From the NCBI GenBank assembly GCA_905250025.1, contig CAJNOJ010000132.1:108592-172591 (forward strand): a stretch of DNA of 64,000 nt. The letters are read 5' to 3'. The stretch comes from Adineta ricciae (lineage: Eukaryota > Rotifera > Eurotatoria > Adinetida > Adinetidae). Under the pieces are notes generated by a model that worked only from the letters and a program-made list of their open reading frames with translations, had not been told where the DNA came from and did not search any database. Shown piece after piece: positions 1-64,000 of the stretch (within the stretch, counting starts at the first letter, position 1; every line of letters starts with the position of its first letter). The position numbers were made by a program, and so were the translations under genes.

Positions 1-376
1 TGTTTTAGTCCTCAAGTTTTTCATGTATAACTGCCACATCAACATCCATAGATTCTTCTTTCTTTTTAGTTATCTACACTTTTCACAATCGCCCCACTAT
101 TCTTGTCGCGTGGACTATGAAAATAAATACTGATATGCCGACTTCTTGATAATACGGACGAATCCGGAGGGAACGTTTCGTTTTTGTTCGCCAGCAGAGT
201 TTGAGAATGAAAGAATGAGAATATTATATAGTGACGAAAAATCGAAAGTTGGCGGTGACAATTATTCGTAGTTGTATGAGAAGAAAACTGGCAAACATAA
301 ATCATCACTGTTGAGCTTTATTTCAGTGTAAGTGTAAGAAGTCTTTCTAGTATATTATCTTAATAATTCAAACAAA

Positions 377-751
377 TTACAAATTACCAACAAAAAAATG
401 TCTCACAAATAAAGTTGAAAAGAAAAGAAAACATAGTTTTGTTCCTTGTAATGCGTTGCCATCACATTTACCTTCATTAATATGGTCTTGCTTTGATGTA
501 TCGCATGACAAATACTGTTTTGAGCAACGTATTTCACAATCAATGTCAGTACAAAAAGTATTATTTTCATAGTAAATAATTCCTATGAGTTTCGGTGTGC
601 ATCTTGTATATCGAGGATCATAACAACAGTTGCAAAGACATTTTCTCGATTTTGCTGTAAGCTGCTGCGTTTTGAACGCTGCATTTGGTTCACTATCAAT
701 TTGCGTTATCCAAAGGAAACAGATCAATAGAATAGCTGTTGAAACCTTCAT
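377..751 (-). CDS. Small secreted cysteine-rich protein, 124 aa
   Basis: Family not recognised. The protein starts with a clear signal peptide (MKVSTAILLICFLWITQIDS), followed by a mature part with about ten cysteines clustered in two groups, one around CLCNCCYD and one around CTDIDCEIRCSKQYLSC. This is the layout of a disulfide-rich extracellular peptide. The C-terminus turns hydrophobic again (about residues 105-120, FLFFSTLFVRHFF), so a membrane anchor or a missed 3' intron is possible. The ATG is supported by a TATA box 52-60 bp upstream. It is divergent from the membrane-protein gene at 1259. The second copy at 14184-14558 keeps the frame and nearly all cysteines, which supports a real gene. 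Confidence 0.6.
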   Translation of the reverse strand: MKVSTAILLICFLWITQIDSEPNAAFKTQQLTAKSRKCLCNCCYDPRYTRCTPKLIGIIYYENNTFCTDIDCEIRCSKQYLSCDTSKQDHINEGKCDGNALQGTKLCFLFFSTLFVRHFFVGNL

Positions 752-802
752 TTTGATTTTCGTTCGTTGTGTACTTGCAGATAGATTTGGTGCGAACCTT
801 AG

Positions 803-811
803 TATTTATAG
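803..811 (-). promoter_or_regulatory. TATA box of the secreted Cys-rich gene
   Basis: On the minus strand this reads CTATAAATA, 52-60 bp before the ATG at 751. It is unchanged in the other copy at 14610-14618. Confidence 0.55.
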
Positions 812-871
812 AGGGTAGGAGTTTCGTTTTATCATTATTCTTATCAAAACTATCTTACTGTAGTCATTGTC

Positions 872-883
872 ATTGACGTCAAT
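872..883. promoter_or_regulatory. CRE-like palindrome ATTGACGTCAAT
   Basis: This is a 12-bp perfect palindrome with the CREB/ATF core TGACGTCA at 874-881. It lies between two divergent genes (ATG at 751 on minus and at 1259 on plus) and is kept intact at 14679-14690. The core is the known binding site of CREB/ATF bZIP factors. Use here is inference. Confidence 0.35.
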
Positions 884-1258
884 CGTGGACGGCAAAGATT
901 ATGTTTATACTGCTTTAGTTCGATCGATCATTGATGTGTCTATTCCATTTTCGAAATGAAAAAAAGAAGATTTCCAACGTAAAAATTGTTTTTTACTACC
1001 GCTCTTAAGTTGTATACTTAAAGGTATGACATTATTTTTATTTCTTGATCACGCACTTAGAAGTTACTCCATACACATATTGAAATAACATCAAAGAGTG
1101 AAATAATTCCAGCAGCATTTCATCTGACTCATAGTTGGAAAAATAGCAGTATTTTAGAGGGATTGAATTTTGTTGGTATTTTCCACAATGTGCATCGCAC
1201 TATTTATATTGCGATATTCAGATCGGATTTTAATAAAAATTTCCAAAAGGTGAATAGC

Positions 1259-1966
1259 ATGGCTCTAGAAATACATCAACAAGAACAAATCCAAGTGAGT
1301 ATGATAGGCGACACAGCAGTCGTGGCAGTGGCACAGCGAAGCACCATCGAAATGGGTATGCCTCGAAGGGCCTCGAAATTGGCATTTATTCGAAATACGT
1401 ATCCAGCTCATTACAACCATGTTGTACGTAATATGAATTCGCTCAATCATCAGACAAATACAAAGGCGAAGCATTCGATGCGCGGCGGACATTTTCTGCT
1501 CTATCGTTATATCATATTGCTTGCCATTATATTATGTTTAGTCTTCGGTGTTATCAGCATTTATGTCAAAGGATGTGCATCAGTCCCGTTCATTCTTACA
1601 GTGGTTTACATCGCCATTAGTATCTATAATATTGTTATTTATATAAAAAATCGACCACTTCTCAATCCTCTTTTGGCGATACCAGTACCAAGCGACATTC
1701 TACCTGAATTCATGAATGAGTTTTATACTGTGCCTATTAATGCTACTGTTCTCACTGGAGCAATTGCGGCTTTCGTAAATCCAGCTGTGATCGCAGCAGC
1801 CGTTAGGAAAGATAATGTTCAACTGTGTGAAATACAAATCATGTTATACGATGATCTTTACCTACGTCATTGTCGATTTCCGTGGGAAATTATCGTTCAT
1901 TTGCTCATATTCATTGTCTTATTCTTCTTGGCAATTGGTTTTGTCAGTGCTAAAGCGTCGTCTTGA
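1259..1966 (+). CDS. Multi-pass membrane protein of unknown function, 235 aa
   Basis: Family not recognised. The open frame reaches back to 1163, but the ATG at 1259 (MALEIHQQ) is preferred because the upstream frame is not conserved with the second copy, and a TATTTATA sequence sits about 50 bp before it. About 80 polar residues come first, then hydrophobic segments at roughly 80-101, 107-128 and 210-231. A milder hydrophobic, alanine-rich stretch lies at about 160-180. The N-terminus is therefore probably cytosolic, with three or four membrane spans. The copy at 15065-15772 has exactly the same length. Confidence 0.6.
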   Translation: MALEIHQQEQIQVSMIGDTAVVAVAQRSTIEMGMPRRASKLAFIRNTYPAHYNHVVRNMNSLNHQTNTKAKHSMRGGHFLLYRYIILLAIILCLVFGVISIYVKGCASVPFILTVVYIAISIYNIVIYIKNRPLLNPLLAIPVPSDILPEFMNEFYTVPINATVLTGAIAAFVNPAVIAAAVRKDNVQLCEIQIMLYDDLYLRHCRFPWEIIVHLLIFIVLFFLAIGFVSAKASS

Positions 1967-2857
1967 ACCACATATAAATACAAATTTTATTACTCGAAGA
2001 ACTATTCTGAACGCTCCTCACTAAATATCTCAGTTAATTAGGCGTGAATGCGCAAAACAATGTGTACCATGTATTTCACAATACGCTGGTGTCGAGCGAG
2101 ACAGAATGACTCATGCTTATATGTGTACATTTTTCAATTTTTTCATTCCATTGTTGTCTGCTTTTGTCACATTGCTGGTTTTTTTCCCTTTTTTCTTCCC
2201 TGCCTACATAAATTGCGCGTATTTCGACCGTAAAACAGCCATTTGTTCACTTTTTTTCCCATTATTTAATAACTATCAGGTTTGGAATACAACTAGAGGA
2301 AGACTTTATTCAGATATCGATTATGTATTCTTATCCCTAAGTTGTTGTCTAGTTAGCAATTTGCTATCGATTAGTCACCTCACTCGTGCCAGATATAGAT
2401 TGAATAGATGAATATTTTATCTCCAATCAGAATCAAAGTTGTATATAATCATTATATTATTAATAGTGGAATAAACATTAGTTTTGCAAAATTGTTTGAA
2501 TATAGGATGAAGTATTCCTAGATTTTTCAGTATATTAACATATTGTAGAAAAATTGCTTTTATTAATCGAGTGTTTTAAATTATCAGTATTCAATAGAGT
2601 CTCTAGATATATAGAAACTTATTTACTAGTTTGACAGTTGTCAGCCTTATACGCGCATGCATACAATTATACTACACTCCCCATGGATTTGCACCAATGC
2701 ACATTGATCTCTTTTTTTTGTCTTATTTTAGTAAACAAGGTTTCACCACCTTTTACCGGCGGTTTCAAAACAGCATAGTACCAGTAGAACGGTGCTTACA
2801 CAAACTTGCCTGACACGAATCAAAAGATTATTTGTACGTCACTAGCATCATAGACAC
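1967..2857. other. Intergenic, no gene seen
   Basis: AT-rich and T-rich stretch with homopolymers. A hydrophobic open frame at 2106-2411 is frameshifted in the other copy and is not accepted. The last 150 bp are presumably the leader of the gene at 2858. Confidence 0.5.
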
Positions 2858-3394
2858 ATGGCTGACGATAAAGAATTGATGTCACGCGTAGAAGAAATTC
2901 AAACTCTAGCTCAAACCAATGAAGATATGATGAAGCAAATCGATAATATGGGATCAAGAGTAGTTAACCTTACGACCTACGTCATAAGGTGCAACTACGG
3001 TATATTTACGGTTAAAGAAGTTCAGGAAGCTCAAAACGCAAATCAGATTGTCAACAACTGGCGTGAAAATATCCAGCTAACTGAAATTGAAGATATATTC
3101 AATGACAAAATTTCTTATACTTGTTCTTCGTACGGGCAACTAAAAACAGTCAATTCGGCTATGGCTCGAGTCGTTAAAAAATATAAATTGTTTGGAAGTA
3201 GTAGAACAGCTCTGGGCGAAATTTACAAATTCGCGAAGAACTTTCGTGTAATAAAAGCAGTATTAGAGAGAATAATTGCATTACTTAACAATGGTGGCGG
3301 TGGTCGTATGGATAAGATACGAGAACGGTTGGACAATCTTAACAATGAAATGAAAGCACTTCGTACTACATATACAAATATTCAATTTTCTTAG
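2858..3394 (+). CDS. Coiled-coil protein of unknown function, 178 aa
   Basis: Soluble, highly charged protein with no signal peptide and no membrane span. Heptad-like helices are visible at about residues 5-35 (EEIQTLAQTNEDMMKQIDNM) and 150-172 (DKIRERLDNLNNEMKALR), joined by a lysine-rich middle and a short glycine run (about 145-149). The layout suggests an oligomerising helical protein. I do not recognise a family. This copy is intact. The copy at 16662-17198 has the same length but codon 68 (TGG here) reads TGA there. Confidence 0.55.
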   Translation: MADDKELMSRVEEIQTLAQTNEDMMKQIDNMGSRVVNLTTYVIRCNYGIFTVKEVQEAQNANQIVNNWRENIQLTEIEDIFNDKISYTCSSYGQLKTVNSAMARVVKKYKLFGSSRTALGEIYKFAKNFRVIKAVLERIIALLNNGGGGRMDKIRERLDNLNNEMKALRTTYTNIQFS

Positions 3395-3690
3395 AATGGA
3401 GTGCCCCACTCTAGCCGAGTATCGCAAGCGAACATACAATTTTTATTTGAATCAGCCATTTTTTATACAAGAAAATCATGAAATAAATAATTTCACTTCC
3501 TTTAGGTTACCTTATCATACGAAATATCGATTGCACGTTTTTTTCCTCATTTTGTTTTTACCTACCTCATTACATCCCTGATTTATTGCTTTTTTTCACC
3601 AATCTCTGCGTAAGAATCAATCAAACGAATAGTCATGCCTTCGATCACTATTTAAATATGAAATAGCAATTGCCTATTTTCATTTACAAA

Positions 3691-4115
3691 ATGTCTTTCA
3701 AGTATGTTGTTTTCGATAATACTTTCCATTTGGAATGAATCTGATCTTCTTTTATAGTTCATATTACAATTGGAATTCGTATCAACATGTTATTGATGCA
3801 TCTAAACGCCCGAGAGCAGTGACGATAAATGAGCAAAATCCTGAAATCGTCTTGAAAAAGATAGATCAATGGTTGTCTCAACACTATCCTGGTTTTCAAA
3901 TCAATCACGTCGAAATAGTCAAACCGGATCGTCGAGTATATGCTCGGGCTAGTTTTCGTACAGCAGATCGTCAGGAAAAAACTGTTCTCTTCGATGTCAC
4001 CGCTGCAGCACAGAGTTATATGAATACAATGATGCGAATGTTTTCTCCTGGAACAGTCGTTCGTCTATGGCCAGGAGCAGGCTCAAGAGCAACACGATAT
4101 GAACTTCTTATCTAA
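3691..4115 (+). CDS. Small conserved protein, 122 aa, one 56-nt intron
   Basis: Exons 3691-3701 and 3758-4115; intron 3702-3757 with donor GTATGT and acceptor TATAG. The spliced start reads MSFNSYYNWNSYQHVIDASK. Ignoring the intron gives a less likely start at 3735 that reads through the intron end. The splice is supported by exact conservation of both sites and the 56-nt length in the second copy (17490-17914). The protein is compact and soluble, with an alternating strand/helix look, an Arg-rich middle (KPDRRVYARASFRTADRQ) and a C-terminus rich in Gly and Arg. Function unknown. A TATTTAAATA sequence at 3649-3658 may be the TATA element. Confidence 0.65.
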
Positions 4116-4400
4116 CGTCAGCCGATGACGAACTAGTTTTTCTTCTTCGAATCAAAATAAAATGAATACGCATGAGCGTGCAAAAAATTTTAAATCTCAA
4201 AAGATACTGTGTATAAAAATTGTCCAGGACAGCTTTACCTGTTGTTTCCATGTTCAAATTCTACATCTGTGATGTGGAATCAAATATTAAATGGCTCGAG
4301 AAAGTTTGATTAGCTCGATATAATAAAGAGCAATTCCAGTAACTTCAACAGAACTGTAATTGGAAAAGCATCTAAACACCGATGAAGAAAGAGACAAAGG

Positions 4401-4486
4401 AATTCTTTCGAGTATGACCTATTTAAAACATGTTTAACGCCATTATATAGGTCACCAAAGATAAGTTAATCTGTAAACGGTAGACT
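4401..4486 (-). promoter_or_regulatory. Orphan copy of the kelch promoter module
   Basis: This 85-bp stretch resembles the promoter of the kelch gene (6064-6147) over its length, in the same orientation, at roughly three bases in four. On the minus strand it carries a TATATAA box and an inverted pair, TGACCTAT at 4415-4422 and ATAGGTCA at 4447-4454. No kelch gene follows it on the minus strand, so it may be the leftover promoter of a lost tandem kelch copy. TGACCT/AGGTCA is also the known nuclear-receptor half-site. Confidence 0.4.
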
Positions 4487-4728
4487 TTGAATAATTTTTT
4501 TCCACATGCATATTATGTTTATGTTCAACGTATATCATCTCGAGAATGTGGCTAAGATTGCATTTACAAATAGGCGATACCTAGTTTTTCCTAGTCAATT
4601 TATTTCATTAATGACTAAAAGGAGAACGAATCAATACAAAATAAGCGAAATGTTTTCTTCGAGTGTCTATTTGTTTCACGAAATCGATAGTCTTCTTCTT
4701 ATTTAATTGGCATACTATCCATAGGTAT

Positions 4729-6015
4729 TTAATCGTCCGTCGATAGACTATATATTTCCGGTGTGACTTGAGCCCCGTGATCCACATCATTGCCACCAAT
4801 AACCATCACGTCTCCATTGGCTAGCACCGTCGCTGTGTGACTTTGTCGTTTGTAATGCATACTGTTCGTACTTGTCCATTTTCCTGTCGCGGGATCATAC
4901 AGCTCCGCATTATTTGAAGAGGCGCCAGTGTCATCTTGTCCACCAGAAACTAAGACTTTTCCATTGTTCAATAAAGATGCAGCATGCCCAAATCGTCCTC
5001 GAACCATGGCACCAGTAATTGTCCATGTTTCAGTCGATGGATCAAACAGTTCGGTGGTGTTTAAAACATCATCATTATCATCTATTCCACCAACGGCTAA
5101 CACTTTACCGTTCGTCAGTAATGTGAGAGTGTGAAGATATCGCTTGTATTTCATACTGGCCACAGCTTTCCACGTACCTGTCGATGAATCATATAGTTCT
5201 GCGTTGTCTATGGTATTAAATGGAAGGTCATGTCCACCGGTTACTAAAACGTTGCCATTTTTCAGCGCAGCTGCCGCATGCCATTTGCGTTCATATTGCA
5301 AATTTGTAGTCTGTGTCCATGATTCCATTTTTGGATCATATACTTCAGCAGTGTTCGGTTGATCATCGGATCCACCAACAACTAGAACATTTCCATTTCG
5401 TAATAAGGTTGCCGTGTGAAAGCACCGTTGAACATTCATCTGATTGGTAGGTATCCAGAATCCTGTTGATGCTTCGTACAATTCACACTGACTCATGAGG
5501 CCTTCGACATTATTCAAAGGTGCTGGTGTACCAGCATATCCTCCAGCAATTAGGACTTTGCCATTTTTCAAAGTAGTTGATGTATGAAACCATCGACAAT
5601 CAGTCATGTCAAATGTCTTCGTCCAATTTTTAGTTGTCGGATCGTATAGTTCTCCCGTGGAGCAAACATCATCACCTATTCCACCACTGACTAACACCTT
5701 TCCATCTGGTGATAAACTTGCTGCTTGATACATGCGCGGATTACTTAATTGACCAGTCTCAGTCCATTCTAAAGGCAAACGAAAAAAAAAACAGCTTGCC
5801 GATGTTCGCCAGCGACCAATCACTGATCTTACTCGATTGTTTAATTGCTGTCCTTGATCTAAAACCAACAGGAGTTGCACTTCCGAGATTTGTCGATATA
5901 ACAACGAGTAATGTCGACAACACCAGCAAGAGAGTGTCTAAAGATTATTCGCAACGCACTATTATGAGAAATATCCAAAAAGGAGTTATTTACTGCGTAT
6001 TGATTTACTGTGCAT
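4729..6015 (-). CDS. Secreted seven-kelch beta-propeller protein, 388 aa
   Basis: Three exons on the minus strand: 6015-5994, 5937-5833 and 5768-4729. Introns are 5938-5993 (56 nt) and 5769-5832 (64 nt, donor GTAAGA, acceptor after a long T tract). The spliced N-terminus is a signal peptide (MHSKSIRNTLLLVLSTLLV). Seven kelch motifs of about 48 residues follow, each with the double glycine of kelch blades (for example NGKVLVSGG, NGKVLIAGG, NGNVLVVGG) and a later ELYDP and W. This predicts a complete seven-bladed propeller that is secreted. Kelch propellers usually bind partners, and no galactose-oxidase catalytic residues were identified. A T10 run in intron 2 gives the false impression of a frameshift relative to the other copy. 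Confidence 0.8.
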
Positions 6016-6063
6016 CTTGTGTTTTACAAAGGTGAACTGAAATAAAGAAAAAAAAAGGAATGA

Positions 6064-6147
6064 GTTCCTTCGCGTTTGACCTATTTGATACTTATTTAAC
6101 GCGGTTATATGGGTCAAAAAAGGCATCAGTACTCTTTACAGTAGACC
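6064..6147 (-). promoter_or_regulatory. Kelch gene promoter with inverted TTGACC/GGTCAA
   Basis: Lies 49-132 bp upstream of the kelch ATG at 6015. It holds TTGACC at 6076-6081 and GGTCAA at 6112-6117 in inverted arrangement, and on the minus strand a CATATAACC TATA-like box. It is related along its length to 4401-4486. The other copy (19945-20028) keeps the module, but the second arm has changed to GGCCAA. Confidence 0.45.
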
Positions 6148-8144
6148 TCCAATATTTAAATATGAAACGTTATCTCTCTATGCAGTGTATATAGAAAACC
6201 TAAGTAATATCATTCTCGTTCTTTTGTCAAAATATAAAATAAAGATAAAATATAATTCATATTTACTCTCAAATGGATTCAAAATAACTCATGTATAGAA
6301 GGCCATTGATGGCGAGAATGCAGGGGGTAAGAAGGAGAAAAACAAATATCCCTATTAAAATTAAAGTAATGCTACGTAAATACAACAAGATAGTTCACTG
6401 ATACTTTCTAAATTTATATTTACAATTGAAATAAAAGTTGGAGAAAACGAATTTGTCCATTGTTTATAACCAAACTGGAAGAACGAACGTTTGGTTTCTC
6501 AGGCTTTTAGAAAATAATGATCAAAACGGTGAATAAATTTCTTTTCATTCGATCATAATTTTTAATGAGTGAACAATACACTCGTTCAGAAACACCAACC
6601 AGCTGATGTATTTCTTTATGGTATGTTTTTTCTCTCTAATATTATCAGTGCCAAATGCCGCCGTTAAAATCTGTCGAAATGCATTTTTCATACCTTTATT
6701 TTCTTGTATTTATATGTGGAATGTCTTCTTGCACCTGGATGCATCTATTCAGTCATGCATTCGGGAATGCGCTGCTGAACAGGACTGCTAAGGGAATGTA
6801 ACAGTAAATGTTTATTTGTGATCGGAAAAATCGTGTTAGAATTGTTTTTATTTATAACTAACTATCAGATGCTCATCTACTGTAATAATCACCTACGAAG
6901 GTATGTATATCACATTCCATAGTAGAAAAGCAATATTATTCAATGGATTTTAGAAACCACTCTTCCAACAACAGCTGCTGATTTGGATAAAACAAATAAG
7001 ATTAATATCGAGTTTCTCTTTATCATTTATTAGTAATGAATAAGAATTTAGTGAGAAAGGACGATGGGGAGAAACTGGTTCTTACGTGGGTGGAACAGAC
7101 AATGGCTATCTCGCGGAGTAGGATCAGAGCAGCTCAATTACTCAAATAATCTACAATGCCAATTACATTTACGTTCTGTTTAACATTGGCTCTGCTTCAA
7201 GGTAACAATTTAATGAAGCAAATGTCGTCCCAGCGCCCTTTTTGTATTTCACCGATCGTGACAAGTGCTACCTCTTTGGATACAAATCAAACTTTACGTT
7301 CATGTGGTAATTTATCAGCATAAATTATCTGGTCGATCGTTACAAAAATCAAAATGACAATGCTGTCGAATCGCCAACATTTTTAGATCACGTCTGCATT
7401 GATGCTCAACAATACTCGTTTTCTGCATGTTCACATTAAGATGACATTTGGAACAGCGCTTATGTAGATAAAATAGCCCTAATCGCACATCGTTTAATTC
7501 AACTGATTGCAATCCAATGTTTTATTCAAGGTTTTCAGTTATTTCAATCCGACGTAAATGCCTGCATCTCCTCATTGCATGACTGTATTACCACTATTCT
7601 GTGATCGAATGAATTTCTCAAAGATATAAAAACAAGCAACCAAGTGCGAGCGACGTTTGAGTTCAAGAAAAATATCATAAGCCGTTTTGACAGAAAGGTA
7701 AGACACGATCTTTTCACTGGTAAAAATAATTATTCACTCCAATGCTCATCTCGAATAACATTCTATTCACTTTTATCGACGAAGCATAACAATCTGCGTC
7801 TAATAAGCGTGTTAACTATACCATCACACCAAATGTTTAATTCACACGAACACGAACGGAACTACTGCTAAACGACTACATTCCTATCTAGAAGAGCGAA
7901 GTTCACGAAAACGTTAATAAAGAGATAAACAGAGAAACGGGAAATTCAACTGAAAGAAAAAAATACAATTAAACACCAATTCCATGACTTCATCAAAAAC
8001 CAATATAACAATTCCTGATATGAAAGATCTGGCTGAGACAATTTGTTAATTTCCGCTATAAATTGACATGTTGACAGCGGTTTTTACACTTAAGACGAAC
8101 CTGAAAGTACTTTCTCTTTGCTGAGCCTTCTGTGGGTTTTCAAT
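6148..8144. other. Intergenic with possible gene relic
   Basis: About 2 kb without an accepted gene. The only coding-like piece is a possible broken two-exon secreted peptide at 7156-7323, listed separately. Other short frames, such as 6606-6791, are disrupted in the second copy. Confidence 0.45.
7156..7323 (+). pseudogene. Possible relic of a tiny secreted-peptide gene
   Basis: Exon 1 at 7156-7201 encodes a signal-peptide-like start (MPITFTFCLTLALLQ) and ends at a GTAACA donor. After 51 nt, the typical intron length here, a second piece at 7253-7323 continues in frame to a stop (VTSATSLDTNQTLRSCGNLSA). The acceptor AG is missing here (TTTCAC). In the second copy (21104-21271) the acceptor is present, but exon 1 has a TAG and the donor has changed from GG-TAAC to GA-TAAC. 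Both copies look dead through different lesions. The original would be only about 38 aa, so this is tentative. Confidence 0.25.
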
Positions 8145-9170
8145 ATGTGCAATTCTACTATTGCAGTCTTCGATTCTGTTACTCAACAAACGATTATTTA
8201 CTTTGGTTTCTCCCTTTTTATTCTTGGTCTCATTGGCAATCTGTTGACTCTCCTTGTATTCCTCAGTCTCGAAACATTCAGACAAAACTCCTGTGCATTC
8301 TACCTCACAATCATGTCTTTTATCAACACGTTTCACTTATTCACTGGTTTGTTAACTTTCATCATGATCAATGGTTTTAAAATCAACTGGACCGATGCAT
8401 CAGTGGCCTATTGCAAATTTCGTGCATTCTATATTCAGACATGTGCAATGATATCTTTGTCATGCATGTGCTTGGCGACAGTCGATCAGTTCTTGGCAAC
8501 GCAGTCTAATCGTCGCTGGCATCGATTCAATAGCATCAAAGTAGCTAGGTCGGTTGTTACAGGTATAGCTATATGTGTAACTGCATATTGTATTCCTTTC
8601 CTCGTATATCGTGGTCATACGACATCAAGCAGCACAGGTCAAGCGATTTGTGACATTACAAATAATGTCTTTGCAAGTTATCGTATTTTTCATAACTCTT
8701 TCCTCGCGGGTATTATTCCATTGCTCATTATGAGTATATTTGGTCTGTTAGCATATCGAAACGTTCAGCAAATAGCCTATCGGACAATACCATTAGTCCG
8801 ACGTGAATTAGACAAACAGTTAACATCAATGGTCCTTATTCAAATTTTCTACAACGTTCTTGCTATCACACCGTCATTAACCGTAGGCCTTTATTATTTG
8901 ATCTTAGACAAAACGCTCGATGCATGCAGTAAAACAATATTAAACATTCTCTTAAATCTGTTAGCCGTTATCTATTATTTTTACTATGTGGTGAGTACGA
9001 GCCGAAATTTACCGAAAATCAAAATATAATCTCATATATTTCAGGGTTCATTCTATATCTACGTATGTGTATCGAAAAGATTCCGTCATCAACTGATCTA
9101 CGTATTATTTACAGTGCATGCGAATCGTTTTCGCCAACACAACAATCGAATCAAACCCGTAGCACAGTGA
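8145..9170 (+). CDS. Class A (rhodopsin-like) G-protein-coupled receptor, 323 aa
   Basis: Exons 8145-8990 and 9045-9170; intron 8991-9044 (54 nt, GTGAGT...TTTCAG). Splicing completes helix 7 (NILLNLLAVIYYFYYVGSF) and adds a basic cytosolic tail (SKRFRHQL). Without the splice the frame ends 13 residues into the intron. Start chosen at MCNST because the open frame further upstream has no ATG. Seven hydrophobic segments are visible. Helix 1 has the GN signature (IGNLLTLLVF), an NST glycosylation site sits near the N-terminus, and helix 3 ends in VDQF where DRY is usual. Cysteines before helix 3 and in loop 2 can form the usual disulfide. Similar to bdelloid FMRFamide-receptor-like chemosensory receptors. 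Ligand unknown. Confidence 0.8.
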
Positions 9171-11198
9171 CTCCACCTCCTCTCAACGCTCCGTGTACCC
9201 ATGTAACTCTGAGTCAGTATAAACGCAAATGAGTCGTTTCACTCCACATGTTATTATCAAAAAGCTCCTATCATAGAAGTACTTTGTGCGTGGTATATTT
9301 CGTCTTTAGTTCGTGAATAAATGCATATTTCATCTGAGAGAGGTTTTGTCTTTATATTCAACGGTGTCGAAATTTCTGTAGAAATGCGTTTGTTAACAAG
9401 AAAACTATCGCTTTTTGTTATAGTAATAATGATAGTGCGAATGAACTGGGGATGAATGCATTCAGTTATCTCATAGCCGTGTTTCTATGTTTACGAAAGA
9501 GAGTTTCATGATGAGAGGACTGAACCGCTTTCCTATGAATTCAAGTCAAAAGCTTCTCACGGCTGCAAATTTACGAGATTTTCTTGCATTACTGAGATAA
9601 CTCAGCTCTGAAGCTGGGGAACTATTGCAAATATCGAATAACGAACGAACCAACCAGATGGTTGATTCCGGTTATAAACAATGAAGGAAAATGGTTTCAC
9701 TAGCGTTTTGTAATACATACTCGGCGAAGTCGTCGTTTTCACGGTAGTTAGTAATTAGTACTAGCATGTATATAAGTCTATCCTGAGATATTAAGTACAC
9801 AAGGTTAAATATGCTGATTTTTACCGCCATTTCTTGGTGAAAGGCCTGCATGGCTAGTTAGGTCTTGGTCATTTGAAGTTTGACGATTATTGATAGTTCT
9901 TATAAAGCGTGGCTAAGCTTTGAATATAATAATCATTCGTCTGTTTGACGCGTATTTTTCCGTAATTTTTTGAAATCTTATGATTACAGACAGTTCTCAA
10001 TTTTTGAGTCATGCGAGATTAAATTTCGTATTACAGTCCAACGATTCCTCTAAGATAGACGTGGGTAGCTTCAAATGAAAGACAACCAGTCATGCATCAA
10101 ACCGGTAAAGATAATGAGGGTGTCGTCCTACTGTTCCTTGAGAACAAATGGAAAGTCTATTTTTAAAACCTCATTGTCAGACAAAATGTCACGCGAGATT
10201 GTTATGCATACAAACATATCATGCACAAGATTAAAATAAATAATTTGAACATCAGACAATGCCGTATGAAATGAGATTTCAATACTCATATGGAGCGACT
10301 AGGGTTTGAATTGAACAAATGCGAAGAGTAGCAAGAAGCTATTATAATCAAATGGGATGCTTTGAAATTTCCCGTGTATTTTCAACTTATGAGTGTATCT
10401 ACGCAAGAATCAAATCTAATGCAATATGAACCACATTCTCAGACTCATTTTTTCTAGATAAATTATGGTTGCACCTAAAACACAGATTAGGTATTTATTC
10501 TTCCATAAACATATGGGAAAAACTTGAGTCGGATAAAGCCCTATACTTCCTGAAAAACTCTTGTATCTCGGTTATTTTAACAGTAACTGTCGGACAAGTT
10601 TGTGCGTATTCTCTTTTTACATACCACGCAATATTCGCTGCACTGAAATTCGGAAACTTTTTTTTCATCAATTTTTTAGTCCAACGGTACAATAAACTTG
10701 CAATTCGCTCATACACTATAAGACGAGCATGCGTTCAAAGATCGAATGGTACAAAGAGTTTCTATCTGATCTGATATAAAACATTAAGATTTTAGCTGGC
10801 GAAAAGGACGTTGTTGATCAACACCAGCATGAAAATCTAACTTGAGTTTTCTGCATCAGAAATATTTGTATGTTAAATCGTGTATGTTGAGACATTTGAT
10901 GAATTTTGTTTTATTCAATTCATTACAGACAGAAAAGCTTTAGTGAGATGAATTAAAAAAACCTTATTCAATGTGCATCTATATTTATCTTTTCGACATG
11001 GTGCAAAAAAAAGAGAACACACTGTTTCTTAAAATGAATTCTGCTCAAATAAAGTGCGTTTCTGCTCTCATTTATAATACGATTATTATGGAAATCACAA
11101 GACACGAGGATTATTTTGCACATGACTTCATGTAATCGTCTTAGAGTTCAGTATATATAATACAGCTGCTCTAAAGCATTTATCATCAGCGATCACGA
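9171..11198. other. Intergenic, 2 kb, no gene seen
   Basis: No frame here survives comparison with 23183-25222; the 101-aa frame at 10469-10774 is broken there by indels. It holds the presumed 3' end of receptor 1 and the promoter of receptor 2. A 62-bp segment between two TGCAAAT repeats (9564 and 9626) is absent from the other copy. Confidence 0.5.
11152..11160 (+). promoter_or_regulatory. TATA box of the second receptor gene
   Basis: TATATATAA, 39-47 bp before the ATG at 11199. The other copy has a shortened TATATAATA around 25179, also close to the start. Confidence 0.5.
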
Positions 11199-12478
11199 AT
11201 GCTACATATGGCGACTATTCAGAACAGTTCTAGTTATTCTATCACATCGTCCTCAATGACAGCTGTGAATACCCCTTTCCTTGTATTCTTATACCGTTAT
11301 GGATTGGGTCTAATAATTCTTTTGGGTTTCTTTGGCAATCTCGCTAGCACCATGCCATTTTCACTAGCAGCAGTACGTGCTACCTCAACTGGTTGTTTGT
11401 TCTTAGTTTTGGCAGTATTAGATACTGTGTTTCTGTTGGCATCGACTTTCGACTTTGTGGAAGTTGGATTGGTTCAAGGACCCATATTCCTCAATGCTTA
11501 TGATGTTGTATGTCGACTTCGTTCGTTTCTCAAAGGCTTTGCTTCATTCTGTGCAGCATGGATCTTGTTGATCATCGCCATAGACCGTTGGATACGAGTA
11601 CGGTACTCACTTATGGCGAATAAATGGTGCACCCATCGAAATATAGCTCTAGCCATTTTGTCTTCTGTGACCATCGCTACTGCACTGCATAGTCATATGC
11701 TAAGTCCTCAATTGTTTGGTAGATTCATGCCTGGTGTTGCAACATCTGCATGCGGATCCGTAAGTCCTATTGGTTCATACGCGAATTTTTACACTTTTCA
11801 GTGGCCATTTATTCAAGTGAGACAAGAAAGCAAAAATTTGAAAGTGATAATTCTGTTCTCTACATTTTAGGTAATCTTTGGCTGTCTAATACCTCTTTCT
11901 ATTATGCTTTTGGGTAGTTTCGATATTTATCAAAACCTGCAGAAGAATAAATCTCGTATCCAGCCGAAGTTTGCACGTCAAGAACGTTTGAACCGACAAA
12001 TGTTAATCATGATGGCAGTAAATGTTCTAACCTTCTTTGCTACCACACCACCAGTCAATGTTCGTCGAATTATTAGTGCATATCAAATGTCGTTTGCAAG
12101 TGAAAGTAATCTTCAGAGGATTGTGAATGAAACGGGTGGTCTTACGGTGTTATTAACAATGAATCATGCAGTAAGTTGCGTTGAAAGGATACCTAGAATC
12201 AGTTGATCTGATTACCAACAACTTTATACATGATATGAGTTGGATTGAGAAAACAGAACTTTGCTCTTTTGTATTTTATTAAATAGGTCAACTTCTATAT
12301 TCATTATCTGACGTCAAAATCATTTCGTAATGAGTTTCTTCACTGTCTCAGAGTACTTCTTCGACTTCCTCAACACCTAGCGAACAACAACGTGATCGAA
12401 ATCCAGATTACTCAAGTGAGATCAAAACTCTGTACCATTTCCCTCACAGGAATGCGTCGTAATCAACTTCAGACATGA
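11199..12478 (+). CDS. Class A (rhodopsin-like) G-protein-coupled receptor, 369 aa
   Basis: Exons 11199-11816, 11871-12170 and 12287-12478; introns of 54 nt (GTGAGA...TTTTAG) and 116 nt (GTAAGT...AAATAG). All junctions are phase 0 and conserved in the second copy. Seven hydrophobic helices are seen. Helix 1 has FGNLAS. Helix 3 ends in IDRWIRVRYS, an intact DRY-type motif. A conserved Cys precedes helix 3 (DVVCRLR). Loop 2 carries CGSV. Helix 6 is rich in Thr and Pro (TFFATTPPVNVRR), and helix 7 is completed by exon 3 (MNHAVNFYIHYLTS, in place of NPxxY). Exon 3 continues as a cytosolic tail. It is clearly a different subfamily from the receptor at 8145. Ligand unknown. Confidence 0.8.
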
Positions 12479-13179
12479 GTTGGACATTAGTAGAGAAAGC
12501 CTTTTCTTATAAATGTTGTGTATTGTACGAAATAAAAGGAATCTATCGCAGAGAAGTCATCGCACTAGAGCGCATAGTTTGGTTGGAAACAGTGCTCTGT
12601 CCGAGAGATGAAGTCATAAGTTTAACTAAGAAAGACGGCGAGTTTCCAATCGAACAAAAGCCTTTTTCTTAATATTAAAAAATGAGAGTTAAGAAAATGT
12701 ATGAGACAACTACGATGCACAATGACATTCAAAATTTGAGCAAGATGCTTTTTGTTTGCATATTCTTACACTGTTTGATGGAGATCGTTGGCGTCTACAA
12801 AACTGCAGATAACAAAACAACTCAAATCATACTTGTAAAATCTTGAACTTAGGTCCAAAGAGCGTGGCTTTTATATTAAAAAAAAAGGTAATTGTTTTTC
12901 TAAAAAAAACGCTTTCTTGTTTTTAATTATTTTTATCTCCGCTGACGTTTCCAAATCAGCGCGATTGGGTCAGCATGTTTAAAGCTCATCCGATTAGAAT
13001 GTTCATAAATACTCATTGTAAAAATATCAATTAAAAGTATTTTAGTCTAGTCGAAATATAAGTTTTCTGTACAAAGACTATAGCAGAACGCAAAAATAAC
13101 GAGTTCATTTCGAGCAGATCGATTCATTCTACTTCCAAATGTAACTTGATAGATTTTATAAATCGTAGTGAGTCTATTT
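12479..13179. other. Intergenic, no reliable gene
   Basis: Contains a short frame overlapping the receptor stop (12475-12672) and a signal-like ATG frame near 12700 whose reading frame is not kept in the other copy. Both are considered 3' untranslated or non-coding. Confidence 0.45.
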
Positions 13180-13229
13180 TCATGTACTCAATATTTCATT
13201 GTTGACGTCAAACATTTCATCTTCAAATT
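13180..13229 (-). pseudogene. 3' end of alpha-tubulin-like gene, cut off
   Basis: Encodes only the last 15 or so residues and the TGA stop, matching 27219-27267. At 13224 the sequence leaves the gene and continues as the reverse complement of DNA lying upstream of the full gene, then runs into the N gap. It is either an allele with an inversion or a chimeric contig end. Confidence 0.7.
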
Positions 13230-13244
13230 TGTATATCGACTTCG
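13224..13244. repeat. 21-bp inverted match to 28864-28884
   Basis: These last 21 bases before the gap are the exact reverse complement of 28864-28884, about 390 bp upstream of the full tubulin-like gene. The switch point lies in a shared CAAATT (6-bp microhomology). It marks an inversion breakpoint or a fold-back artefact. Confidence 0.75.
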
Positions 13245-13313
13245 NNNNNNNNNNNNNNNNNNNNNNNNNNNNNNNNNNNNNNNNNNNNNNNNNNNNNNNN
13301 NNNNNNNNNNNNN
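13245..13313. other. Assembly gap, 69 N
   Basis: First of five joins in the window. The sequence to its right soon repeats the window from position 1. Confidence 0.99.
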
Positions 13314-13745
13314 ACAGGAATTTGGACAACTACTGGCAGTATGAATCATGCGCGATATTCTCACACAGCATCTCTTTTGACCAATGGAAAAGTCTTAGTA
13401 GCCGGTGGTCTTAATTCCAATGGAGCTTTGGACAGTGCTGAACTATATGATCCTTCAACGGAAATTTGGACGACGACGGCAAATATGAATTACACACGAT
13501 GGTATGCTACAGCATCAGTATTAGCAAACGGAAATGTAATGATAACTGGAGGAGCCAATGATCACGTATTAAACACTGTGGAACTATATGATCCTTCAGT
13601 GCAGACTTGGACGACTGTTCACAACATGAACGGTGCACGACATTTGCACACAGCGTCCGTGCTAAAAAACGATATGGTGATAGTGATTGGTGGACGAAAT
13701 TCTGATATAACTTTGAATACTGCTGAGTTTTATTCATTAGTTTAA
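13314..13745 (+). CDS. Kelch-repeat protein, C-terminal part, cut by gap
   Basis: Open from the gap edge to a TAA, 143 codons. It contains three kelch motifs (NGKVLVAGG, NGNVMITGG and a weaker NDMVIVIGG), each with the ELYDPS and W of a blade. The motifs resemble those of the gene at 4729-6015, but the orientation is opposite and the sequence is clearly different, so this is a paralogue and not an allele. The 5' end lies in the gap. Confidence 0.75.
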   Translation, partial: TGIWTTTGSMNHARYSHTASLLTNGKVLVAGGLNSNGALDSAELYDPSTEIWTTTANMNYTRWYATASVLANGNVMITGGANDHVLNTVELYDPSVQTWTTVHNMNGARHLHTASVLKNDMVIVIGGRNSDITLNTAEFYSLV

Positions 13746-14183
13746 ACCAGTATTATGAATGACCCTTTGAAGAAAGTGGGCGCAAAATTAGCCGTGCATA
13801 TTAGTGTGTTTTAGTCCTCGAGTTTTTCATTGTATAACTACCACATCAACATCCATAGATTCTTCTTTCTTTTTAGTTATCTACACTTGTCACAATCGCC
13901 TCACTATTCTTGTCGCGTGGGCTATGAAAATAAATACTGATATACCGACTTCTTGTTAATACGGACGAATCCGGAGGGAACGTTTCGTTTTTGTTCGCCA
14001 GCAGAGTTTGAGAATGAAAGAATGAGAATATTATATAGTGACGAAAAATCCGAAGTTGGTAGTGACAATTCTTCGTAGTTGTATGAGAAGCAAACTGGTA
14101 AACATAAATCATCACTGTTGAGTTTTATCTCAGTGTAAGTGTAAGAAGTCTTTCTAATATATTACCTTAATAACTCAAATGAA
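13746..14183. other. Intergenic between convergent genes
   Basis: Between the kelch fragment and the Cys-rich gene. An 80-aa minus-strand frame (13873-14115) exists in both copies but lacks protein-like features and is not called. Block A copy 2 begins at 13806. Confidence 0.45.
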
Positions 14184-14558
14184 TCACAAATTACCAACAA
14201 AAAAATGTCTCACAAATAAAGTTGAAAAGAAAAGAAAAAATAGTTTTGTTCCTTGTAATGCGTTGCCATCACATTTACCTTCATTAATATGATATGCCTT
14301 TGATGTATCGCATGACAAATACTGTTTTGAGCAACGTATTTCACAATCAATGTCAGTACAAAAAGTATTATTTTCATAGTAAATAATTCCTATGAGTTTC
14401 GGTGTGCATGTTGTATATCGAGGATCATAACAACACTTGCAAAGACATTTTCTCGATTTTGCTGTAAGCTGCTGCGTTTTCAACGCTGCATTTCGTTCAC
14501 AATCAATTTGCGTTATCCAAAGGAAACAGATCAATAGAATAGCTGTTGAAACCTTCAT
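14184..14558 (-). CDS. Small secreted cysteine-rich protein, second copy, 124 aa
   Basis: Allele-like copy of 377-751 with the same length, signal peptide and cysteine layout. Differences are single substitutions (for example CLCKCCYD here against CLCNCCYD there, and loss of one Cys near the C-terminus). The frame is intact, with the TATA box at 14610-14618 and the CRE-like palindrome at 14679-14690 upstream. Confidence 0.6.
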   Translation of the reverse strand: MKVSTAILLICFLWITQIDCERNAALKTQQLTAKSRKCLCKCCYDPRYTTCTPKLIGIIYYENNTFCTDIDCEIRCSKQYLSCDTSKAYHINEGKCDGNALQGTKLFFLFFSTLFVRHFFVGNL

Positions 14559-14609
14559 TTAGATTTTCGTTCGTTGTGTACTTGCAGATAGATTTGGTGC
14601 GAACCTTAG

Positions 14610-14618
14610 TATTTATAG
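14610..14618 (-). promoter_or_regulatory. TATA box of the secreted Cys-rich gene, second copy
   Basis: CTATAAATA on the minus strand, 52-60 bp before the ATG at 14558. Confidence 0.55.
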
Positions 14619-14678
14619 AGGGTAGGAGTTTCGTTTTATCATTATTCTTATCAAAACAATCTTACTGTAGTCTTTGTC

Positions 14679-14690
14679 ATTGACGTCAAT
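14679..14690. promoter_or_regulatory. CRE-like palindrome, second copy
   Basis: ATTGACGTCAAT, unchanged from 872-883 although nearby bases differ. Confidence 0.35.
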
Positions 14691-15064
14691 CGTGGGCGGT
14701 AAAGATTATGTTTATACTGCTTTAGTTCGATCGATCATTGGCGTGTCTATTCCATTTTCGAAATGAAAAAAGAAGATTTCCAACGTAAAATTTGTTTTTT
14801 ACTGCCGGTCGTAAGTTATATACTTAAAGGTATGGAATTCTTTTTTTTTTCTTAACCATGCACTTAGAAGTACTGCATACATCTATTGAAATGACGTCAA
14901 ATAGTGAAATAATTACAGCAGCATTTTGTCTGACTCATTGTTGGAAAAATAAGAGTATTTTAGAGAAATTGAATTTTGTTGGTACTTCCCGCAATGTTCA
15001 TGGCACTATTTATACTCCGATATTCAGATCGGATTTTAATAGACATTTCCAAAAGGTGAATAAC

Positions 15065-15772
15065 ATGGCACTAGAAGTACATCAACAAGAACAAATTCAA
15101 GTGAGTACGATAGGCGACACAGGAGTCGTGGCGGTGGCACAGCGAAGCACCATCGAAATGGGTATGCCTCGAAATACCTCGAAATTGGCATTTATTCGAA
15201 ATACGTATCCAGCTCATTACAACCATGTTGTACGTAATATGAATTCGATCAATTATCAGACAAATACAAAGGCGAAGCATTCGATGCGCGGCGGACATTT
15301 TCTGCTCTATCGTTATATCATATCTCTTGCCATTATATTATGTTTAGTCTTCGGTGTGATCAGCATTTATGTCAAAGGATGTGCATCAGTTCCGTTCATT
15401 CTTACTGTGGTTTACATCGCCATTAGTATTTATAATATCGTTATTTATATAAAAAACCGACCACTTCTCAATCCTCTTTTGGCGATACAAGTACCAAGAG
15501 ACATTCTACCTGAATTCATGAATGAGTTTTATACTGTGCCTATTAATGCTACTGTTCTCACTGGAGCAATTGCGGCTTTCGTAAATCCAGCTGTGATCGC
15601 AGCAGCCGTTAGGAAAGATAATGTTCAACTGTGTGAAATACAAATCATGTTATACGATGATCTTTACCTACGTCATTGTCGATTTCCGTGGGAAATTACC
15701 GTTCATTTGCTGATATTCATTGTCTTATTCTTCTTGGCAATTGGCTTTGTCAGTGCTAAAGCGTCGTCTTGA
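15065..15772 (+). CDS. Multi-pass membrane protein, second copy, 235 aa
   Basis: Allele-like copy of 1259-1966. The open frame extends upstream to 14858 here, but that extension is frameshifted in the other copy, so the ATG at 15065 is used. The hydrophobic segments and the Ala-rich stretch are conserved. Substitutions fall mainly in the N-terminal polar part. Confidence 0.6.
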   Translation: MALEVHQQEQIQVSTIGDTGVVAVAQRSTIEMGMPRNTSKLAFIRNTYPAHYNHVVRNMNSINYQTNTKAKHSMRGGHFLLYRYIISLAIILCLVFGVISIYVKGCASVPFILTVVYIAISIYNIVIYIKNRPLLNPLLAIQVPRDILPEFMNEFYTVPINATVLTGAIAAFVNPAVIAAAVRKDNVQLCEIQIMLYDDLYLRHCRFPWEITVHLLIFIVLFFLAIGFVSAKASS

Positions 15773-16661
15773 ACCACATATAAATACAAATTTTATTACT
15801 CGAAGAACTATTCTGAACGCTCTTCACTAAATATCTCAGCTAATTAAGCGTGAATGCGCAAAACAATGCATACCATGTATTTCACAATACGCTGGTGTCG
15901 AGCGAGATAGAATGACTCACGTTTACAAGTGTAGATTTTTCAATTTTTTCATTCCATTGTTGTTTGCTTTTGTCGCATTTCTCGTTTTTTTCTTTTCATT
16001 CTTTCCTGCTTATATAAATTGCGCGTATTTCGACCGTAAAACAGTCATTTGTTCACTTTGTTTTTCATTATTTAACAACTATCAGGTTTTGGAATACAAC
16101 AAGAGGAAGACTTTATTCACGTATCGATTATGTATTCTTATCCGTAAGTTATTGTTAAGTTGGCAATCTGCTATCGATTAGTGGGCTCATTCGTGCCAGA
16201 TATAGATTGAATAGATGAATATTTTATCTTCAATCAGAATCATAGTTGTATAATCATTATATTATTAATAGTGGACTAAACATTAGTTTTGCAAAATTGT
16301 TTGAATATATGATGAAGTATTCCTAGATTTTTCAGTATATTGACATATTGTAGAAAAATTTCTGTTATTAATCGAGTGTTTTAAATTGTCCATATTCAAT
16401 ACAGTCTCTAGATATATAAAAACTTATTTACTAGTTTGGCAGCTATCAGCCTTATACGCACATGCATACCACTATGCTACATTCCCCATGGATTTGTACC
16501 AATGCACATCGATCTCTTTTTTTGTCTTATTTTAGTAAACAAGGTTTCACCATCTTTTACCGCCGGTTTCAAAACAGCATAGTACCAGTAGAAAGCCGCT
16601 TGCACAAATTTGCTTGACACGAATCAAAAGGTTATTTGTACGTCACTAGCATCATAGACAC
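15773..16661. other. Intergenic, no gene seen
   Basis: Counterpart of 1967-2857 with indels. The hydrophobic frame at 15912-16181 is in a different frame from that at 2106-2411. Confidence 0.5.
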
Positions 16662-17198
16662 ATGTCTGACGATAAAGAACTGATGCCACGTGTAGAAGAA
16701 ATTCAAACTCTAGCTGAAACCAATGAAGATATGATGAAGCAAATCGATAATATGGGATCAAGAGTAGTTAACCTTACGACCTACGTCATAAGGTGCAGGG
16801 GCTGTATATTTACGGTTGAAGAAGTTAAGGAAGCTCAATACGCAAATCAGATTATCAGCAACTGACGTGAAAATATCCAGCTAACTGAAATTGAAGATAT
16901 ATTCAATGACAACATTTCTTATACTTGTTACTCGTACGGGGAACTAAAAGCAGTCAATTCGGCTATGGCTCGAGTCGTTAAAAAATATAAATTGTTTGGA
17001 AGTAGTAGAACAGCTCTGGGCGAAATTTACAAATTCGCGAAGAACTTTCGTGTAATAAAAGCAGTATTAGAGAGAATAACTGCATTACTTAACGATGGTG
17101 GCGGTGGTCGTTTGGATAAGATACGAGAACGGTTAGACAATCTTAACAATCAAATCAAAGCACTTCGTACTACATATACAAATATTAAATTTTCTTAG
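16662..17198 (+). pseudogene. Coiled-coil protein, second copy, with premature TGA
   Basis: Allele-like copy of 2858-3394 with identical length. Codon 68 at 16863-16865 is TGA where the other copy has TGG (Trp), so the product would end after 67 residues, keeping only the first helix. The rest of the frame stays open to the normal stop, so the lesion is recent, or it is an error. No intron that would remove it is apparent. Confidence 0.65.
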
Positions 17199-17489
17199 AA
17201 TGGAGTATCCCACTCTAACGAGTGTCGCAAGCGAATATACAATTTTTATTTGAATCAGCCATTTTTATACAAGAAAATCATGAAATAAATAATTTCTCTT
17301 CCTTTGGGTTACCTTATCATATGAAATATCGATTGCACGTTTCTTCCTCATTTTGTTTTTACCTACCTCATTACATCCCTGATTTATTATTTTTTCACCA
17401 ATCTCTGCGTAAGAATCAATCAAACGAATAGTCACGTCTTCGATCACTATTTAAATATCAAACAGCAATTGCTTATTTTCATTTCTAAC

Positions 17490-17914
17490 ATGTCTTTCAA
17501 GTAGGTTGTTTTCGATAATACTTTCCATTTGGAATGAATCCAATTTTCTTTTATAGTTCATATTACGGTTGGAATTCGTATCAGTATGCTATTGATCAAT
17601 CTAAACGCCCAAGAGCAGTAACGATAAATGAGCAAAATCCTGAAATCGTCTTGAAAAAGATAGATCAATGGTTGTCTCAACACTATCCTGGTTTTCAACT
17701 CAATCACGTCGAAATAGTCAAACCGGATCGTCGAGTATATGCTCGAGCTAATTTTCGTACAGCAGACCGGCAGGAAAAAACCGTTCTCTTCGATGTCACT
17801 GCTGCAGCACAGAGTTATATGAATACAATGATGCGAATGTTTTCTCCTGGAACAGTCGTTCGTCTATGGCCAGGGGCAGGCTCAAGAGCAACACGATATG
17901 AAGTTCTTATCTAA
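17490..17914 (+). CDS. Small conserved protein, second copy, 122 aa
   Basis: Allele-like copy of 3691-4115. Exons 17490-17500 and 17557-17914, intron 17501-17556 (56 nt, donor GTAGGT). Only a handful of amino-acid differences (for example YYGWN for YYNWN). Confidence 0.65.
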
Positions 17915-18280
17915 CGTCAGCCAACGATGAACTAGTTTTTCTTCTTCGAATCAAAATAAAATGAATACGCATGAGCGTGTGAAAAATTTTAAATCTCAAA
18001 AGATACTGTATATAAAAATTGTTCAGAACAGCTTTACCTGTTGTTTTCATGTTCAAATTCTACATCTGCGATATGGAATCAAAGATCAAAGGGCTTGAGA
18101 AAATCGGCTCTTCAATTTCCTCGATTTATTAGCTCGATATAATAACGAGGACTTTCAGTAATATCAAGAGAGAACTGTAATTGGAAAAGCATCTAAACAA
18201 GAGGTAATTATTGCTTGTCGGTTTGTCGTGCGTAGTATGTGTCACGAAGATAAACACCGATGAAGAAATAGACAAAGGAA

Positions 18281-18366
18281 TTCCTTCGAGTATATGACCT
18301 ATTTAAAACGTGTTTAACGCCATTATATAGGTCATAAAAGATAAATTAATCTGTAAACGGTAGACC
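18281..18366 (-). promoter_or_regulatory. Orphan kelch-promoter module, second copy
   Basis: Counterpart of 4401-4486. Here the inverted pair is a perfect 10-bp match, TATGACCTAT at 18293-18302 and ATAGGTCATA at 18327-18336, around a TATATAA box read on the minus strand. No downstream gene was found. Confidence 0.4.
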
Positions 18367-18608
18367 TTGCATAATTTTTTTCCACGTGCATATTATGTTT
18401 ATGTTCACTAAATATCATCTCGAGAATGTGGCTGAGATTGCATTTACAAATAGGCGATACCTAGTTTTTCCTTGTCAATTTATTTCATTAATGACTAAAA
18501 GGAGAACGAATCAATACAAAATAAGTAAAAATTTTTCTTCGAGTGTCTATTTGTTTCACGAAATCGATAGTATTCTTCTTATCTAATTGTCATGCTATTT
18601 ATAGGTAT

Positions 18609-19897
18609 TTAAGCATCCGTCGATAGACTATATATTTCCGGTGTGACTTGAGCCCCGTGATCCACATCATTACCACCAATAACAATCACGTTTCCATCGG
18701 CTAGCACCGTCGCTGTGTGACTTTGTCGTTTGTAATGCATACTGTTCGTACTTGTCCATTTTTCTGTCGCGGAGTCATAGAGCTCCGCATTATCTGAAGA
18801 GGCGCCAGTATCATCTTGTCCACCAGAAACTAAAACTTTTCCATTGTTCAATAAAGATGCAGCATGCCCAAATCGTCCTCGAACCATAGCACCAGTAATT
18901 GTCCATGTTTCAGTCGATGGATCAAACAGTTCGGTGGTGTTTAAAACATCATTATTATCATCTATTCCACCAACGGCTAACACTTTACCGTTCGTCAGTA
19001 ATATGAGAGTGTGAAGATATCGCTTGTATTTCATACTGGCCACAACTTTCCACGTGCCTGTCGATGAATCATATAGTTCTGCGTTGTCTATAGTATTAAG
19101 TGGAATGTCATATCCACCGGTTACTAAAACGTTGCCATTTTTCAGCGCAGCTGCCGCATGCCATTTGCGTCCATATTGCAAATTTGTAGTCTGTGTCCAA
19201 GATTCCATTTTTGGATCGTATATTTCAGCAGTGTTCGGTTGACTATCGGATCCACCAACAACTAGAACATTTCCATTTCGTAATAAGGTTGCTGTGTGAA
19301 AACACCGTTTAACATTCATCTGATTGGTAGGTATCCAGAATCCTGTTGATGCTTCATACAATTCACACTGACTCATGGGGTCTTTGACATTATTCAAAGG
19401 TGCTGATGAATCAGCATATCCTCCAGCAATTAAGACTTTGCCATTTTTCAAAGTAGTTGATGTATGAAACCATCGACAATCAGTCATGCCAAGTGTCTTC
19501 GTCCAATTTTTAGTTGTTGGATCGTATAGTTCCCCTGTGGAGCAAACATCATCACCTATTCCACCACTGACTAACACCTTTCCATCTGGTGATAAACTTG
19601 CAGCTTGATACATTCGTGGGTTACTTAATTGACCGGTCTCAGTCCATTCTAAAGGCAAACGAGGAAAAAACAGCTTGTCGATGCTCACCAACGACCAATC
19701 AGTGATCTCACTCGATTGTTTAACTGCTGTCTTTGATCTTAAACCAACAGGAGTTGCATTTGCGAGATTTGTCGATATAACAACGAGTAATGTCGACAAC
19801 ACCAGCAAAAAGAGAGTATCTAAAGATTATTCACAACGCACTATTATGAGAAATATCCAAGTAGGAGTTATTTACTGCGTGTTGGTTTACTGTGCAT
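18609..19897 (-). CDS. Secreted seven-kelch protein, second copy, 389 aa
   Basis: Allele-like copy of 4729-6015. Exons 19897-19876, 19819-19712 and 19648-18609; introns 19820-19875 (56 nt) and 19649-19711 (63 nt, donor GTGAGA). Intron 2 is a multiple of three, so here the frame can also be read straight through, adding 21 residues (SEITDWSLVSIDKLFFPRLPL region). The 64-nt intron of the other copy shows that splicing is required there. The signal peptide and seven kelch blades are intact. One extra Phe codon lies in the signal peptide. Confidence 0.8.
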
Positions 19898-19944
19898 CTT
19901 GTGTTTTACAAAGGTGAACTGAAATGAAGAAAGAAAAGGAACAA

Positions 19945-20028
19945 GTTCCTTTGCGTTTGACCTATTTGATACTTATTTAACGCGGTTATATGGGCCAAAA
20001 AAGGCATCAGTACTCTCTGCAGTAGACC
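19945..20028 (-). promoter_or_regulatory. Kelch promoter, second copy
   Basis: Counterpart of 6064-6147. TTGACC at 19957-19962 is kept, while the other arm has changed from GGTCAA to GGCCAA, so the inverted pair is lost here. Confidence 0.4.
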
Positions 20029-22159
20029 TTCAATATTTAAATATGAAACGTTATCTCTCTATGCAATGTATATAGAAAACCAAAGTAATATCATTCTCGT
20101 TCTTTTGTCAAAATATAAAATAAAGATAAAATATAATTCATATTTACTCTCAAATGAATTCAAAATAACTCATATATAGAAGGCCATTGATGGCGAGAAT
20201 GGGGGTAAGAATGAGAAAAACAAATATCCCTATTAAAATTAAAGTAATGTTACGTAAATGCAACAAGATAATTCACTGATACTTTCTAAATTTATATTTA
20301 CAATTGAAATAAAAGTTGGAGAAAACAAATTTGTCCATTGTTTATAACCAAACTGGAAGAACGAACATTTGGTTTCTTAGACTTTTAGAAAATAATGATC
20401 AAGACAGTGAATAAATTTCTTTTTATTCGATTATGATTCTTAATGAGTGAACAATACATTTGTTCAGAAACACCAAACAGATGATGTATTTCATTATGGT
20501 AAGTTTTGTCTCTCTAACATTATCAGTGTCAAGTGCCATTGTTGAAATCCATCGAAATGCATTTTTCGTACCTTCAATTTCTTGTGGTTATATTTGAAAT
20601 GTCTTCTTGCACCTAAATGCATCGATTCAGTCATGCATTCGGGAATGCGCTGCTGAACACGACTGCCAAACTCATTGCTTTCTATCATAGAGAAATATTT
20701 TTAACAACTATTAATTTTGTGATATCAATCTTATCCAACCATGAGAGAACGTAACATCACGTGTTATTTGCGATCGGAAAAATTCATGGTAAAATTCTTT
20801 TCATTTAGAACCAACTATCAGATGCTCGTCTACTGTGATAATCACCTAGAATGGTATGTATATCACATTCCATAGTAGAAAAGCAACATTATTCAATGGA
20901 TTTTAGAAACCACTCTTTCAACAACAATTGATTTGGATAAAACAAATAAGGTTAATGTCAAGTTTATCTTTATCCTCTATTAGTAATGAATAAGAATTTA
21001 GTGAGAAATGGCGATGGGAAAGTCGGTTCTTGCACGAGAGGAACAGATAGTGGCTATCTCGCGGAATGGGATCAGAGCGGGTCAATGACTCAAATAATCT
21101 ACAATGCCAATTACACTTATGATCTGCTCAGCATAGGTTCTAGTTCAAGATAACATTTTAATTCAGCAAATGTCCTCTTAACGTCCTTTTCGTATTTCAG
21201 CGATCGTGACAAGTGCTACTTCTTTGGATACGAATCAAACTTTACCTTCATGTGGCAATTTATCAGCATAAATTATCTGGTCGATAGTTACAAAAATCAA
21301 GATGACAATGCTATCGAACCACTAACATTTTTAGATCATGCCAGCAATACACTGGCAAGTCAAATCAGGCTTGCACTAGTACTAGCTAACGATCGAGCAA
21401 ACAAAACAATGCTACTGTTCTAGACTGATGCTCAACAACACTCATTTTCTGCATATCCACGTTGAGATGAAATTTTGCGATGATATTTGAAACAGCATTT
21501 ATGTAGATAATACAACCGTAATTGCAATCCAATGTTTTATTCAAGGTTTTTTGGTGACTTCAATCTTACGTAATGTCTGTATCTCGCCATTGTATGGGTG
21601 TATTATCGCTATTCTGTGAGTAAATGAATTTTTCAAAGATATAAAAACAAGGAACTCAGTGCGAGCTACGTTTGAGCTCAAGAAAAATGTCATAATCCGT
21701 CTTGAGAGAAATATAAGACAAGATATTCTGACTGGTAAACGTACTCTTTTACTCCAATTCTCATCTTAAATAACATCCTATTCACTTTTATCGACGAAGC
21801 ATAACAATGTCTGTTTAATAAACGTTTTATCTATACGCATCACACCAAATGTTTAATTCACACGAGCACGAATGAAACTACTGCTAACCGATTTCATTCC
21901 TATCTGCAAGAGCGAAGGCCATTATAACGTTAATAGACAGATGAAAAGAGAAATTCAGCTAAAAGAAAAAAAGCAAGTAAACACCATTGCTATAATTTCA
22001 TCAAAAGCTAATCAAATATTATATTATTTCCGACATGAAAGATCTGGATGGGATAACGTGTCAATTCCCAATAGACATTGCCATACTCACAACGAGTTTT
22101 ATGATTAATACGAATCTAAAAGTACTTTCTCTTTGCTAAACCTTTTGTGCCTTTTCAAT
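20029..22159. other. Intergenic with gene relic
   Basis: Counterpart of 6148-8144. It includes the broken peptide gene at 21104-21271 (TAG in the first exon, donor lost, acceptor present) and an insertion of about 80 bp at 21345-21425. No intact gene was found. Confidence 0.45.
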
Positions 22160-23182
22160 ATGTGCAATTCTACTATTGCAGTCCTCGGTTCTGTTACTCA
22201 ACAAACGATTATTTACTTGGGTTTCTCCCTTTTTATTCTTGGTCTTATTGGCAATCTATTGACTCTCATTGTATTCCTCAGTCTCAAAACATTCAGACAA
22301 AACTCATGTGCATTCTACCTTACAATCATGTCTTTTATCAACACGTTTCACTTATTCACTGGTTTGTTAACTTTCATCATGATCAATGGTTTTAAAATCA
22401 ACTGGGCCAATGCATCAGTGACCTATTGCAAATTTCGTGCATTCTATGTTCAGACATGTATAATGATATCTTTATCATGCATGTGCTTGGCGACAGTCGA
22501 TCAGTTCTTGGCAACGCAGTCTAATGCTCTCTGGCATCGACTCAACAACATTAAAGTAGCTCGGTCGGTTGTCACAGGCATAGCTGTATGTGTAATCACA
22601 TATTGTATTCCTTTACTCGTATATTATGGTCATACAACATCAAGCAGCACAGGTCAAGCAATTTGTGACATTACAAATAATGTCTTTGCAAGTTATCGTA
22701 TTTTTAGTACTCCTTTCCTCATAGGTTTTATTCCATTGCTCATTATGAGTATATTTGGCCTGTTAGCATACTGGAACGTTCAGCGAATAGCCTATCGGAC
22801 AATACCGTTAGTTCGACGTGAGTTAGACAAACAGTTAACATCAATGGTCCTTATTCAAATTTTCTACAATGTTCTTGCTATCACACCGGTATTAATCGTA
22901 GGCCTTTATTATTTTATCTTAGACAAAACACTCGATACATGCAGTAAAACAATATTAAATATTCTCTTAAATCTGTTAACCGTTATTTATTATTTTTACT
23001 ATGTGGTGAGTACGAGCCGAAGGTTATCGAAAATCAAAATATAATTTCATATATTTCAGGGTTCATTCTATATCTACATATGTGTATCGAAAAGATTCCG
23101 TCAACAACTGATCTATGTTTTATTTACAGTGCACGCGAATCGTTTGTGTCAAAACAATAATCGAATCGAACCCGTAGTATAG
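22160..23182 (+). CDS. Class A G-protein-coupled receptor 1, second copy, 322 aa
   Basis: Allele-like copy of 8145-9170. Exons 22160-23005 and 23060-23182; intron 23006-23059 (54 nt). All helices and the VDQF motif are conserved. Differences concentrate in loop 2 and helices 4-5 (for example SNALWHRLNN for SNRRWHRFNS) and at the C-terminus, which is one residue shorter. Confidence 0.8.
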
Positions 23183-25222
23183 AGACTCCACCTGATCTCA
23201 ACAACCGTGTACCCATGTAATTCTCTTTCAGTATAAACGTAAATGGGTGGTTTCACTCTATATTTTATTAACAGTGAGCTCCTCCCAAAGAAATACTTTG
23301 TGTTTGGGAAATTTCGTCTTCATTTCGTGAATAAATGGATATTTCATCTGAGTTTCTGTCTTTATGTTCAACGGCGTCGAAGTTTCAGTTATAAGAGTGA
23401 TAGTGTGAATGAATCGGGGATGAATGCATTCAATTATCATCATAGCCGTGTTTCTATGTTTACGAAAGAGAGTTTTGTGACGGGAGGACTGAATCGCTCT
23501 TTTATGAATTCAAGTCAAAAGTTTCTCACGGCTGCAAATATCGAATAACGAACGAATGAGAGGACTGATTCCGGTTATAAACAATGAAGGAACATGGTTT
23601 CACTAGCGTTTTGTAATAAATACTCGGTGAAGTCGTCGTTTTCACGATAATTAGTAATTAGTACTAGCATGCAGATGAGTAAATCGCAAGTTTATTGTAC
23701 CATTGTATTTTTGTTTATAAAAATTGAATATGTCCAATTTAACTGAGCCGATTCTTATGATATCTTTATCATTTGTTCTACATATTACTCACCAACACTA
23801 TACAAAAAATCACAAAGCTATCATGAATCTATCCTGAGATATTCAGTACACAAAGTTAAATATGCTGATTGTTACCGCCATTTCTTGGTGAAAGGGCTGT
23901 ATGGCTAGTTAGGTATTAGTCATTTGAAGTTTGACGGTTGTTGATAGTTCTCGTTGTAGCGTGGCTAACCTTTGAATATAATAATTATTCGTCTGTTTCA
24001 CGCGTATTTTCCCGTAATTTTTGAAATTTTATGATTACAGACACTTTTCACTTTTTGTGTCACGCGAGATTAAATTTCGTATTACAGCCCAATGATTCCT
24101 CTAAGATAGGCGTGGGTAATTTCAAATAAAAGACAACCGGTCATGTGTCAAACTAGTAAAGATAATGAGGGAATGGTCCTACTGCTCCTTGAGAACAAAT
24201 GGAAAGTCTATTTTTAAAACCTCATTGTCGGACAAAATGTCACGCGAGATTGCTATGCGTGTAAACATCTCATGCACAAGATTGAAATAAATAATTTTAA
24301 CATCAAACAAAGCCGCATGAAATGACTAGGGTTTGAATTGGACAAATACGAAGAGTAGCAAGAAATTGTTATAGTCAAATGGATGCTTTGAAATTTCCCG
24401 TGTATTGTCAACTTAGGAGTATATCTACGCAAAAATCACATATAATGCGATATGAACCATATTCTCAGACTCATTTTTTCTAGATAAATTATGGTTGCAT
24501 CTAAAACACAGATTAGTTATTTATTTTACCATAAACATATGGGAAAAACTTGAGTCGAACAGTCCCTATACTTCCTGAAAAACTCTTGTATCTCGGGTGT
24601 TTAACAGTAACTGTCAGGAAACTTTGTGCGTATATTCTCTTCTTACATAATACGGAATATTCGCTGCATTGAAATTCGAAAACGTTTTTTTCATCAATTT
24701 TTTAGTCAAACGGTACATACAATAAACTTGCAATTTGCTCATGTACTATAAGACGAGCATGTGTTCAAAGATCGAATGGTACAAAGAGTTTCTATCTGGT
24801 ATAAAACATTAAGATTTTAGCGGCCGAAAAGAACGTTGATGATCAACACCAGGATGAAAATCTAACTTGAGTTTCTGTATCAGAAATATTTGTATGGCAA
24901 AGCGTGTAGTTTGAGACATTTGACGAATTTTGTTTTATTCAATTCATTACAGATAGAAAAGCTTTAGTGAGATGCATTACACAAACCTGATTCAATTTGC
25001 ATCTGCATTTATCTTTTCGATATGGTGCGAAAAAAAAAGAGAACACACTGTTTCTTAAAATGAATTCAGCTCAAATAAAGTGCGTTTCCTCTCTCATTTA
25101 TAATACGATCATTATGGAAATCACAAGACACGAGGATTATTTTGCTCATGACTTCATGTAATCGTCTTACAGTTCAGTATATAATACAGCTGCTATAAAG
25201 CATTTATCATCAACGATCACGA
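23183..25222. other. Intergenic, 2 kb, no gene seen
   Basis: Counterpart of 9171-11198. It carries an insertion of about 150 bp at 23672-23826 absent from the other copy and lacks the 62-bp TGCAAAT-flanked segment found there. Confidence 0.5.
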
Positions 25223-26503
25223 ATGCTACATATGGCAACTATTCAAAACAGTCCTAGTTATTCTGACACATCGTCCTCAATGGCAGTCGTAAATACTCCT
25301 TTCCTTCTATTCTCATACCGTTATGGATTGGGTCTAATAATTCTTTTGGGTTTCTTTGGCAATCTAGCTAGCATCATGTCATTTTCACTAGCAGCAGTAC
25401 GTGTTACCTCAACTGGTTGTTTGTTCTTAGTTTTGGCAGCAGTAGATACTGTGTTTCTATTGGCATCGACCTTCGACTTTGTGGAAGTTGGATTGGTTCA
25501 AGGGCCCATATTTCTCAATGTTTATGATGTTGTATGCCGATTTCGTTCGTTTCTCAAAGGCTTTGCTTCATTCTGTGCCGCATGGATCTTGGTGCTCGTC
25601 ACCATAGACCGTTGGATATGGATACGGTACTCATCTAAGGCGAATAAATGGTGTACCCATCGACATATAGTTATAGGCATTTTGTCTACTGTAATCATCA
25701 CTACTGCTCTGCATAGTCATATGCTAAGTCCTCAATTGTTTGGTAGACTCATGCCTGGTATTGCAACATCTGCATGTGGGTCCGTAAACCCTATTGGTTC
25801 ATACGCGAATTTTTACTCTTCTCAATGGCCATTTATTCAAGTGAGACAAGAAAGCAAAAAATTTGAAAGTGATAATTCTTTTCGCTACATTTTAGGTAAT
25901 CTTTGGCTGTCTAATACCTATTTCTATTATGCTTTTGGGTAGTTTTGATATTTATCAAAACTTGCAGAAGAGGAAATCGCGTGTCCAACCAAAGTTTGTA
26001 CGTCAGGAACGTTTGAATCGACAAATGTTAGTCTTGATGGCAGTAAATATTCTAATCTTCTTTGCTACCACACTACCAGTGAATGTTCGCCGAATTCTTA
26101 CTGTATATCAGATGTCGTTTGCAAGTGAAAGTAATCTACAGAGCATTGTGAATGAAACGGGTGGTCTTACGGTGTTATTAACAATGAATCATGCAGTAAG
26201 TTCAGCTGAAAGGATATCTAGGATAAGTTGATCTGATTGCCAACAACTTTATACATGATATGAGTTGGATTCAGAAAACAGAATTTTGCTCTTTTGTATT
26301 TTATTAAATAGGTCAACTTCTATATTCATTATCTGACGTCAAAATCATTTCGTAATGAGTTTCTACACTGTCTCAGAGCACTTCTTCGACTTCCTCAACA
26401 CTTAGCGAACAACGACGTGATCGAAATCCAAATTACTCAAGTGAGATCAAAACTCTGTACCATTTCCCTCACAGGAATGCGTCGTAATCAACTTCAGACA
26501 TGA
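25223..26503 (+). CDS. Class A G-protein-coupled receptor 2, second copy, 369 aa
   Basis: Allele-like copy of 11199-12478. Exons 25223-25840, 25896-26195 and 26312-26503; introns of 55 and 116 nt. The DRW motif after helix 3 (IDRWIWIRYS), the Cys before helix 3 and the exon-3-encoded helix 7 are conserved. The frame is intact throughout. Confidence 0.8.
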
Positions 26504-27218
26504 ATTGGACATTAGTAGAGAAAGCTTTTTCTCATAAATGTTGTGTATTGTACGAAATAAAAAAAAACTATCGCAAAGGAGCCAGCACACTTGAGCGCAT
26601 AGTTTGGTTGGAAATAGTGTTCTGTCAGAGAGATGAAATCATAAGTTCAACTAAGAAAAACGGCGAATTTTCAATCGAATAAAAGCGTGTTAAAGTCTTT
26701 TTCTTAATATTAAAAAATGAGAGTTAAGAAAATGCTTAAATGTATGAAAAAACTACGATGCACAATGGCACTCGAAACTTGAGCAAGATGCTTTTTGTCT
26801 GCATATTCTTACATTGTTTGATGGAGATCGTTGGCGTCTACAAAACTGCAGATAATAAAAATTCAAATTATACTTGTAAAATCTTGAACGCAAGTCCAAA
26901 GAGCATGGTTTTTATATCAAAAAAAGTAATTGTTTTTCTAAAAAAAAAAGTTTTCTTGTTTTTAATTATTTTTATCTCTGCTGATGTTTCCGAATCAGCG
27001 TGATTGGATCAGCATGTTAAAAGTTCATCCGATTAGAATGTTCATAAATATATATTGTAAAAATATCAATTAAGAGTATTTTAGTCCAGTCGGAATCGAA
27101 GTTTTCTGTAGAAAGACTATAGCAGAACGCAAAAATAACGAGTTCATTTCGAGCAGATCGATTCATTCTAGTTCCAAATGTAACTTGATAGATTTTATAA
27201 ATCGTAGTGAGTCTATTT
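26504..27218. other. Intergenic, no reliable gene
   Basis: Between receptor 2 and the convergent tubulin-like gene. The 87-aa frame at 26740-27003 begins like a signal peptide, but its frame is lost in the other copy. Confidence 0.45.
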
Positions 27219-28472
27219 TCATGTACTCAATATTTCATTGTTGACGTCAAACATTTCATCTTCAAATTCTTCGTAAGTAGTTTTTAAGCGTTCCAAAGCT
27301 TCAATTTCCTCGTGAGTCTTTGCTGAATCGTTCTCATTTTGATTTAAGATCATGTCATATAAATATTTCGATGTTGTTATTTCATTCGCCAACATCAAAA
27401 CTTGTTTATCAGTGAAAGCAATCTCGGAGTGATCATCGAAAATAGAAGGCCGATGATAATTAATTCCACAGCCGAGTCCCAATTGATCACGCTCAAGAAA
27501 CCGAATCGATTTCTTCAAATCACAAATCAGATTTTGTCCAATTTCTTTTGGAATTATATTTTCGCCGTGAAAAAGTAAACAAAGACTTAAGACAAAATGA
27601 CGTGAAGTCAAAGCTTGATCAATAAAGCGAGTGCTTGATTGAATCAATGTTGGTATACACATATCATATACTGATGGAGATTTGAAATCATCGCTTTGAC
27701 CACATGCATATGGAATCAATGGAGATAAATAAGATGTGATTAGTTTCGATAGAGAGCGACCGACTAACCTTGTTTGGAATTCATTTAAACAATCCAATAA
27801 ACAACTATCAAATCTCATTGAGCATGTCACATTACTCCAGCATGTTGCAATCAGTCTACTTACATTTGAATAAGTAGGCATATCGATTTGTAGCTGGTGT
27901 TGACAAATGTTAAAAGCCGCTTTGTATTCCATAGGTATGATCACGTCTGCATAATTCAATAGATTCGCCATGTGACGAGTATCGATGTGCGATGCGATTA
28001 TGGAATTTGTCACAATGGTTTTAGCTGCGTATTCAGATTTGAGATTTGCTAGAAGTTCGGACGATAGAGTTGAACATTCGCCATTTGTTGAATGAGAAAT
28101 CATAAATCCTTGAAACTGATCGTACGATTCGATTTCACGTCGAATTTCGTCCATTATTAACTCAGAAGACTTTTCCGATACGATAAATTGATTGTCATGG
28201 TACAAATTTCTCATTTTGGTTGCTTTGATTTTATCAGTGGTAGTTCCATTATGATCGATGAAAAATGTATGAGGACGATAATTCCTTCCACCATCATCAT
28301 ACCGTTCAGAGAAGAAGCATCGAGGGCGAATATATGGATCTATTTCACCTTGTGAACATCCATCGAAAGACAAATGATGATCCAAACAATACAATTCCCA
28401 ACAGTAATTACCGATTTCGATACTTTCTGCCCCAATCTGTAGCTGAAGAACTTCACGTATGTCATTTGCCAT
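27219..28472 (-). CDS. Highly diverged alpha-tubulin-like protein, 417 aa
   Basis: The fold is tubulin throughout: the start REVLQLQIGAESIEIGNYCW matches the alpha-tubulin N-terminus (REVISIHIGQAG...), FQGFMISHS the strand before the nucleotide loop, DMPTYSNVSRLI the helix 7 region, and LNEFQTRLV the loop with the catalytic Glu of alpha-tubulin, which is kept. KEIGQNLICDLKKSIRF and the C-terminal EEIEALERLKTTYEEFEDE match the last helices. It is shorter than the usual 450 aa. The glycine-rich GGGTGSG loop that binds GTP phosphates reads NGECSTL (residues 130-136). By-eye alignment also finds the two guanine-contacting Asn replaced. The acidic tail is short and lacks a terminal Tyr. Probably a specialised or non-GTP-binding tubulin. 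Single exon, ATG at 28472. Confidence 0.8.
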   Translation of the reverse strand: MANDIREVLQLQIGAESIEIGNYCWELYCLDHHLSFDGCSQGEIDPYIRPRCFFSERYDDGGRNYRPHTFFIDHNGTTTDKIKATKMRNLYHDNQFIVSEKSSELIMDEIRREIESYDQFQGFMISHSTNGECSTLSSELLANLKSEYAAKTIVTNSIIASHIDTRHMANLLNYADVIIPMEYKAAFNICQHQLQIDMPTYSNVSRLIATCWSNVTCSMRFDSCLLDCLNEFQTRLVGRSLSKLITSYLSPLIPYACGQSDDFKSPSVYDMCIPTLIQSSTRFIDQALTSRHFVLSLCLLFHGENIIPKEIGQNLICDLKKSIRFLERDQLGLGCGINYHRPSIFDDHSEIAFTDKQVLMLANEITTSKYLYDMILNQNENDSAKTHEEIEALERLKTTYEEFEDEMFDVNNEILST

Positions 28473-29619
28473 CGAACAGAACTCTCAATAGACTATTGAT
28501 GTCAAAACAGAAAGAAAATAAACGCACGTGTGGATACAGAATAAGAAAAAGAATGTCTCGAAGTAGATAAATATTGGAGGCAGAAAGATGTCGTCATGGC
28601 TTCTATGAGTCATGACACGATGATCCAGTATGGAATTATTTTATATTCGCTAGGTAATTCTTTATAAAATTGTTGACTATGATAAAAATTTTGAACATGA
28701 TACCGTGTATAACAAACGCTTCGCTATTCTGCGTCTTTTAGAGGACAAAGAAGAGAACCTGTGTTACATTTCATCATCAAATCATAACAGTACACGTATG
28801 CATGTCATCCGTTCGTTACTGGGAAAAAACCCAAGACGCTCAAGAAAACTGTAGGACAATAGACGAAGTCGATATACAAATTTGTTTATTTTTCTAAATA
28901 GTGAAACAGTATAGCATTACAATAATAGCATTATCTGAATTGAGAACTGACAAATGCTTTAAATATATTAACATTAGAATTGGTTAGTTTTGCTAAATTC
29001 CCTCTGACTATCAGTAATGATTGTCTTTTATGTTTTATGCTTAATTCGAATATCCATTTAATGGTTTATTGATAGAGTAAGTAAGACATGCCACATACCA
29101 TACAATAAAGTATATTGAATATTTTTATCCATCTGTGTATATTTGATCTTTGTCTTTTGAGGCAATATATGTGTCGATGTGTTTCGTTAAATTATTTTTC
29201 ATATCCTCTTAGCTACTTCTTCTTGAGCGTAACATACCATGTATATGATCAACTCTATTATCAATAGCTTAGCATATTCAAACTACATGAGTATGGTATA
29301 CGCATTTGCTGCTTTTCTTACATGGGAATGTCTTGTTAGATGTAATCAAGGCGCCACATATCTTGAGACAAAATATGTTAACCGCTTTGTTTAATTGTAG
29401 TAAATATTTTTATTGAAAATTTTGCGAGAGAATATCTCAGAAAATACAACGAGATGTGCACCGAGATAACAAATGACAGCACATATCTATTAAAAATTAA
29501 AAGATTGAAAGTATTTTCTTGCTTCGCTTTTGAACCATATTGAATACGCAAGATAATTTCAAATTACGTTAATTTCTACATTTCAGATTATTTTTTGTTA
29601 AATACTCTTATTGTTTGCA
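28473..29619. other. Intergenic, no gene seen
   Basis: AT-rich spacer between two divergent genes; no convincing frames. 28864-28884 is the site matched in inverted orientation by 13224-13244. Confidence 0.5.
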
Positions 29620-30457
29620 ATGAGTGCAACAGCTGTTGTAGGTATTGTTGCTGCAATATGTACTGCACTGTCTTCCATCCTGGGTGCGTGGATTCCTGCA
29701 ACATATGCTGTGTACAAAACCAATACCAACCTATTGTATATACTCTTCTACTTTGTACTTATATTAATAGCTCAATTGGCCGTGATCATTCTTTTGTGCT
29801 GGATAATGTCACAAGCATACTGTCGATTAGTCGAAATAGGTTCGTCTGAGCCCTATTCTTCCTCGAAAGTTGTTCTGTCAATCGTCGCAATGGTGTTACT
29901 ACTGATATCTTTTAAACCAATAATCGCTTTTTCTACTAATTTGCCATATAGCACAATGGCTGCCGTACTTTATCTTAGTGGTAATCAGCAAGCGGTAAAT
30001 ATATTTTACAATGCAGTTGATGCTCAACAAGAGTACGCAATTGAGTACTTCTTTACTTTAAACACAGCGCTCTCACCCTCAGGCTATGATCGGTATGTGT
30101 ATACTGTGTCTCAAGTAAAGAAGAGGCCGCAATTGCATAACCGGAGATATTATGGTTAATAAAATATTACTATATATTTTTCAAGAAAGTCGAATTTCAA
30201 CGTTGTTCAATTGTGTAATTGTTTTTTTGATCAAGCATTTGATTAGTCTGATTTATTCAATATATTTACTCCTGATTCATATTTACTTTCTCACGTTTCT
30301 AAGGAACGACGAAGGAAAAATTTTTGAAACTTTCTGTGCAGATAGGTCTCAAACAGTACAGCAAAGTTCTGGCAGAGACAAACTTCCGGAGAGCACAAAG
30401 TCAAAAACTAGCAAAGAAGTCATATCGCTCGCGAATTCTCAAGCTTCATATGTTTGA
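29620..30457 (+). CDS. Membrane protein of unknown function, about 208 aa
   Basis: Start at MSATAV (29620); the frame upstream has no ATG. Hydrophobic segments lie at about residues 4-24, 36-60 and 82-100, so three spans. Without splicing the frame ends at 30159 (179 aa). A better model uses donor GTATGT at 30093 and acceptor TTTCTAAG ending at 30303 (211-nt intron), which joins in frame to a hydrophilic tail (NDEGKIFETFCADRSQTVQQ) ending at 30457; the exon sum is divisible by three. I do not recognise a family. No second copy in the window, so the model cannot be tested by comparison. Confidence 0.5.
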
Positions 30458-31875
30458 GCTGATATTTTTCTGTCAGTAGCAGAGTTCAATCCTGACTGGT
30501 TTCTTTTTGTGAAAAGCTCCAAACCCTTTAGGTAGGAGAACTAAAATAACGAAAGTCTGGATTTATAGGATTTCAAAATTTTTTGTGCGGTTCGTTGTTT
30601 TCGATTGGTACGAGCTATCGAGAAAGTTTCACATGACGAATGCAAATCTGAACTCGAAGTCGCGATGATGAGTCAATAAATACTCTGTAATAGTCGCTAA
30701 TAGACTCGCCCTCTAGATGGTAAATTGATACTAAGTGTAATTTTTTATTTATTAGTTGGTCATTAATGAATATTATGCTACTTCTTATATGTTCTTTTGG
30801 AAAATGTCATACGAGCGAAAAAATGAATTGTTCACAAAATGAAAAAGCCTTTTTCAACAGAAAAGAGAGGAATCTCTTAGATTTTTTCGCCATGATATGC
30901 GCATTCGTCATATGCAAAAGATAACTTTAACAAAAATCCTCTTCATTCTTAATAATTCCTAACAATTAATGAGATAATCTATCTGAGTAAAATAATTACT
31001 TTTGAGAGAGTAAACAGTAGTATGCAAGAGTCTCACACATATCGGCGCCCATGCCCGTCAAAGATCAAACCCTTTTTGATGATGATTTTTGTGTGTCATG
31101 ATTATAAGTCCTATTTGTGCTGAATCTCCGCACTTCTTTTCAAGAATGTCAGTTGCTCAGATGTTCGTGACAGTATAGTAGCGTTTACGACGGCAGAAAG
31201 GAATGAATTATACATCTTAAATCTTCTGGGTAAAGCTACTTTTGAAAATTATACAAATTCATAAAAACATAGAATATCGAATGTAGTTGAGGTACAGTAC
31301 GTTACCATTTTGTTTCGAAATAACAGCACATGACCGACATAAATAAATAACGATCGCGTTTACTTGACGCAGTCTTCGACAACTTTGACATAGATAGAGA
31401 TTAGAGTGTCGTATCTGTTTCGTTGTCTAACTTAGATTATATAAAGTCAAAGGTGTTTTTTTATCGTTGTTACATTCAAACAGGGAAAAAATGACTGTTA
31501 TGGTAAGCAAAAAGGTCAACTCGAATGAGCAACAACGCTTACTGTATTTGAAATGAAGACGTGGAAATTGTAGAGCGAAATGTTTGACTGGCTGACAGGT
31601 TTAGACTAAAATACTTATTCTGGTAATGATTGGCTCCTTTTACCTGTTTGTATATCCAAAAATAAAACAGATGGTCATATCATTCCCGTCTGCAATCATA
31701 GTAATTCTGACTTGAACGAAAACATGACCAGTCCATAATAAACTGGATTATTTCTAACCGCCGAATTATAACATCTAGGCAAATTCAGTTTTGGCATACA
31801 AGGTACTGAAGTTGCTACATGGGTTATGAGTCGATGGTACCTATTGGTATTATCGTACAATCTCAGAATGAGATG
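30458..31875. other. Intergenic, 1.4 kb, no gene seen
   Basis: No frame or motif worth calling. Block B starts at 31842. Confidence 0.5.
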
Positions 31876-33684
31876 TTAATTACCCCAGAATTTCAAATAA
31901 AAATCCCCATTCCAACCGCTGCTTATACTAGTCCAGCATCTTTTAGATAAATCAGTCTTTAACCACTTGATCATTTCAGGAGTTGATAGATTCGATGATT
32001 TACTAGTAGAACCGTTACACGCGTATAGCCTTCTCCATAGAGAGCTCATTCTCTGGCGAAATGACACGTGTCTAACGTGAGGAAGTTCGTCATCACTGAT
32101 ATAAAGTGTCAATGCTCGAAGGTTTGGCATTGCTTGTAGAACATTGATTGCACTGGCGTATGATTTGACGTGAATCTCTAGAACTTCGCATTGATGTGCC
32201 AGAGAGGATTGAGCAAATGCTATGCAGTCCGTGTCGTCAAAGAAGAAAACATCAGGAGTAAGACGAGGAATAAATATCAGTCGACGGAGAGATGCGCACC
32301 TCAGTTTGGATACGAAGCGCAGTGTTGAAGCATCTCGATCTTCGATTGTCAGCGAGTAGAGATGTGGTGTTTGATCTAAGATAGTTTGTAGATCGGGCGC
32401 TCGATGTTCGTCATACAAAAACAGTTTTAACGCAATCAAACTATTGAACGAGAGCACAGTAGATGTGAACTGCTTTGGTAAAGGAACAGTGGTCTTGACT
32501 TCACGTACGTTGGAAAAATACGTAGGATGTAGATGCAGTGATGTACCAACGAAAAGGCTATGCACGTGTTTGAATGACAAAGATATTTCATTGCTAGGAC
32601 CAGTCCATTGTGATTTTTGGCATGTTGTCTCCGTAAACGAATCAAACGCAAACGGTAACGTATAGAGATATCCGTATCGGCTGCCAATTATGTCTGAGTT
32701 CCAATCACATCGAACATACCATTGATGTTGTTCTAACCAGAACGGTATTCGGAATGTGTCCAGTAAGTCAGCGATTTCCTTGTCAATTTTATCAGCAGAT
32801 AATGTGTAAACAAGCATTTTGAATTGTAATACGGTAAGTTTAGGTATATATTCAACAATAATTTCCTGCCATTCATGTCCGTTCAAATGGCTGCTCAAAC
32901 TGTCGACTGTTAAATGCCGTAAATTGGGGACATTGTGGAGAAAGTCTTGTAATACATTTGTTGTGTTACAGAGTTGTAGTTCTAATGTGCTAAGTGTCGT
33001 GAGAACGATGGGAAGTTTCTCACTCTCATCGTATAATTCAATACATACAGATAGATGTTGAAGACAAGGTGAACATTGATAGATTTTCACTAGAGTACTG
33101 AATGAACATCCCAATCCTGTTCGAATAGATAAACTTTGGAGACTATTGGAGATAATGGCTAAGCGACAGAAATCGATATGTTCTAAATAGCAGTTAGTCA
33201 GCTTGAAATGCGTTAGTTTCGGTAGATTCCATATTTGATTAATGGAGTGAGGCGAATCGCTTGATGTCATAAACATATTACATTCGTCGATAATAAGATG
33301 TGTCAATTGATTACCTTTGCCTAAGAATTCGATGATGTCACCATAGTCAAAGCGATTGAATGACACAGCTTGCAAACGAGCGAACTGATCCAAACGAAAG
33401 CCGTAAGTAAGAAATTGTTTGAATAAACCGGGAGTTTCATTGTGGCCTGTCAAACGAAGTGAAACGATTCCATTGGTAATTAAGCGAAGATGTTGTTCAC
33501 ACAAGTAAACAAAATCTCGTTTGTAGATATGTGTGAAATCAAGATGATACGATCGAAAATGTTGATAAAGTAAAGTAGTGAAGCGTACGTTCAGTCGTGT
33601 GAAGGCACGAAGTAAATGAACAGTATCGAAATATTCAAAAAGTTCAAGCAATAACTCGTTAGCAAACGATTCAAAAAGCGTCAT
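31876..33684 (-). CDS. F-box/leucine-rich-repeat-like protein, 602 aa
   Basis: The N-terminus (FANELLLELFEYFDTVHLLR, about residues 7-40) is an F-box, the Skp1-binding motif of SCF ubiquitin ligases. The rest is a long run of irregular leucine-rich segments with Asn/Cys at ladder positions (LTHLIIDECN, LTHFKLTNCYL, LSTLELQLCN, LRHLTVDSL), the usual substrate-recognition part. There is a Trp-rich piece near 325-345 and a WNGDFYLKFW C-terminus. It matches a large F-box family I associate with bdelloids. Single exon. It lies 191 bp downstream of the RBR ligase gene on the same strand. TTCAG 15-20 nt before the ATG could be a trans-splice acceptor (inference). Confidence 0.8.
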   Translation of the reverse strand: MTLFESFANELLLELFEYFDTVHLLRAFTRLNVRFTTLLYQHFRSYHLDFTHIYKRDFVYLCEQHLRLITNGIVSLRLTGHNETPGLFKQFLTYGFRLDQFARLQAVSFNRFDYGDIIEFLGKGNQLTHLIIDECNMFMTSSDSPHSINQIWNLPKLTHFKLTNCYLEHIDFCRLAIISNSLQSLSIRTGLGCSFSTLVKIYQCSPCLQHLSVCIELYDESEKLPIVLTTLSTLELQLCNTTNVLQDFLHNVPNLRHLTVDSLSSHLNGHEWQEIIVEYIPKLTVLQFKMLVYTLSADKIDKEIADLLDTFRIPFWLEQHQWYVRCDWNSDIIGSRYGYLYTLPFAFDSFTETTCQKSQWTGPSNEISLSFKHVHSLFVGTSLHLHPTYFSNVREVKTTVPLPKQFTSTVLSFNSLIALKLFLYDEHRAPDLQTILDQTPHLYSLTIEDRDASTLRFVSKLRCASLRRLIFIPRLTPDVFFFDDTDCIAFAQSSLAHQCEVLEIHVKSYASAINVLQAMPNLRALTLYISDDELPHVRHVSFRQRMSSLWRRLYACNGSTSKSSNLSTPEMIKWLKTDLSKRCWTSISSGWNGDFYLKFWGN

Positions 33685-33875
33685 TCTTGTTATTTATTTC
33701 TGAACCTTCTCGAAGCTATGTTCTGTTGTGTATATTTTTCTTTTTTTTCCTTCCATAAAATTTGCACGTTCAGTAGATGGCACTATAAGCAACAACCTTA
33801 AGCATCCTGTCAACGAAAGATTTTCATTAACTGAAAGTTTGGCAAGTATTTGATATCTTCGCTTCAACTTCACTA

Positions 33876-35687
33876 TTAGTTAGGAAATGGTGTATAACGA
33901 TCGCATTTGCGTTGAAAATGTTGAGCTCCGTTAATGGATTGCAAACATGAAAAACAGAATTGTTTCATGCAACCCGTGCATACTATCCAATTGTCTTCAC
34001 CAATTTTAACATTGAATTTCTTACATGAAGTATTCGGACATGGCTTCACTCGTTGAACGATGGCAGCACCGATAAGCGATTTATTGTTAATGACAAATTT
34101 CGTTTCTTCCTTGCGCTCACCCTCTTGTGGTTGATTTTCATCAACTCTCTGACTATGTTGTACAGACTGTTGTACTAAACAGCAAAGAGAGAACCTTGGT
34201 CGTATTTCGATTGAGAAAGGTTTCTTACTCAAGTCTTCTTTGATCGATCCGACTGATGAAGCGGAAGGAAATTGATATAACAACGATGCTATTTGAGGAT
34301 CGCGAGCGCCTTCTCCATTCTCCCATGTAAAATCACGATAGCAGTTCGCACAGCGCATGTGTGTACAACCACCATTTTTCTCAATCCTCACATGGCAATG
34401 CGGGCATAGTTGAGTATTAAGAGCTTCTACTCGTTCAGCATTTAATATCGTTTCTAATAACTGGTCTTCTTCTGCTAAATTAACAACAATTTCTCGATAT
34501 GGTTGTTTAGCAACCCGTTGCTTTGCTTCGGTGATTTTCTTCTTGTCCATTATAGCCTTTTGTGCGAGAGCTCTTTCTTCCAATGTAGCAGCTACTGCTA
34601 AATCTCCTTCTTGTATTTTTCGAATTCGTTCACGTTTTTCTTCTGCTTCTCTCTGCAGCCGTTCCATTTCTTTTTGCTTTTTCAATAGCATTTGCTCCAT
34701 AATGTAATCTTTTGGACACATGGTTTGAAAATGAAACAATTCTTTGCATTTCTTACAGAACGTAAAATGACATTGATGACACACACAGAGTGTATCATCT
34801 TTACCACCAGTAAGAACAGCAGACTGACATCTGAATCAAAAGGTGTTAACAATAGACAGTTACTGTTTATAAGACAAAAGAACTAACCTTGGGCACCAAA
34901 TAACATCTTCCATAGCTTGTAGAGCACGTTGTAATGTTATTCTTTCGTATCGTTCGTATAAACGTTCATCTTGAAGAATTGCTTTGATTTCATTGGGCAG
35001 TAATGCCTTCTGGCATTGACTTTGTGGACAATGTACCTGATCGCCAAAGTGACCATTGTTAAATGTCAATTGAACATAATTATTTAAGCACGGCTGACAA
35101 TAGAAATGTCCACAGCGATAGAGACGGATGCAATCCGTACCGGATATCATATCTGTACATATTAAACATGTCTGAAGTTGATTTCGAAATTGTTGCTCCT
35201 CTTTTTCTGCGTTATAGTTAATTAAATATTGATAAATGTGAGCGATATTGTCAGCGAGATAACCATTTAACGCTCGGGGATCATTGATTTGTTCACCGAA
35301 GCCTTTATCAAGTACTAACTCATTGGCAATCTCTCGCCTAATCAATTCAATCCAATCAAAAACACAAACTTCACCTTTAACAAACGCATAGTTATCAAGC
35401 TTTTGACAAAGGTTCTGTAAAGATGATTTTGAAAAATAAAAACATGAAAGAACAAACGACGGAGGATAATCACTGGGATATTCATCATGGTAATGTATAA
35501 TCAAAGTAAATGGAGGTAAACGACGAACGATCGCTGTTTTGTCATTACATCGAATATAAAATGGTTCATTTAAATCAAAATCAATGGAAATTTCATATTG
35601 ATCATTGCCATTAAGAAGACGAAATCTTCCATCAAATATAGATTGTAATACTAAAATTTCATCCGTTTGTTTTTCCAGATTTGCCAT
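33876..35687 (-). CDS. RBR-type E3 ubiquitin ligase, RNF14-like, 584 aa
   Basis: Exons 35687-34888 and 34830-33876; intron 34831-34887 (57 nt) joins WCPR to CQSAVL within the IBR. Domains: RWD (about 1-125; [13 protein letters not shown]), RING1 (C174, C177, C192, H194, C197, C200, C220, C225), IBR (about 265-310), a basic-acidic coiled coil ([18 protein letters not shown]), then a RING2-like unit [17 protein letters not shown] whose GGC cysteine matches the catalytic Cys of RBR ligases. RWD-RBR order is that of RNF14/ARA54. A second zinc-binding unit at the C-terminus ([13 protein letters not shown]...[12 protein letters not shown]) is unusual and may hold the other half of RING2. It should transfer ubiquitin through a Cys intermediate. 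Minus-strand TATA at 35711-35724. Confidence 0.88.
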
Positions 35688-35710
35688 CTATGATGTAAAC
35701 TATTGAGACA

Positions 35711-35724
35711 CTTTTATATATAAG
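35711..35724 (-). promoter_or_regulatory. TATA box of the RBR gene
   Basis: CTTATATATAAAAG on the minus strand, 24-37 bp before the ATG, which implies a very short leader. The other copy has TATATATCAAAA at the same place (about 40376-40388). Confidence 0.5.
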
Positions 35725-36140
35725 CACGTGCTTTCTTTCTCTTTTGAAATTACACCATTGCATCACCGTGCTTTTACTTTGTCAATAAGGAAAGAAAAAC
35801 CAACAGTCAGCTATTGGTACCAGAATGCAATGTTAGTGACAATGTGAACACTTTCTCTGAATCTTCAAGAATGATCTGCGTTGTTAAGAACTTCGTTCAT
35901 GGCTATGACTCATCATATTATTTTGATCGAAGAATGACGGGTGGTGTAGTTGTACATCTGTCTATAGCCACGTGTGTGTGACAATAAACTATGAGAAGGA
36001 GAAGAGAAGAGAACAGAAAGCAAGAAAAGAAAAGAATATATCGTGTCGTCTACCCATTGACTCTGCCAAGCGAGTATGTTTTTTTTTCTATCATCTGTTT
36101 CACTTTCGCCTCACATACTATTCGAATTAGCGGTTTTATC

Positions 36141-36507
36141 ATGACTTTCTATGGTACTAATATCACAAAATTCGCGACGCAAACTCTGCAGGGTATGTTC
36201 TACATAGATGATTAGATGTAGAATTAACTTTCTTTCGAATAGGTTGGCGAAGTTTGATCAAACCTTACGTTATTACAACGATCGCTATTGGTTCGAGTGT
36301 CACTACCGGTGATCTCATCTGTCAATATTTAGAAAGTCATAAGAAAGGTCCAGATGGTAAACGTCTCGTACCACCGTCGTCTTCTACATTTTCATGGTGG
36401 AATCGTGAACGATCCCAAGTTATGGGCACAACAGCTGTTCTCGTATCAACACCTTGGTCGTTCACACTTGCAAGAATAGTTGAAAGATTATTTCCAGGTC
36501 AGTTCCA
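36141..36507 (+). CDS. Mpv17/PMP22-family protein, 5' part, cut at N
   Basis: Exon 36141-36192, intron 36193-36242 (50 nt), exon 36243-36497, then 10 nt of intron 2 before the single N at 36508. It encodes the first 102 residues of the protein described in full at 40801-41639 and is nearly identical to it. Confidence 0.8.
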
Positions 36508-36508
36508 N
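36508..36508. other. Single-N join
   Basis: Left side ends inside Mpv17 intron 2; right side restarts at the equivalent of 31842, stepping back 4.67 kb. Confidence 0.95.
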
Positions 36509-36542
36509 TATTGGTATTATCGTACAATCTCAGAATGAGATG

Positions 36543-38351
36543 TTAATTACCCCAGAATTTCAAATAAAAATCCCCATTCCAACCGCTGCTTATACTAGTC
36601 CAGCATCTTTTAGATAAATCAGTCTTTAGCCACTTGATCATTTCAGGCGTTGATAGATCCGATGATTTACTAGTAGAACCGTCACACGCGTATAGCTTTC
36701 TCCACAGAGAGCTCATTCTCTGGCTAAATGACACGTGTCTAACGTGAGGAAATTCGTCATCACTGATATAAAGTGTCAATGCTCGAAGGTTTGGCATTGC
36801 TTGTACAACATTGACTGCACTGGCGTATGATTTGACGTAAATCTCGAGAACTTCGCATTGATGTGCCAGAGAGGATTGAGCAAATGCTATGCAGTCCATG
36901 TCGTCAAAGAAGAAAACATCAGGAGTAAGACGGGGAATAAATATCAGTCGACGGAGAGATGCGCACCTCAGTTTGGATACGAAGCGTAGTGCTGAAGCAT
37001 CTCGATCCTCGATTGTCAGCGCGTAGAGATGGGGCGTTTGATTTAAGATCGTTTGTAGATCGGGCGCTCGATGTTCGTCATACAAAAACAGTTTTAACGC
37101 AATCAAACTATTGAACGAGAGCACGGTAGATGTGAACTGATTTGGTAAAGGAATAGTGGTCTTGATCTCACGTACGTTGGAAAAATAAGCAGAATGTAAA
37201 TGTAGTGATGTACCAACAAAAAGGTTATGCACGTATTTATATGACAAGGATATTTCATTGCTAGGGCCAGTCCATTGTGATGTTTGGCATGTCGTCTCCG
37301 TAAATGAATCAAACGCAAATGGTAACGTGTAGAGATATCCGTACCGGCTGCCGATTATGTCTGAGTTCCAATCACATCGAACATACCATTGATGTTGTTC
37401 TAACCAGAACGGTATTCGGAATGTGTCCAGTAAGTCAGCGATTTCCTTGTCAATTTTATCAGTAGATAATGTATAAACAAGCATTTTGAATTGTAGTACG
37501 GTAAGTTTAGGCATATATTCAACAATAATTTCCTGCCATTCATGTCCGTTCAAATGGCTGCTCAAGCTGTCGACTGTTAAATGCCGTAAATTGGGAACAT
37601 TGTGGAGAAAGTCTTGTAATACACTTGATGTGTTACATAATTGTAGTTCTAATGTGCTAAGTGTCGTGAGAACGATGGGAAGTTTCTCACTCTCATTGTC
37701 TAATTCAATACATATAGATAGATGTTGAAGACAAGGTGAACATTGACAGATTTTCATTAGAGTACTGAATGAACATCCCAATCCTGCTCGAATAGATAAA
37801 CATTGAAGACTATTAGAGATAATGGCTAAGCGACAGAAATCGATATTTTGTAAATAGCAGTTAGTCAGCTTGAAATGCGTTAGTTTTGGTAGATTCCATA
37901 TTTGATTAATGGAGTGAGGCGAATCGTTTGATGTCATAAACATATTACATTCATCGATAATAAGATGTGTCAATTGATGACCTTTGCCTAAGAATTCGAT
38001 AATGTCGCCATAGTCAAAGCGATTGAATGACATCGCTTGCAAATGAGCGAACTGATCCAAACGATAGCCATAAGTAAGAAATTGTTTGAATAAACCGGGA
38101 GTTTCATTGTGGCCTGTCAAACGAAATGAAACGATTCCATTGGTAATTAAGCGAAGATGTTGTTCACACAAGTAAACAAAATCTCGTTTGTAGATATGTG
38201 TGAAATCAAGATGATACGATCGGAAATGTTGATAAAGTAAAGTATTGAAGCGTACGTTCAGACATGTGAACGCACGAAGTAGATGAACAGTATCGAAATA
38301 TTCAAAAAGTTCAAGCAATAATTCGTTAGCAAACGATTCAAAAAGCGTCAT
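36543..38351 (-). CDS. F-box/LRR-like protein, second copy, 602 aa
   Basis: Allele-like copy of 31876-33684 with equal length and an intact frame. Roughly three dozen amino-acid differences are spread over the repeat region; the F-box differs at R29C (LLRAFTC) and T36N. Confidence 0.8.
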   Translation of the reverse strand: MTLFESFANELLLELFEYFDTVHLLRAFTCLNVRFNTLLYQHFRSYHLDFTHIYKRDFVYLCEQHLRLITNGIVSFRLTGHNETPGLFKQFLTYGYRLDQFAHLQAMSFNRFDYGDIIEFLGKGHQLTHLIIDECNMFMTSNDSPHSINQIWNLPKLTHFKLTNCYLQNIDFCRLAIISNSLQCLSIRAGLGCSFSTLMKICQCSPCLQHLSICIELDNESEKLPIVLTTLSTLELQLCNTSSVLQDFLHNVPNLRHLTVDSLSSHLNGHEWQEIIVEYMPKLTVLQFKMLVYTLSTDKIDKEIADLLDTFRIPFWLEQHQWYVRCDWNSDIIGSRYGYLYTLPFAFDSFTETTCQTSQWTGPSNEISLSYKYVHNLFVGTSLHLHSAYFSNVREIKTTIPLPNQFTSTVLSFNSLIALKLFLYDEHRAPDLQTILNQTPHLYALTIEDRDASALRFVSKLRCASLRRLIFIPRLTPDVFFFDDMDCIAFAQSSLAHQCEVLEIYVKSYASAVNVVQAMPNLRALTLYISDDEFPHVRHVSFSQRMSSLWRKLYACDGSTSKSSDLSTPEMIKWLKTDLSKRCWTSISSGWNGDFYLKFWGN

Positions 38352-38540
38352 TCTTGTTATTTATTTCTGAACCTTCTCGAAGCTATGTTCTGTTGTGTAT
38401 ATTTTTCTTTTTTTTCCTTCCATAAAACTTGCACGTTCAGTAGATGGCACTAAGCAACAACCTTAAGCATCCTGTCAAAGAAAGATTTTCATTAACTGAA
38501 AGTTTGGCAAGTATTTGATATCTTCGCTTCAACTTCACTA

Positions 38541-40352
38541 TTAGTTAGGAAGTGGTGTATAACGATCGCATTTGCGTTGAAAATGTTGAGCTCCGTTAAT
38601 GGATTGCAAACACGAAAAACAGAATTGCTTCATGCAACCCGTACATACTATCCAATTATCCTCGCCAGTTTTAACATTGAGTTTCTTACATGAAGTATTC
38701 GGACATGGCTTCACTCGTTGAACGATGGCAGCACCGATAAGCGATTTATTGTTAATGACAAATTTCGTTTCTTCCTTGCGTTCACCCTCTTGTGGTTGAT
38801 TTTCGTCAACTCTCTGACTATGTTGTACAGACTGTTGTACTAAACAGCAAAGAGAGAATCTTGGTCGTATTTCGATTGAGAAAGGTTTCTTACTCAAGTC
38901 TTCTTTGATCGATCCGACTGATGAAGCGAAAGGAAATTGATATAACAACGATGCTACCTGAGGATCGCGAGTGCCTTCTCCACTCTTCCATGTAAAATCA
39001 CGATAACAGTTCGCACAGCGCATGTGTGTACAACCACCATTTTTCTCAATCCTCACATGACAATATGGGCATAGTTGAGTATTAAGAGCTTCTACTCGTT
39101 CAGCATTTAATATCGTTTCTAATAACTGGTCTTCTTCTGCTAAATTAACAACAATTTCTCGATATGGTTGTTTAGCAACCCGTTGCTTTGCTGCGGTGAT
39201 TTTCCTCTTGTCCATTGTAGCCCTTTGTGCGAGAGCTCTTTCTTCCAATGTAGCAGCTACTGCTAAATCTCCTTCTTGTATTTTTCGAATTCGTTCACGT
39301 TTTTCTTCTGCTTCTCTCTGCAGCCGTTCCATTTCTCTTTGCTTTTTCAATAGCATTTGCTCCATAATGTAATCTTTTGGACACGTGGTTTGAAAATGAA
39401 ACAATTCTTTGCATTTCCTACAGAACGTAAAATGACATTGATGACACACACAGAGTGTATCATCTTTACCACCAGTAAGAACAGCAGACTGACATCTAAA
39501 TCAAAAGGTGTTAACAATAGACAGTTGTTGTTTATAAGGCAAAAGAACTAACCTTGGGCACCAAATAACATCCTCCATGGCTTGTAGAGCACGTTGTAAT
39601 GTTATTCTTTCGTATCGTTCGTATAAACGTTCATCTTGAAGAATTGCTTTGATTTCATTGGGCAGTAATGCCTTCTGACATTGACTTTGTGGACAATGTA
39701 CTTGATCGCCAAATTGACCATTGTTAAATGTCAATTGAACATAATTATTTAAGCACGATTGACAATAGAAATGTCCACAGCGATAGAGACGAATACAATC
39801 CGTACCGGATATCATCTCTGTACATATTAAACATGTCTGAAGTTGATTTCGAAATTGTTGCTCCTCTTTTTCTGCGTTATAGTTAATTAAATATTGATAA
39901 ATGTGATCGATATTGTCAGCGAGATAACCATTTAATGCTCGTGGATCATTGATTTGTTCACCGAAGCCTTTATCAAGTACTAATTCATTGGTAATCTCTT
40001 GCCTAATCAATTCAATCCAATCAAAAACACAAACTTCACCTTTAACAAACGCATAGTTATCAAGTTTTTGACAAAGGTTCTGTAAAGATGGTTTCGAAAA
40101 ATAAAAACACGAAAGAACAAACGATGGAGGATAATCACTGGGATATTCATCATGGTAATGTATAATCAGAGTAAATGGAGGTAAATAACGAACGATCGCT
40201 GCTTTGTCATTGCATCGAATATAAAATGGTTCATTTAGATCAAAATCAATAGAAATTTCATATTGATCATTACCATTAAGAAGACGAAATCTTCCATCGA
40301 ATATAGATTGTAATACCAAAATTTCATCCGTTTGTTTCTCCAGATTTGCCAT
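38541..40352 (-). CDS. RBR E3 ubiquitin ligase, RNF14-like, second copy, 584 aa
   Basis: Allele-like copy of 33876-35687. Exons 40352-39553 and 39495-38541; intron 39496-39552 (57 nt). All zinc ligands and the catalytic GGC cysteine are conserved. Differences are mild, for example CPYCHV for CPHCHV, and a few in RWD and the coiled coil. Confidence 0.88.
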
Positions 40353-40800
40353 CTATGATGTAAACTATGGAGGTGTTTTGATATATAAGCACGTGCTTTC
40401 TTTCTCTTTTGAAATTACACCATTGCATCACCGTGCTTTTACTTTATCAATAAGAAAAGAAAAGTCAACAAGCAGCTATTGGTGTCAGAATGCAATGTTA
40501 GTGACAATGTGAACACTTTCTCTGAATCTTCAAGAATGACCTGCGTTGTCAAGAACTTCGTTCATGGCCATGACTCATCATATTATTTTGATCGAAGAAT
40601 GACGGGTGGTGTAGTTGTACATCTGTCTATAGCCACGTGCGTGTGACAATAAACTATGAGAAGGAGAAGAGAACAGAAAGCAAGAAAAGAAAAGAATATA
40701 TCGTGTCGTCTACCCATTGACTCTGCCAAGCGAGTACGTTTTTTTTTCTATCATCTGTTTCACTTTCGCCTTACGTACTATTCAGATTAGCGGTTTTATC

Positions 40801-41639
40801 ATGACGTTCTATGGTACTAATATCACAAAATTCGCGACGCAAACTCTGCAGGGTATGTTCTACATAGATGATTAGATGTAGAATTAACTTTGTTTCGAAT
40901 AGGTTGGCGAAGTTTGATCAAACCTTACGTTATTACAACGATCGCCATTGGTTCGAGTGTCACTACCGGTGATCTCATCTGTCAATATTTAGAAAGTCAT
41001 AAGAAAGGTCCAGATGGTAAACGTCTCGTACCACCGTCGTCTTCTACATTTTCATGGTGGAATCGTGAACGATCCCGAGTTATGGGTACAACAGCTGTTC
41101 TCGTATCAACACCTTGGTCGTTCACACTTGCAAGAATAGTTGAAAGATTATTTCCAGGTCAGTTCGAACAATAATATTTGAAAACATTCTCTCGAATGTT
41201 TGTTTTCATCACAGGCAAACAAGGAATTCAAATAGTAAAGAAAATCTTAACGAACTCGTTACTTGCGCCGATTAATATCAGTCTCGTATTTACATCGATT
41301 ATCCTTTTACAAGGTCATACGCTGAAAGTGGCTAAAACGAAAATAAAAAATGATATGCCGAAAACATTCGCGATTGGCTCATGTTATTGGCCATTTGTTT
41401 CATTCATCAACTTTCGTTTCATACCATTGGATTACCGACCGATTGTTGGAAGTTTAGCTGGAGCTTTGTGGAACATCTACGTTTCTTCAGCTGCAAATAA
41501 TCCCAAACTAAATCCCGATGGTAGTATACAAGTATCAGCTGGAACAGCACCAACTTTACTAGCGGAAACAAGCGGAACAGCAGTACCAGCCATACATGAA
41601 GCATGGAAAACAGTTGAGAACAATAAAAAGAATACGTAA
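40801..41639 (+). CDS. Mpv17/PMP22-family membrane protein, 243 aa
   Basis: Exons 40801-40852, 40903-41157 and 41215-41639; introns of 50 and 57 nt. The start MTFYGTNITKFATQTLQGWR leads into the family core: IKPYVITTIAIGSSVTTGDLICQ, then four hydrophobic helices, and the family signature YWPFVSFINFRFIPLDYRPIVGSLAGALW (about residues 180-208, given in part). Members are small inner-membrane mitochondrial or peroxisomal proteins (Mpv17, PMP22, Sym1), implicated in channel function and mtDNA maintenance. The loop after helix 1 (HKKGPDGKRLVPPSSS) and the Ala/Thr-rich C-terminal tail make it longer than typical (about 175-200 aa). Confidence 0.88.
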
Positions 41640-41843
41640 CATACTTGTAATTCATACTTTTCTGGAATTTGCTCGTTAATAAGATTATACATAGAATGAC
41701 TATTATGTGAGAACGAAGCATATGAATATTGTGTGTCGTGTTCATTATCTAATTCTGTCTCATTTATTTAATAAGCTGCGTATAACAAAAAAAAAAGAGT
41801 CGATGGATTTTCTCAATTCTTAATATGCGAATTTGAATATTGA

Positions 41844-43017
41844 TTATTCTAGTTTATGCGCATGTTCCTCTTCGAATTCTTGAATTTTAAGATGCTGTTG
41901 ACTATGACTATGGTAATAATGATGTGCTGCATGAAATAAATAGTTAATCGTATCAGAAAAGTCCCAATGCTCGTTGCCCATATCTTCATTGTCAAATTGT
42001 CGAATGACCCACGCATCAAAACATAATTTAGGATTCGTTATATAATCATAAGGAATGTAACAATAGCCTTTCTCGCCCTACATACAACGATCAACGATAA
42101 GACAATATGTGAAAATAGATGAACACCTACCCATTTTTCTCCCCATGAATTTCTAACGATAAATGCCTTCGATTGATCACTGTAACCAACAGCTAGCATC
42201 GCATGCCTGTGTTAATCGAAATAATGCGTAGGATTTTTTTCTCGGAAAATTCTACTCAGACCTGCCGTGTTCACTTCGACTCTGTTCGGTTTCATCGGGC
42301 GTTGGCACAAGCCCTGTCTGAGCTGCCTTATCAAACGATGTATATAGTCGTAAGCCGAATGCAAATGGAAAGCCTTGTGCAAGACAAGATTTCATTTCGT
42401 TTAAATCAATTTTCACATGAAGAGCTTGATGTATTCTATGTTTTGAGCCTTTTTCAAAAGCTGTATCATTAGGACGCTCATTAACGCGTGCGATGTCGTA
42501 CGGCCAAATCGATTCAAGGCAAGTACCCAATTCTTCCAATGCTTCGATCGCATTTGTCATCGAACAACCCGAATCGGTTACTACAGTCGAATGTGTATTC
42601 TTAACACGGCCGTTGTAATAAATGAACAAACGACTAACATCGACATTGATACCATGAACTCGTTTGATTAAGTATTCATAAGCGCCTATGTGAAAAGTAA
42701 TGAGAAAGCATGGTTACTGATTTATTGTAAGTACCTGCAAGTGAATTTGCCGTGCTAAAAGAGATTTAGAAAAGTAAGTCGAAGTTCTGGTCAAATATGT
42801 CTCGTTACCAACTACCGATTCTTGATTGATCTTCAACAGGTGTCATGTAGGATCGCAGATCAACTTTAGGTGGAAGTTGCTCGGGACTGTAGAGAATACT
42901 GTCAGAAAATGCTTGCCGTAGTTCTTCCTTATGTGGCATACGATGTGATGGTTCAATACCGTTCAGACGACATATACTATTCGTCAGTTGATTGATTAAA
43001 TACGTTCGGACAGGCAT
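41844..43017 (-). CDS. Papain-like (C1A) cysteine peptidase, 320 aa, five exons
   Basis: Exons 43017-42809, 42754-42735 (a 20-nt micro-exon), 42685-42262, 42206-42131 and 42077-41844; introns of 54, 49, 55 and 53 nt. The catalytic centre is complete only after splicing: the oxyanion Gln and nucleophile Cys in DQSRIGSCTANSLAGAYEY, the His in GRHAMLAVGYSDQ and the Asn in VRNSWGEKWGEKGYCYIP. There is no signal peptide, and the part before the mature-like start (LPPKVDLRSYMTPVEDQ) is only about 50 aa, far shorter than a cathepsin propeptide. IGSCTA is typical of bacterial and protist C1 peptidases, whereas animal cathepsins have CGSCWA. It ends in a His-rich tail (HAAHHYYHSHSQQH). Probably cytosolic. 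Confidence 0.85.
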
Positions 43018-43896
43018 ATTAAGTTTCTTATCGAGAAGAATACAAAATCAGTGTGTTAACTACCTACTAAACGTTACAAACATATTCGCTTTTGTTCGTT
43101 TCGTTACATGCTTGACTTCACTCCCATGAATCAGTTACACATTTGTAGATAAAGCTACTGCTTGCTGATCGTTCTTTTTTTCCCAATAATCAATACGCAT
43201 GGGAGGTAAACAACATAGAATGTCATATCTGATCGATCATCATGGACGTTTTTAATTTCAAATAGCAAACATAAAATGATATTCAGATTTCATTAGCATT
43301 ACAGCATAAAAATTTATTATTTTGTCGTAGGAGAGATTTGTAATTGTATGTATACCGTACTAGAATTACAAAAAAATTTAACTAATATATCCGACAGTAT
43401 CGTCTGATTACATCAACAAGAATTATTGCTAGGCAATGCATCGATCGGTGCTGAAAACTCATAAAAATCAATCCGAATAGCAATGAATCACATAGATTAC
43501 ATTTTGCTAATGTTAAGTTACACGCGCACCCATACTTTATTCTATTTGTGTATATGTATTCAATTGATACTTCCGATTCTCAAGAGTATTTGGTAGTAAA
43601 AATACTACTGACGAGTCTTTTTGACTTTTACCACTTATCTAGTCAGAGAAAAACCAACGATGCATAGAAATGATAAAAACTATTTTGTCGTTCACATTTA
43701 AATTACTAAAATTACGGTAACGTCCAAATGAGGAAGTGACGAAGAGGGCAATATTGAATCTCTCGTCATCTTGGAGAAAGTAATTACGAATGTGTTTTGT
43801 ATATATTTGTGTCTTATAAACGGTATTTAATATATACCTGTTTTCCGAAAAGATTCTTACTACTTCGATCATTTGATTTCGCATTAAAAGAGAGGT
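43018..43896. other. Intergenic, no gene seen
   Basis: AT-rich spacer between divergent genes. The 124-aa minus frame overlapping the next gene (43639-44013) is not kept in the second copy. Confidence 0.5.
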
Positions 43897-45180
43897 ATGG
43901 GTGTTGCAGAAAGTAGTGGTAGTAGTCAGAATGTTACAGGTCCAACAGCAATACGTGTGCATGACGCAAATCCGCTTCTTTACGCGACGCCACAAGAACA
44001 CATGATTATTCAACCCTACTGGGTCTTGATTGTAGAATTAATCGTAAAGCAAATTATTGCTAATCGTGTTTGGAACAGAATACGTCATAATACATGGGCT
44101 ACAACACAGGAAATAGCTATGGGGCGTATGGTGCTTAGGCTACAAATCGTTTATCTTAAAGCAGAGAAATTGGCATCAGACGGTATATATCACGCAGCTC
44201 GACAACATCAAACTACAGCTACTAGTAAGTCTCCAACACCTAAGCAGACTACGATAAAATTTTTCAAAGATACGTTTACCAGTCCTCAATCACTACTGGA
44301 TCGTACGGCATTGGTAGGTAGTAAAGTTTTTTCGACACTAAGAAGAGATATAGATACATTGGATTATGAGATCGAACAAAAAGAAGAAGAAACTAGACGC
44401 TCACAAGAGAAGATGGACAAACTTGCTCGTAGGCTCCAGCTCGATATTTTTGACCTTCTCTTCCATTCTTTACCTCTTCTTGGTCAGACAATTTGGTATT
44501 TCTATCTACAGTCAGAATGCATGAGTGCGGAACAGGCAAGTACATGGAACTGTTACAATGTGTTTGGTTATCGTCTCTATAATTATGTTTTTACTTCATA
44601 CTGTGCTTTCTATTGACTTACGACGATGAAACTTTCCACTTATATAGAGAGTGATCAAAATATCAATGAGACGAATGACAAGAATCTTCGATCAAGTTGG
44701 CAAAAATGTATAGACATATTGAGGAAAATAGAATTTTATGCAAGTTTGTGGTCATCCTGGATTACAGTTATCGTTGTTGGTGTTCCTCTTGTTCCTTATC
44801 TTTTGACAAATGTGATACCAATGGCATGCACCTATATTTTTGTATGCATTATTTATATAGTGCTTTGGATAAGTGCGTTATTTTTTTGTCGAATTCTTAT
44901 AAAGATTCCTCTGATAAATAAGTTATTATTTGGCATTTTGGAAGATGTCCTGGAGGAATATAAAGGTTTTTATGCGCCCTACTTGATGTTTTTATTTACA
45001 ATTCTTACTTTACCAATATTATTCACGACTTTCTTTAATTATTCACAATACTTTTACTATAGTAATAATCTTTTCGATACTATGACGTATGAATTTGACT
45101 CTCGCAATACGGCAATCTATTTTCGTGGATTACAATCATCTGTCAGTAATATATTTCATAATGTATTGTCCTTTGTTTAA
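43897..45180 (+). pseudogene. Polytopic membrane protein, copy with premature TGA
   Basis: Same gene as 50012-51292, but the codon at 44614-44616 is TGA where the other copy has TGG. The first part ends after 239 residues. The frame beyond the stop stays open to 45180 and would supply the last four membrane spans. The truncated product would keep the N-terminal domain, the coiled coil and two spans. Family not recognised. It is a recent null allele, a tolerated readthrough, or an error. Confidence 0.65.
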
Positions 45181-45296
45181 AGCCATTGTTTTACGAACAT
45201 TTTACAAATTTTGCAAAGTTATATCAATAAGAACTTTAGTAAATTAAATGTATAACGTCGTACGAATGTCTATTTCTCATTTTTATTTTAAAAATA

Positions 45297-46007
45297 TCAA
45301 CGTCTTATTACTAAACTTCGCTTTGGATGTAAAACTGCCCAAACGATGAGTGCAATCAGAGTAGGCGCTAATTGAAAGATGAAAAACCACATTTGCTGTT
45401 GACTTGTAATAATATAGTATTGTGGTATCGATGTAATCACATCATATATAGCAATTACTAAGCAAGTGACGCTTGAAATAAGTAACAGCACAATACCTTG
45501 CTTTGTCGTGTCTTTGAATGCTTTCGTTGCGAACCAGATTGGATAGAATAGAACAGCTAAAGCAAGTTTAAGACCTGCTGAGATTTGACGCAATTGAAAA
45601 CCACTTGCAATCGTGTAAGGATTGGTCAATTGCATTCCAGAAACGATTGCAAGAATATTGGAAACCATCATAATCAACAGCGCTCCGACAAGAATAAGTC
45701 GCGATAACATCCATTGATAGCCAAGGACTTTAGTGATGAAACCATAATTGGCTAAAATATGCATACGTTGTCCGACGACTGTGAGAACCGAGATGATTAT
45801 TAAATTAGTTGTTGTGTCTAGTGTTGAGTAGTAAATTGTTCCACGAAATACCATTTCAGCGAAATTGGTCAGATAAAAAATGAGAACGATGATAGTCAAC
45901 TGTGGCGGGCGACAGGATGCTTGAATCGATTGTACAAGCCATACTAACGTTAGAATCCCAACAAACGAAGCAAGAACAGCAGCAGTTATTATTTCTGTTT
46001 CAAACAT
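45297..46007 (-). CDS. Seven-helix membrane protein of unknown function, 236 aa
   Basis: Almost entirely hydrophobic, with seven evident spans and a short basic tail (HPKRSLVIRR). There is no signal peptide and no GPCR signature. The size and the FRGTIYYS and GQRMHILANYGF stretches recall fungal RTA1-like seven-helix lipid-exporter families, but this is a weak impression and not a family call. Single exon. It is convergent with the membrane protein ending at 45180. The copy at 51411-52121 has the same length. Confidence 0.65.
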   Translation of the reverse strand: MFETEIITAAVLASFVGILTLVWLVQSIQASCRPPQLTIIVLIFYLTNFAEMVFRGTIYYSTLDTTTNLIIISVLTVVGQRMHILANYGFITKVLGYQWMLSRLILVGALLIMMVSNILAIVSGMQLTNPYTIASGFQLRQISAGLKLALAVLFYPIWFATKAFKDTTKQGIVLLLISSVTCLVIAIYDVITSIPQYYIITSQQQMWFFIFQLAPTLIALIVWAVLHPKRSLVIRR

Positions 46008-46651
46008 TGTTACGTAGGATAAGTAAATGAACTTCTTGTGTAAAAGAGAAAGAATTAGTGAATCTCAGTTTTTTTTTCTTCTTTTTCTCTCGTCCCCGTC
46101 ATATTTTTCCTGTAAAGAGAAGTATAATCGTATTTAGTAACCATAGATACAACGCGCATCAAAAAAACAAGCACAAAAACAACAAGTATCCAAGAAAATA
46201 TCTTTCCGCTCATCAAATTGATTTTATTCAAATAAAACTGTCAGAATTCTAATAAAGTATTTATTTACTGAAACACAAACTATTTTATCATGATTTTCAC
46301 ATAAAATAACGTTGGCATTATCAATGACGTCAAAGATAGAAATGTCTCTCAACAACTTTCTTTTGTCCTACGCATACTTTTGTCTTTCTTTGTGCACATG
46401 TCGATCATCATCCCCCGCCTGGATATTAATGAAAAGAAACTTCGCAATCGATATCATCGTAGCAGAACATAGTTCTTGTCTTTTTTCTTTCTCGAACTGT
46501 TTCATTACTATATTTGTCCATCGATGTTTGAAATATTCTCGTCGTTTTCTTTTTTTAGTGCAACATGACGTATAAATAGCCTAGAAGATTTTCTCTCATT
46601 TCTCTTCTCGTAGACTTATCATCATACACATATACTTTTCTGTTCCAAATT
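46008..46651. promoter_or_regulatory. Divergent promoter region
   Basis: Lies between the 7-helix gene (-) and the internal-repeat gene (+). It holds a CRE-type TGACGTCA at 46325-46332 and a TATAAATAG box at 46571-46579, 73-81 bp before the ATG at 46652. Both are conserved in the other copy (52435-52442 and 52682-52690). Confidence 0.45.
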
Positions 46652-47223
46652 ATGACTCAACAAGCTGTAAGTTGAAAAGATTTCTTTGGTTTTCTTAACT
46701 TTTGTTCGTTTTTCCTCAAGAATATCGGATTACCAAATCGACCGTTCCGTATTTCGAACGTATCTCCTTCAGCAAATATTTTTGAAGATGATCAATACAT
46801 GGCTAATCTTATCGATCAACATTTAGCTTTAAGTTCCTCTGGAAGATCACGCAAAGTGTCGACGATCAGCCAGCCTATTCTTACTGAAGACATTTCGTTA
46901 TTCAATAACGCAGGCTTTCTTCCTCATCAAATTCGTCGTTCAGAAACTTCATATCCGTATGCATATAAACCATCCGGAAATCTCCAAGCAAAGTCAGGTG
47001 TTCAGTTACGAAACACTTCTACGTGTACGGATGACTTCCACGAAGAATTACCAATTAACATAAATCATCTACGTCGTCAACAAACCAAAGGAATTAAGAA
47101 AACAATCAAATCGATTTCAAAAACACGTGTGCTGGATCCGTGTGCACAATCAATGGAAAGTGCTGTTCAACTCGATCATTGTCAACGTTTAGCTGCACCA
47201 CACCCAATTAGATATAAAATTTC
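46652..47223 (+). CDS. Internal-repeat protein, 5' part, cut at N
   Basis: Exon 46652-46666 (MTQQA), intron 46667-46720 (54 nt, GTAAGT...CTCAAG), exon from 46721 to the N. Nearly identical to the first 172 residues of the protein at 52763-53752; differences include SPSANIFED for SSSANICED. Confidence 0.75.
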
Positions 47224-47224
47224 N
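47224..47224. other. Single-N join
   Basis: Left side is the internal-repeat gene; right side restarts inside Mpv17 exon 2 at the equivalent of 41101, stepping back 6.12 kb. Confidence 0.95.
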
Positions 47225-47763
47225 TCGTAGCAACTCCTTGGTCGTTCACATTTGAAAGAATAGTTGAAAGATTATTTCCAGGTCAGTTCCAACAATAATA
47301 TTTGAAAACATTCTCTCGGATGTTTGTTTTCATCACAGGCAAACAAGGAATTCAAATAGTGAAGAAAATCTTAACGAACTCGTTACTTGCACCGATTAAT
47401 ATCAGTCTCGTATTTACATCGATTATCCTTTTACAAGGTCATACGCTGAAAGTGGCTAAAACGAAAATCAAAAATGATATGCCCAAAACATTCGCGGTCG
47501 GCTCATGTTATTGGCCATTTGTTTCATTCATCAACTTTCGTTTCATACCATTGGATTACCGACCGATTGTTGGAAGTTTAGCTGGAGCTTTGTGGAACAT
47601 CTATGTTTCGTCAGCTGCGAATAATCCCAAACTAAATCCGGATGGTAGTATACAAGCATCAGCTGGAACAGCGCCAACTTTACTAGCGGAAACAAGTGGA
47701 ACAGCAGTACCAGCAATACATGAAGCATGGAAGACGGTTGACAACAATAAAAAGAATGCGTAG
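47225..47763 (+). CDS. Mpv17/PMP22-family protein, 3' part
   Basis: Remainder of exon 2 (47225-47281), intron 47282-47338 (57 nt), exon 3 47339-47763. Carries the family signature (YWPFVSFINFRF). Exon 2 reads VATPWSFTFERI where both other copies read VSTPWSFTLARI. Confidence 0.8.
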
Positions 47764-47970
47764 CATACTTGTAATTCATACTTTTCTGGAAGATGTTCGC
47801 TAATATGATTATACATAGATTAACTATTCTGTGAGAATGAAGCATATGAATATTATATATGTCGTGCTCATCATCTAATTCTGTCTCATTTATTTAATAA
47901 GCTACGGTATAACAAAAAGAAAAGAGTCGATGGATTTTCTCAATTCTTAGTATGCGAATTTGAGTATTGA

Positions 47971-49140
47971 TTATTCTAGTTTATGCGCATGTTCCTCTTC
48001 GAATTCTTGAATTTTAAGATGCTCGTGACTGTGACTATGGTAATAATGATGTGCTGCATGAAATAAATAGTTGATCGTGTCAGAAAAGTCCCAATGTTCA
48101 TTGCCCATATCATCATTGTCAAATTGTCGAATGACCCATGCATCAAAACATAATTTAGGATTCGTTATATAATCATAAGGAATGTAACAATAGCCTTTCT
48201 CGCCCTACATACAACGATAAGACAATGTGTGAAAATAGATGAACACTTACCCATTTTTCTCCCCATGAATTCCTAACGATAAATGCCTTCGATTGATCAC
48301 TGTAACCAACAGCTAGCATCGCATGCCTGTGTCAATCAGAATAATGCGTAGGATGTTTTTTCTCGGAAAATTCTACTCAAACCTGCCGTGTTCACTTCGA
48401 CTCTGTTCGATTCCATCGGGCATTGGTACAAGTCCTGTCTGAGCTGCCTTATCAAATGATGTATACAACCGTAAGCCGAATGCAAATGGAAAGCCTTGTG
48501 CAAGACAAGATTTCATTTCGTTTAAATCAATTTTCACATGAAGAGCTTGGTGTATTCTATGTTTCGATCCTTTTTCAAAAGCTGTGTCATCAGGCCGCTC
48601 ATTAACGCGTGCGATGTCGTACGGCCAAATCGATTCAAGGCAAGTACCAAATTCTTCTAATGCTTCGATCGCATTTGTCATCGAACAACCCGAATCGGTT
48701 ACTACAGTCGAATGTGTATTTTTAACACGGCCGTTGTAATAAATGAACAAACGACTAACATCGACATTGATACCATGAACTCGTTTGATTAAGTATTCAT
48801 AAGCGCCTATGTGAAAAGCAATGAGAAAGCATGGTAACTGATTTATTGTAAGTACCTGCAAGTGAATTTGCCGTGCTAAAAGAGATTTAGAAAAGTGTAA
48901 GTCGAATTTCTGGTCAAATATGTCTCGTTACCAACTACCGATTCTTGATTGATCTTCAACAGGTGTCATGTAGGATCGCAGATCAACTTTAGGTGGAAGC
49001 TGCTCGGGACTGTAGAGAATACTGTCAGAAAATGCTTGCCGTAGTTCTTCCTTGTGTGGCATACGATGTGATGGTTCAATACCGTTCAGACGACATATAC
49101 TATTCGTCAGTTGATTGATTAAATATGTTCGGACAGGCAT
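47971..49140 (-). CDS. Papain-like (C1A) cysteine peptidase, second copy, 320 aa
   Basis: Allele-like copy of 41844-43017. Exons 49140-48932, 48875-48856, 48806-48383, 48326-48251 and 48204-47971, with the same exon lengths. Gln, Cys, His and Asn of the active site are all present. Intron 1 is 2 nt longer and intron 4 is shorter, while the coding frame is unaffected, which supports the splice model. Confidence 0.85.
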
Positions 49141-50011
49141 ATTAAGTTTCTTATCGAGAAGAATACAAAATCAGTGTGTTAACTACCTACTAAACGTTAC
49201 AAACATATTCGCTTTTGTTTGTTTCGTTGCATGCTTGACTTCACTCCCATGAATCAGTTACACATTTGTAGATGAAGCTACTGCTTGCTGATCGTTCTTT
49301 TTTTCCCCAATAATCAATACGCATGGGAGGTAAACAACATAGAATGTCATATCTGATCGAAACATCATGGGCGTTTTTAATTTTAAATAACAAACATAAA
49401 GTGATATCCAGATTTCATTAGTATTAGAGCATAAAAATTTATTATTTGGTCGTAGGAGAGATATTTAATTAAATGTATACTAGGGTTACAAAAAAATTTA
49501 ACTAATATATCGGACAGTATCGTCTGATTACATCAACAAGAATTATTGCTAGGCAATGCATTGATCGGCGTTGAAACCTCATAAAAATCAATCCGAATAG
49601 CAATGAATCACATAGATTGCATTTTGCTAACGTTAAGTTACACGCGCACCAATGCTTTATTCTATTTGTGTCTATGTATTCAATTGACACTTCCAATTCT
49701 CAAAAGTATTTGGTAGTAAAAAATACTACTGACGAGTCTTTTTGATTTTTGCCATTTATCTCGTCAGAGGAAAACCAGCGATAGATAGAAATGATAAACA
49801 ATATTTTGTCGTATGCATATTAATTATCTAGAATAATCGTAACGGCCAAATGAGGAAGTGACAAAGAGGGCAATATTGAATCGCGCGTCACCTTGGAGAA
49901 AGTACGAATATGTTTGAATATATTTACCTCTCATAAACGTTATTTAATATACATTTTTTCCGAAAAGATTCTTACTACTTCGATCATTTGACTTCGCATT
50001 AAAAGAGAGGT
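49141..50011. other. Intergenic, no gene seen
   Basis: Counterpart of 43018-43896; AT-rich, no supported frame. Confidence 0.5.
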
Positions 50012-51292
50012 ATGGGTGTTGCAGAAAGTAGTGGTAGCAGTCAGAATGTTACAGGTCCAACAGCAATACGTGTGCATGACGCAAATCCGCTTCTTTACAC
50101 GACGCCACAAGAACACATGATTATTCAACCCTACTGGGTCTTGATTGTACAATTATTCGTAAAGCAAATTATTGCTAATCGTGTTTGGAACAGAATACGT
50201 CATAACACATGGGCTACAACACAGGAAATAGCTATGGGGCGTATCGTGCTTATGCTACAAATCGCTTATCTTAAAGCAAAGAAATCGATACTTGAAAGTG
50301 TGCGCACAGCTCGACAACATCAAACTACAACTACAAGTAAGTCTCCAACACTTAAGCAGACCACGATAAACTTTTTCAAAGATACATTTACCAGTCCTCA
50401 ATCACTACTGGATCGTGCGGCATCGGCTGGTAGTAATGATTTTTCGACACTGAGAAGCAATATAGATGAATTGGATGATGAGATCGAACAAAAAAAAAAC
50501 GAAATTGAAAGCTCACAAAAGAAGAGAGAAGAGCTTTCTCGTAGGCTCCAGCTCGATATTTTTGACCTTCTCGTCCATTGTTTACCTCTGCTTGGTCAGA
50601 CAATTTGGTATTTCTATCTGCAGTCAAAATGCATGAGTGCGGAACAGGCAAGTACATGGAACTGTTACAATGTGTTTGGCTATCGTCTCTATAATTATGT
50701 TTTCACTTCATACTGTGCTTTCTTTTGGCTTACGATGATGAAACTTCCCATTTATGTAGACAGTGAACGAAATACTAATGAGACGAATGACAAGAATCTT
50801 CGATCGGGTTGGCAAAAATGTATAGACGTATTGAGAAAAATAGAATTTCATGCAAGTTTCTGGTCATCCTGTATTACAATTATCGTTGTTGGTGTTCCTA
50901 TTGCTCCTTATCTTTTGACAAATGTGATACCAATGGCATGCACCTACACTTTTATATGCATTATTTATATAGTGCTTTGGTTAAGTGCGTTACTTTTTTG
51001 TCGAATTCTTGTAACGATTCCTCTCATAAATAAGTTATTATTTGGCATTTTGGAAGATATCCTGAAAGAATATAAACATTTTTATGCGCCCTACTTGATG
51101 TTTTTATTTACAATTCTTACCTTACCAATACTATTCACGACTTTCTTTAATTATTCACAATACGTTTACTATAGCAACAATCTTTTCAATACTATGACGT
51201 ATGAATTTGACTCTCGCAATACGGCAACCTATTTTCGTGGATTACAATCGTCTGCCAGTAATACATTTCATACTGTATTGTTCTTTATTTAA
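50012..51292 (+). CDS. Polytopic membrane protein with coiled coil, 426 aa
   Basis: Intact copy. A polar N-terminus (MGVAESSGSSQNV) comes first, then a weakly hydrophobic segment at about 42-58, a charged coiled coil at about 150-185 (DELDDEIEQKKNEIESSQKK), and spans at about 190-210, 230-250, 285-305, 315-340 and 370-392. Conserved cysteines (CMSAEQASTWNC) lie in the loop between the first two spans. The C-terminal part has several Tyr/Asn. I do not recognise a family; an ion channel or transporter-like role is possible but unsupported. The other copy (43897-45180) is interrupted by TGA at residue 240. Confidence 0.65.
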   Translation: MGVAESSGSSQNVTGPTAIRVHDANPLLYTTPQEHMIIQPYWVLIVQLFVKQIIANRVWNRIRHNTWATTQEIAMGRIVLMLQIAYLKAKKSILESVRTARQHQTTTTSKSPTLKQTTINFFKDTFTSPQSLLDRAASAGSNDFSTLRSNIDELDDEIEQKKNEIESSQKKREELSRRLQLDIFDLLVHCLPLLGQTIWYFYLQSKCMSAEQASTWNCYNVFGYRLYNYVFTSYCAFFWLTMMKLPIYVDSERNTNETNDKNLRSGWQKCIDVLRKIEFHASFWSSCITIIVVGVPIAPYLLTNVIPMACTYTFICIIYIVLWLSALLFCRILVTIPLINKLLFGILEDILKEYKHFYAPYLMFLFTILTLPILFTTFFNYSQYVYYSNNLFNTMTYEFDSRNTATYFRGLQSSASNTFHTVLFFI

Positions 51293-51410
51293 AGCCATTG
51301 TTTTATGAACATTTTACAAACTTTCCAAAGTTATCTCAATAAGAACTGTAATAAATTAGCTGTGTAGTGCAGTACGATACTGTCTGTTTCTCATTTTTAT
51401 TTTAAAAATA

Positions 51411-52121
51411 TCAACGTCTTATTACTAAACTTCGCTTTGGATGTAAAACTGCCCAAACGATGAGCGCAATCAGAGTAGGCGCTAATTGAAAGATAAAAAA
51501 CCACATTTGCTGTTGACTTGTAATAATATAGTACTGGGGTATCGATGTAATCACATCATATATAGCCATTACTAAGCAAGTGACACTTGAAACAAGTAAA
51601 AGCACAATACCTAGCTTTGTCGTATCTTTGAATGCTTTAGTTGCGAACCAGATTGGATAGAACAGGACAGCCAAAGCCAGCTTAAGACCTGCTGAGATTT
51701 GACGCAATTGAAAACCACTTGCAATCATGTAAGGATTGGTCAATTGCATTCCAGAAACGATTGCAAGAATATTGGAAACCATCATAATCAACAGCGCTCC
51801 GGCAAGAACAAGTCGTGATAACATCCATTGATAGCCAAGGACTTTAGTGATGAAACCATAATTGGCTAAAATATGCATACGTTGTCCGACGACGGTGAGA
51901 ACCGAGATGATTATTAAATTAGTTGTTGTGTCTAGTACTGAGTAGTAAATCGTTCCACGAAATACCATTTCAGCGAAAGTGGTCAGATAAAAAATGAGAA
52001 CGATGATAGTCAACTGTGGCGGGCGACAGGATGCTTGAATCGATTGTACAAGCCATACTATCGTTAGAATCCCAACAAATGAAGCAAGAACAGCAACAGT
52101 TATTATTTCTGTTTCAAACAT
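51411..52121 (-). CDS. Seven-helix membrane protein, second copy, 236 aa
   Basis: Allele-like copy of 45297-46007 with about a dozen conservative substitutions, all helices retained and an intact frame. Confidence 0.65.
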   Translation of the reverse strand: MFETEIITVAVLASFVGILTIVWLVQSIQASCRPPQLTIIVLIFYLTTFAEMVFRGTIYYSVLDTTTNLIIISVLTVVGQRMHILANYGFITKVLGYQWMLSRLVLAGALLIMMVSNILAIVSGMQLTNPYMIASGFQLRQISAGLKLALAVLFYPIWFATKAFKDTTKLGIVLLLVSSVTCLVMAIYDVITSIPQYYIITSQQQMWFFIFQLAPTLIALIVWAVLHPKRSLVIRR

Positions 52122-52762
52122 TGTTACTTAGGATCAGCAAATGAACTTCTTGTAAAAAAGAGAAAGAATTAGTGAATCTCTTTTTTTTTCTTCTTTTTCT
52201 CTCGTCTTCGTCATCTTTTTTCTGTAAAGAGGAATATGGGCGTATTTAGTAACCATAGATACAGCGGCATCAAAAAGCAAGCAGAAAAACAACAAATATT
52301 CAAGAAAATATCTTTCTGCTCATCAAATTGATGTTATTTAAATAAAACTGATAGAATTCTAATAAAGTATTTATTTACTGGAACAGAAACTATTTTATCA
52401 TGACTTTCACATAAAATAACGTTGGCATTATCATTGACGTCAAAGATAGAAATATCTCTCAACAACTTTCTTTTGTCCTACGCATACTTTTGTCTTTCTT
52501 TGTGCACATGTCGATCATCGTCCCCCGCCTGGATATTAACGAAAAGAAACTTCGCAATCGATATCATCCGTAGCAGAGCATATTTTTTTGTCTTTTTCTT
52601 TCTCGAACTGTTTCATTACTATATTTGTCCATCGATGTTTGAAATATCCTCGTCGTTTTCTTTTTTTAGTGCAACATGACGTATAAATAGCCTAGAAGAT
52701 TTTCTCTCTTTTCTCGTCTCGTAGACTTATCGTTATACACATATACTTTTCTGTTCCAAATT
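52122..52762. promoter_or_regulatory. Divergent promoter region, second copy
   Basis: Carries TGACGTCA at 52435-52442 and TATAAATAG at 52682-52690, the same elements as 46008-46651. Confidence 0.45.
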
Positions 52763-53752
52763 ATGACTCAACAAGCTGTAAGTTAAAAAGACTTCTTTGA
52801 TTTTTTGAACCTTTGTTCGTTTTTCCTCAAGAATATCGGATTACCAAATCGACCGTTCCGTATTTCGAACGTATCTTCTTCAGCAAATATTTGTGAAGAT
52901 GATCAATACATGGCTAATCTCATCGATCAACATTTAGCTTTAAGTTCCTCTGGAAGATCACGCAAAGTGTCGACGATCAGCCAGCCTATTCTTACTGAAG
53001 ACATTTCGTTATTTAATAACGCAGGCTTTCTTCCTCATCAAATTCGTCGTTCAGAAACTTCATATCCGTATGCGTATAAATCATCCGGAAATCTCCAAGC
53101 AAAGTCAGGTGTCCAGTTACGAAACACTTCTACGTGTACGGATGACTTCCACGAAGAATTACCAATTAACATAAATCATCTACGTCGTCAACAAACCAAA
53201 GGAATTAAGAAAACAATCAAATCGATTTCAAAAACACGTGTGCTGGATCCGTGTGCACAATCAATGGAAAGTGCTGTTCAACTCGATCATTGTCAACGTT
53301 TAGCTGCACCACACCCAATTAGATATAAAATTTCCGAAAATATTCTACCATCAACTGGTACTATTCTAAGAACACACTATGCAATGATACAAGAAGAGCC
53401 AGCGCAAGAACCGTCGATTCATCTCAGTCAATTACGAGTACCGTTGTTTGCCACATCCAATACGACAAACCAATCCGTTTCATCAATCATCGAACCAACG
53501 ACGTTCGTTGACTTACCAATAATGAATGAAACTCCTTTTCATATCGATCGTGTTCAACGTTTGACTACACCGCAAGTCATTCAATACAAACCATCAACAA
53601 CTATTCAGCCATCCATAGGTTCAATATTTCAAACAAGGTTAGCACTTGGTCGAGAAGATTCACCAGAAGAAAAATCCTTTCATATCAATCAATTACGGCA
53701 TCCAGCCATGAAACATTCATCGACTAATGAACGAGTATGGGCTTGGATGTAA
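52763..53752 (+). CDS. Protein with three internal repeats, 311 aa
   Basis: Exons 52763-52777 and 52832-53752; intron 52778-52831 (54 nt, GTAAGT...CTCAAG). The MTQQA start is supported by the TATA box 73-81 bp upstream and identical splice sites in the other copy. A soluble, Ser/Thr/Pro-rich, probably disordered protein. Three related units lie at about residues 71-124, 155-207 and 241-294. The last two align clearly: (V/H)QRL..P..I.YK.S..I.PS.G.I..T...., then an acidic patch, then a closing HI.QLR.P; the first is more diverged (ININHLRR). The linear-motif look suggests a scaffold or cytoskeletal binding protein. Function unknown, family not recognised. Confidence 0.65.
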
Positions 53753-54066
53753 AAATATTCGTCACGTCTTTTTTAACTGACGACGTACAGTTGCACTTTG
53801 ATACACTTAAAGTAATGTGAATATGCACAAATGTATAATGCACTCACATGTACTATTCGCGCATTTTTTAAAGATGAATATTGCTTTATTGATTTTGCGT
53901 TCTACAATAAATGACGCTGCTTGAATACTATTTTTATCCATTAAATACGTCGAAATTTATTAATATCGATTTGTATGTAATATGACTCAGTTCCTCGCGA
54001 ACGACATCATTTGTTGCTAGTTTTAATTACTTTTTTGCGTACATCTTATATCAACAAATCATATAG

Positions 54067-54076
54067 TATATATAAG
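54067..54076 (+). promoter_or_regulatory. TATA box of the galaxin-like gene
   Basis: TATATATAAG, 54-63 bp before the ATG. The other copy reads TATATACAAG at 55759-55768. Confidence 0.55.
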
Positions 54077-54129
54077 GGAACTAAAATATTTTTTTCCTAT
54101 ACATTACACTGCTCGCAAGCGACAAGAAA

Positions 54130-54444
54130 ATGCATCGACTACCGACAATACTTGTTCTATTTCTCATACTTGTAATATATCTATTTGGTTATACTGAAAG
54201 CGCTTCTTGTGGTGCATACAATCCAACATTCTACACTTGTTGTAACGGAGTGCTTACTTTCGGATCCGGCAAGTCCTGCTGTGGTACAACAGCCTATGAT
54301 CCAACATTTTACACTTGCTGCAGCGGTCTTCTGACTTTCGGACGCGGAAAGTCCTGCTGTGGTACAACAGCCTATGATCCGACATTCTACACCTGCTGTA
54401 ATGGTGCTCTAACATTTGGACGAGGTTTAGCCTGTGGAAAATAA
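54130..54444 (+). CDS. Galaxin-like secreted di-cysteine repeat protein, 104 aa, 3 repeats
   Basis: A signal peptide (about residues 1-25, MHRLPTILVLFLILVIYLFG) is followed by three 26-aa repeats built as CCGTTAYDPTFYTCC.G.LTFG.GKS, the first slightly degenerate. Paired cysteines with CCG..(A/P)YDP....CC.G match the repeat of galaxin, the coral skeletal-matrix protein, and galaxin-like proteins of other animals. The product is small, extracellular and probably heavily disulfide-bonded. A role in the outer coat or matrix is inference. Single exon. The other copy has four repeats. Confidence 0.75.
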   Translation: MHRLPTILVLFLILVIYLFGYTESASCGAYNPTFYTCCNGVLTFGSGKSCCGTTAYDPTFYTCCSGLLTFGRGKSCCGTTAYDPTFYTCCNGALTFGRGLACGK

Positions 54445-55043
54445 CTGACAGTTGATTGCTTAAACACGAATTTTTTCTCGACGACTAAAAATTAATCGAA
54501 GAGTTTGAATTTTTTTTGTATCTTCTTTATTGAAAAACATATATGTGTTAGAAAAGTTAACCTTCTCAGTCGTTGATTAACGCAATATTCGGTTTAAAAT
54601 GTGAACTGATGTGTTGAATAACTTCTTCGAACGAGAGCAGCTTGAATGTATCTCTTTCAAATCACTCAACTTCGTCCTTATATATTCTTGTTTTGATACA
54701 TAGATGGTTACATATTGCAACAAAATGACGCTTATTTATTTCAGATATAGCTAGATGTTATCGTTACTTGATTGATGGAAAGAATATCCTTGTTTTGATA
54801 AAGTATCTGTTTGCTAAAACAGCGTTCAAATTTCAGTAAAACGGAACTAATAGACTCACAAAGGAACTGGTGCCAATATGCGTCTAATTCTACGCTCCAG
54901 GATGAACGAGTGGAAAAGGAACGTTATATTTACGGTTTCATCTGCTTTATACAAATGACACCCAAGTCGTGATTATTATTTCAGTTAGATTATTCGTACA
55001 AAAGGGATAAAAAGATTGAAAAACAAGTCTCTCAACCACAAAT
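54445..55043. other. Intergenic, no gene seen
   Basis: Spacer between convergent genes. Lacks 22 bp near 54795 that the other copy has at about 56569-56590. Confidence 0.5.
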
Positions 55044-55165
55044 TTAATCATCATCAGTTTGTTGTAAAATGCTCAGACAGAGTGCCAACTGTTTCTTTTC
55101 CAAATAAGAATTCACTCGGCTAAGTACGGTTATTTTGATCGACTGTGTATCTTGTGAGTAATACG
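55044..55165 (-). CDS. NO VEIN-like protein, last 40 codons, cut at N
   Basis: Matches 56834-56955, the end of the DUF3883 region (YYSQDTQSIKITVLSRVNSY). The rest of this allele is missing until 61474. Confidence 0.7.
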
Positions 55166-55166
55166 N
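55166..55166. other. Single-N join
   Basis: Left side is the NO VEIN-like gene; right side restarts in the internal-repeat gene at the equivalent of 53477, stepping back 1.69 kb. Confidence 0.95.
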
Positions 55167-55442
55167 GTTTCATCAATCATCGAACCAACGACGTTCGTTG
55201 ACTTACCAATAATGAATGAAACTCCTTTTCATATCGATCGTGTTCAACGTTTGACTACACCGCAAGTCATTCAATACAAACCATCAACAACTATTCAGCC
55301 ATCCATAGGTTCAATATTTCAAACAAGGTTAGCACTTGGTCGAGAAGATTCACCAGAAGAAAAATCCTTTCATATCAATCAATTACGACATCCAGCCATG
55401 AAACATTCATCGACTAATGAACGAGTATGGGCTTGGATATAA
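55167..55442 (+). CDS. Internal-repeat protein, C-terminal part
   Basis: In frame from the N to the stop, 91 codons, equal to residues 221-311 of 52763-53752 and almost identical (last residue Ile for Met). Contains the third internal repeat. Together with 46652-47223 it gives most of the second allele. Confidence 0.75.
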   Translation, partial: VSSIIEPTTFVDLPIMNETPFHIDRVQRLTTPQVIQYKPSTTIQPSIGSIFQTRLALGREDSPEEKSFHINQLRHPAMKHSSTNERVWAWI

Positions 55443-55820
55443 AAATATTCGTCACGTCTTTTTTAGCTGACGACGTACAGTTGCATTTTGATACACTTAA
55501 AGTAATGTGAATATGCACAAATATATAATGCACTCACATGTTCTATTCTCGCATTTTTTAAAGATGAATATTGCTTTATTGATTTTGCGTTCTACAATAA
55601 ATGACGCTGCTTGAATACTATTTTTATCCATTATGTAAATACGTCGAATTTTATTAATAACGATGTGTATGTAATATGACTCAGTTCCTCGCGAACGACA
55701 TCATTTGTTACTAGTTTTAATTACTTTTTTGCGTGCATCTTAAATCAAAAAATCATAGTATATACAAGGGGAGTAAAATTATTTTTCCTATACATTACAC
55801 TGCTCGCAAGCGGCAAGAAA

Positions 55821-56213
55821 ATGCATCGACTACCGACAATACTTGTTCTATTTCTCATACTTGTAATATATCTATTTGGTCATACTGAAAGCGCTTCTTG
55901 TGGTGCATACAATCCAACATTTTATACCTGTTGTAACGGAGTGCTTACTTTCGGATCCGGCAAGTCCTGCTGTGGTACAAAAGCCTATGATCCAACATTT
56001 TACACCTGTTGTAACGGAGTGCTTACTTTCGGATCCGGCAAGTCCTGCTGTGGTACAACAACCTATGATCCAACATTTTACACCTGTTGTAACGGAGTGC
56101 TTACTTTCGGATCCGGCAAGTCCTGCTGTGGTACAACAGCCTATGATCCGACATTCTACACCTGCTGTAATGGTGCTCTAACGTTTGGACGAGGTTTAGC
56201 CTGTGGAAAATAG
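55821..56213 (+). CDS. Galaxin-like secreted repeat protein, second copy, 130 aa, 4 repeats
   Basis: Allele-like copy of 54130-54444 with an extra 26-aa (78-bp) unit. The inner units are almost identical in DNA, pointing to recent gain by unequal exchange or slippage, and all cysteines are kept. One unit has KAYDP and another TTYDP. The TATA box upstream is altered. Confidence 0.75.
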   Translation: MHRLPTILVLFLILVIYLFGHTESASCGAYNPTFYTCCNGVLTFGSGKSCCGTKAYDPTFYTCCNGVLTFGSGKSCCGTTTYDPTFYTCCNGVLTFGSGKSCCGTTAYDPTFYTCCNGALTFGRGLACGK

Positions 56214-56833
56214 CTGACAGTTGATTGCTTAAACACGAATTTTTTCTCGACGACTAAAAATTAATCGAAGAGTTTGAATTTTTTTGTATCATCTTTATTG
56301 AAAAATATATATGTGTTAGAAAAATTAACCTTCTCAATCGTTGATTAACGCAATATCCGGTTTAAAATGTGAACTGATGTGTTGAATAACTTCTTCGAAC
56401 GAGAGCAGCTTGAATGTATCTCTTTCAAATCACTCAACTTCTTCCTTATATATTCTTGTTTTGACACATAGATGGTTACATATTGCAACAAAATGACGCT
56501 TATTTATTTCAGATATAGCTAGATGTTATCGTCACTTGATTGATGGAAAGAATATCCTCGCTTTGATAAAACTCTTCGATTGCTTTAATAAAGTATCTGT
56601 TTGCTAAAACAGCGTTCAAATTTCAGTAAAACGGAATTAATAGACTCACAAAGGAATTGGCGCCAATATGCGTCTAATTCTACGCTCTAGGATGAACGAG
56701 TGGAAAAGGAACGTTATATTTACGGTTTCATCTGCTTTATACAAATGACACCCAAGTCGTGATTATTATTTCAGTTAGATTATTCGTACAAAAGGGATAA
56801 AAAGACTGAAAAACAAGTCTCTCAACCACAAAC
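56214..56833. other. Intergenic, no gene seen
   Basis: Counterpart of 54445-55043. Confidence 0.5.
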
Positions 56834-59800
56834 TTAATCATCACCAGTTCGTTGTAAAATGCTCAGACAGAGTGCCAACTGTTTCTTTTCCAAATAAGAA
56901 TTCACTCGGCTAAGTACGGTTATTTTGATCGCTTCTGTATCTTGTGAATAATACACTCGGTAAATATGATAATTCTCAGGATGTTCAAGTAAACATTTGA
57001 TTTCACCAATGGATATTTGAAATGTATGCTGCTTATGATTTGTTGTTGTTTTCACTTCGATCAATTCGATTTGTCCATCTTTTTTCAAGCGAATATCATA
57101 CGGCAGACATGATTCTTGTTTTATATTCATCCACTCAACATGGTCATTTGGATATTTCCAACGGAGAAAATCGAAAACAATTTGTTCGCCTTGACGACCG
57201 ATAAGACTATCGGTTGTAGTGTTCGTTGGGTGAATTGTAATCGAAGAAATCGGCAGCGAAGAAAGATCAGAATCAGATAGAGTCGACACTCGAATACTTT
57301 CGAATCTAGCTATTTCAACTGGAGTAAATTTTGAAATATCAACAGTCGCAGCATGTGAATGAAGTGTTTTAGTTGATCGAACTTTCTCGTCGTCTCTATC
57401 AGAAACAGGAGGCTTGCTTTTTCTCGCAGGAGCACTCTGCGCAGTAGTTTCGGATGACGGAGAGACATTGGACTCGGGAGTTGCCGACGGTTCCGATGGA
57501 TATGATTTTGGAATTTCTACTGACTCGACAACATTTGCTTTCTCAGGAAAACAAGTGGGATTGTTCTCATCTTTTTCGGCTCTTGGACGAGATGGAGGCT
57601 TTCGCTCAGGTACAGGCTCGTTCATGACTTGCTCGATCAATTCAGCGGGTATATCAGTAAGTTCTATCTTTGAAGACACTTCCTCATTTTGTGAAGATGC
57701 GGATGGCAGTACAAGGTTCAAATAAACATTCGGAAACATCCATTTGTCATCCTTTGGTTGAGTAGCTATATGACCATATCGTGTTGTTAAGCCTAGTGCG
57801 CCTTCATCTTGAAAGATCTGCGATAATTCCATTATAAATGATACTAACTCAGGCGCAACTGTTCGATCATGCACAAGATATTTTGCCATTGTTTCAGCGT
57901 GACGTATGTGCGAGTTTTCGAACATTTTCAAAATATAGAATCGGCCGGCTTGTTCATCAATGTAGGTATCACACGTCTCTGTATGCAAAGTACTCTCCTG
58001 GTAATGATAAGAGATTTGAATACAGTCAACACAGACGAAATGCATACGGGCAAAAACGGAGGACAAATATTTCGCTCGTTCGTTATTGACGAGTGATTTT
58101 GTTAGTAGAAAGTACTGTATAATTGGCATGATATTGAAGTAGAACGTAAATAGATTTATGGACAGTTGTTCGTTCTCGACGTGAACTTGTACTCCTAACA
58201 CATCAGTTAAATTCTGAATGTCAAACAGTGAGCAGAAGCGATTGACGGATTCAGAGGATAAAGACCAATCTATAAAAAAAGAATAAAGACGATCTCAAAG
58301 CATACACATCGCTCAAAGTTCGTACCTGGCAATTGAACAATCGGTAAACTCTTGGCTAAACAACTGGCAAGATCAAGATTATTGGGATAATATGGTCGAT
58401 CTAGATATGTAACTCGTCTGGTCGTTTGGTTCGTGCAGGGAATGAATGCCAAACTAGCGCATCGTTCTACAAAAACAAACAATCATTCGATGGGTATGTA
58501 AAACAAATCTCTGATAATCACCTTTGATTTCTAATTGACGATTTTGTTGAAATGTTAATTGTATAACTACTTCAATCACTCGCCATAGATCATTTATAAC
58601 TTAATATTTGTGTTAATAGTAGAAGATAATCATCAATGGAAGGTTCCAAAGTGATTTGAAGTGTGTCAAGAAAAAATTTCTGTAAATGAGTATCATGATT
58701 GTAATATTGCTGAATAGAAATCCGACGTCGTGAATCCATAAGAATGTTACTATTCAAATTTGACAGCACTGACAATGGATCATGCCAATAGACTTGATGA
58801 GGAAACAGAAAACGGCCTTTGCCATTGTTTTCTGGCACGAATACAAGTGGCCAAAGACGAAAACGGCTAAGAAAATGATGAGTATTGTTGTCACTTATAA
58901 GAAACTGATATATGCGACGAATACTATCCAATGTTTCGTAGCACGGTTGACCAAATGTTTGTGGAAGAGCACAAGGTATTCTACAACGAACAAATCGTTC
59001 TTTTTGGATGAGCATAGCATAGTATCGTCAACTCACAGTTCGAGTTCATTTGGTGCATTCAACATCATCCATAGGATATTCTGATTTAAATCAGACGACC
59101 ATTTCATGAAGATTTCAAACATAGTTATAGGCAAAACGTGCTCCTTTAACCCGAGTGTGTTTACTACAAAGTCTCGATTAGTTAATGTTAGTTTTGCTTG
59201 ATCTAGATGTTGTACGTAGCAACGAAAGCATAATGTTTCACTTTTCGGATGTATATTATAGACATCGTCTGCTTTAGCTAGTCTGTTCCCTTCGATTGGT
59301 ATCCAAATATGATTTCTCAACGATAGACAGAATGTCGATGGAATACGTGTATCTGCATGTCTCCGTCCAGATTTGACTTGATCGGCAGATATAATCGATG
59401 CGAGATAATATTTCGACAATGTTGAATGATGACGATCTAAATAGGTGAGCAAACTGACGCAAAAATCAATGTCGGTAGCTGTATTGTTTAGCTGTGCAAC
59501 GAGTGTGTTGAATTCATCACAAGAACAATCTTCTATTATGAATGGTTGACAAATGATCGTAGCCAATTCGGCAGTAAAGCAAGCCCAATGAGTAGTTTGA
59601 AGTTGGAGAACATTGATGTAATCTAAAATCAATCAAAGGTGAAGAGTCGATAGAGAAAAAGAACGCTAATTACGTGTATCAGTTATGTTTATTTGCAGAA
59701 ATTCAGTAACATTGAGTTGATCAAGAAATCGAACGAAATTCTTGATGTTTTGATCTGTAGGAAACAACTCCGTACGAAAGTTATTGATGTAATCATCTGA

Positions 59801-61472
59801 GATGTATGTAAATTCATGTCTTGGCGGGTTTAAACATTCCAGTGATTTTGTGCATCCGTATGAAGATGTTAAATGTATTATGGTGCCAGGTGTATCAAGT
59901 CGAATGAATTGATTATTACGTGTTTTGATGACCATAAACTTCTTTAGTTGATCCAGATCGTTTTCGAATTGATTAAAATGTACATAGATACACAAGAGAA
60001 AAGCAACAAGAACAAAATCAGATTTCGATGAATAACGTGTCGAATCTCGAAGTGTAGGTAATATATACGAGCGATATATGTCCTTGACTTTCGGTTTATC
60101 AGTGATACCTATATGTCGAAGATATTCTTGTTTGACCGTACAAATGTTCGATACTTACCTAGCTTTCTAAGTAGAGAGACGATTGAGTCGTATCGTCGTG
60201 GAAATTCAGCTTCAATACATTCTAATAATCGTTCGTCAAGTTGAGATATATCGTCAAGAATAATCTTGAATGGTTTTGTGTAATGATTGATTTTCGGCAA
60301 TGGAAACAGTATTACTTCGTTGTTGTATTCATCCATAGATATTAATCGTACTTGGCCTCTCAGTGGAATTATCTTCAGTTGTTTCAACTCGTTTATTGTC
60401 GCACTTTCGTCTTTTTCGCTATAACCACCGCGTGACTGTTCGTATTCTTGTTGTTGCTGCTCAAGAACGTAATCGATACAGACTAGCCATTGAGCAACTG
60501 AAATGAAACTTATTTGTACAAGCATTTCTAAAACGAACGTGGTTAATAACTTACTTTGTTTGATACTCGATGTCTTTGTTGAATGTTCTTGGCCGTGTCG
60601 CGTGTACAATTCTTTGATAAGTCGAGTGATTGAAGAAAATTGTAACGGAGCACATCCTAATTTGATTAATGTTCGCTCATCGCATTCGGATATCAATTGT
60701 TCAGGTACGTAGTATTTATTAAAATGCGCGCAAAATAGTTCTTGAGGAAGAACCTTTCGTACGAATGGATCTTTTACCAGAACACATTGAGAAGTTTGAA
60801 CCCATTCGGTGTGTATCTGTCCTAGCTCATTTTCTATAGAGACGGGTAATTTAACGAAACCCATGAGAAGTTTCAGGCCGTCATCAACGAATCGATTGAA
60901 GTACCTATCCAATGCGTTACGAGTAGGAATAAATTTGAGAAAATAAGTTAAAATTTGAATATCTGTGATATTATTAAAGTTTCCTAACTCGGATAAGGAT
61001 GACATGAGTAAATCGGGTAACTGCTGAAAGGTTGTATAAGCTAATGGAAGAAGATGGATCATTTCCGATTTCAACCAATCATTCCAAATATTATCCTCAT
61101 GGATTTTCTCTCGTGTCACAGGTACCTCGAAATCAGCCTGGAGAATGAAACGAAACCCATATGAACGAATTGGTAAATAGGCGAAGACAGGTTGAGGTGA
61201 AATGGACTGCATAATCGAACTCTGAAGACCGCTGAGTGGATAGGCAAAGGCAATCGTTGTTGAATAGATATCGCCTTTAACTTCATGTAGTTTCTCCTAA
61301 AAACGACAGTCATTTGTCGAAGTTTCGGAAACTGATGTTACCTTGATATTTTGTGGTACTTCAAGAACTTTCTTTACAACGAGCCAAAAAGTTTTGATTA
61401 CTGCACCATTGATTGATTTCTCTTGCAATTCAATGATTTTGCCATCAGCGTGATCAATTCGAGTAAAAACTC
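56834..61472 (-). CDS. NO VEIN-like protein with C-terminal DUF3883, 5' end missing, frameshifted
   Basis: Exons 61472-61342, 61296-60555, 60497-60159, 60108-59674, 59622-59037, 58980-58522, 58466-58326 and 58269-56834; introns 45-57 nt. About 1,420 residues remain; the N-terminus, where this family has a GHKL (HSP90/histidine-kinase-type) ATPase, is beyond the N at 61473. YLPIRSYGFRFILQADF and the following REK..EDN.WN.WL match the segment just after that ATPase in NO VEIN/sacsin-type proteins. The C-terminus is DUF3883 (NOV_C), a PD-(D/E)XK-like fold: GRQGEQIVFDFL, LPYDIRL and IEVKTT carry the expected E, D and ExK. A Ser/Pro-rich linker precedes it. One extra base at about 58597-58599 shifts the frame; the exon sum is divisible by three only without it. 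Confidence 0.8.
58168..60693. repeat. Duplicated block E, copy 1
   Basis: Part of the NO VEIN-like gene; repeated at 61474-64000 in the same orientation. Confidence 0.9.
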
Positions 61473-61473
61473 N
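61473..61473. other. Single-N join
   Basis: Right side restarts at the equivalent of 58168, stepping back 3.3 kb inside the same gene. Confidence 0.95.
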
Positions 61474-64000
61474 GTTCGTTCTCGACGTGAACTTGTACTC
61501 CTAACACATCAGTTAAATTCTGAATGTCAAACAGGGAACAGAAGCGGTTGACGGATTCAGAGGATAAAGACCAATCTATAAAAAAAAAAAGAATAAAGAC
61601 GATCTCAAAACACACATATCGCTGAAAGTTCGTACTTGGCAATTGAACAATCGGTAAACTCTTGGCTAAACAATTGGCAAGATCAAGATTATTGGGATAA
61701 TATGGTCGATCTAGATATGTAACTCGTCTGGTCGTTTGGTTCGTGCAGGGAATGAATGCCAAACCAGCGCATCGTTCTACAAAAACAAACAATCATTCAA
61801 TGGGTATGTAAATCAAATCTCTGATAATCACCTTTGATTTCTAATTGGCGATTTTGTTGGAATGTTAATTGTATAACTACTTCAATCACTCGCCATAGAT
61901 CATTTATACTTAATATTTGTGTTAATAGCAGAAGATAGTCATCAATGGAAGGTTCCAAAGTGATTTGAAGTGTGTCAAGAAAAAATTTCTGTAAATGAGT
62001 ATCATGATTGTAATATTGTTGAATAGAAATCCGACGTTGCGAACTCATAAGAATGTTGCTATTCAAATTTGACAGCACTGACAATGGATCATGCCAATAG
62101 ACTTGATGAGGAAACAGAAAACGGCCTTTGCCATTGTTTTCTGGTACGAATACAAGTGGCCAAAGACGAAAACGGCTGAGAAAATGATGAGTATTGTTGT
62201 CACTTATAAGAAACTGATATATGCGACGAATACTATCCAATGTTTCGTAGCACGGTTGACCAGATGTTTGTGGAAGAGCACAAGGTATTCTACAACGAAC
62301 AAATCGTTTATTTTCGATGAGCATAGCATAGTCGTCAACTTACAGTTCGAGTTCATTTGGTGCATTCAACATCATCCATAGGATATTTTGATTTAAATTA
62401 GACGACCACTTCATGAAGAGTTCAAACATAGTTATAGGTAAAACGTGCTCCTTTAACCCGAGTGTATCTACTACAAAGCTTCGATTAGTTAATGTTAGTT
62501 TTGCTTGATCTAAATGCTGTACGTAGCGACGAAAACATAATGTTTCACTTTTCGGATGTATATTATAGACATCGTCTGCTTTAGCCAGTCTGTTTCCTTC
62601 GATTGGTATCCAAATATGATGTCTCAACGACAGACAGAATGTCGATGGAATACGTGTATCTGCCTGTCTCCGTCCAGATTTGACTTGATCGGCAGATATA
62701 ATCGATGCGAGATAATATTTCGACAATGTTGGATGGTGACGATCTAAATAGGTGAGCAAACTGACGCAGAAATCAATGTCGGTAGTTGTATTGTTTAGCT
62801 GTGCAACGAGTGTGTTGAATTCATCACAAGAACAATCTTCTATTATGAATGGTTGACAAATGATCGTAGCCAATTCGGCGGTAAAACAAGCCCAATGAGT
62901 AGTTTGAAGTTGGAGAACATTGATGTAATCTAAAATCAATCAAAGGTGAAGAGTCAATAAAGAAAAAGAACGCTAATTACGTATATCAGTTATATTTGTT
63001 TGCAGAAATTCAGTAACACTGAGTCGATCAAGGAATCGAACGAAATTCTTGATGTCTTGATCTGTACGAAACAAGTCCATGCGAAAATTATTGATGTAAT
63101 CATCTGATATGTATGTAAATTCATGTCTTGGCGGGTTTAAACATTCCAGCGATTTTATGCATCCGTATAAAGATGTTAAATGTATTATGGTGCCTGGTGT
63201 ATCAAGTCGAATGAATTGATTATTACGTGTTTTGATGACCATAAACTTCTTTAGCTGATCCACATCATTTTCGAATTGATTAAAATGTACATAAATACAC
63301 AAGAGAAAAGCAACAAGAACAAAATCAGATTTCGATGAATAACGCGTCGAATCTCGAAGTGTAGGTAATATATATGAGTGATATATGTCCTTGACTTTCG
63401 GTTTATCAGTGATACCTATATGTCGAAGATATTTTTGTTTGACCGTACAGATGTTCGATACTTACCGAGCTTTCTAAGTAGAGAGACGATTGAGTCGTAT
63501 CGTCGTGGAAATTCAGCTTCAATACATTCTAATAGTCGTTCGTCAAGTTGAGATATATCGTCAAGAATAATCTTGAACGGTTTTGTGTATTGATTGATTT
63601 TCGGCAATGGAAACAATATTACTTCGTTGTTGTATTCATCCATAGATATTAATCGTGCTTGACCTCTCAGTGGAATTATCTTCAGTTGTTTCAACTCGTT
63701 TATTGTCGCACTTTCGTCCTTTTCGCTATAACCACCGCGTGACTGTTCGTGTTCTTGTTGTTGCTGTTCAAGAACGTAATCGATACAGACTAGCCATTGA
63801 GCAACTGAAATGAAACTTATTCGTACAAGCATTTCCAAAACGAACCTGGCTAATAACTTACTTTGTTTGATACTCGATGTCTTTGTTGAATGTTCTTGGC
63901 CGTGTCGCGTGTACAATTCTTTGATAAGTCGAGTGATTGAAGAAAATTGTAACGGAGCACATCCTAATTTGATTAATGTTCGCTCATCGCATTCGGATAT
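61474..64000 (-). CDS. NO VEIN-like protein, second copy, middle part, runs off the window
   Basis: Exons from the right edge: 64000-63862 (continues outside), 63804-63466, 63415-62981, 62929-62344, 62289-61832, 61776-61636 and 61575-61474 (cut by N). Introns are 50-60 nt at the same places as in 56834-61472. The exon 62289-61832 is 458 nt, one less than its counterpart, and stays in frame (QILSINDLWRVIEVV), so this copy is the intact one at that site. The C-terminal DUF3883 of this allele appears in part at 55044-55165. Confidence 0.8.

Follow-up and report, generated by a model that had tools for sequence, protein, structure and literature searches.

Does this Adineta ricciae scaffold, on which the same genes recur side by side, describe a chromosome or the route by which an assembly was put together? 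The window, which is the whole 64,000-base stretch analyzed here, was described in a sequence-only reading as both alleles of one locus laid end to end, with doubt cast on whether the joins between them are chromosomal. Its scaffold, C132, belongs to the A. ricciae assembly ARIC003 (GCA_905250025.1). We conclude that C132 is almost certainly a false heterotype duplication, built from contigs of both alleles that were sorted by start, padded and partly gap-filled.

The window contains five N runs, one of 69 N (13245-13313) and four of a single N (36508, 47224, 55166 and 61473). All five lie where steps back in the sequence had been claimed, and at each of them earlier sequence is repeated in direct orientation. 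The runs delimit six contigs, all read on the plus strand and corresponding to scaffold pieces 19 to 24. Contig A1 (1-13244) is the right part of piece 19 (C132:96517-121835) and stops at the 69-N run; its bases 1-13229 are allelic to 13807-27268 in contig B1 (13314-36507, piece 20), with which they pair in direct orientation at 84-93% identity and in several alignment pieces. The first bases of B1, 13314-13806, match the 493 bases immediately upstream of the window. Further along, 31842-36505 of B1 recurs as 36509-41165 (96.0% identity) in contig A2 (36509-47223, piece 21), and 41101-47223 of A2 recurs as 47225-53334 (93.6%) in contig B2 (47225-55165, piece 22). B2 has its allelic counterparts in the right part of A2 and the left part of contig A3 (55167-61472, piece 23), in which 53477-55164 reappears as 55167-56954 at about 94% identity. 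Finally, 58168-60693 of A3 matches 61474-64000 at 96.0%, again as a direct repeat. These last bases are contig B3 (piece 24), which ends on the last base of the window and is followed by a run of 1,830 N. Overall, 56,795 of the 63,927 non-N bases in the window are found again in another piece.

A single-copy block does exist within B1, as the sequence-only reading held, but it is larger than claimed: because the A copy reaches only to 27268, the block spans 27269-31841 rather than 28473-31841. It has no allelic partner among the matches listed for the window, and a genome search for a further allelic copy returned none among its listed matches. The right edge of the block is probably collapsed shared sequence. 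The first 120 bases of A2 are the same as 31842-31961, which places its start at a fork. The claim that genes are cut at the N holds at the two ends that were checked: the frame at 46676-47223 is a truncated copy of the 321-aa frame at 52787-53752, and A1 ends within the counterpart of the frame at 27219-28484.

The alternation of pieces seen in the window is not confined to six of them, as first described, but runs through all 30 pieces of the scaffold. C132 comprises 278,781 bases for a locus of about 144 kb, and 85.8% of its bases are doubled; the expected doubling of gene counts holds to that extent and not for every base. Inter-piece alignments of at least 300 bases are direct in 39 cases and inverted in none. 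At 27 of the 29 scaffold joins, the start of the right-hand piece recurs to the left. In seven of these 27, the recurrence consists only of an exact dovetail of 200-221 bases with an earlier piece, which is the adjacent piece in six. Gaps of one N account for 26 of the 29. The scaffold holds 1,946 N, for a published assembly total of 65 kb, and its GC content is 35.96%, for a published 35.5% in an assembly with an N50 of 283.8 kb at L50 129 (PMC7943196).

That the joins are false, as had been suspected, can be judged from sequence alone because exact overlaps of fixed length link pieces that are not adjacent. Exact terminal matches of 221 bases occur at 19 of 60 piece ends and at 0 of 3,000 random positions; they comprise 11 ends beside a one-N gap, seven starts that pair with those ends, and one start that matches the interior of another piece. 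Similarly, matches of 120 or 121 bases occur at eight of 60 piece ends (seven starts and the final scaffold end, which adjoins no gap) and at two of 3,000 random positions. Four of the 11 exact dovetails connect non-adjacent pieces (3 to 5, 13 to 16, 16 to 19, and 17 to 20). For example, piece 19 starts with 221 bases that are also the last 221 of piece 16, with pieces 17 and 18 skipped. Likewise piece 17, whose end at C132:93775 lies 14.8 kb ahead of the window's start, shares its final 242 bases exactly with the beginning of piece 20 (B1, from window position 13314).

Fixed-length overlaps between neighboring contigs are the mark of a de Bruijn graph, here with k = 121, and the longer terminal matches contain about 100 gap-filled bases in addition. 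The remaining overlaps partly follow the same arithmetic. An overlap of 200 bases beside 21 N resolves into 121 + 79, and 79 + 21 fits a 100-N pad; the 242-base overlap at the piece after the 69 N resolves into 121 + 100 + 21 and fits such a pad as well. From these sums of overlap and gap, we infer the pad size, and the 69-N run is probably such a pad after partial filling. Two features do not fit it, namely the 1,830-N run and an overlap of 209 bases next to a gap of one N, and two further values, 207 and 150, have no explanation. Platanus with k = 222, which the 221-base overlaps had suggested, was dropped because 121 emerged from the piece starts, and it is this k that PMC7943196 names for the maxhap set.

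The order of the pieces is equally regular. Ranked by start coordinate, with contained pieces included and piece 25, which has no alignment, placed by default, the 30 pieces show 0 inversions among 435 pairs; ranked by end coordinate, they show 10. There are two ties in start: pieces 18 and 19 stand in end order, and pieces 6 and 7 are out by one base. This is the order that a reference-guided sorter such as RaGOO would leave. The RaGOO default pad is 100 N, and the gap filler would habitually leave one N. RaGOO orders contigs by the start and then the end of the primary alignment and joins them with N pads, for which sizes of 200 and 0 are named (PMC6816165). The methods of PMC7943196 name SPAdes with a final k of 121, RaGOO and GapCloser; K=121 is given for the maxhap set, and RaGOO and GapCloser for samples other than ARIC003.

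We propose that short-read de Bruijn contigs (k = 121) were assembled from both alleles of the one locus of about 144 kb. Many contig ends would be graph forks where the alleles share at least k bases, and other contigs would just break off. The contigs would then have been sorted by start on a common coordinate and strung together with a constant pad of 100 N between them, after which partial gap filling would have added about 100 bases to most left-hand ends and left one N. Because contigs from either allele align at the same place, sorting by start would interleave the alleles and make the line step back at the joins. The copies are allelic and in direct orientation, their exact overlaps have fixed lengths, graph neighbors are separated, and the order is that of the starts; SPAdes, a RaGOO-like sorter and a gap filler are the programs that we infer behind them.

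Whether the copies are alleles at all is settled by their divergence. The sequence-only reading took them for alleles, and its view is borne out by 6.2% substitutions and a pooled dS of 0.113 across 15 comparisons of hand-picked frames (the frame at 2846-3394 was left out for want of a listed partner); dN/dS exceeds 0.5 in four of the 15 (0.54, 0.65, 0.81 and 0.92). Bdelloids do carry ohnologous copies (PMC5916493), and the repeats might accordingly be homoeologs of a degenerate tetraploid genome or old segmental duplicates. In A. ricciae, however, published Ks is 0.135-0.14 for homologs (0.14, SD 0.036) and 1.27 for ohnologs (PMC5916493), so the copies diverge as alleles do; ohnologs are ruled out by dS, and this whole class of explanation is exceedingly improbable. 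Moreover, the best off-contig match of 36509-47223, among the matches listed with the query's own place left out, reaches only 74% over 474 bases. A real chromosomal arrangement would place alleles, or tandem duplicates of recent origin, one after another in the same direction on a chromosome, a structure once put forward for ameiotic bdelloids, and the direct repeats taken by themselves speak for it. It has a precedent in the same-scaffold homologous blocks of the 2013 A. vaga genome, counted in the Nowell 2018 reanalysis as 25, of which 23 were palindromes and two tandem (PMC5916493). Yet every step back in the window falls at N, with none crossed by continuous sequence, and the exact overlaps tie non-neighboring pieces together at fixed lengths that allele divergence would not lead one to expect. 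The Nowell 2018 study's own A. ricciae assembly, furthermore, had only two linked blocks (PMC5916493). We therefore regard a chromosomal origin of the series as scarcely credible, and it is just as hard to believe that the same-scaffold allelic series is even partly a chromosomal feature of A. ricciae, with alleles in series on one molecule and a locus that does not separate into haploid sets.

A rival that concerns the tool and not the artifact deserves somewhat more weight. SSPACE writes one n where contigs overlap, and a read-pair scaffolder of this type could have joined allelic contigs with one N for each negative gap, as in 26 of the 29 gaps here. SSPACE was indeed applied to two Rotaria species (PMC7943196). 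Against it, the 121/221 pattern and the sums at the gaps of 21 N and 69 N point to a pad of constant size that had been filled, and the start order is perfect even for contained pieces. We consider such a scaffolder an unlikely author of C132 and prefer start-sorted, padded and gap-filled contigs.

The two haplotype tilings that had been drawn through the window fit geometrically, with B1 facing A1 and A2, and B2 facing A2 and A3, but phase follows by exclusion only. The last 221 bases of A2 are identical to 53114-53334 of B2, and the first 221 of A3 to 53477-53697 of B2. Phase is not clean at 36508 because the last bases of B1 (36441-36507) differ from B2 at four positions and carry the A-type base of A2 at each, a mosaic of alleles that was probably made by gap filling. 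Outside the window, C132:93777-96515 holds a third copy that is 94% identical to both alleles over 1.1 kb, and among the three no pair is closer than the others. Parts of this scaffold piece also match contig C483 at 94%, and a dispersed repeat or misplaced contig therefore seems likelier than a third haplotype.

Other scaffolds were sampled on a small scale. A 30-kb sample of C1 contains one N, which is a single-N join. The end of its left piece is matched exactly over 184 bases by sequence 6.6 kb upstream, and neither 121 nor 221 accounts for this length; no exact match was found at the start of the right piece. A 5-kb sample of C522 has one run of 37 N. In two gene families, with loci counted by hand from listed hits and hits within a few kb on one contig taken as one locus, 59 listed loci gave two same-strand, same-scaffold pairs within 100 kb. 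Both belong to PF00227 (at least 39 loci), one on C4 (97.6% over 620 bases, 72 kb apart) and one on C522 (88% over 311 bases, 18 kb apart); PF00118, with at least 20 loci, gave none among the matches listed. This small count suggests that C132 is worse than the average scaffold of this assembly.

Most of the apparently duplicated genes on C132 are thus not real but two alleles shuffled into one line by assembly software. Because most of the sequence is doubled and alleles are mixed in the tail of at least one contig, false positives would be expected here from scans for tandem paralogues, gene conversion or linked alleles, and the pattern on C132 is no evidence on ameiotic genome structure. 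ARIC003 is described as a haploid reference with 49,015 coding sequences and a BUSCO duplication of 39% (PMC7943196). Exact end overlaps of fixed length that link non-neighboring pieces offer a test for false joins that requires no reads.

Among the papers listed by a literature search and in the passages of PMC7943196 consulted, no description of this fault in ARIC003 came up; three known systems come closest. As in RaGOO output, contigs stand in the order of their starts with N between them; the difference is that 26 of the 29 gaps here are of one N, supposedly after filling, and that the sections of PMC7943196 in which the scaffolding of ARIC003 was sought do not state the use of RaGOO on it. 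False heterotype duplication (PMC9516828) likewise keeps the alleles of a divergent locus as paralogues, with gaps between same-scaffold copies and inflated gene counts, and in the window the copies are separated by N at all five joins and diverge at allele level. Half read depth on each copy, one-copy k-mers and discordant linked reads would also be expected of such a duplication. C132 differs in its scaffold-wide alternation of 30 pieces and in exact end overlaps that reveal the assembly route. Finally, the 2013 A. vaga genome shares with C132 homologous copies on one Adineta scaffold, but its blocks are mostly palindromes (23 of 25; PMC5916493), whereas all 39 alignments here are direct and the joins are false.

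The sequence-only reading held that this window lays both alleles of one locus end to end in a zigzag, and this is correct; it belongs to a larger case of which the window is one part. Five N runs lie exactly where that reading placed them (13245-13313, 36508, 47224, 55166 and 61473), and each is followed by a repeat of earlier sequence in the same orientation. The whole scaffold (contig CAJNOJ010000132.1, here C132; the window spans C132:108592-172591) contains 29 N runs (26 of a single base, one of 21, one of 69 and one of 1,830) that divide it into 30 pieces, numbered here from 0. All 39 inter-piece alignments of at least 300 bases are direct and none is inverted, and 85.8% of scaffold bases (237,586 of 276,835) are duplicated in a different piece. 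Each piece was positioned on a common coordinate by alignment to earlier pieces (piece 25, which has no alignment, was set after its neighbor), which gives the locus a length of approximately 144 kb.

The doubled copies are alleles. Within the window, they differ by 1,734 substitutions (6.2%) and 88 gap openings in 28,347 alignment columns, and fifteen open-frame comparisons yield a pooled dS of 0.113 and dN of 0.039 (ratio 0.35; range 0.05-0.92). For A. ricciae, section 7 of PMC5916493 gives a Ks of 0.135-0.14 for homologs and 1.27 for ohnologs. Among the matches listed for block 36509-47223, a listing from which the query's own locus is absent, the best from a different contig reaches 74% across 474 bases. 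Kelch/galactose-oxidase-type repeat genes occur at 18609-19826 (minus strand; frame scanned, PF01344 and PF13418) and, as judged by eye, at 4729-5937 (minus) and 13314-13745 (plus). One allelic gene (43888-45180 and 50003-51292) has a dN/dS of 0.8-0.9 and is read as two frames in the former copy and a single 429-aa frame in the latter. Another pair (53753-55165 and 55680-56213) encodes a small, cysteine-rich, secreted-looking protein in which a 26-residue unit (78 bases) is repeated in tandem; with frames read by eye, the first allele has three units and the second has four, a real allelic difference provided that both contigs are right.

The scaffold joins are artefacts. For all 60 piece ends, we recorded the longest terminal stretch matched exactly by sequence outside that piece, with 3,000 random interior positions as a control. 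At 19 ends this match spans 221 bases and at eight it spans 120 or 121; the control returned these lengths at zero and two positions, respectively, and no match of 200 bases or more. Fixed-length end overlaps are a hallmark of contigs from de Bruijn graph assemblers. The eight shorter cases comprise seven piece starts and the final scaffold end, which no gap adjoins. The nineteen longer cases comprise eleven ends adjoining a one-N gap, seven starts paired with such ends, and one start that matches the interior of another piece. The pattern fits a k of 121 plus about 100 gap-filler bases on the left side of a 100-N pad. Beside the remaining 21-N gap, the overlap is 200 (121+79, and 79+21 = 100); at the piece after the 69-N gap, it is 242 (121+100+21). 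Two features disagree with such a pad: the 1,830-N run and one overlap of 209 bases.

Eleven exact dovetails join pieces, and four of these link non-neighbors on the scaffold (3 to 5, 13 to 16, 16 to 19, and 17 to 20). The contig that opens the window (piece 19) continues piece 16 rather than 18, and piece 20, starting at 13314, continues piece 17, whose end lies 14.8 kb to the left of the window. Exact identities mark other termini: the first 120 bases of 36509-47223 are identical to 31842-31961 and its last 221 to 53114-53334, while the first 221 of 55167-61472 are identical to 53477-53697. These look like forks at sequence common to both alleles; therefore, shared sequence has probably been collapsed at the right edge of the single-copy block 27269-31841. 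Its left edge, where the end of 1-13244 has a short unaligned tail, may be a real allelic difference. Also at this edge, a 421-aa frame (27219-28484) has a divergent-looking match to the tubulin GTPase domain (PF00091, E 4e-14).

The proposed division into two haplotype tilings fits the geometry, and phase follows by exclusion. Piece 13314-36507 lies opposite 1-13244 and 36509-47223, and 47225-55165 lies opposite 36509-47223 and 55167-61472, so 1-13244, 36509-47223 and 55167-61472 form one haplotype if neither facing piece switches phase. A switch is seen in the tail of 13314-36507, which differs from 36509-47223 at 36417 and 36427, then from 47225-55165 at four sites within 36446-36471, carrying the base of 36509-47223 at all four. 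This tail lies inside a stretch that the gap filler probably added, and an unwary scan would take the mosaic for recombination.

Regarding origin, the starts of the 30 pieces on the common coordinate show 0 of 435 inversions; their ends show 10, because some pieces are nested within others. RaGOO sorts contigs by where their primary alignment to a reference starts, then by where it ends, and inserts N pads between them (PMC6816165). If contigs from both alleles were sorted on one reference, the alleles would alternate and the sequence would step back at each join, producing the zigzag. In PMC7943196, reference assemblies are called haploid, Table 1 lists ARIC003 (GCA_905250025.1; 135.6 Mb, GC 35.5%, N50 283.8 kb, L50 129), and the methods named include SPAdes with a final k of 121 (maxhap set) and RaGOO and GapCloser (other samples). 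For ARIC003, we infer SPAdes contigs with a k of 121, a RaGOO-like sorter and a gap filler. A read-pair scaffolder remains a rival to RaGOO as the tool; the conclusion is unaffected by that choice.

With 86% of its bases doubled, this scaffold is probably worse than the assembly average. A genome search with two gene families (130,461,839 bases in 1,033 contigs, the shortest looked at being 10,113 bases; short scaffolds seem absent) found, by hand count among the matches listed, at least 59 loci and two same-scaffold pairs. Proteasome-family copies at G000:C4:1115596-1116206 and 1187775-1188385 lie 72 kb apart on one strand with 97.6% identity over 620 bases and may be an instance of this fault on a second scaffold. 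To the left of the window, C132:93777-96515 holds a third copy that matches both alleles at 94% identity over 1.1 kb, and other parts of it match contig C483 at 94%; the explanation may be a dispersed repeat, a contig set in the wrong place, or a third copy confined to this spot.

Among the features that PMC9516828 lists for false duplications, gaps between pairs are present here too; depth, k-mer copy and linked-read features are also listed there. As recounted in PMC5916493, same-scaffold homologs in A. vaga were taken in 2013 as a sign of ameiosis; the same paper (Nowell 2018) put some breaks in collinearity down to possible scaffolding errors and reported no more than two linked blocks in the A. 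ricciae assembly that it produced. The present scaffold adds a clear case of scaffolding error and lends no support to the older ameiosis reading.
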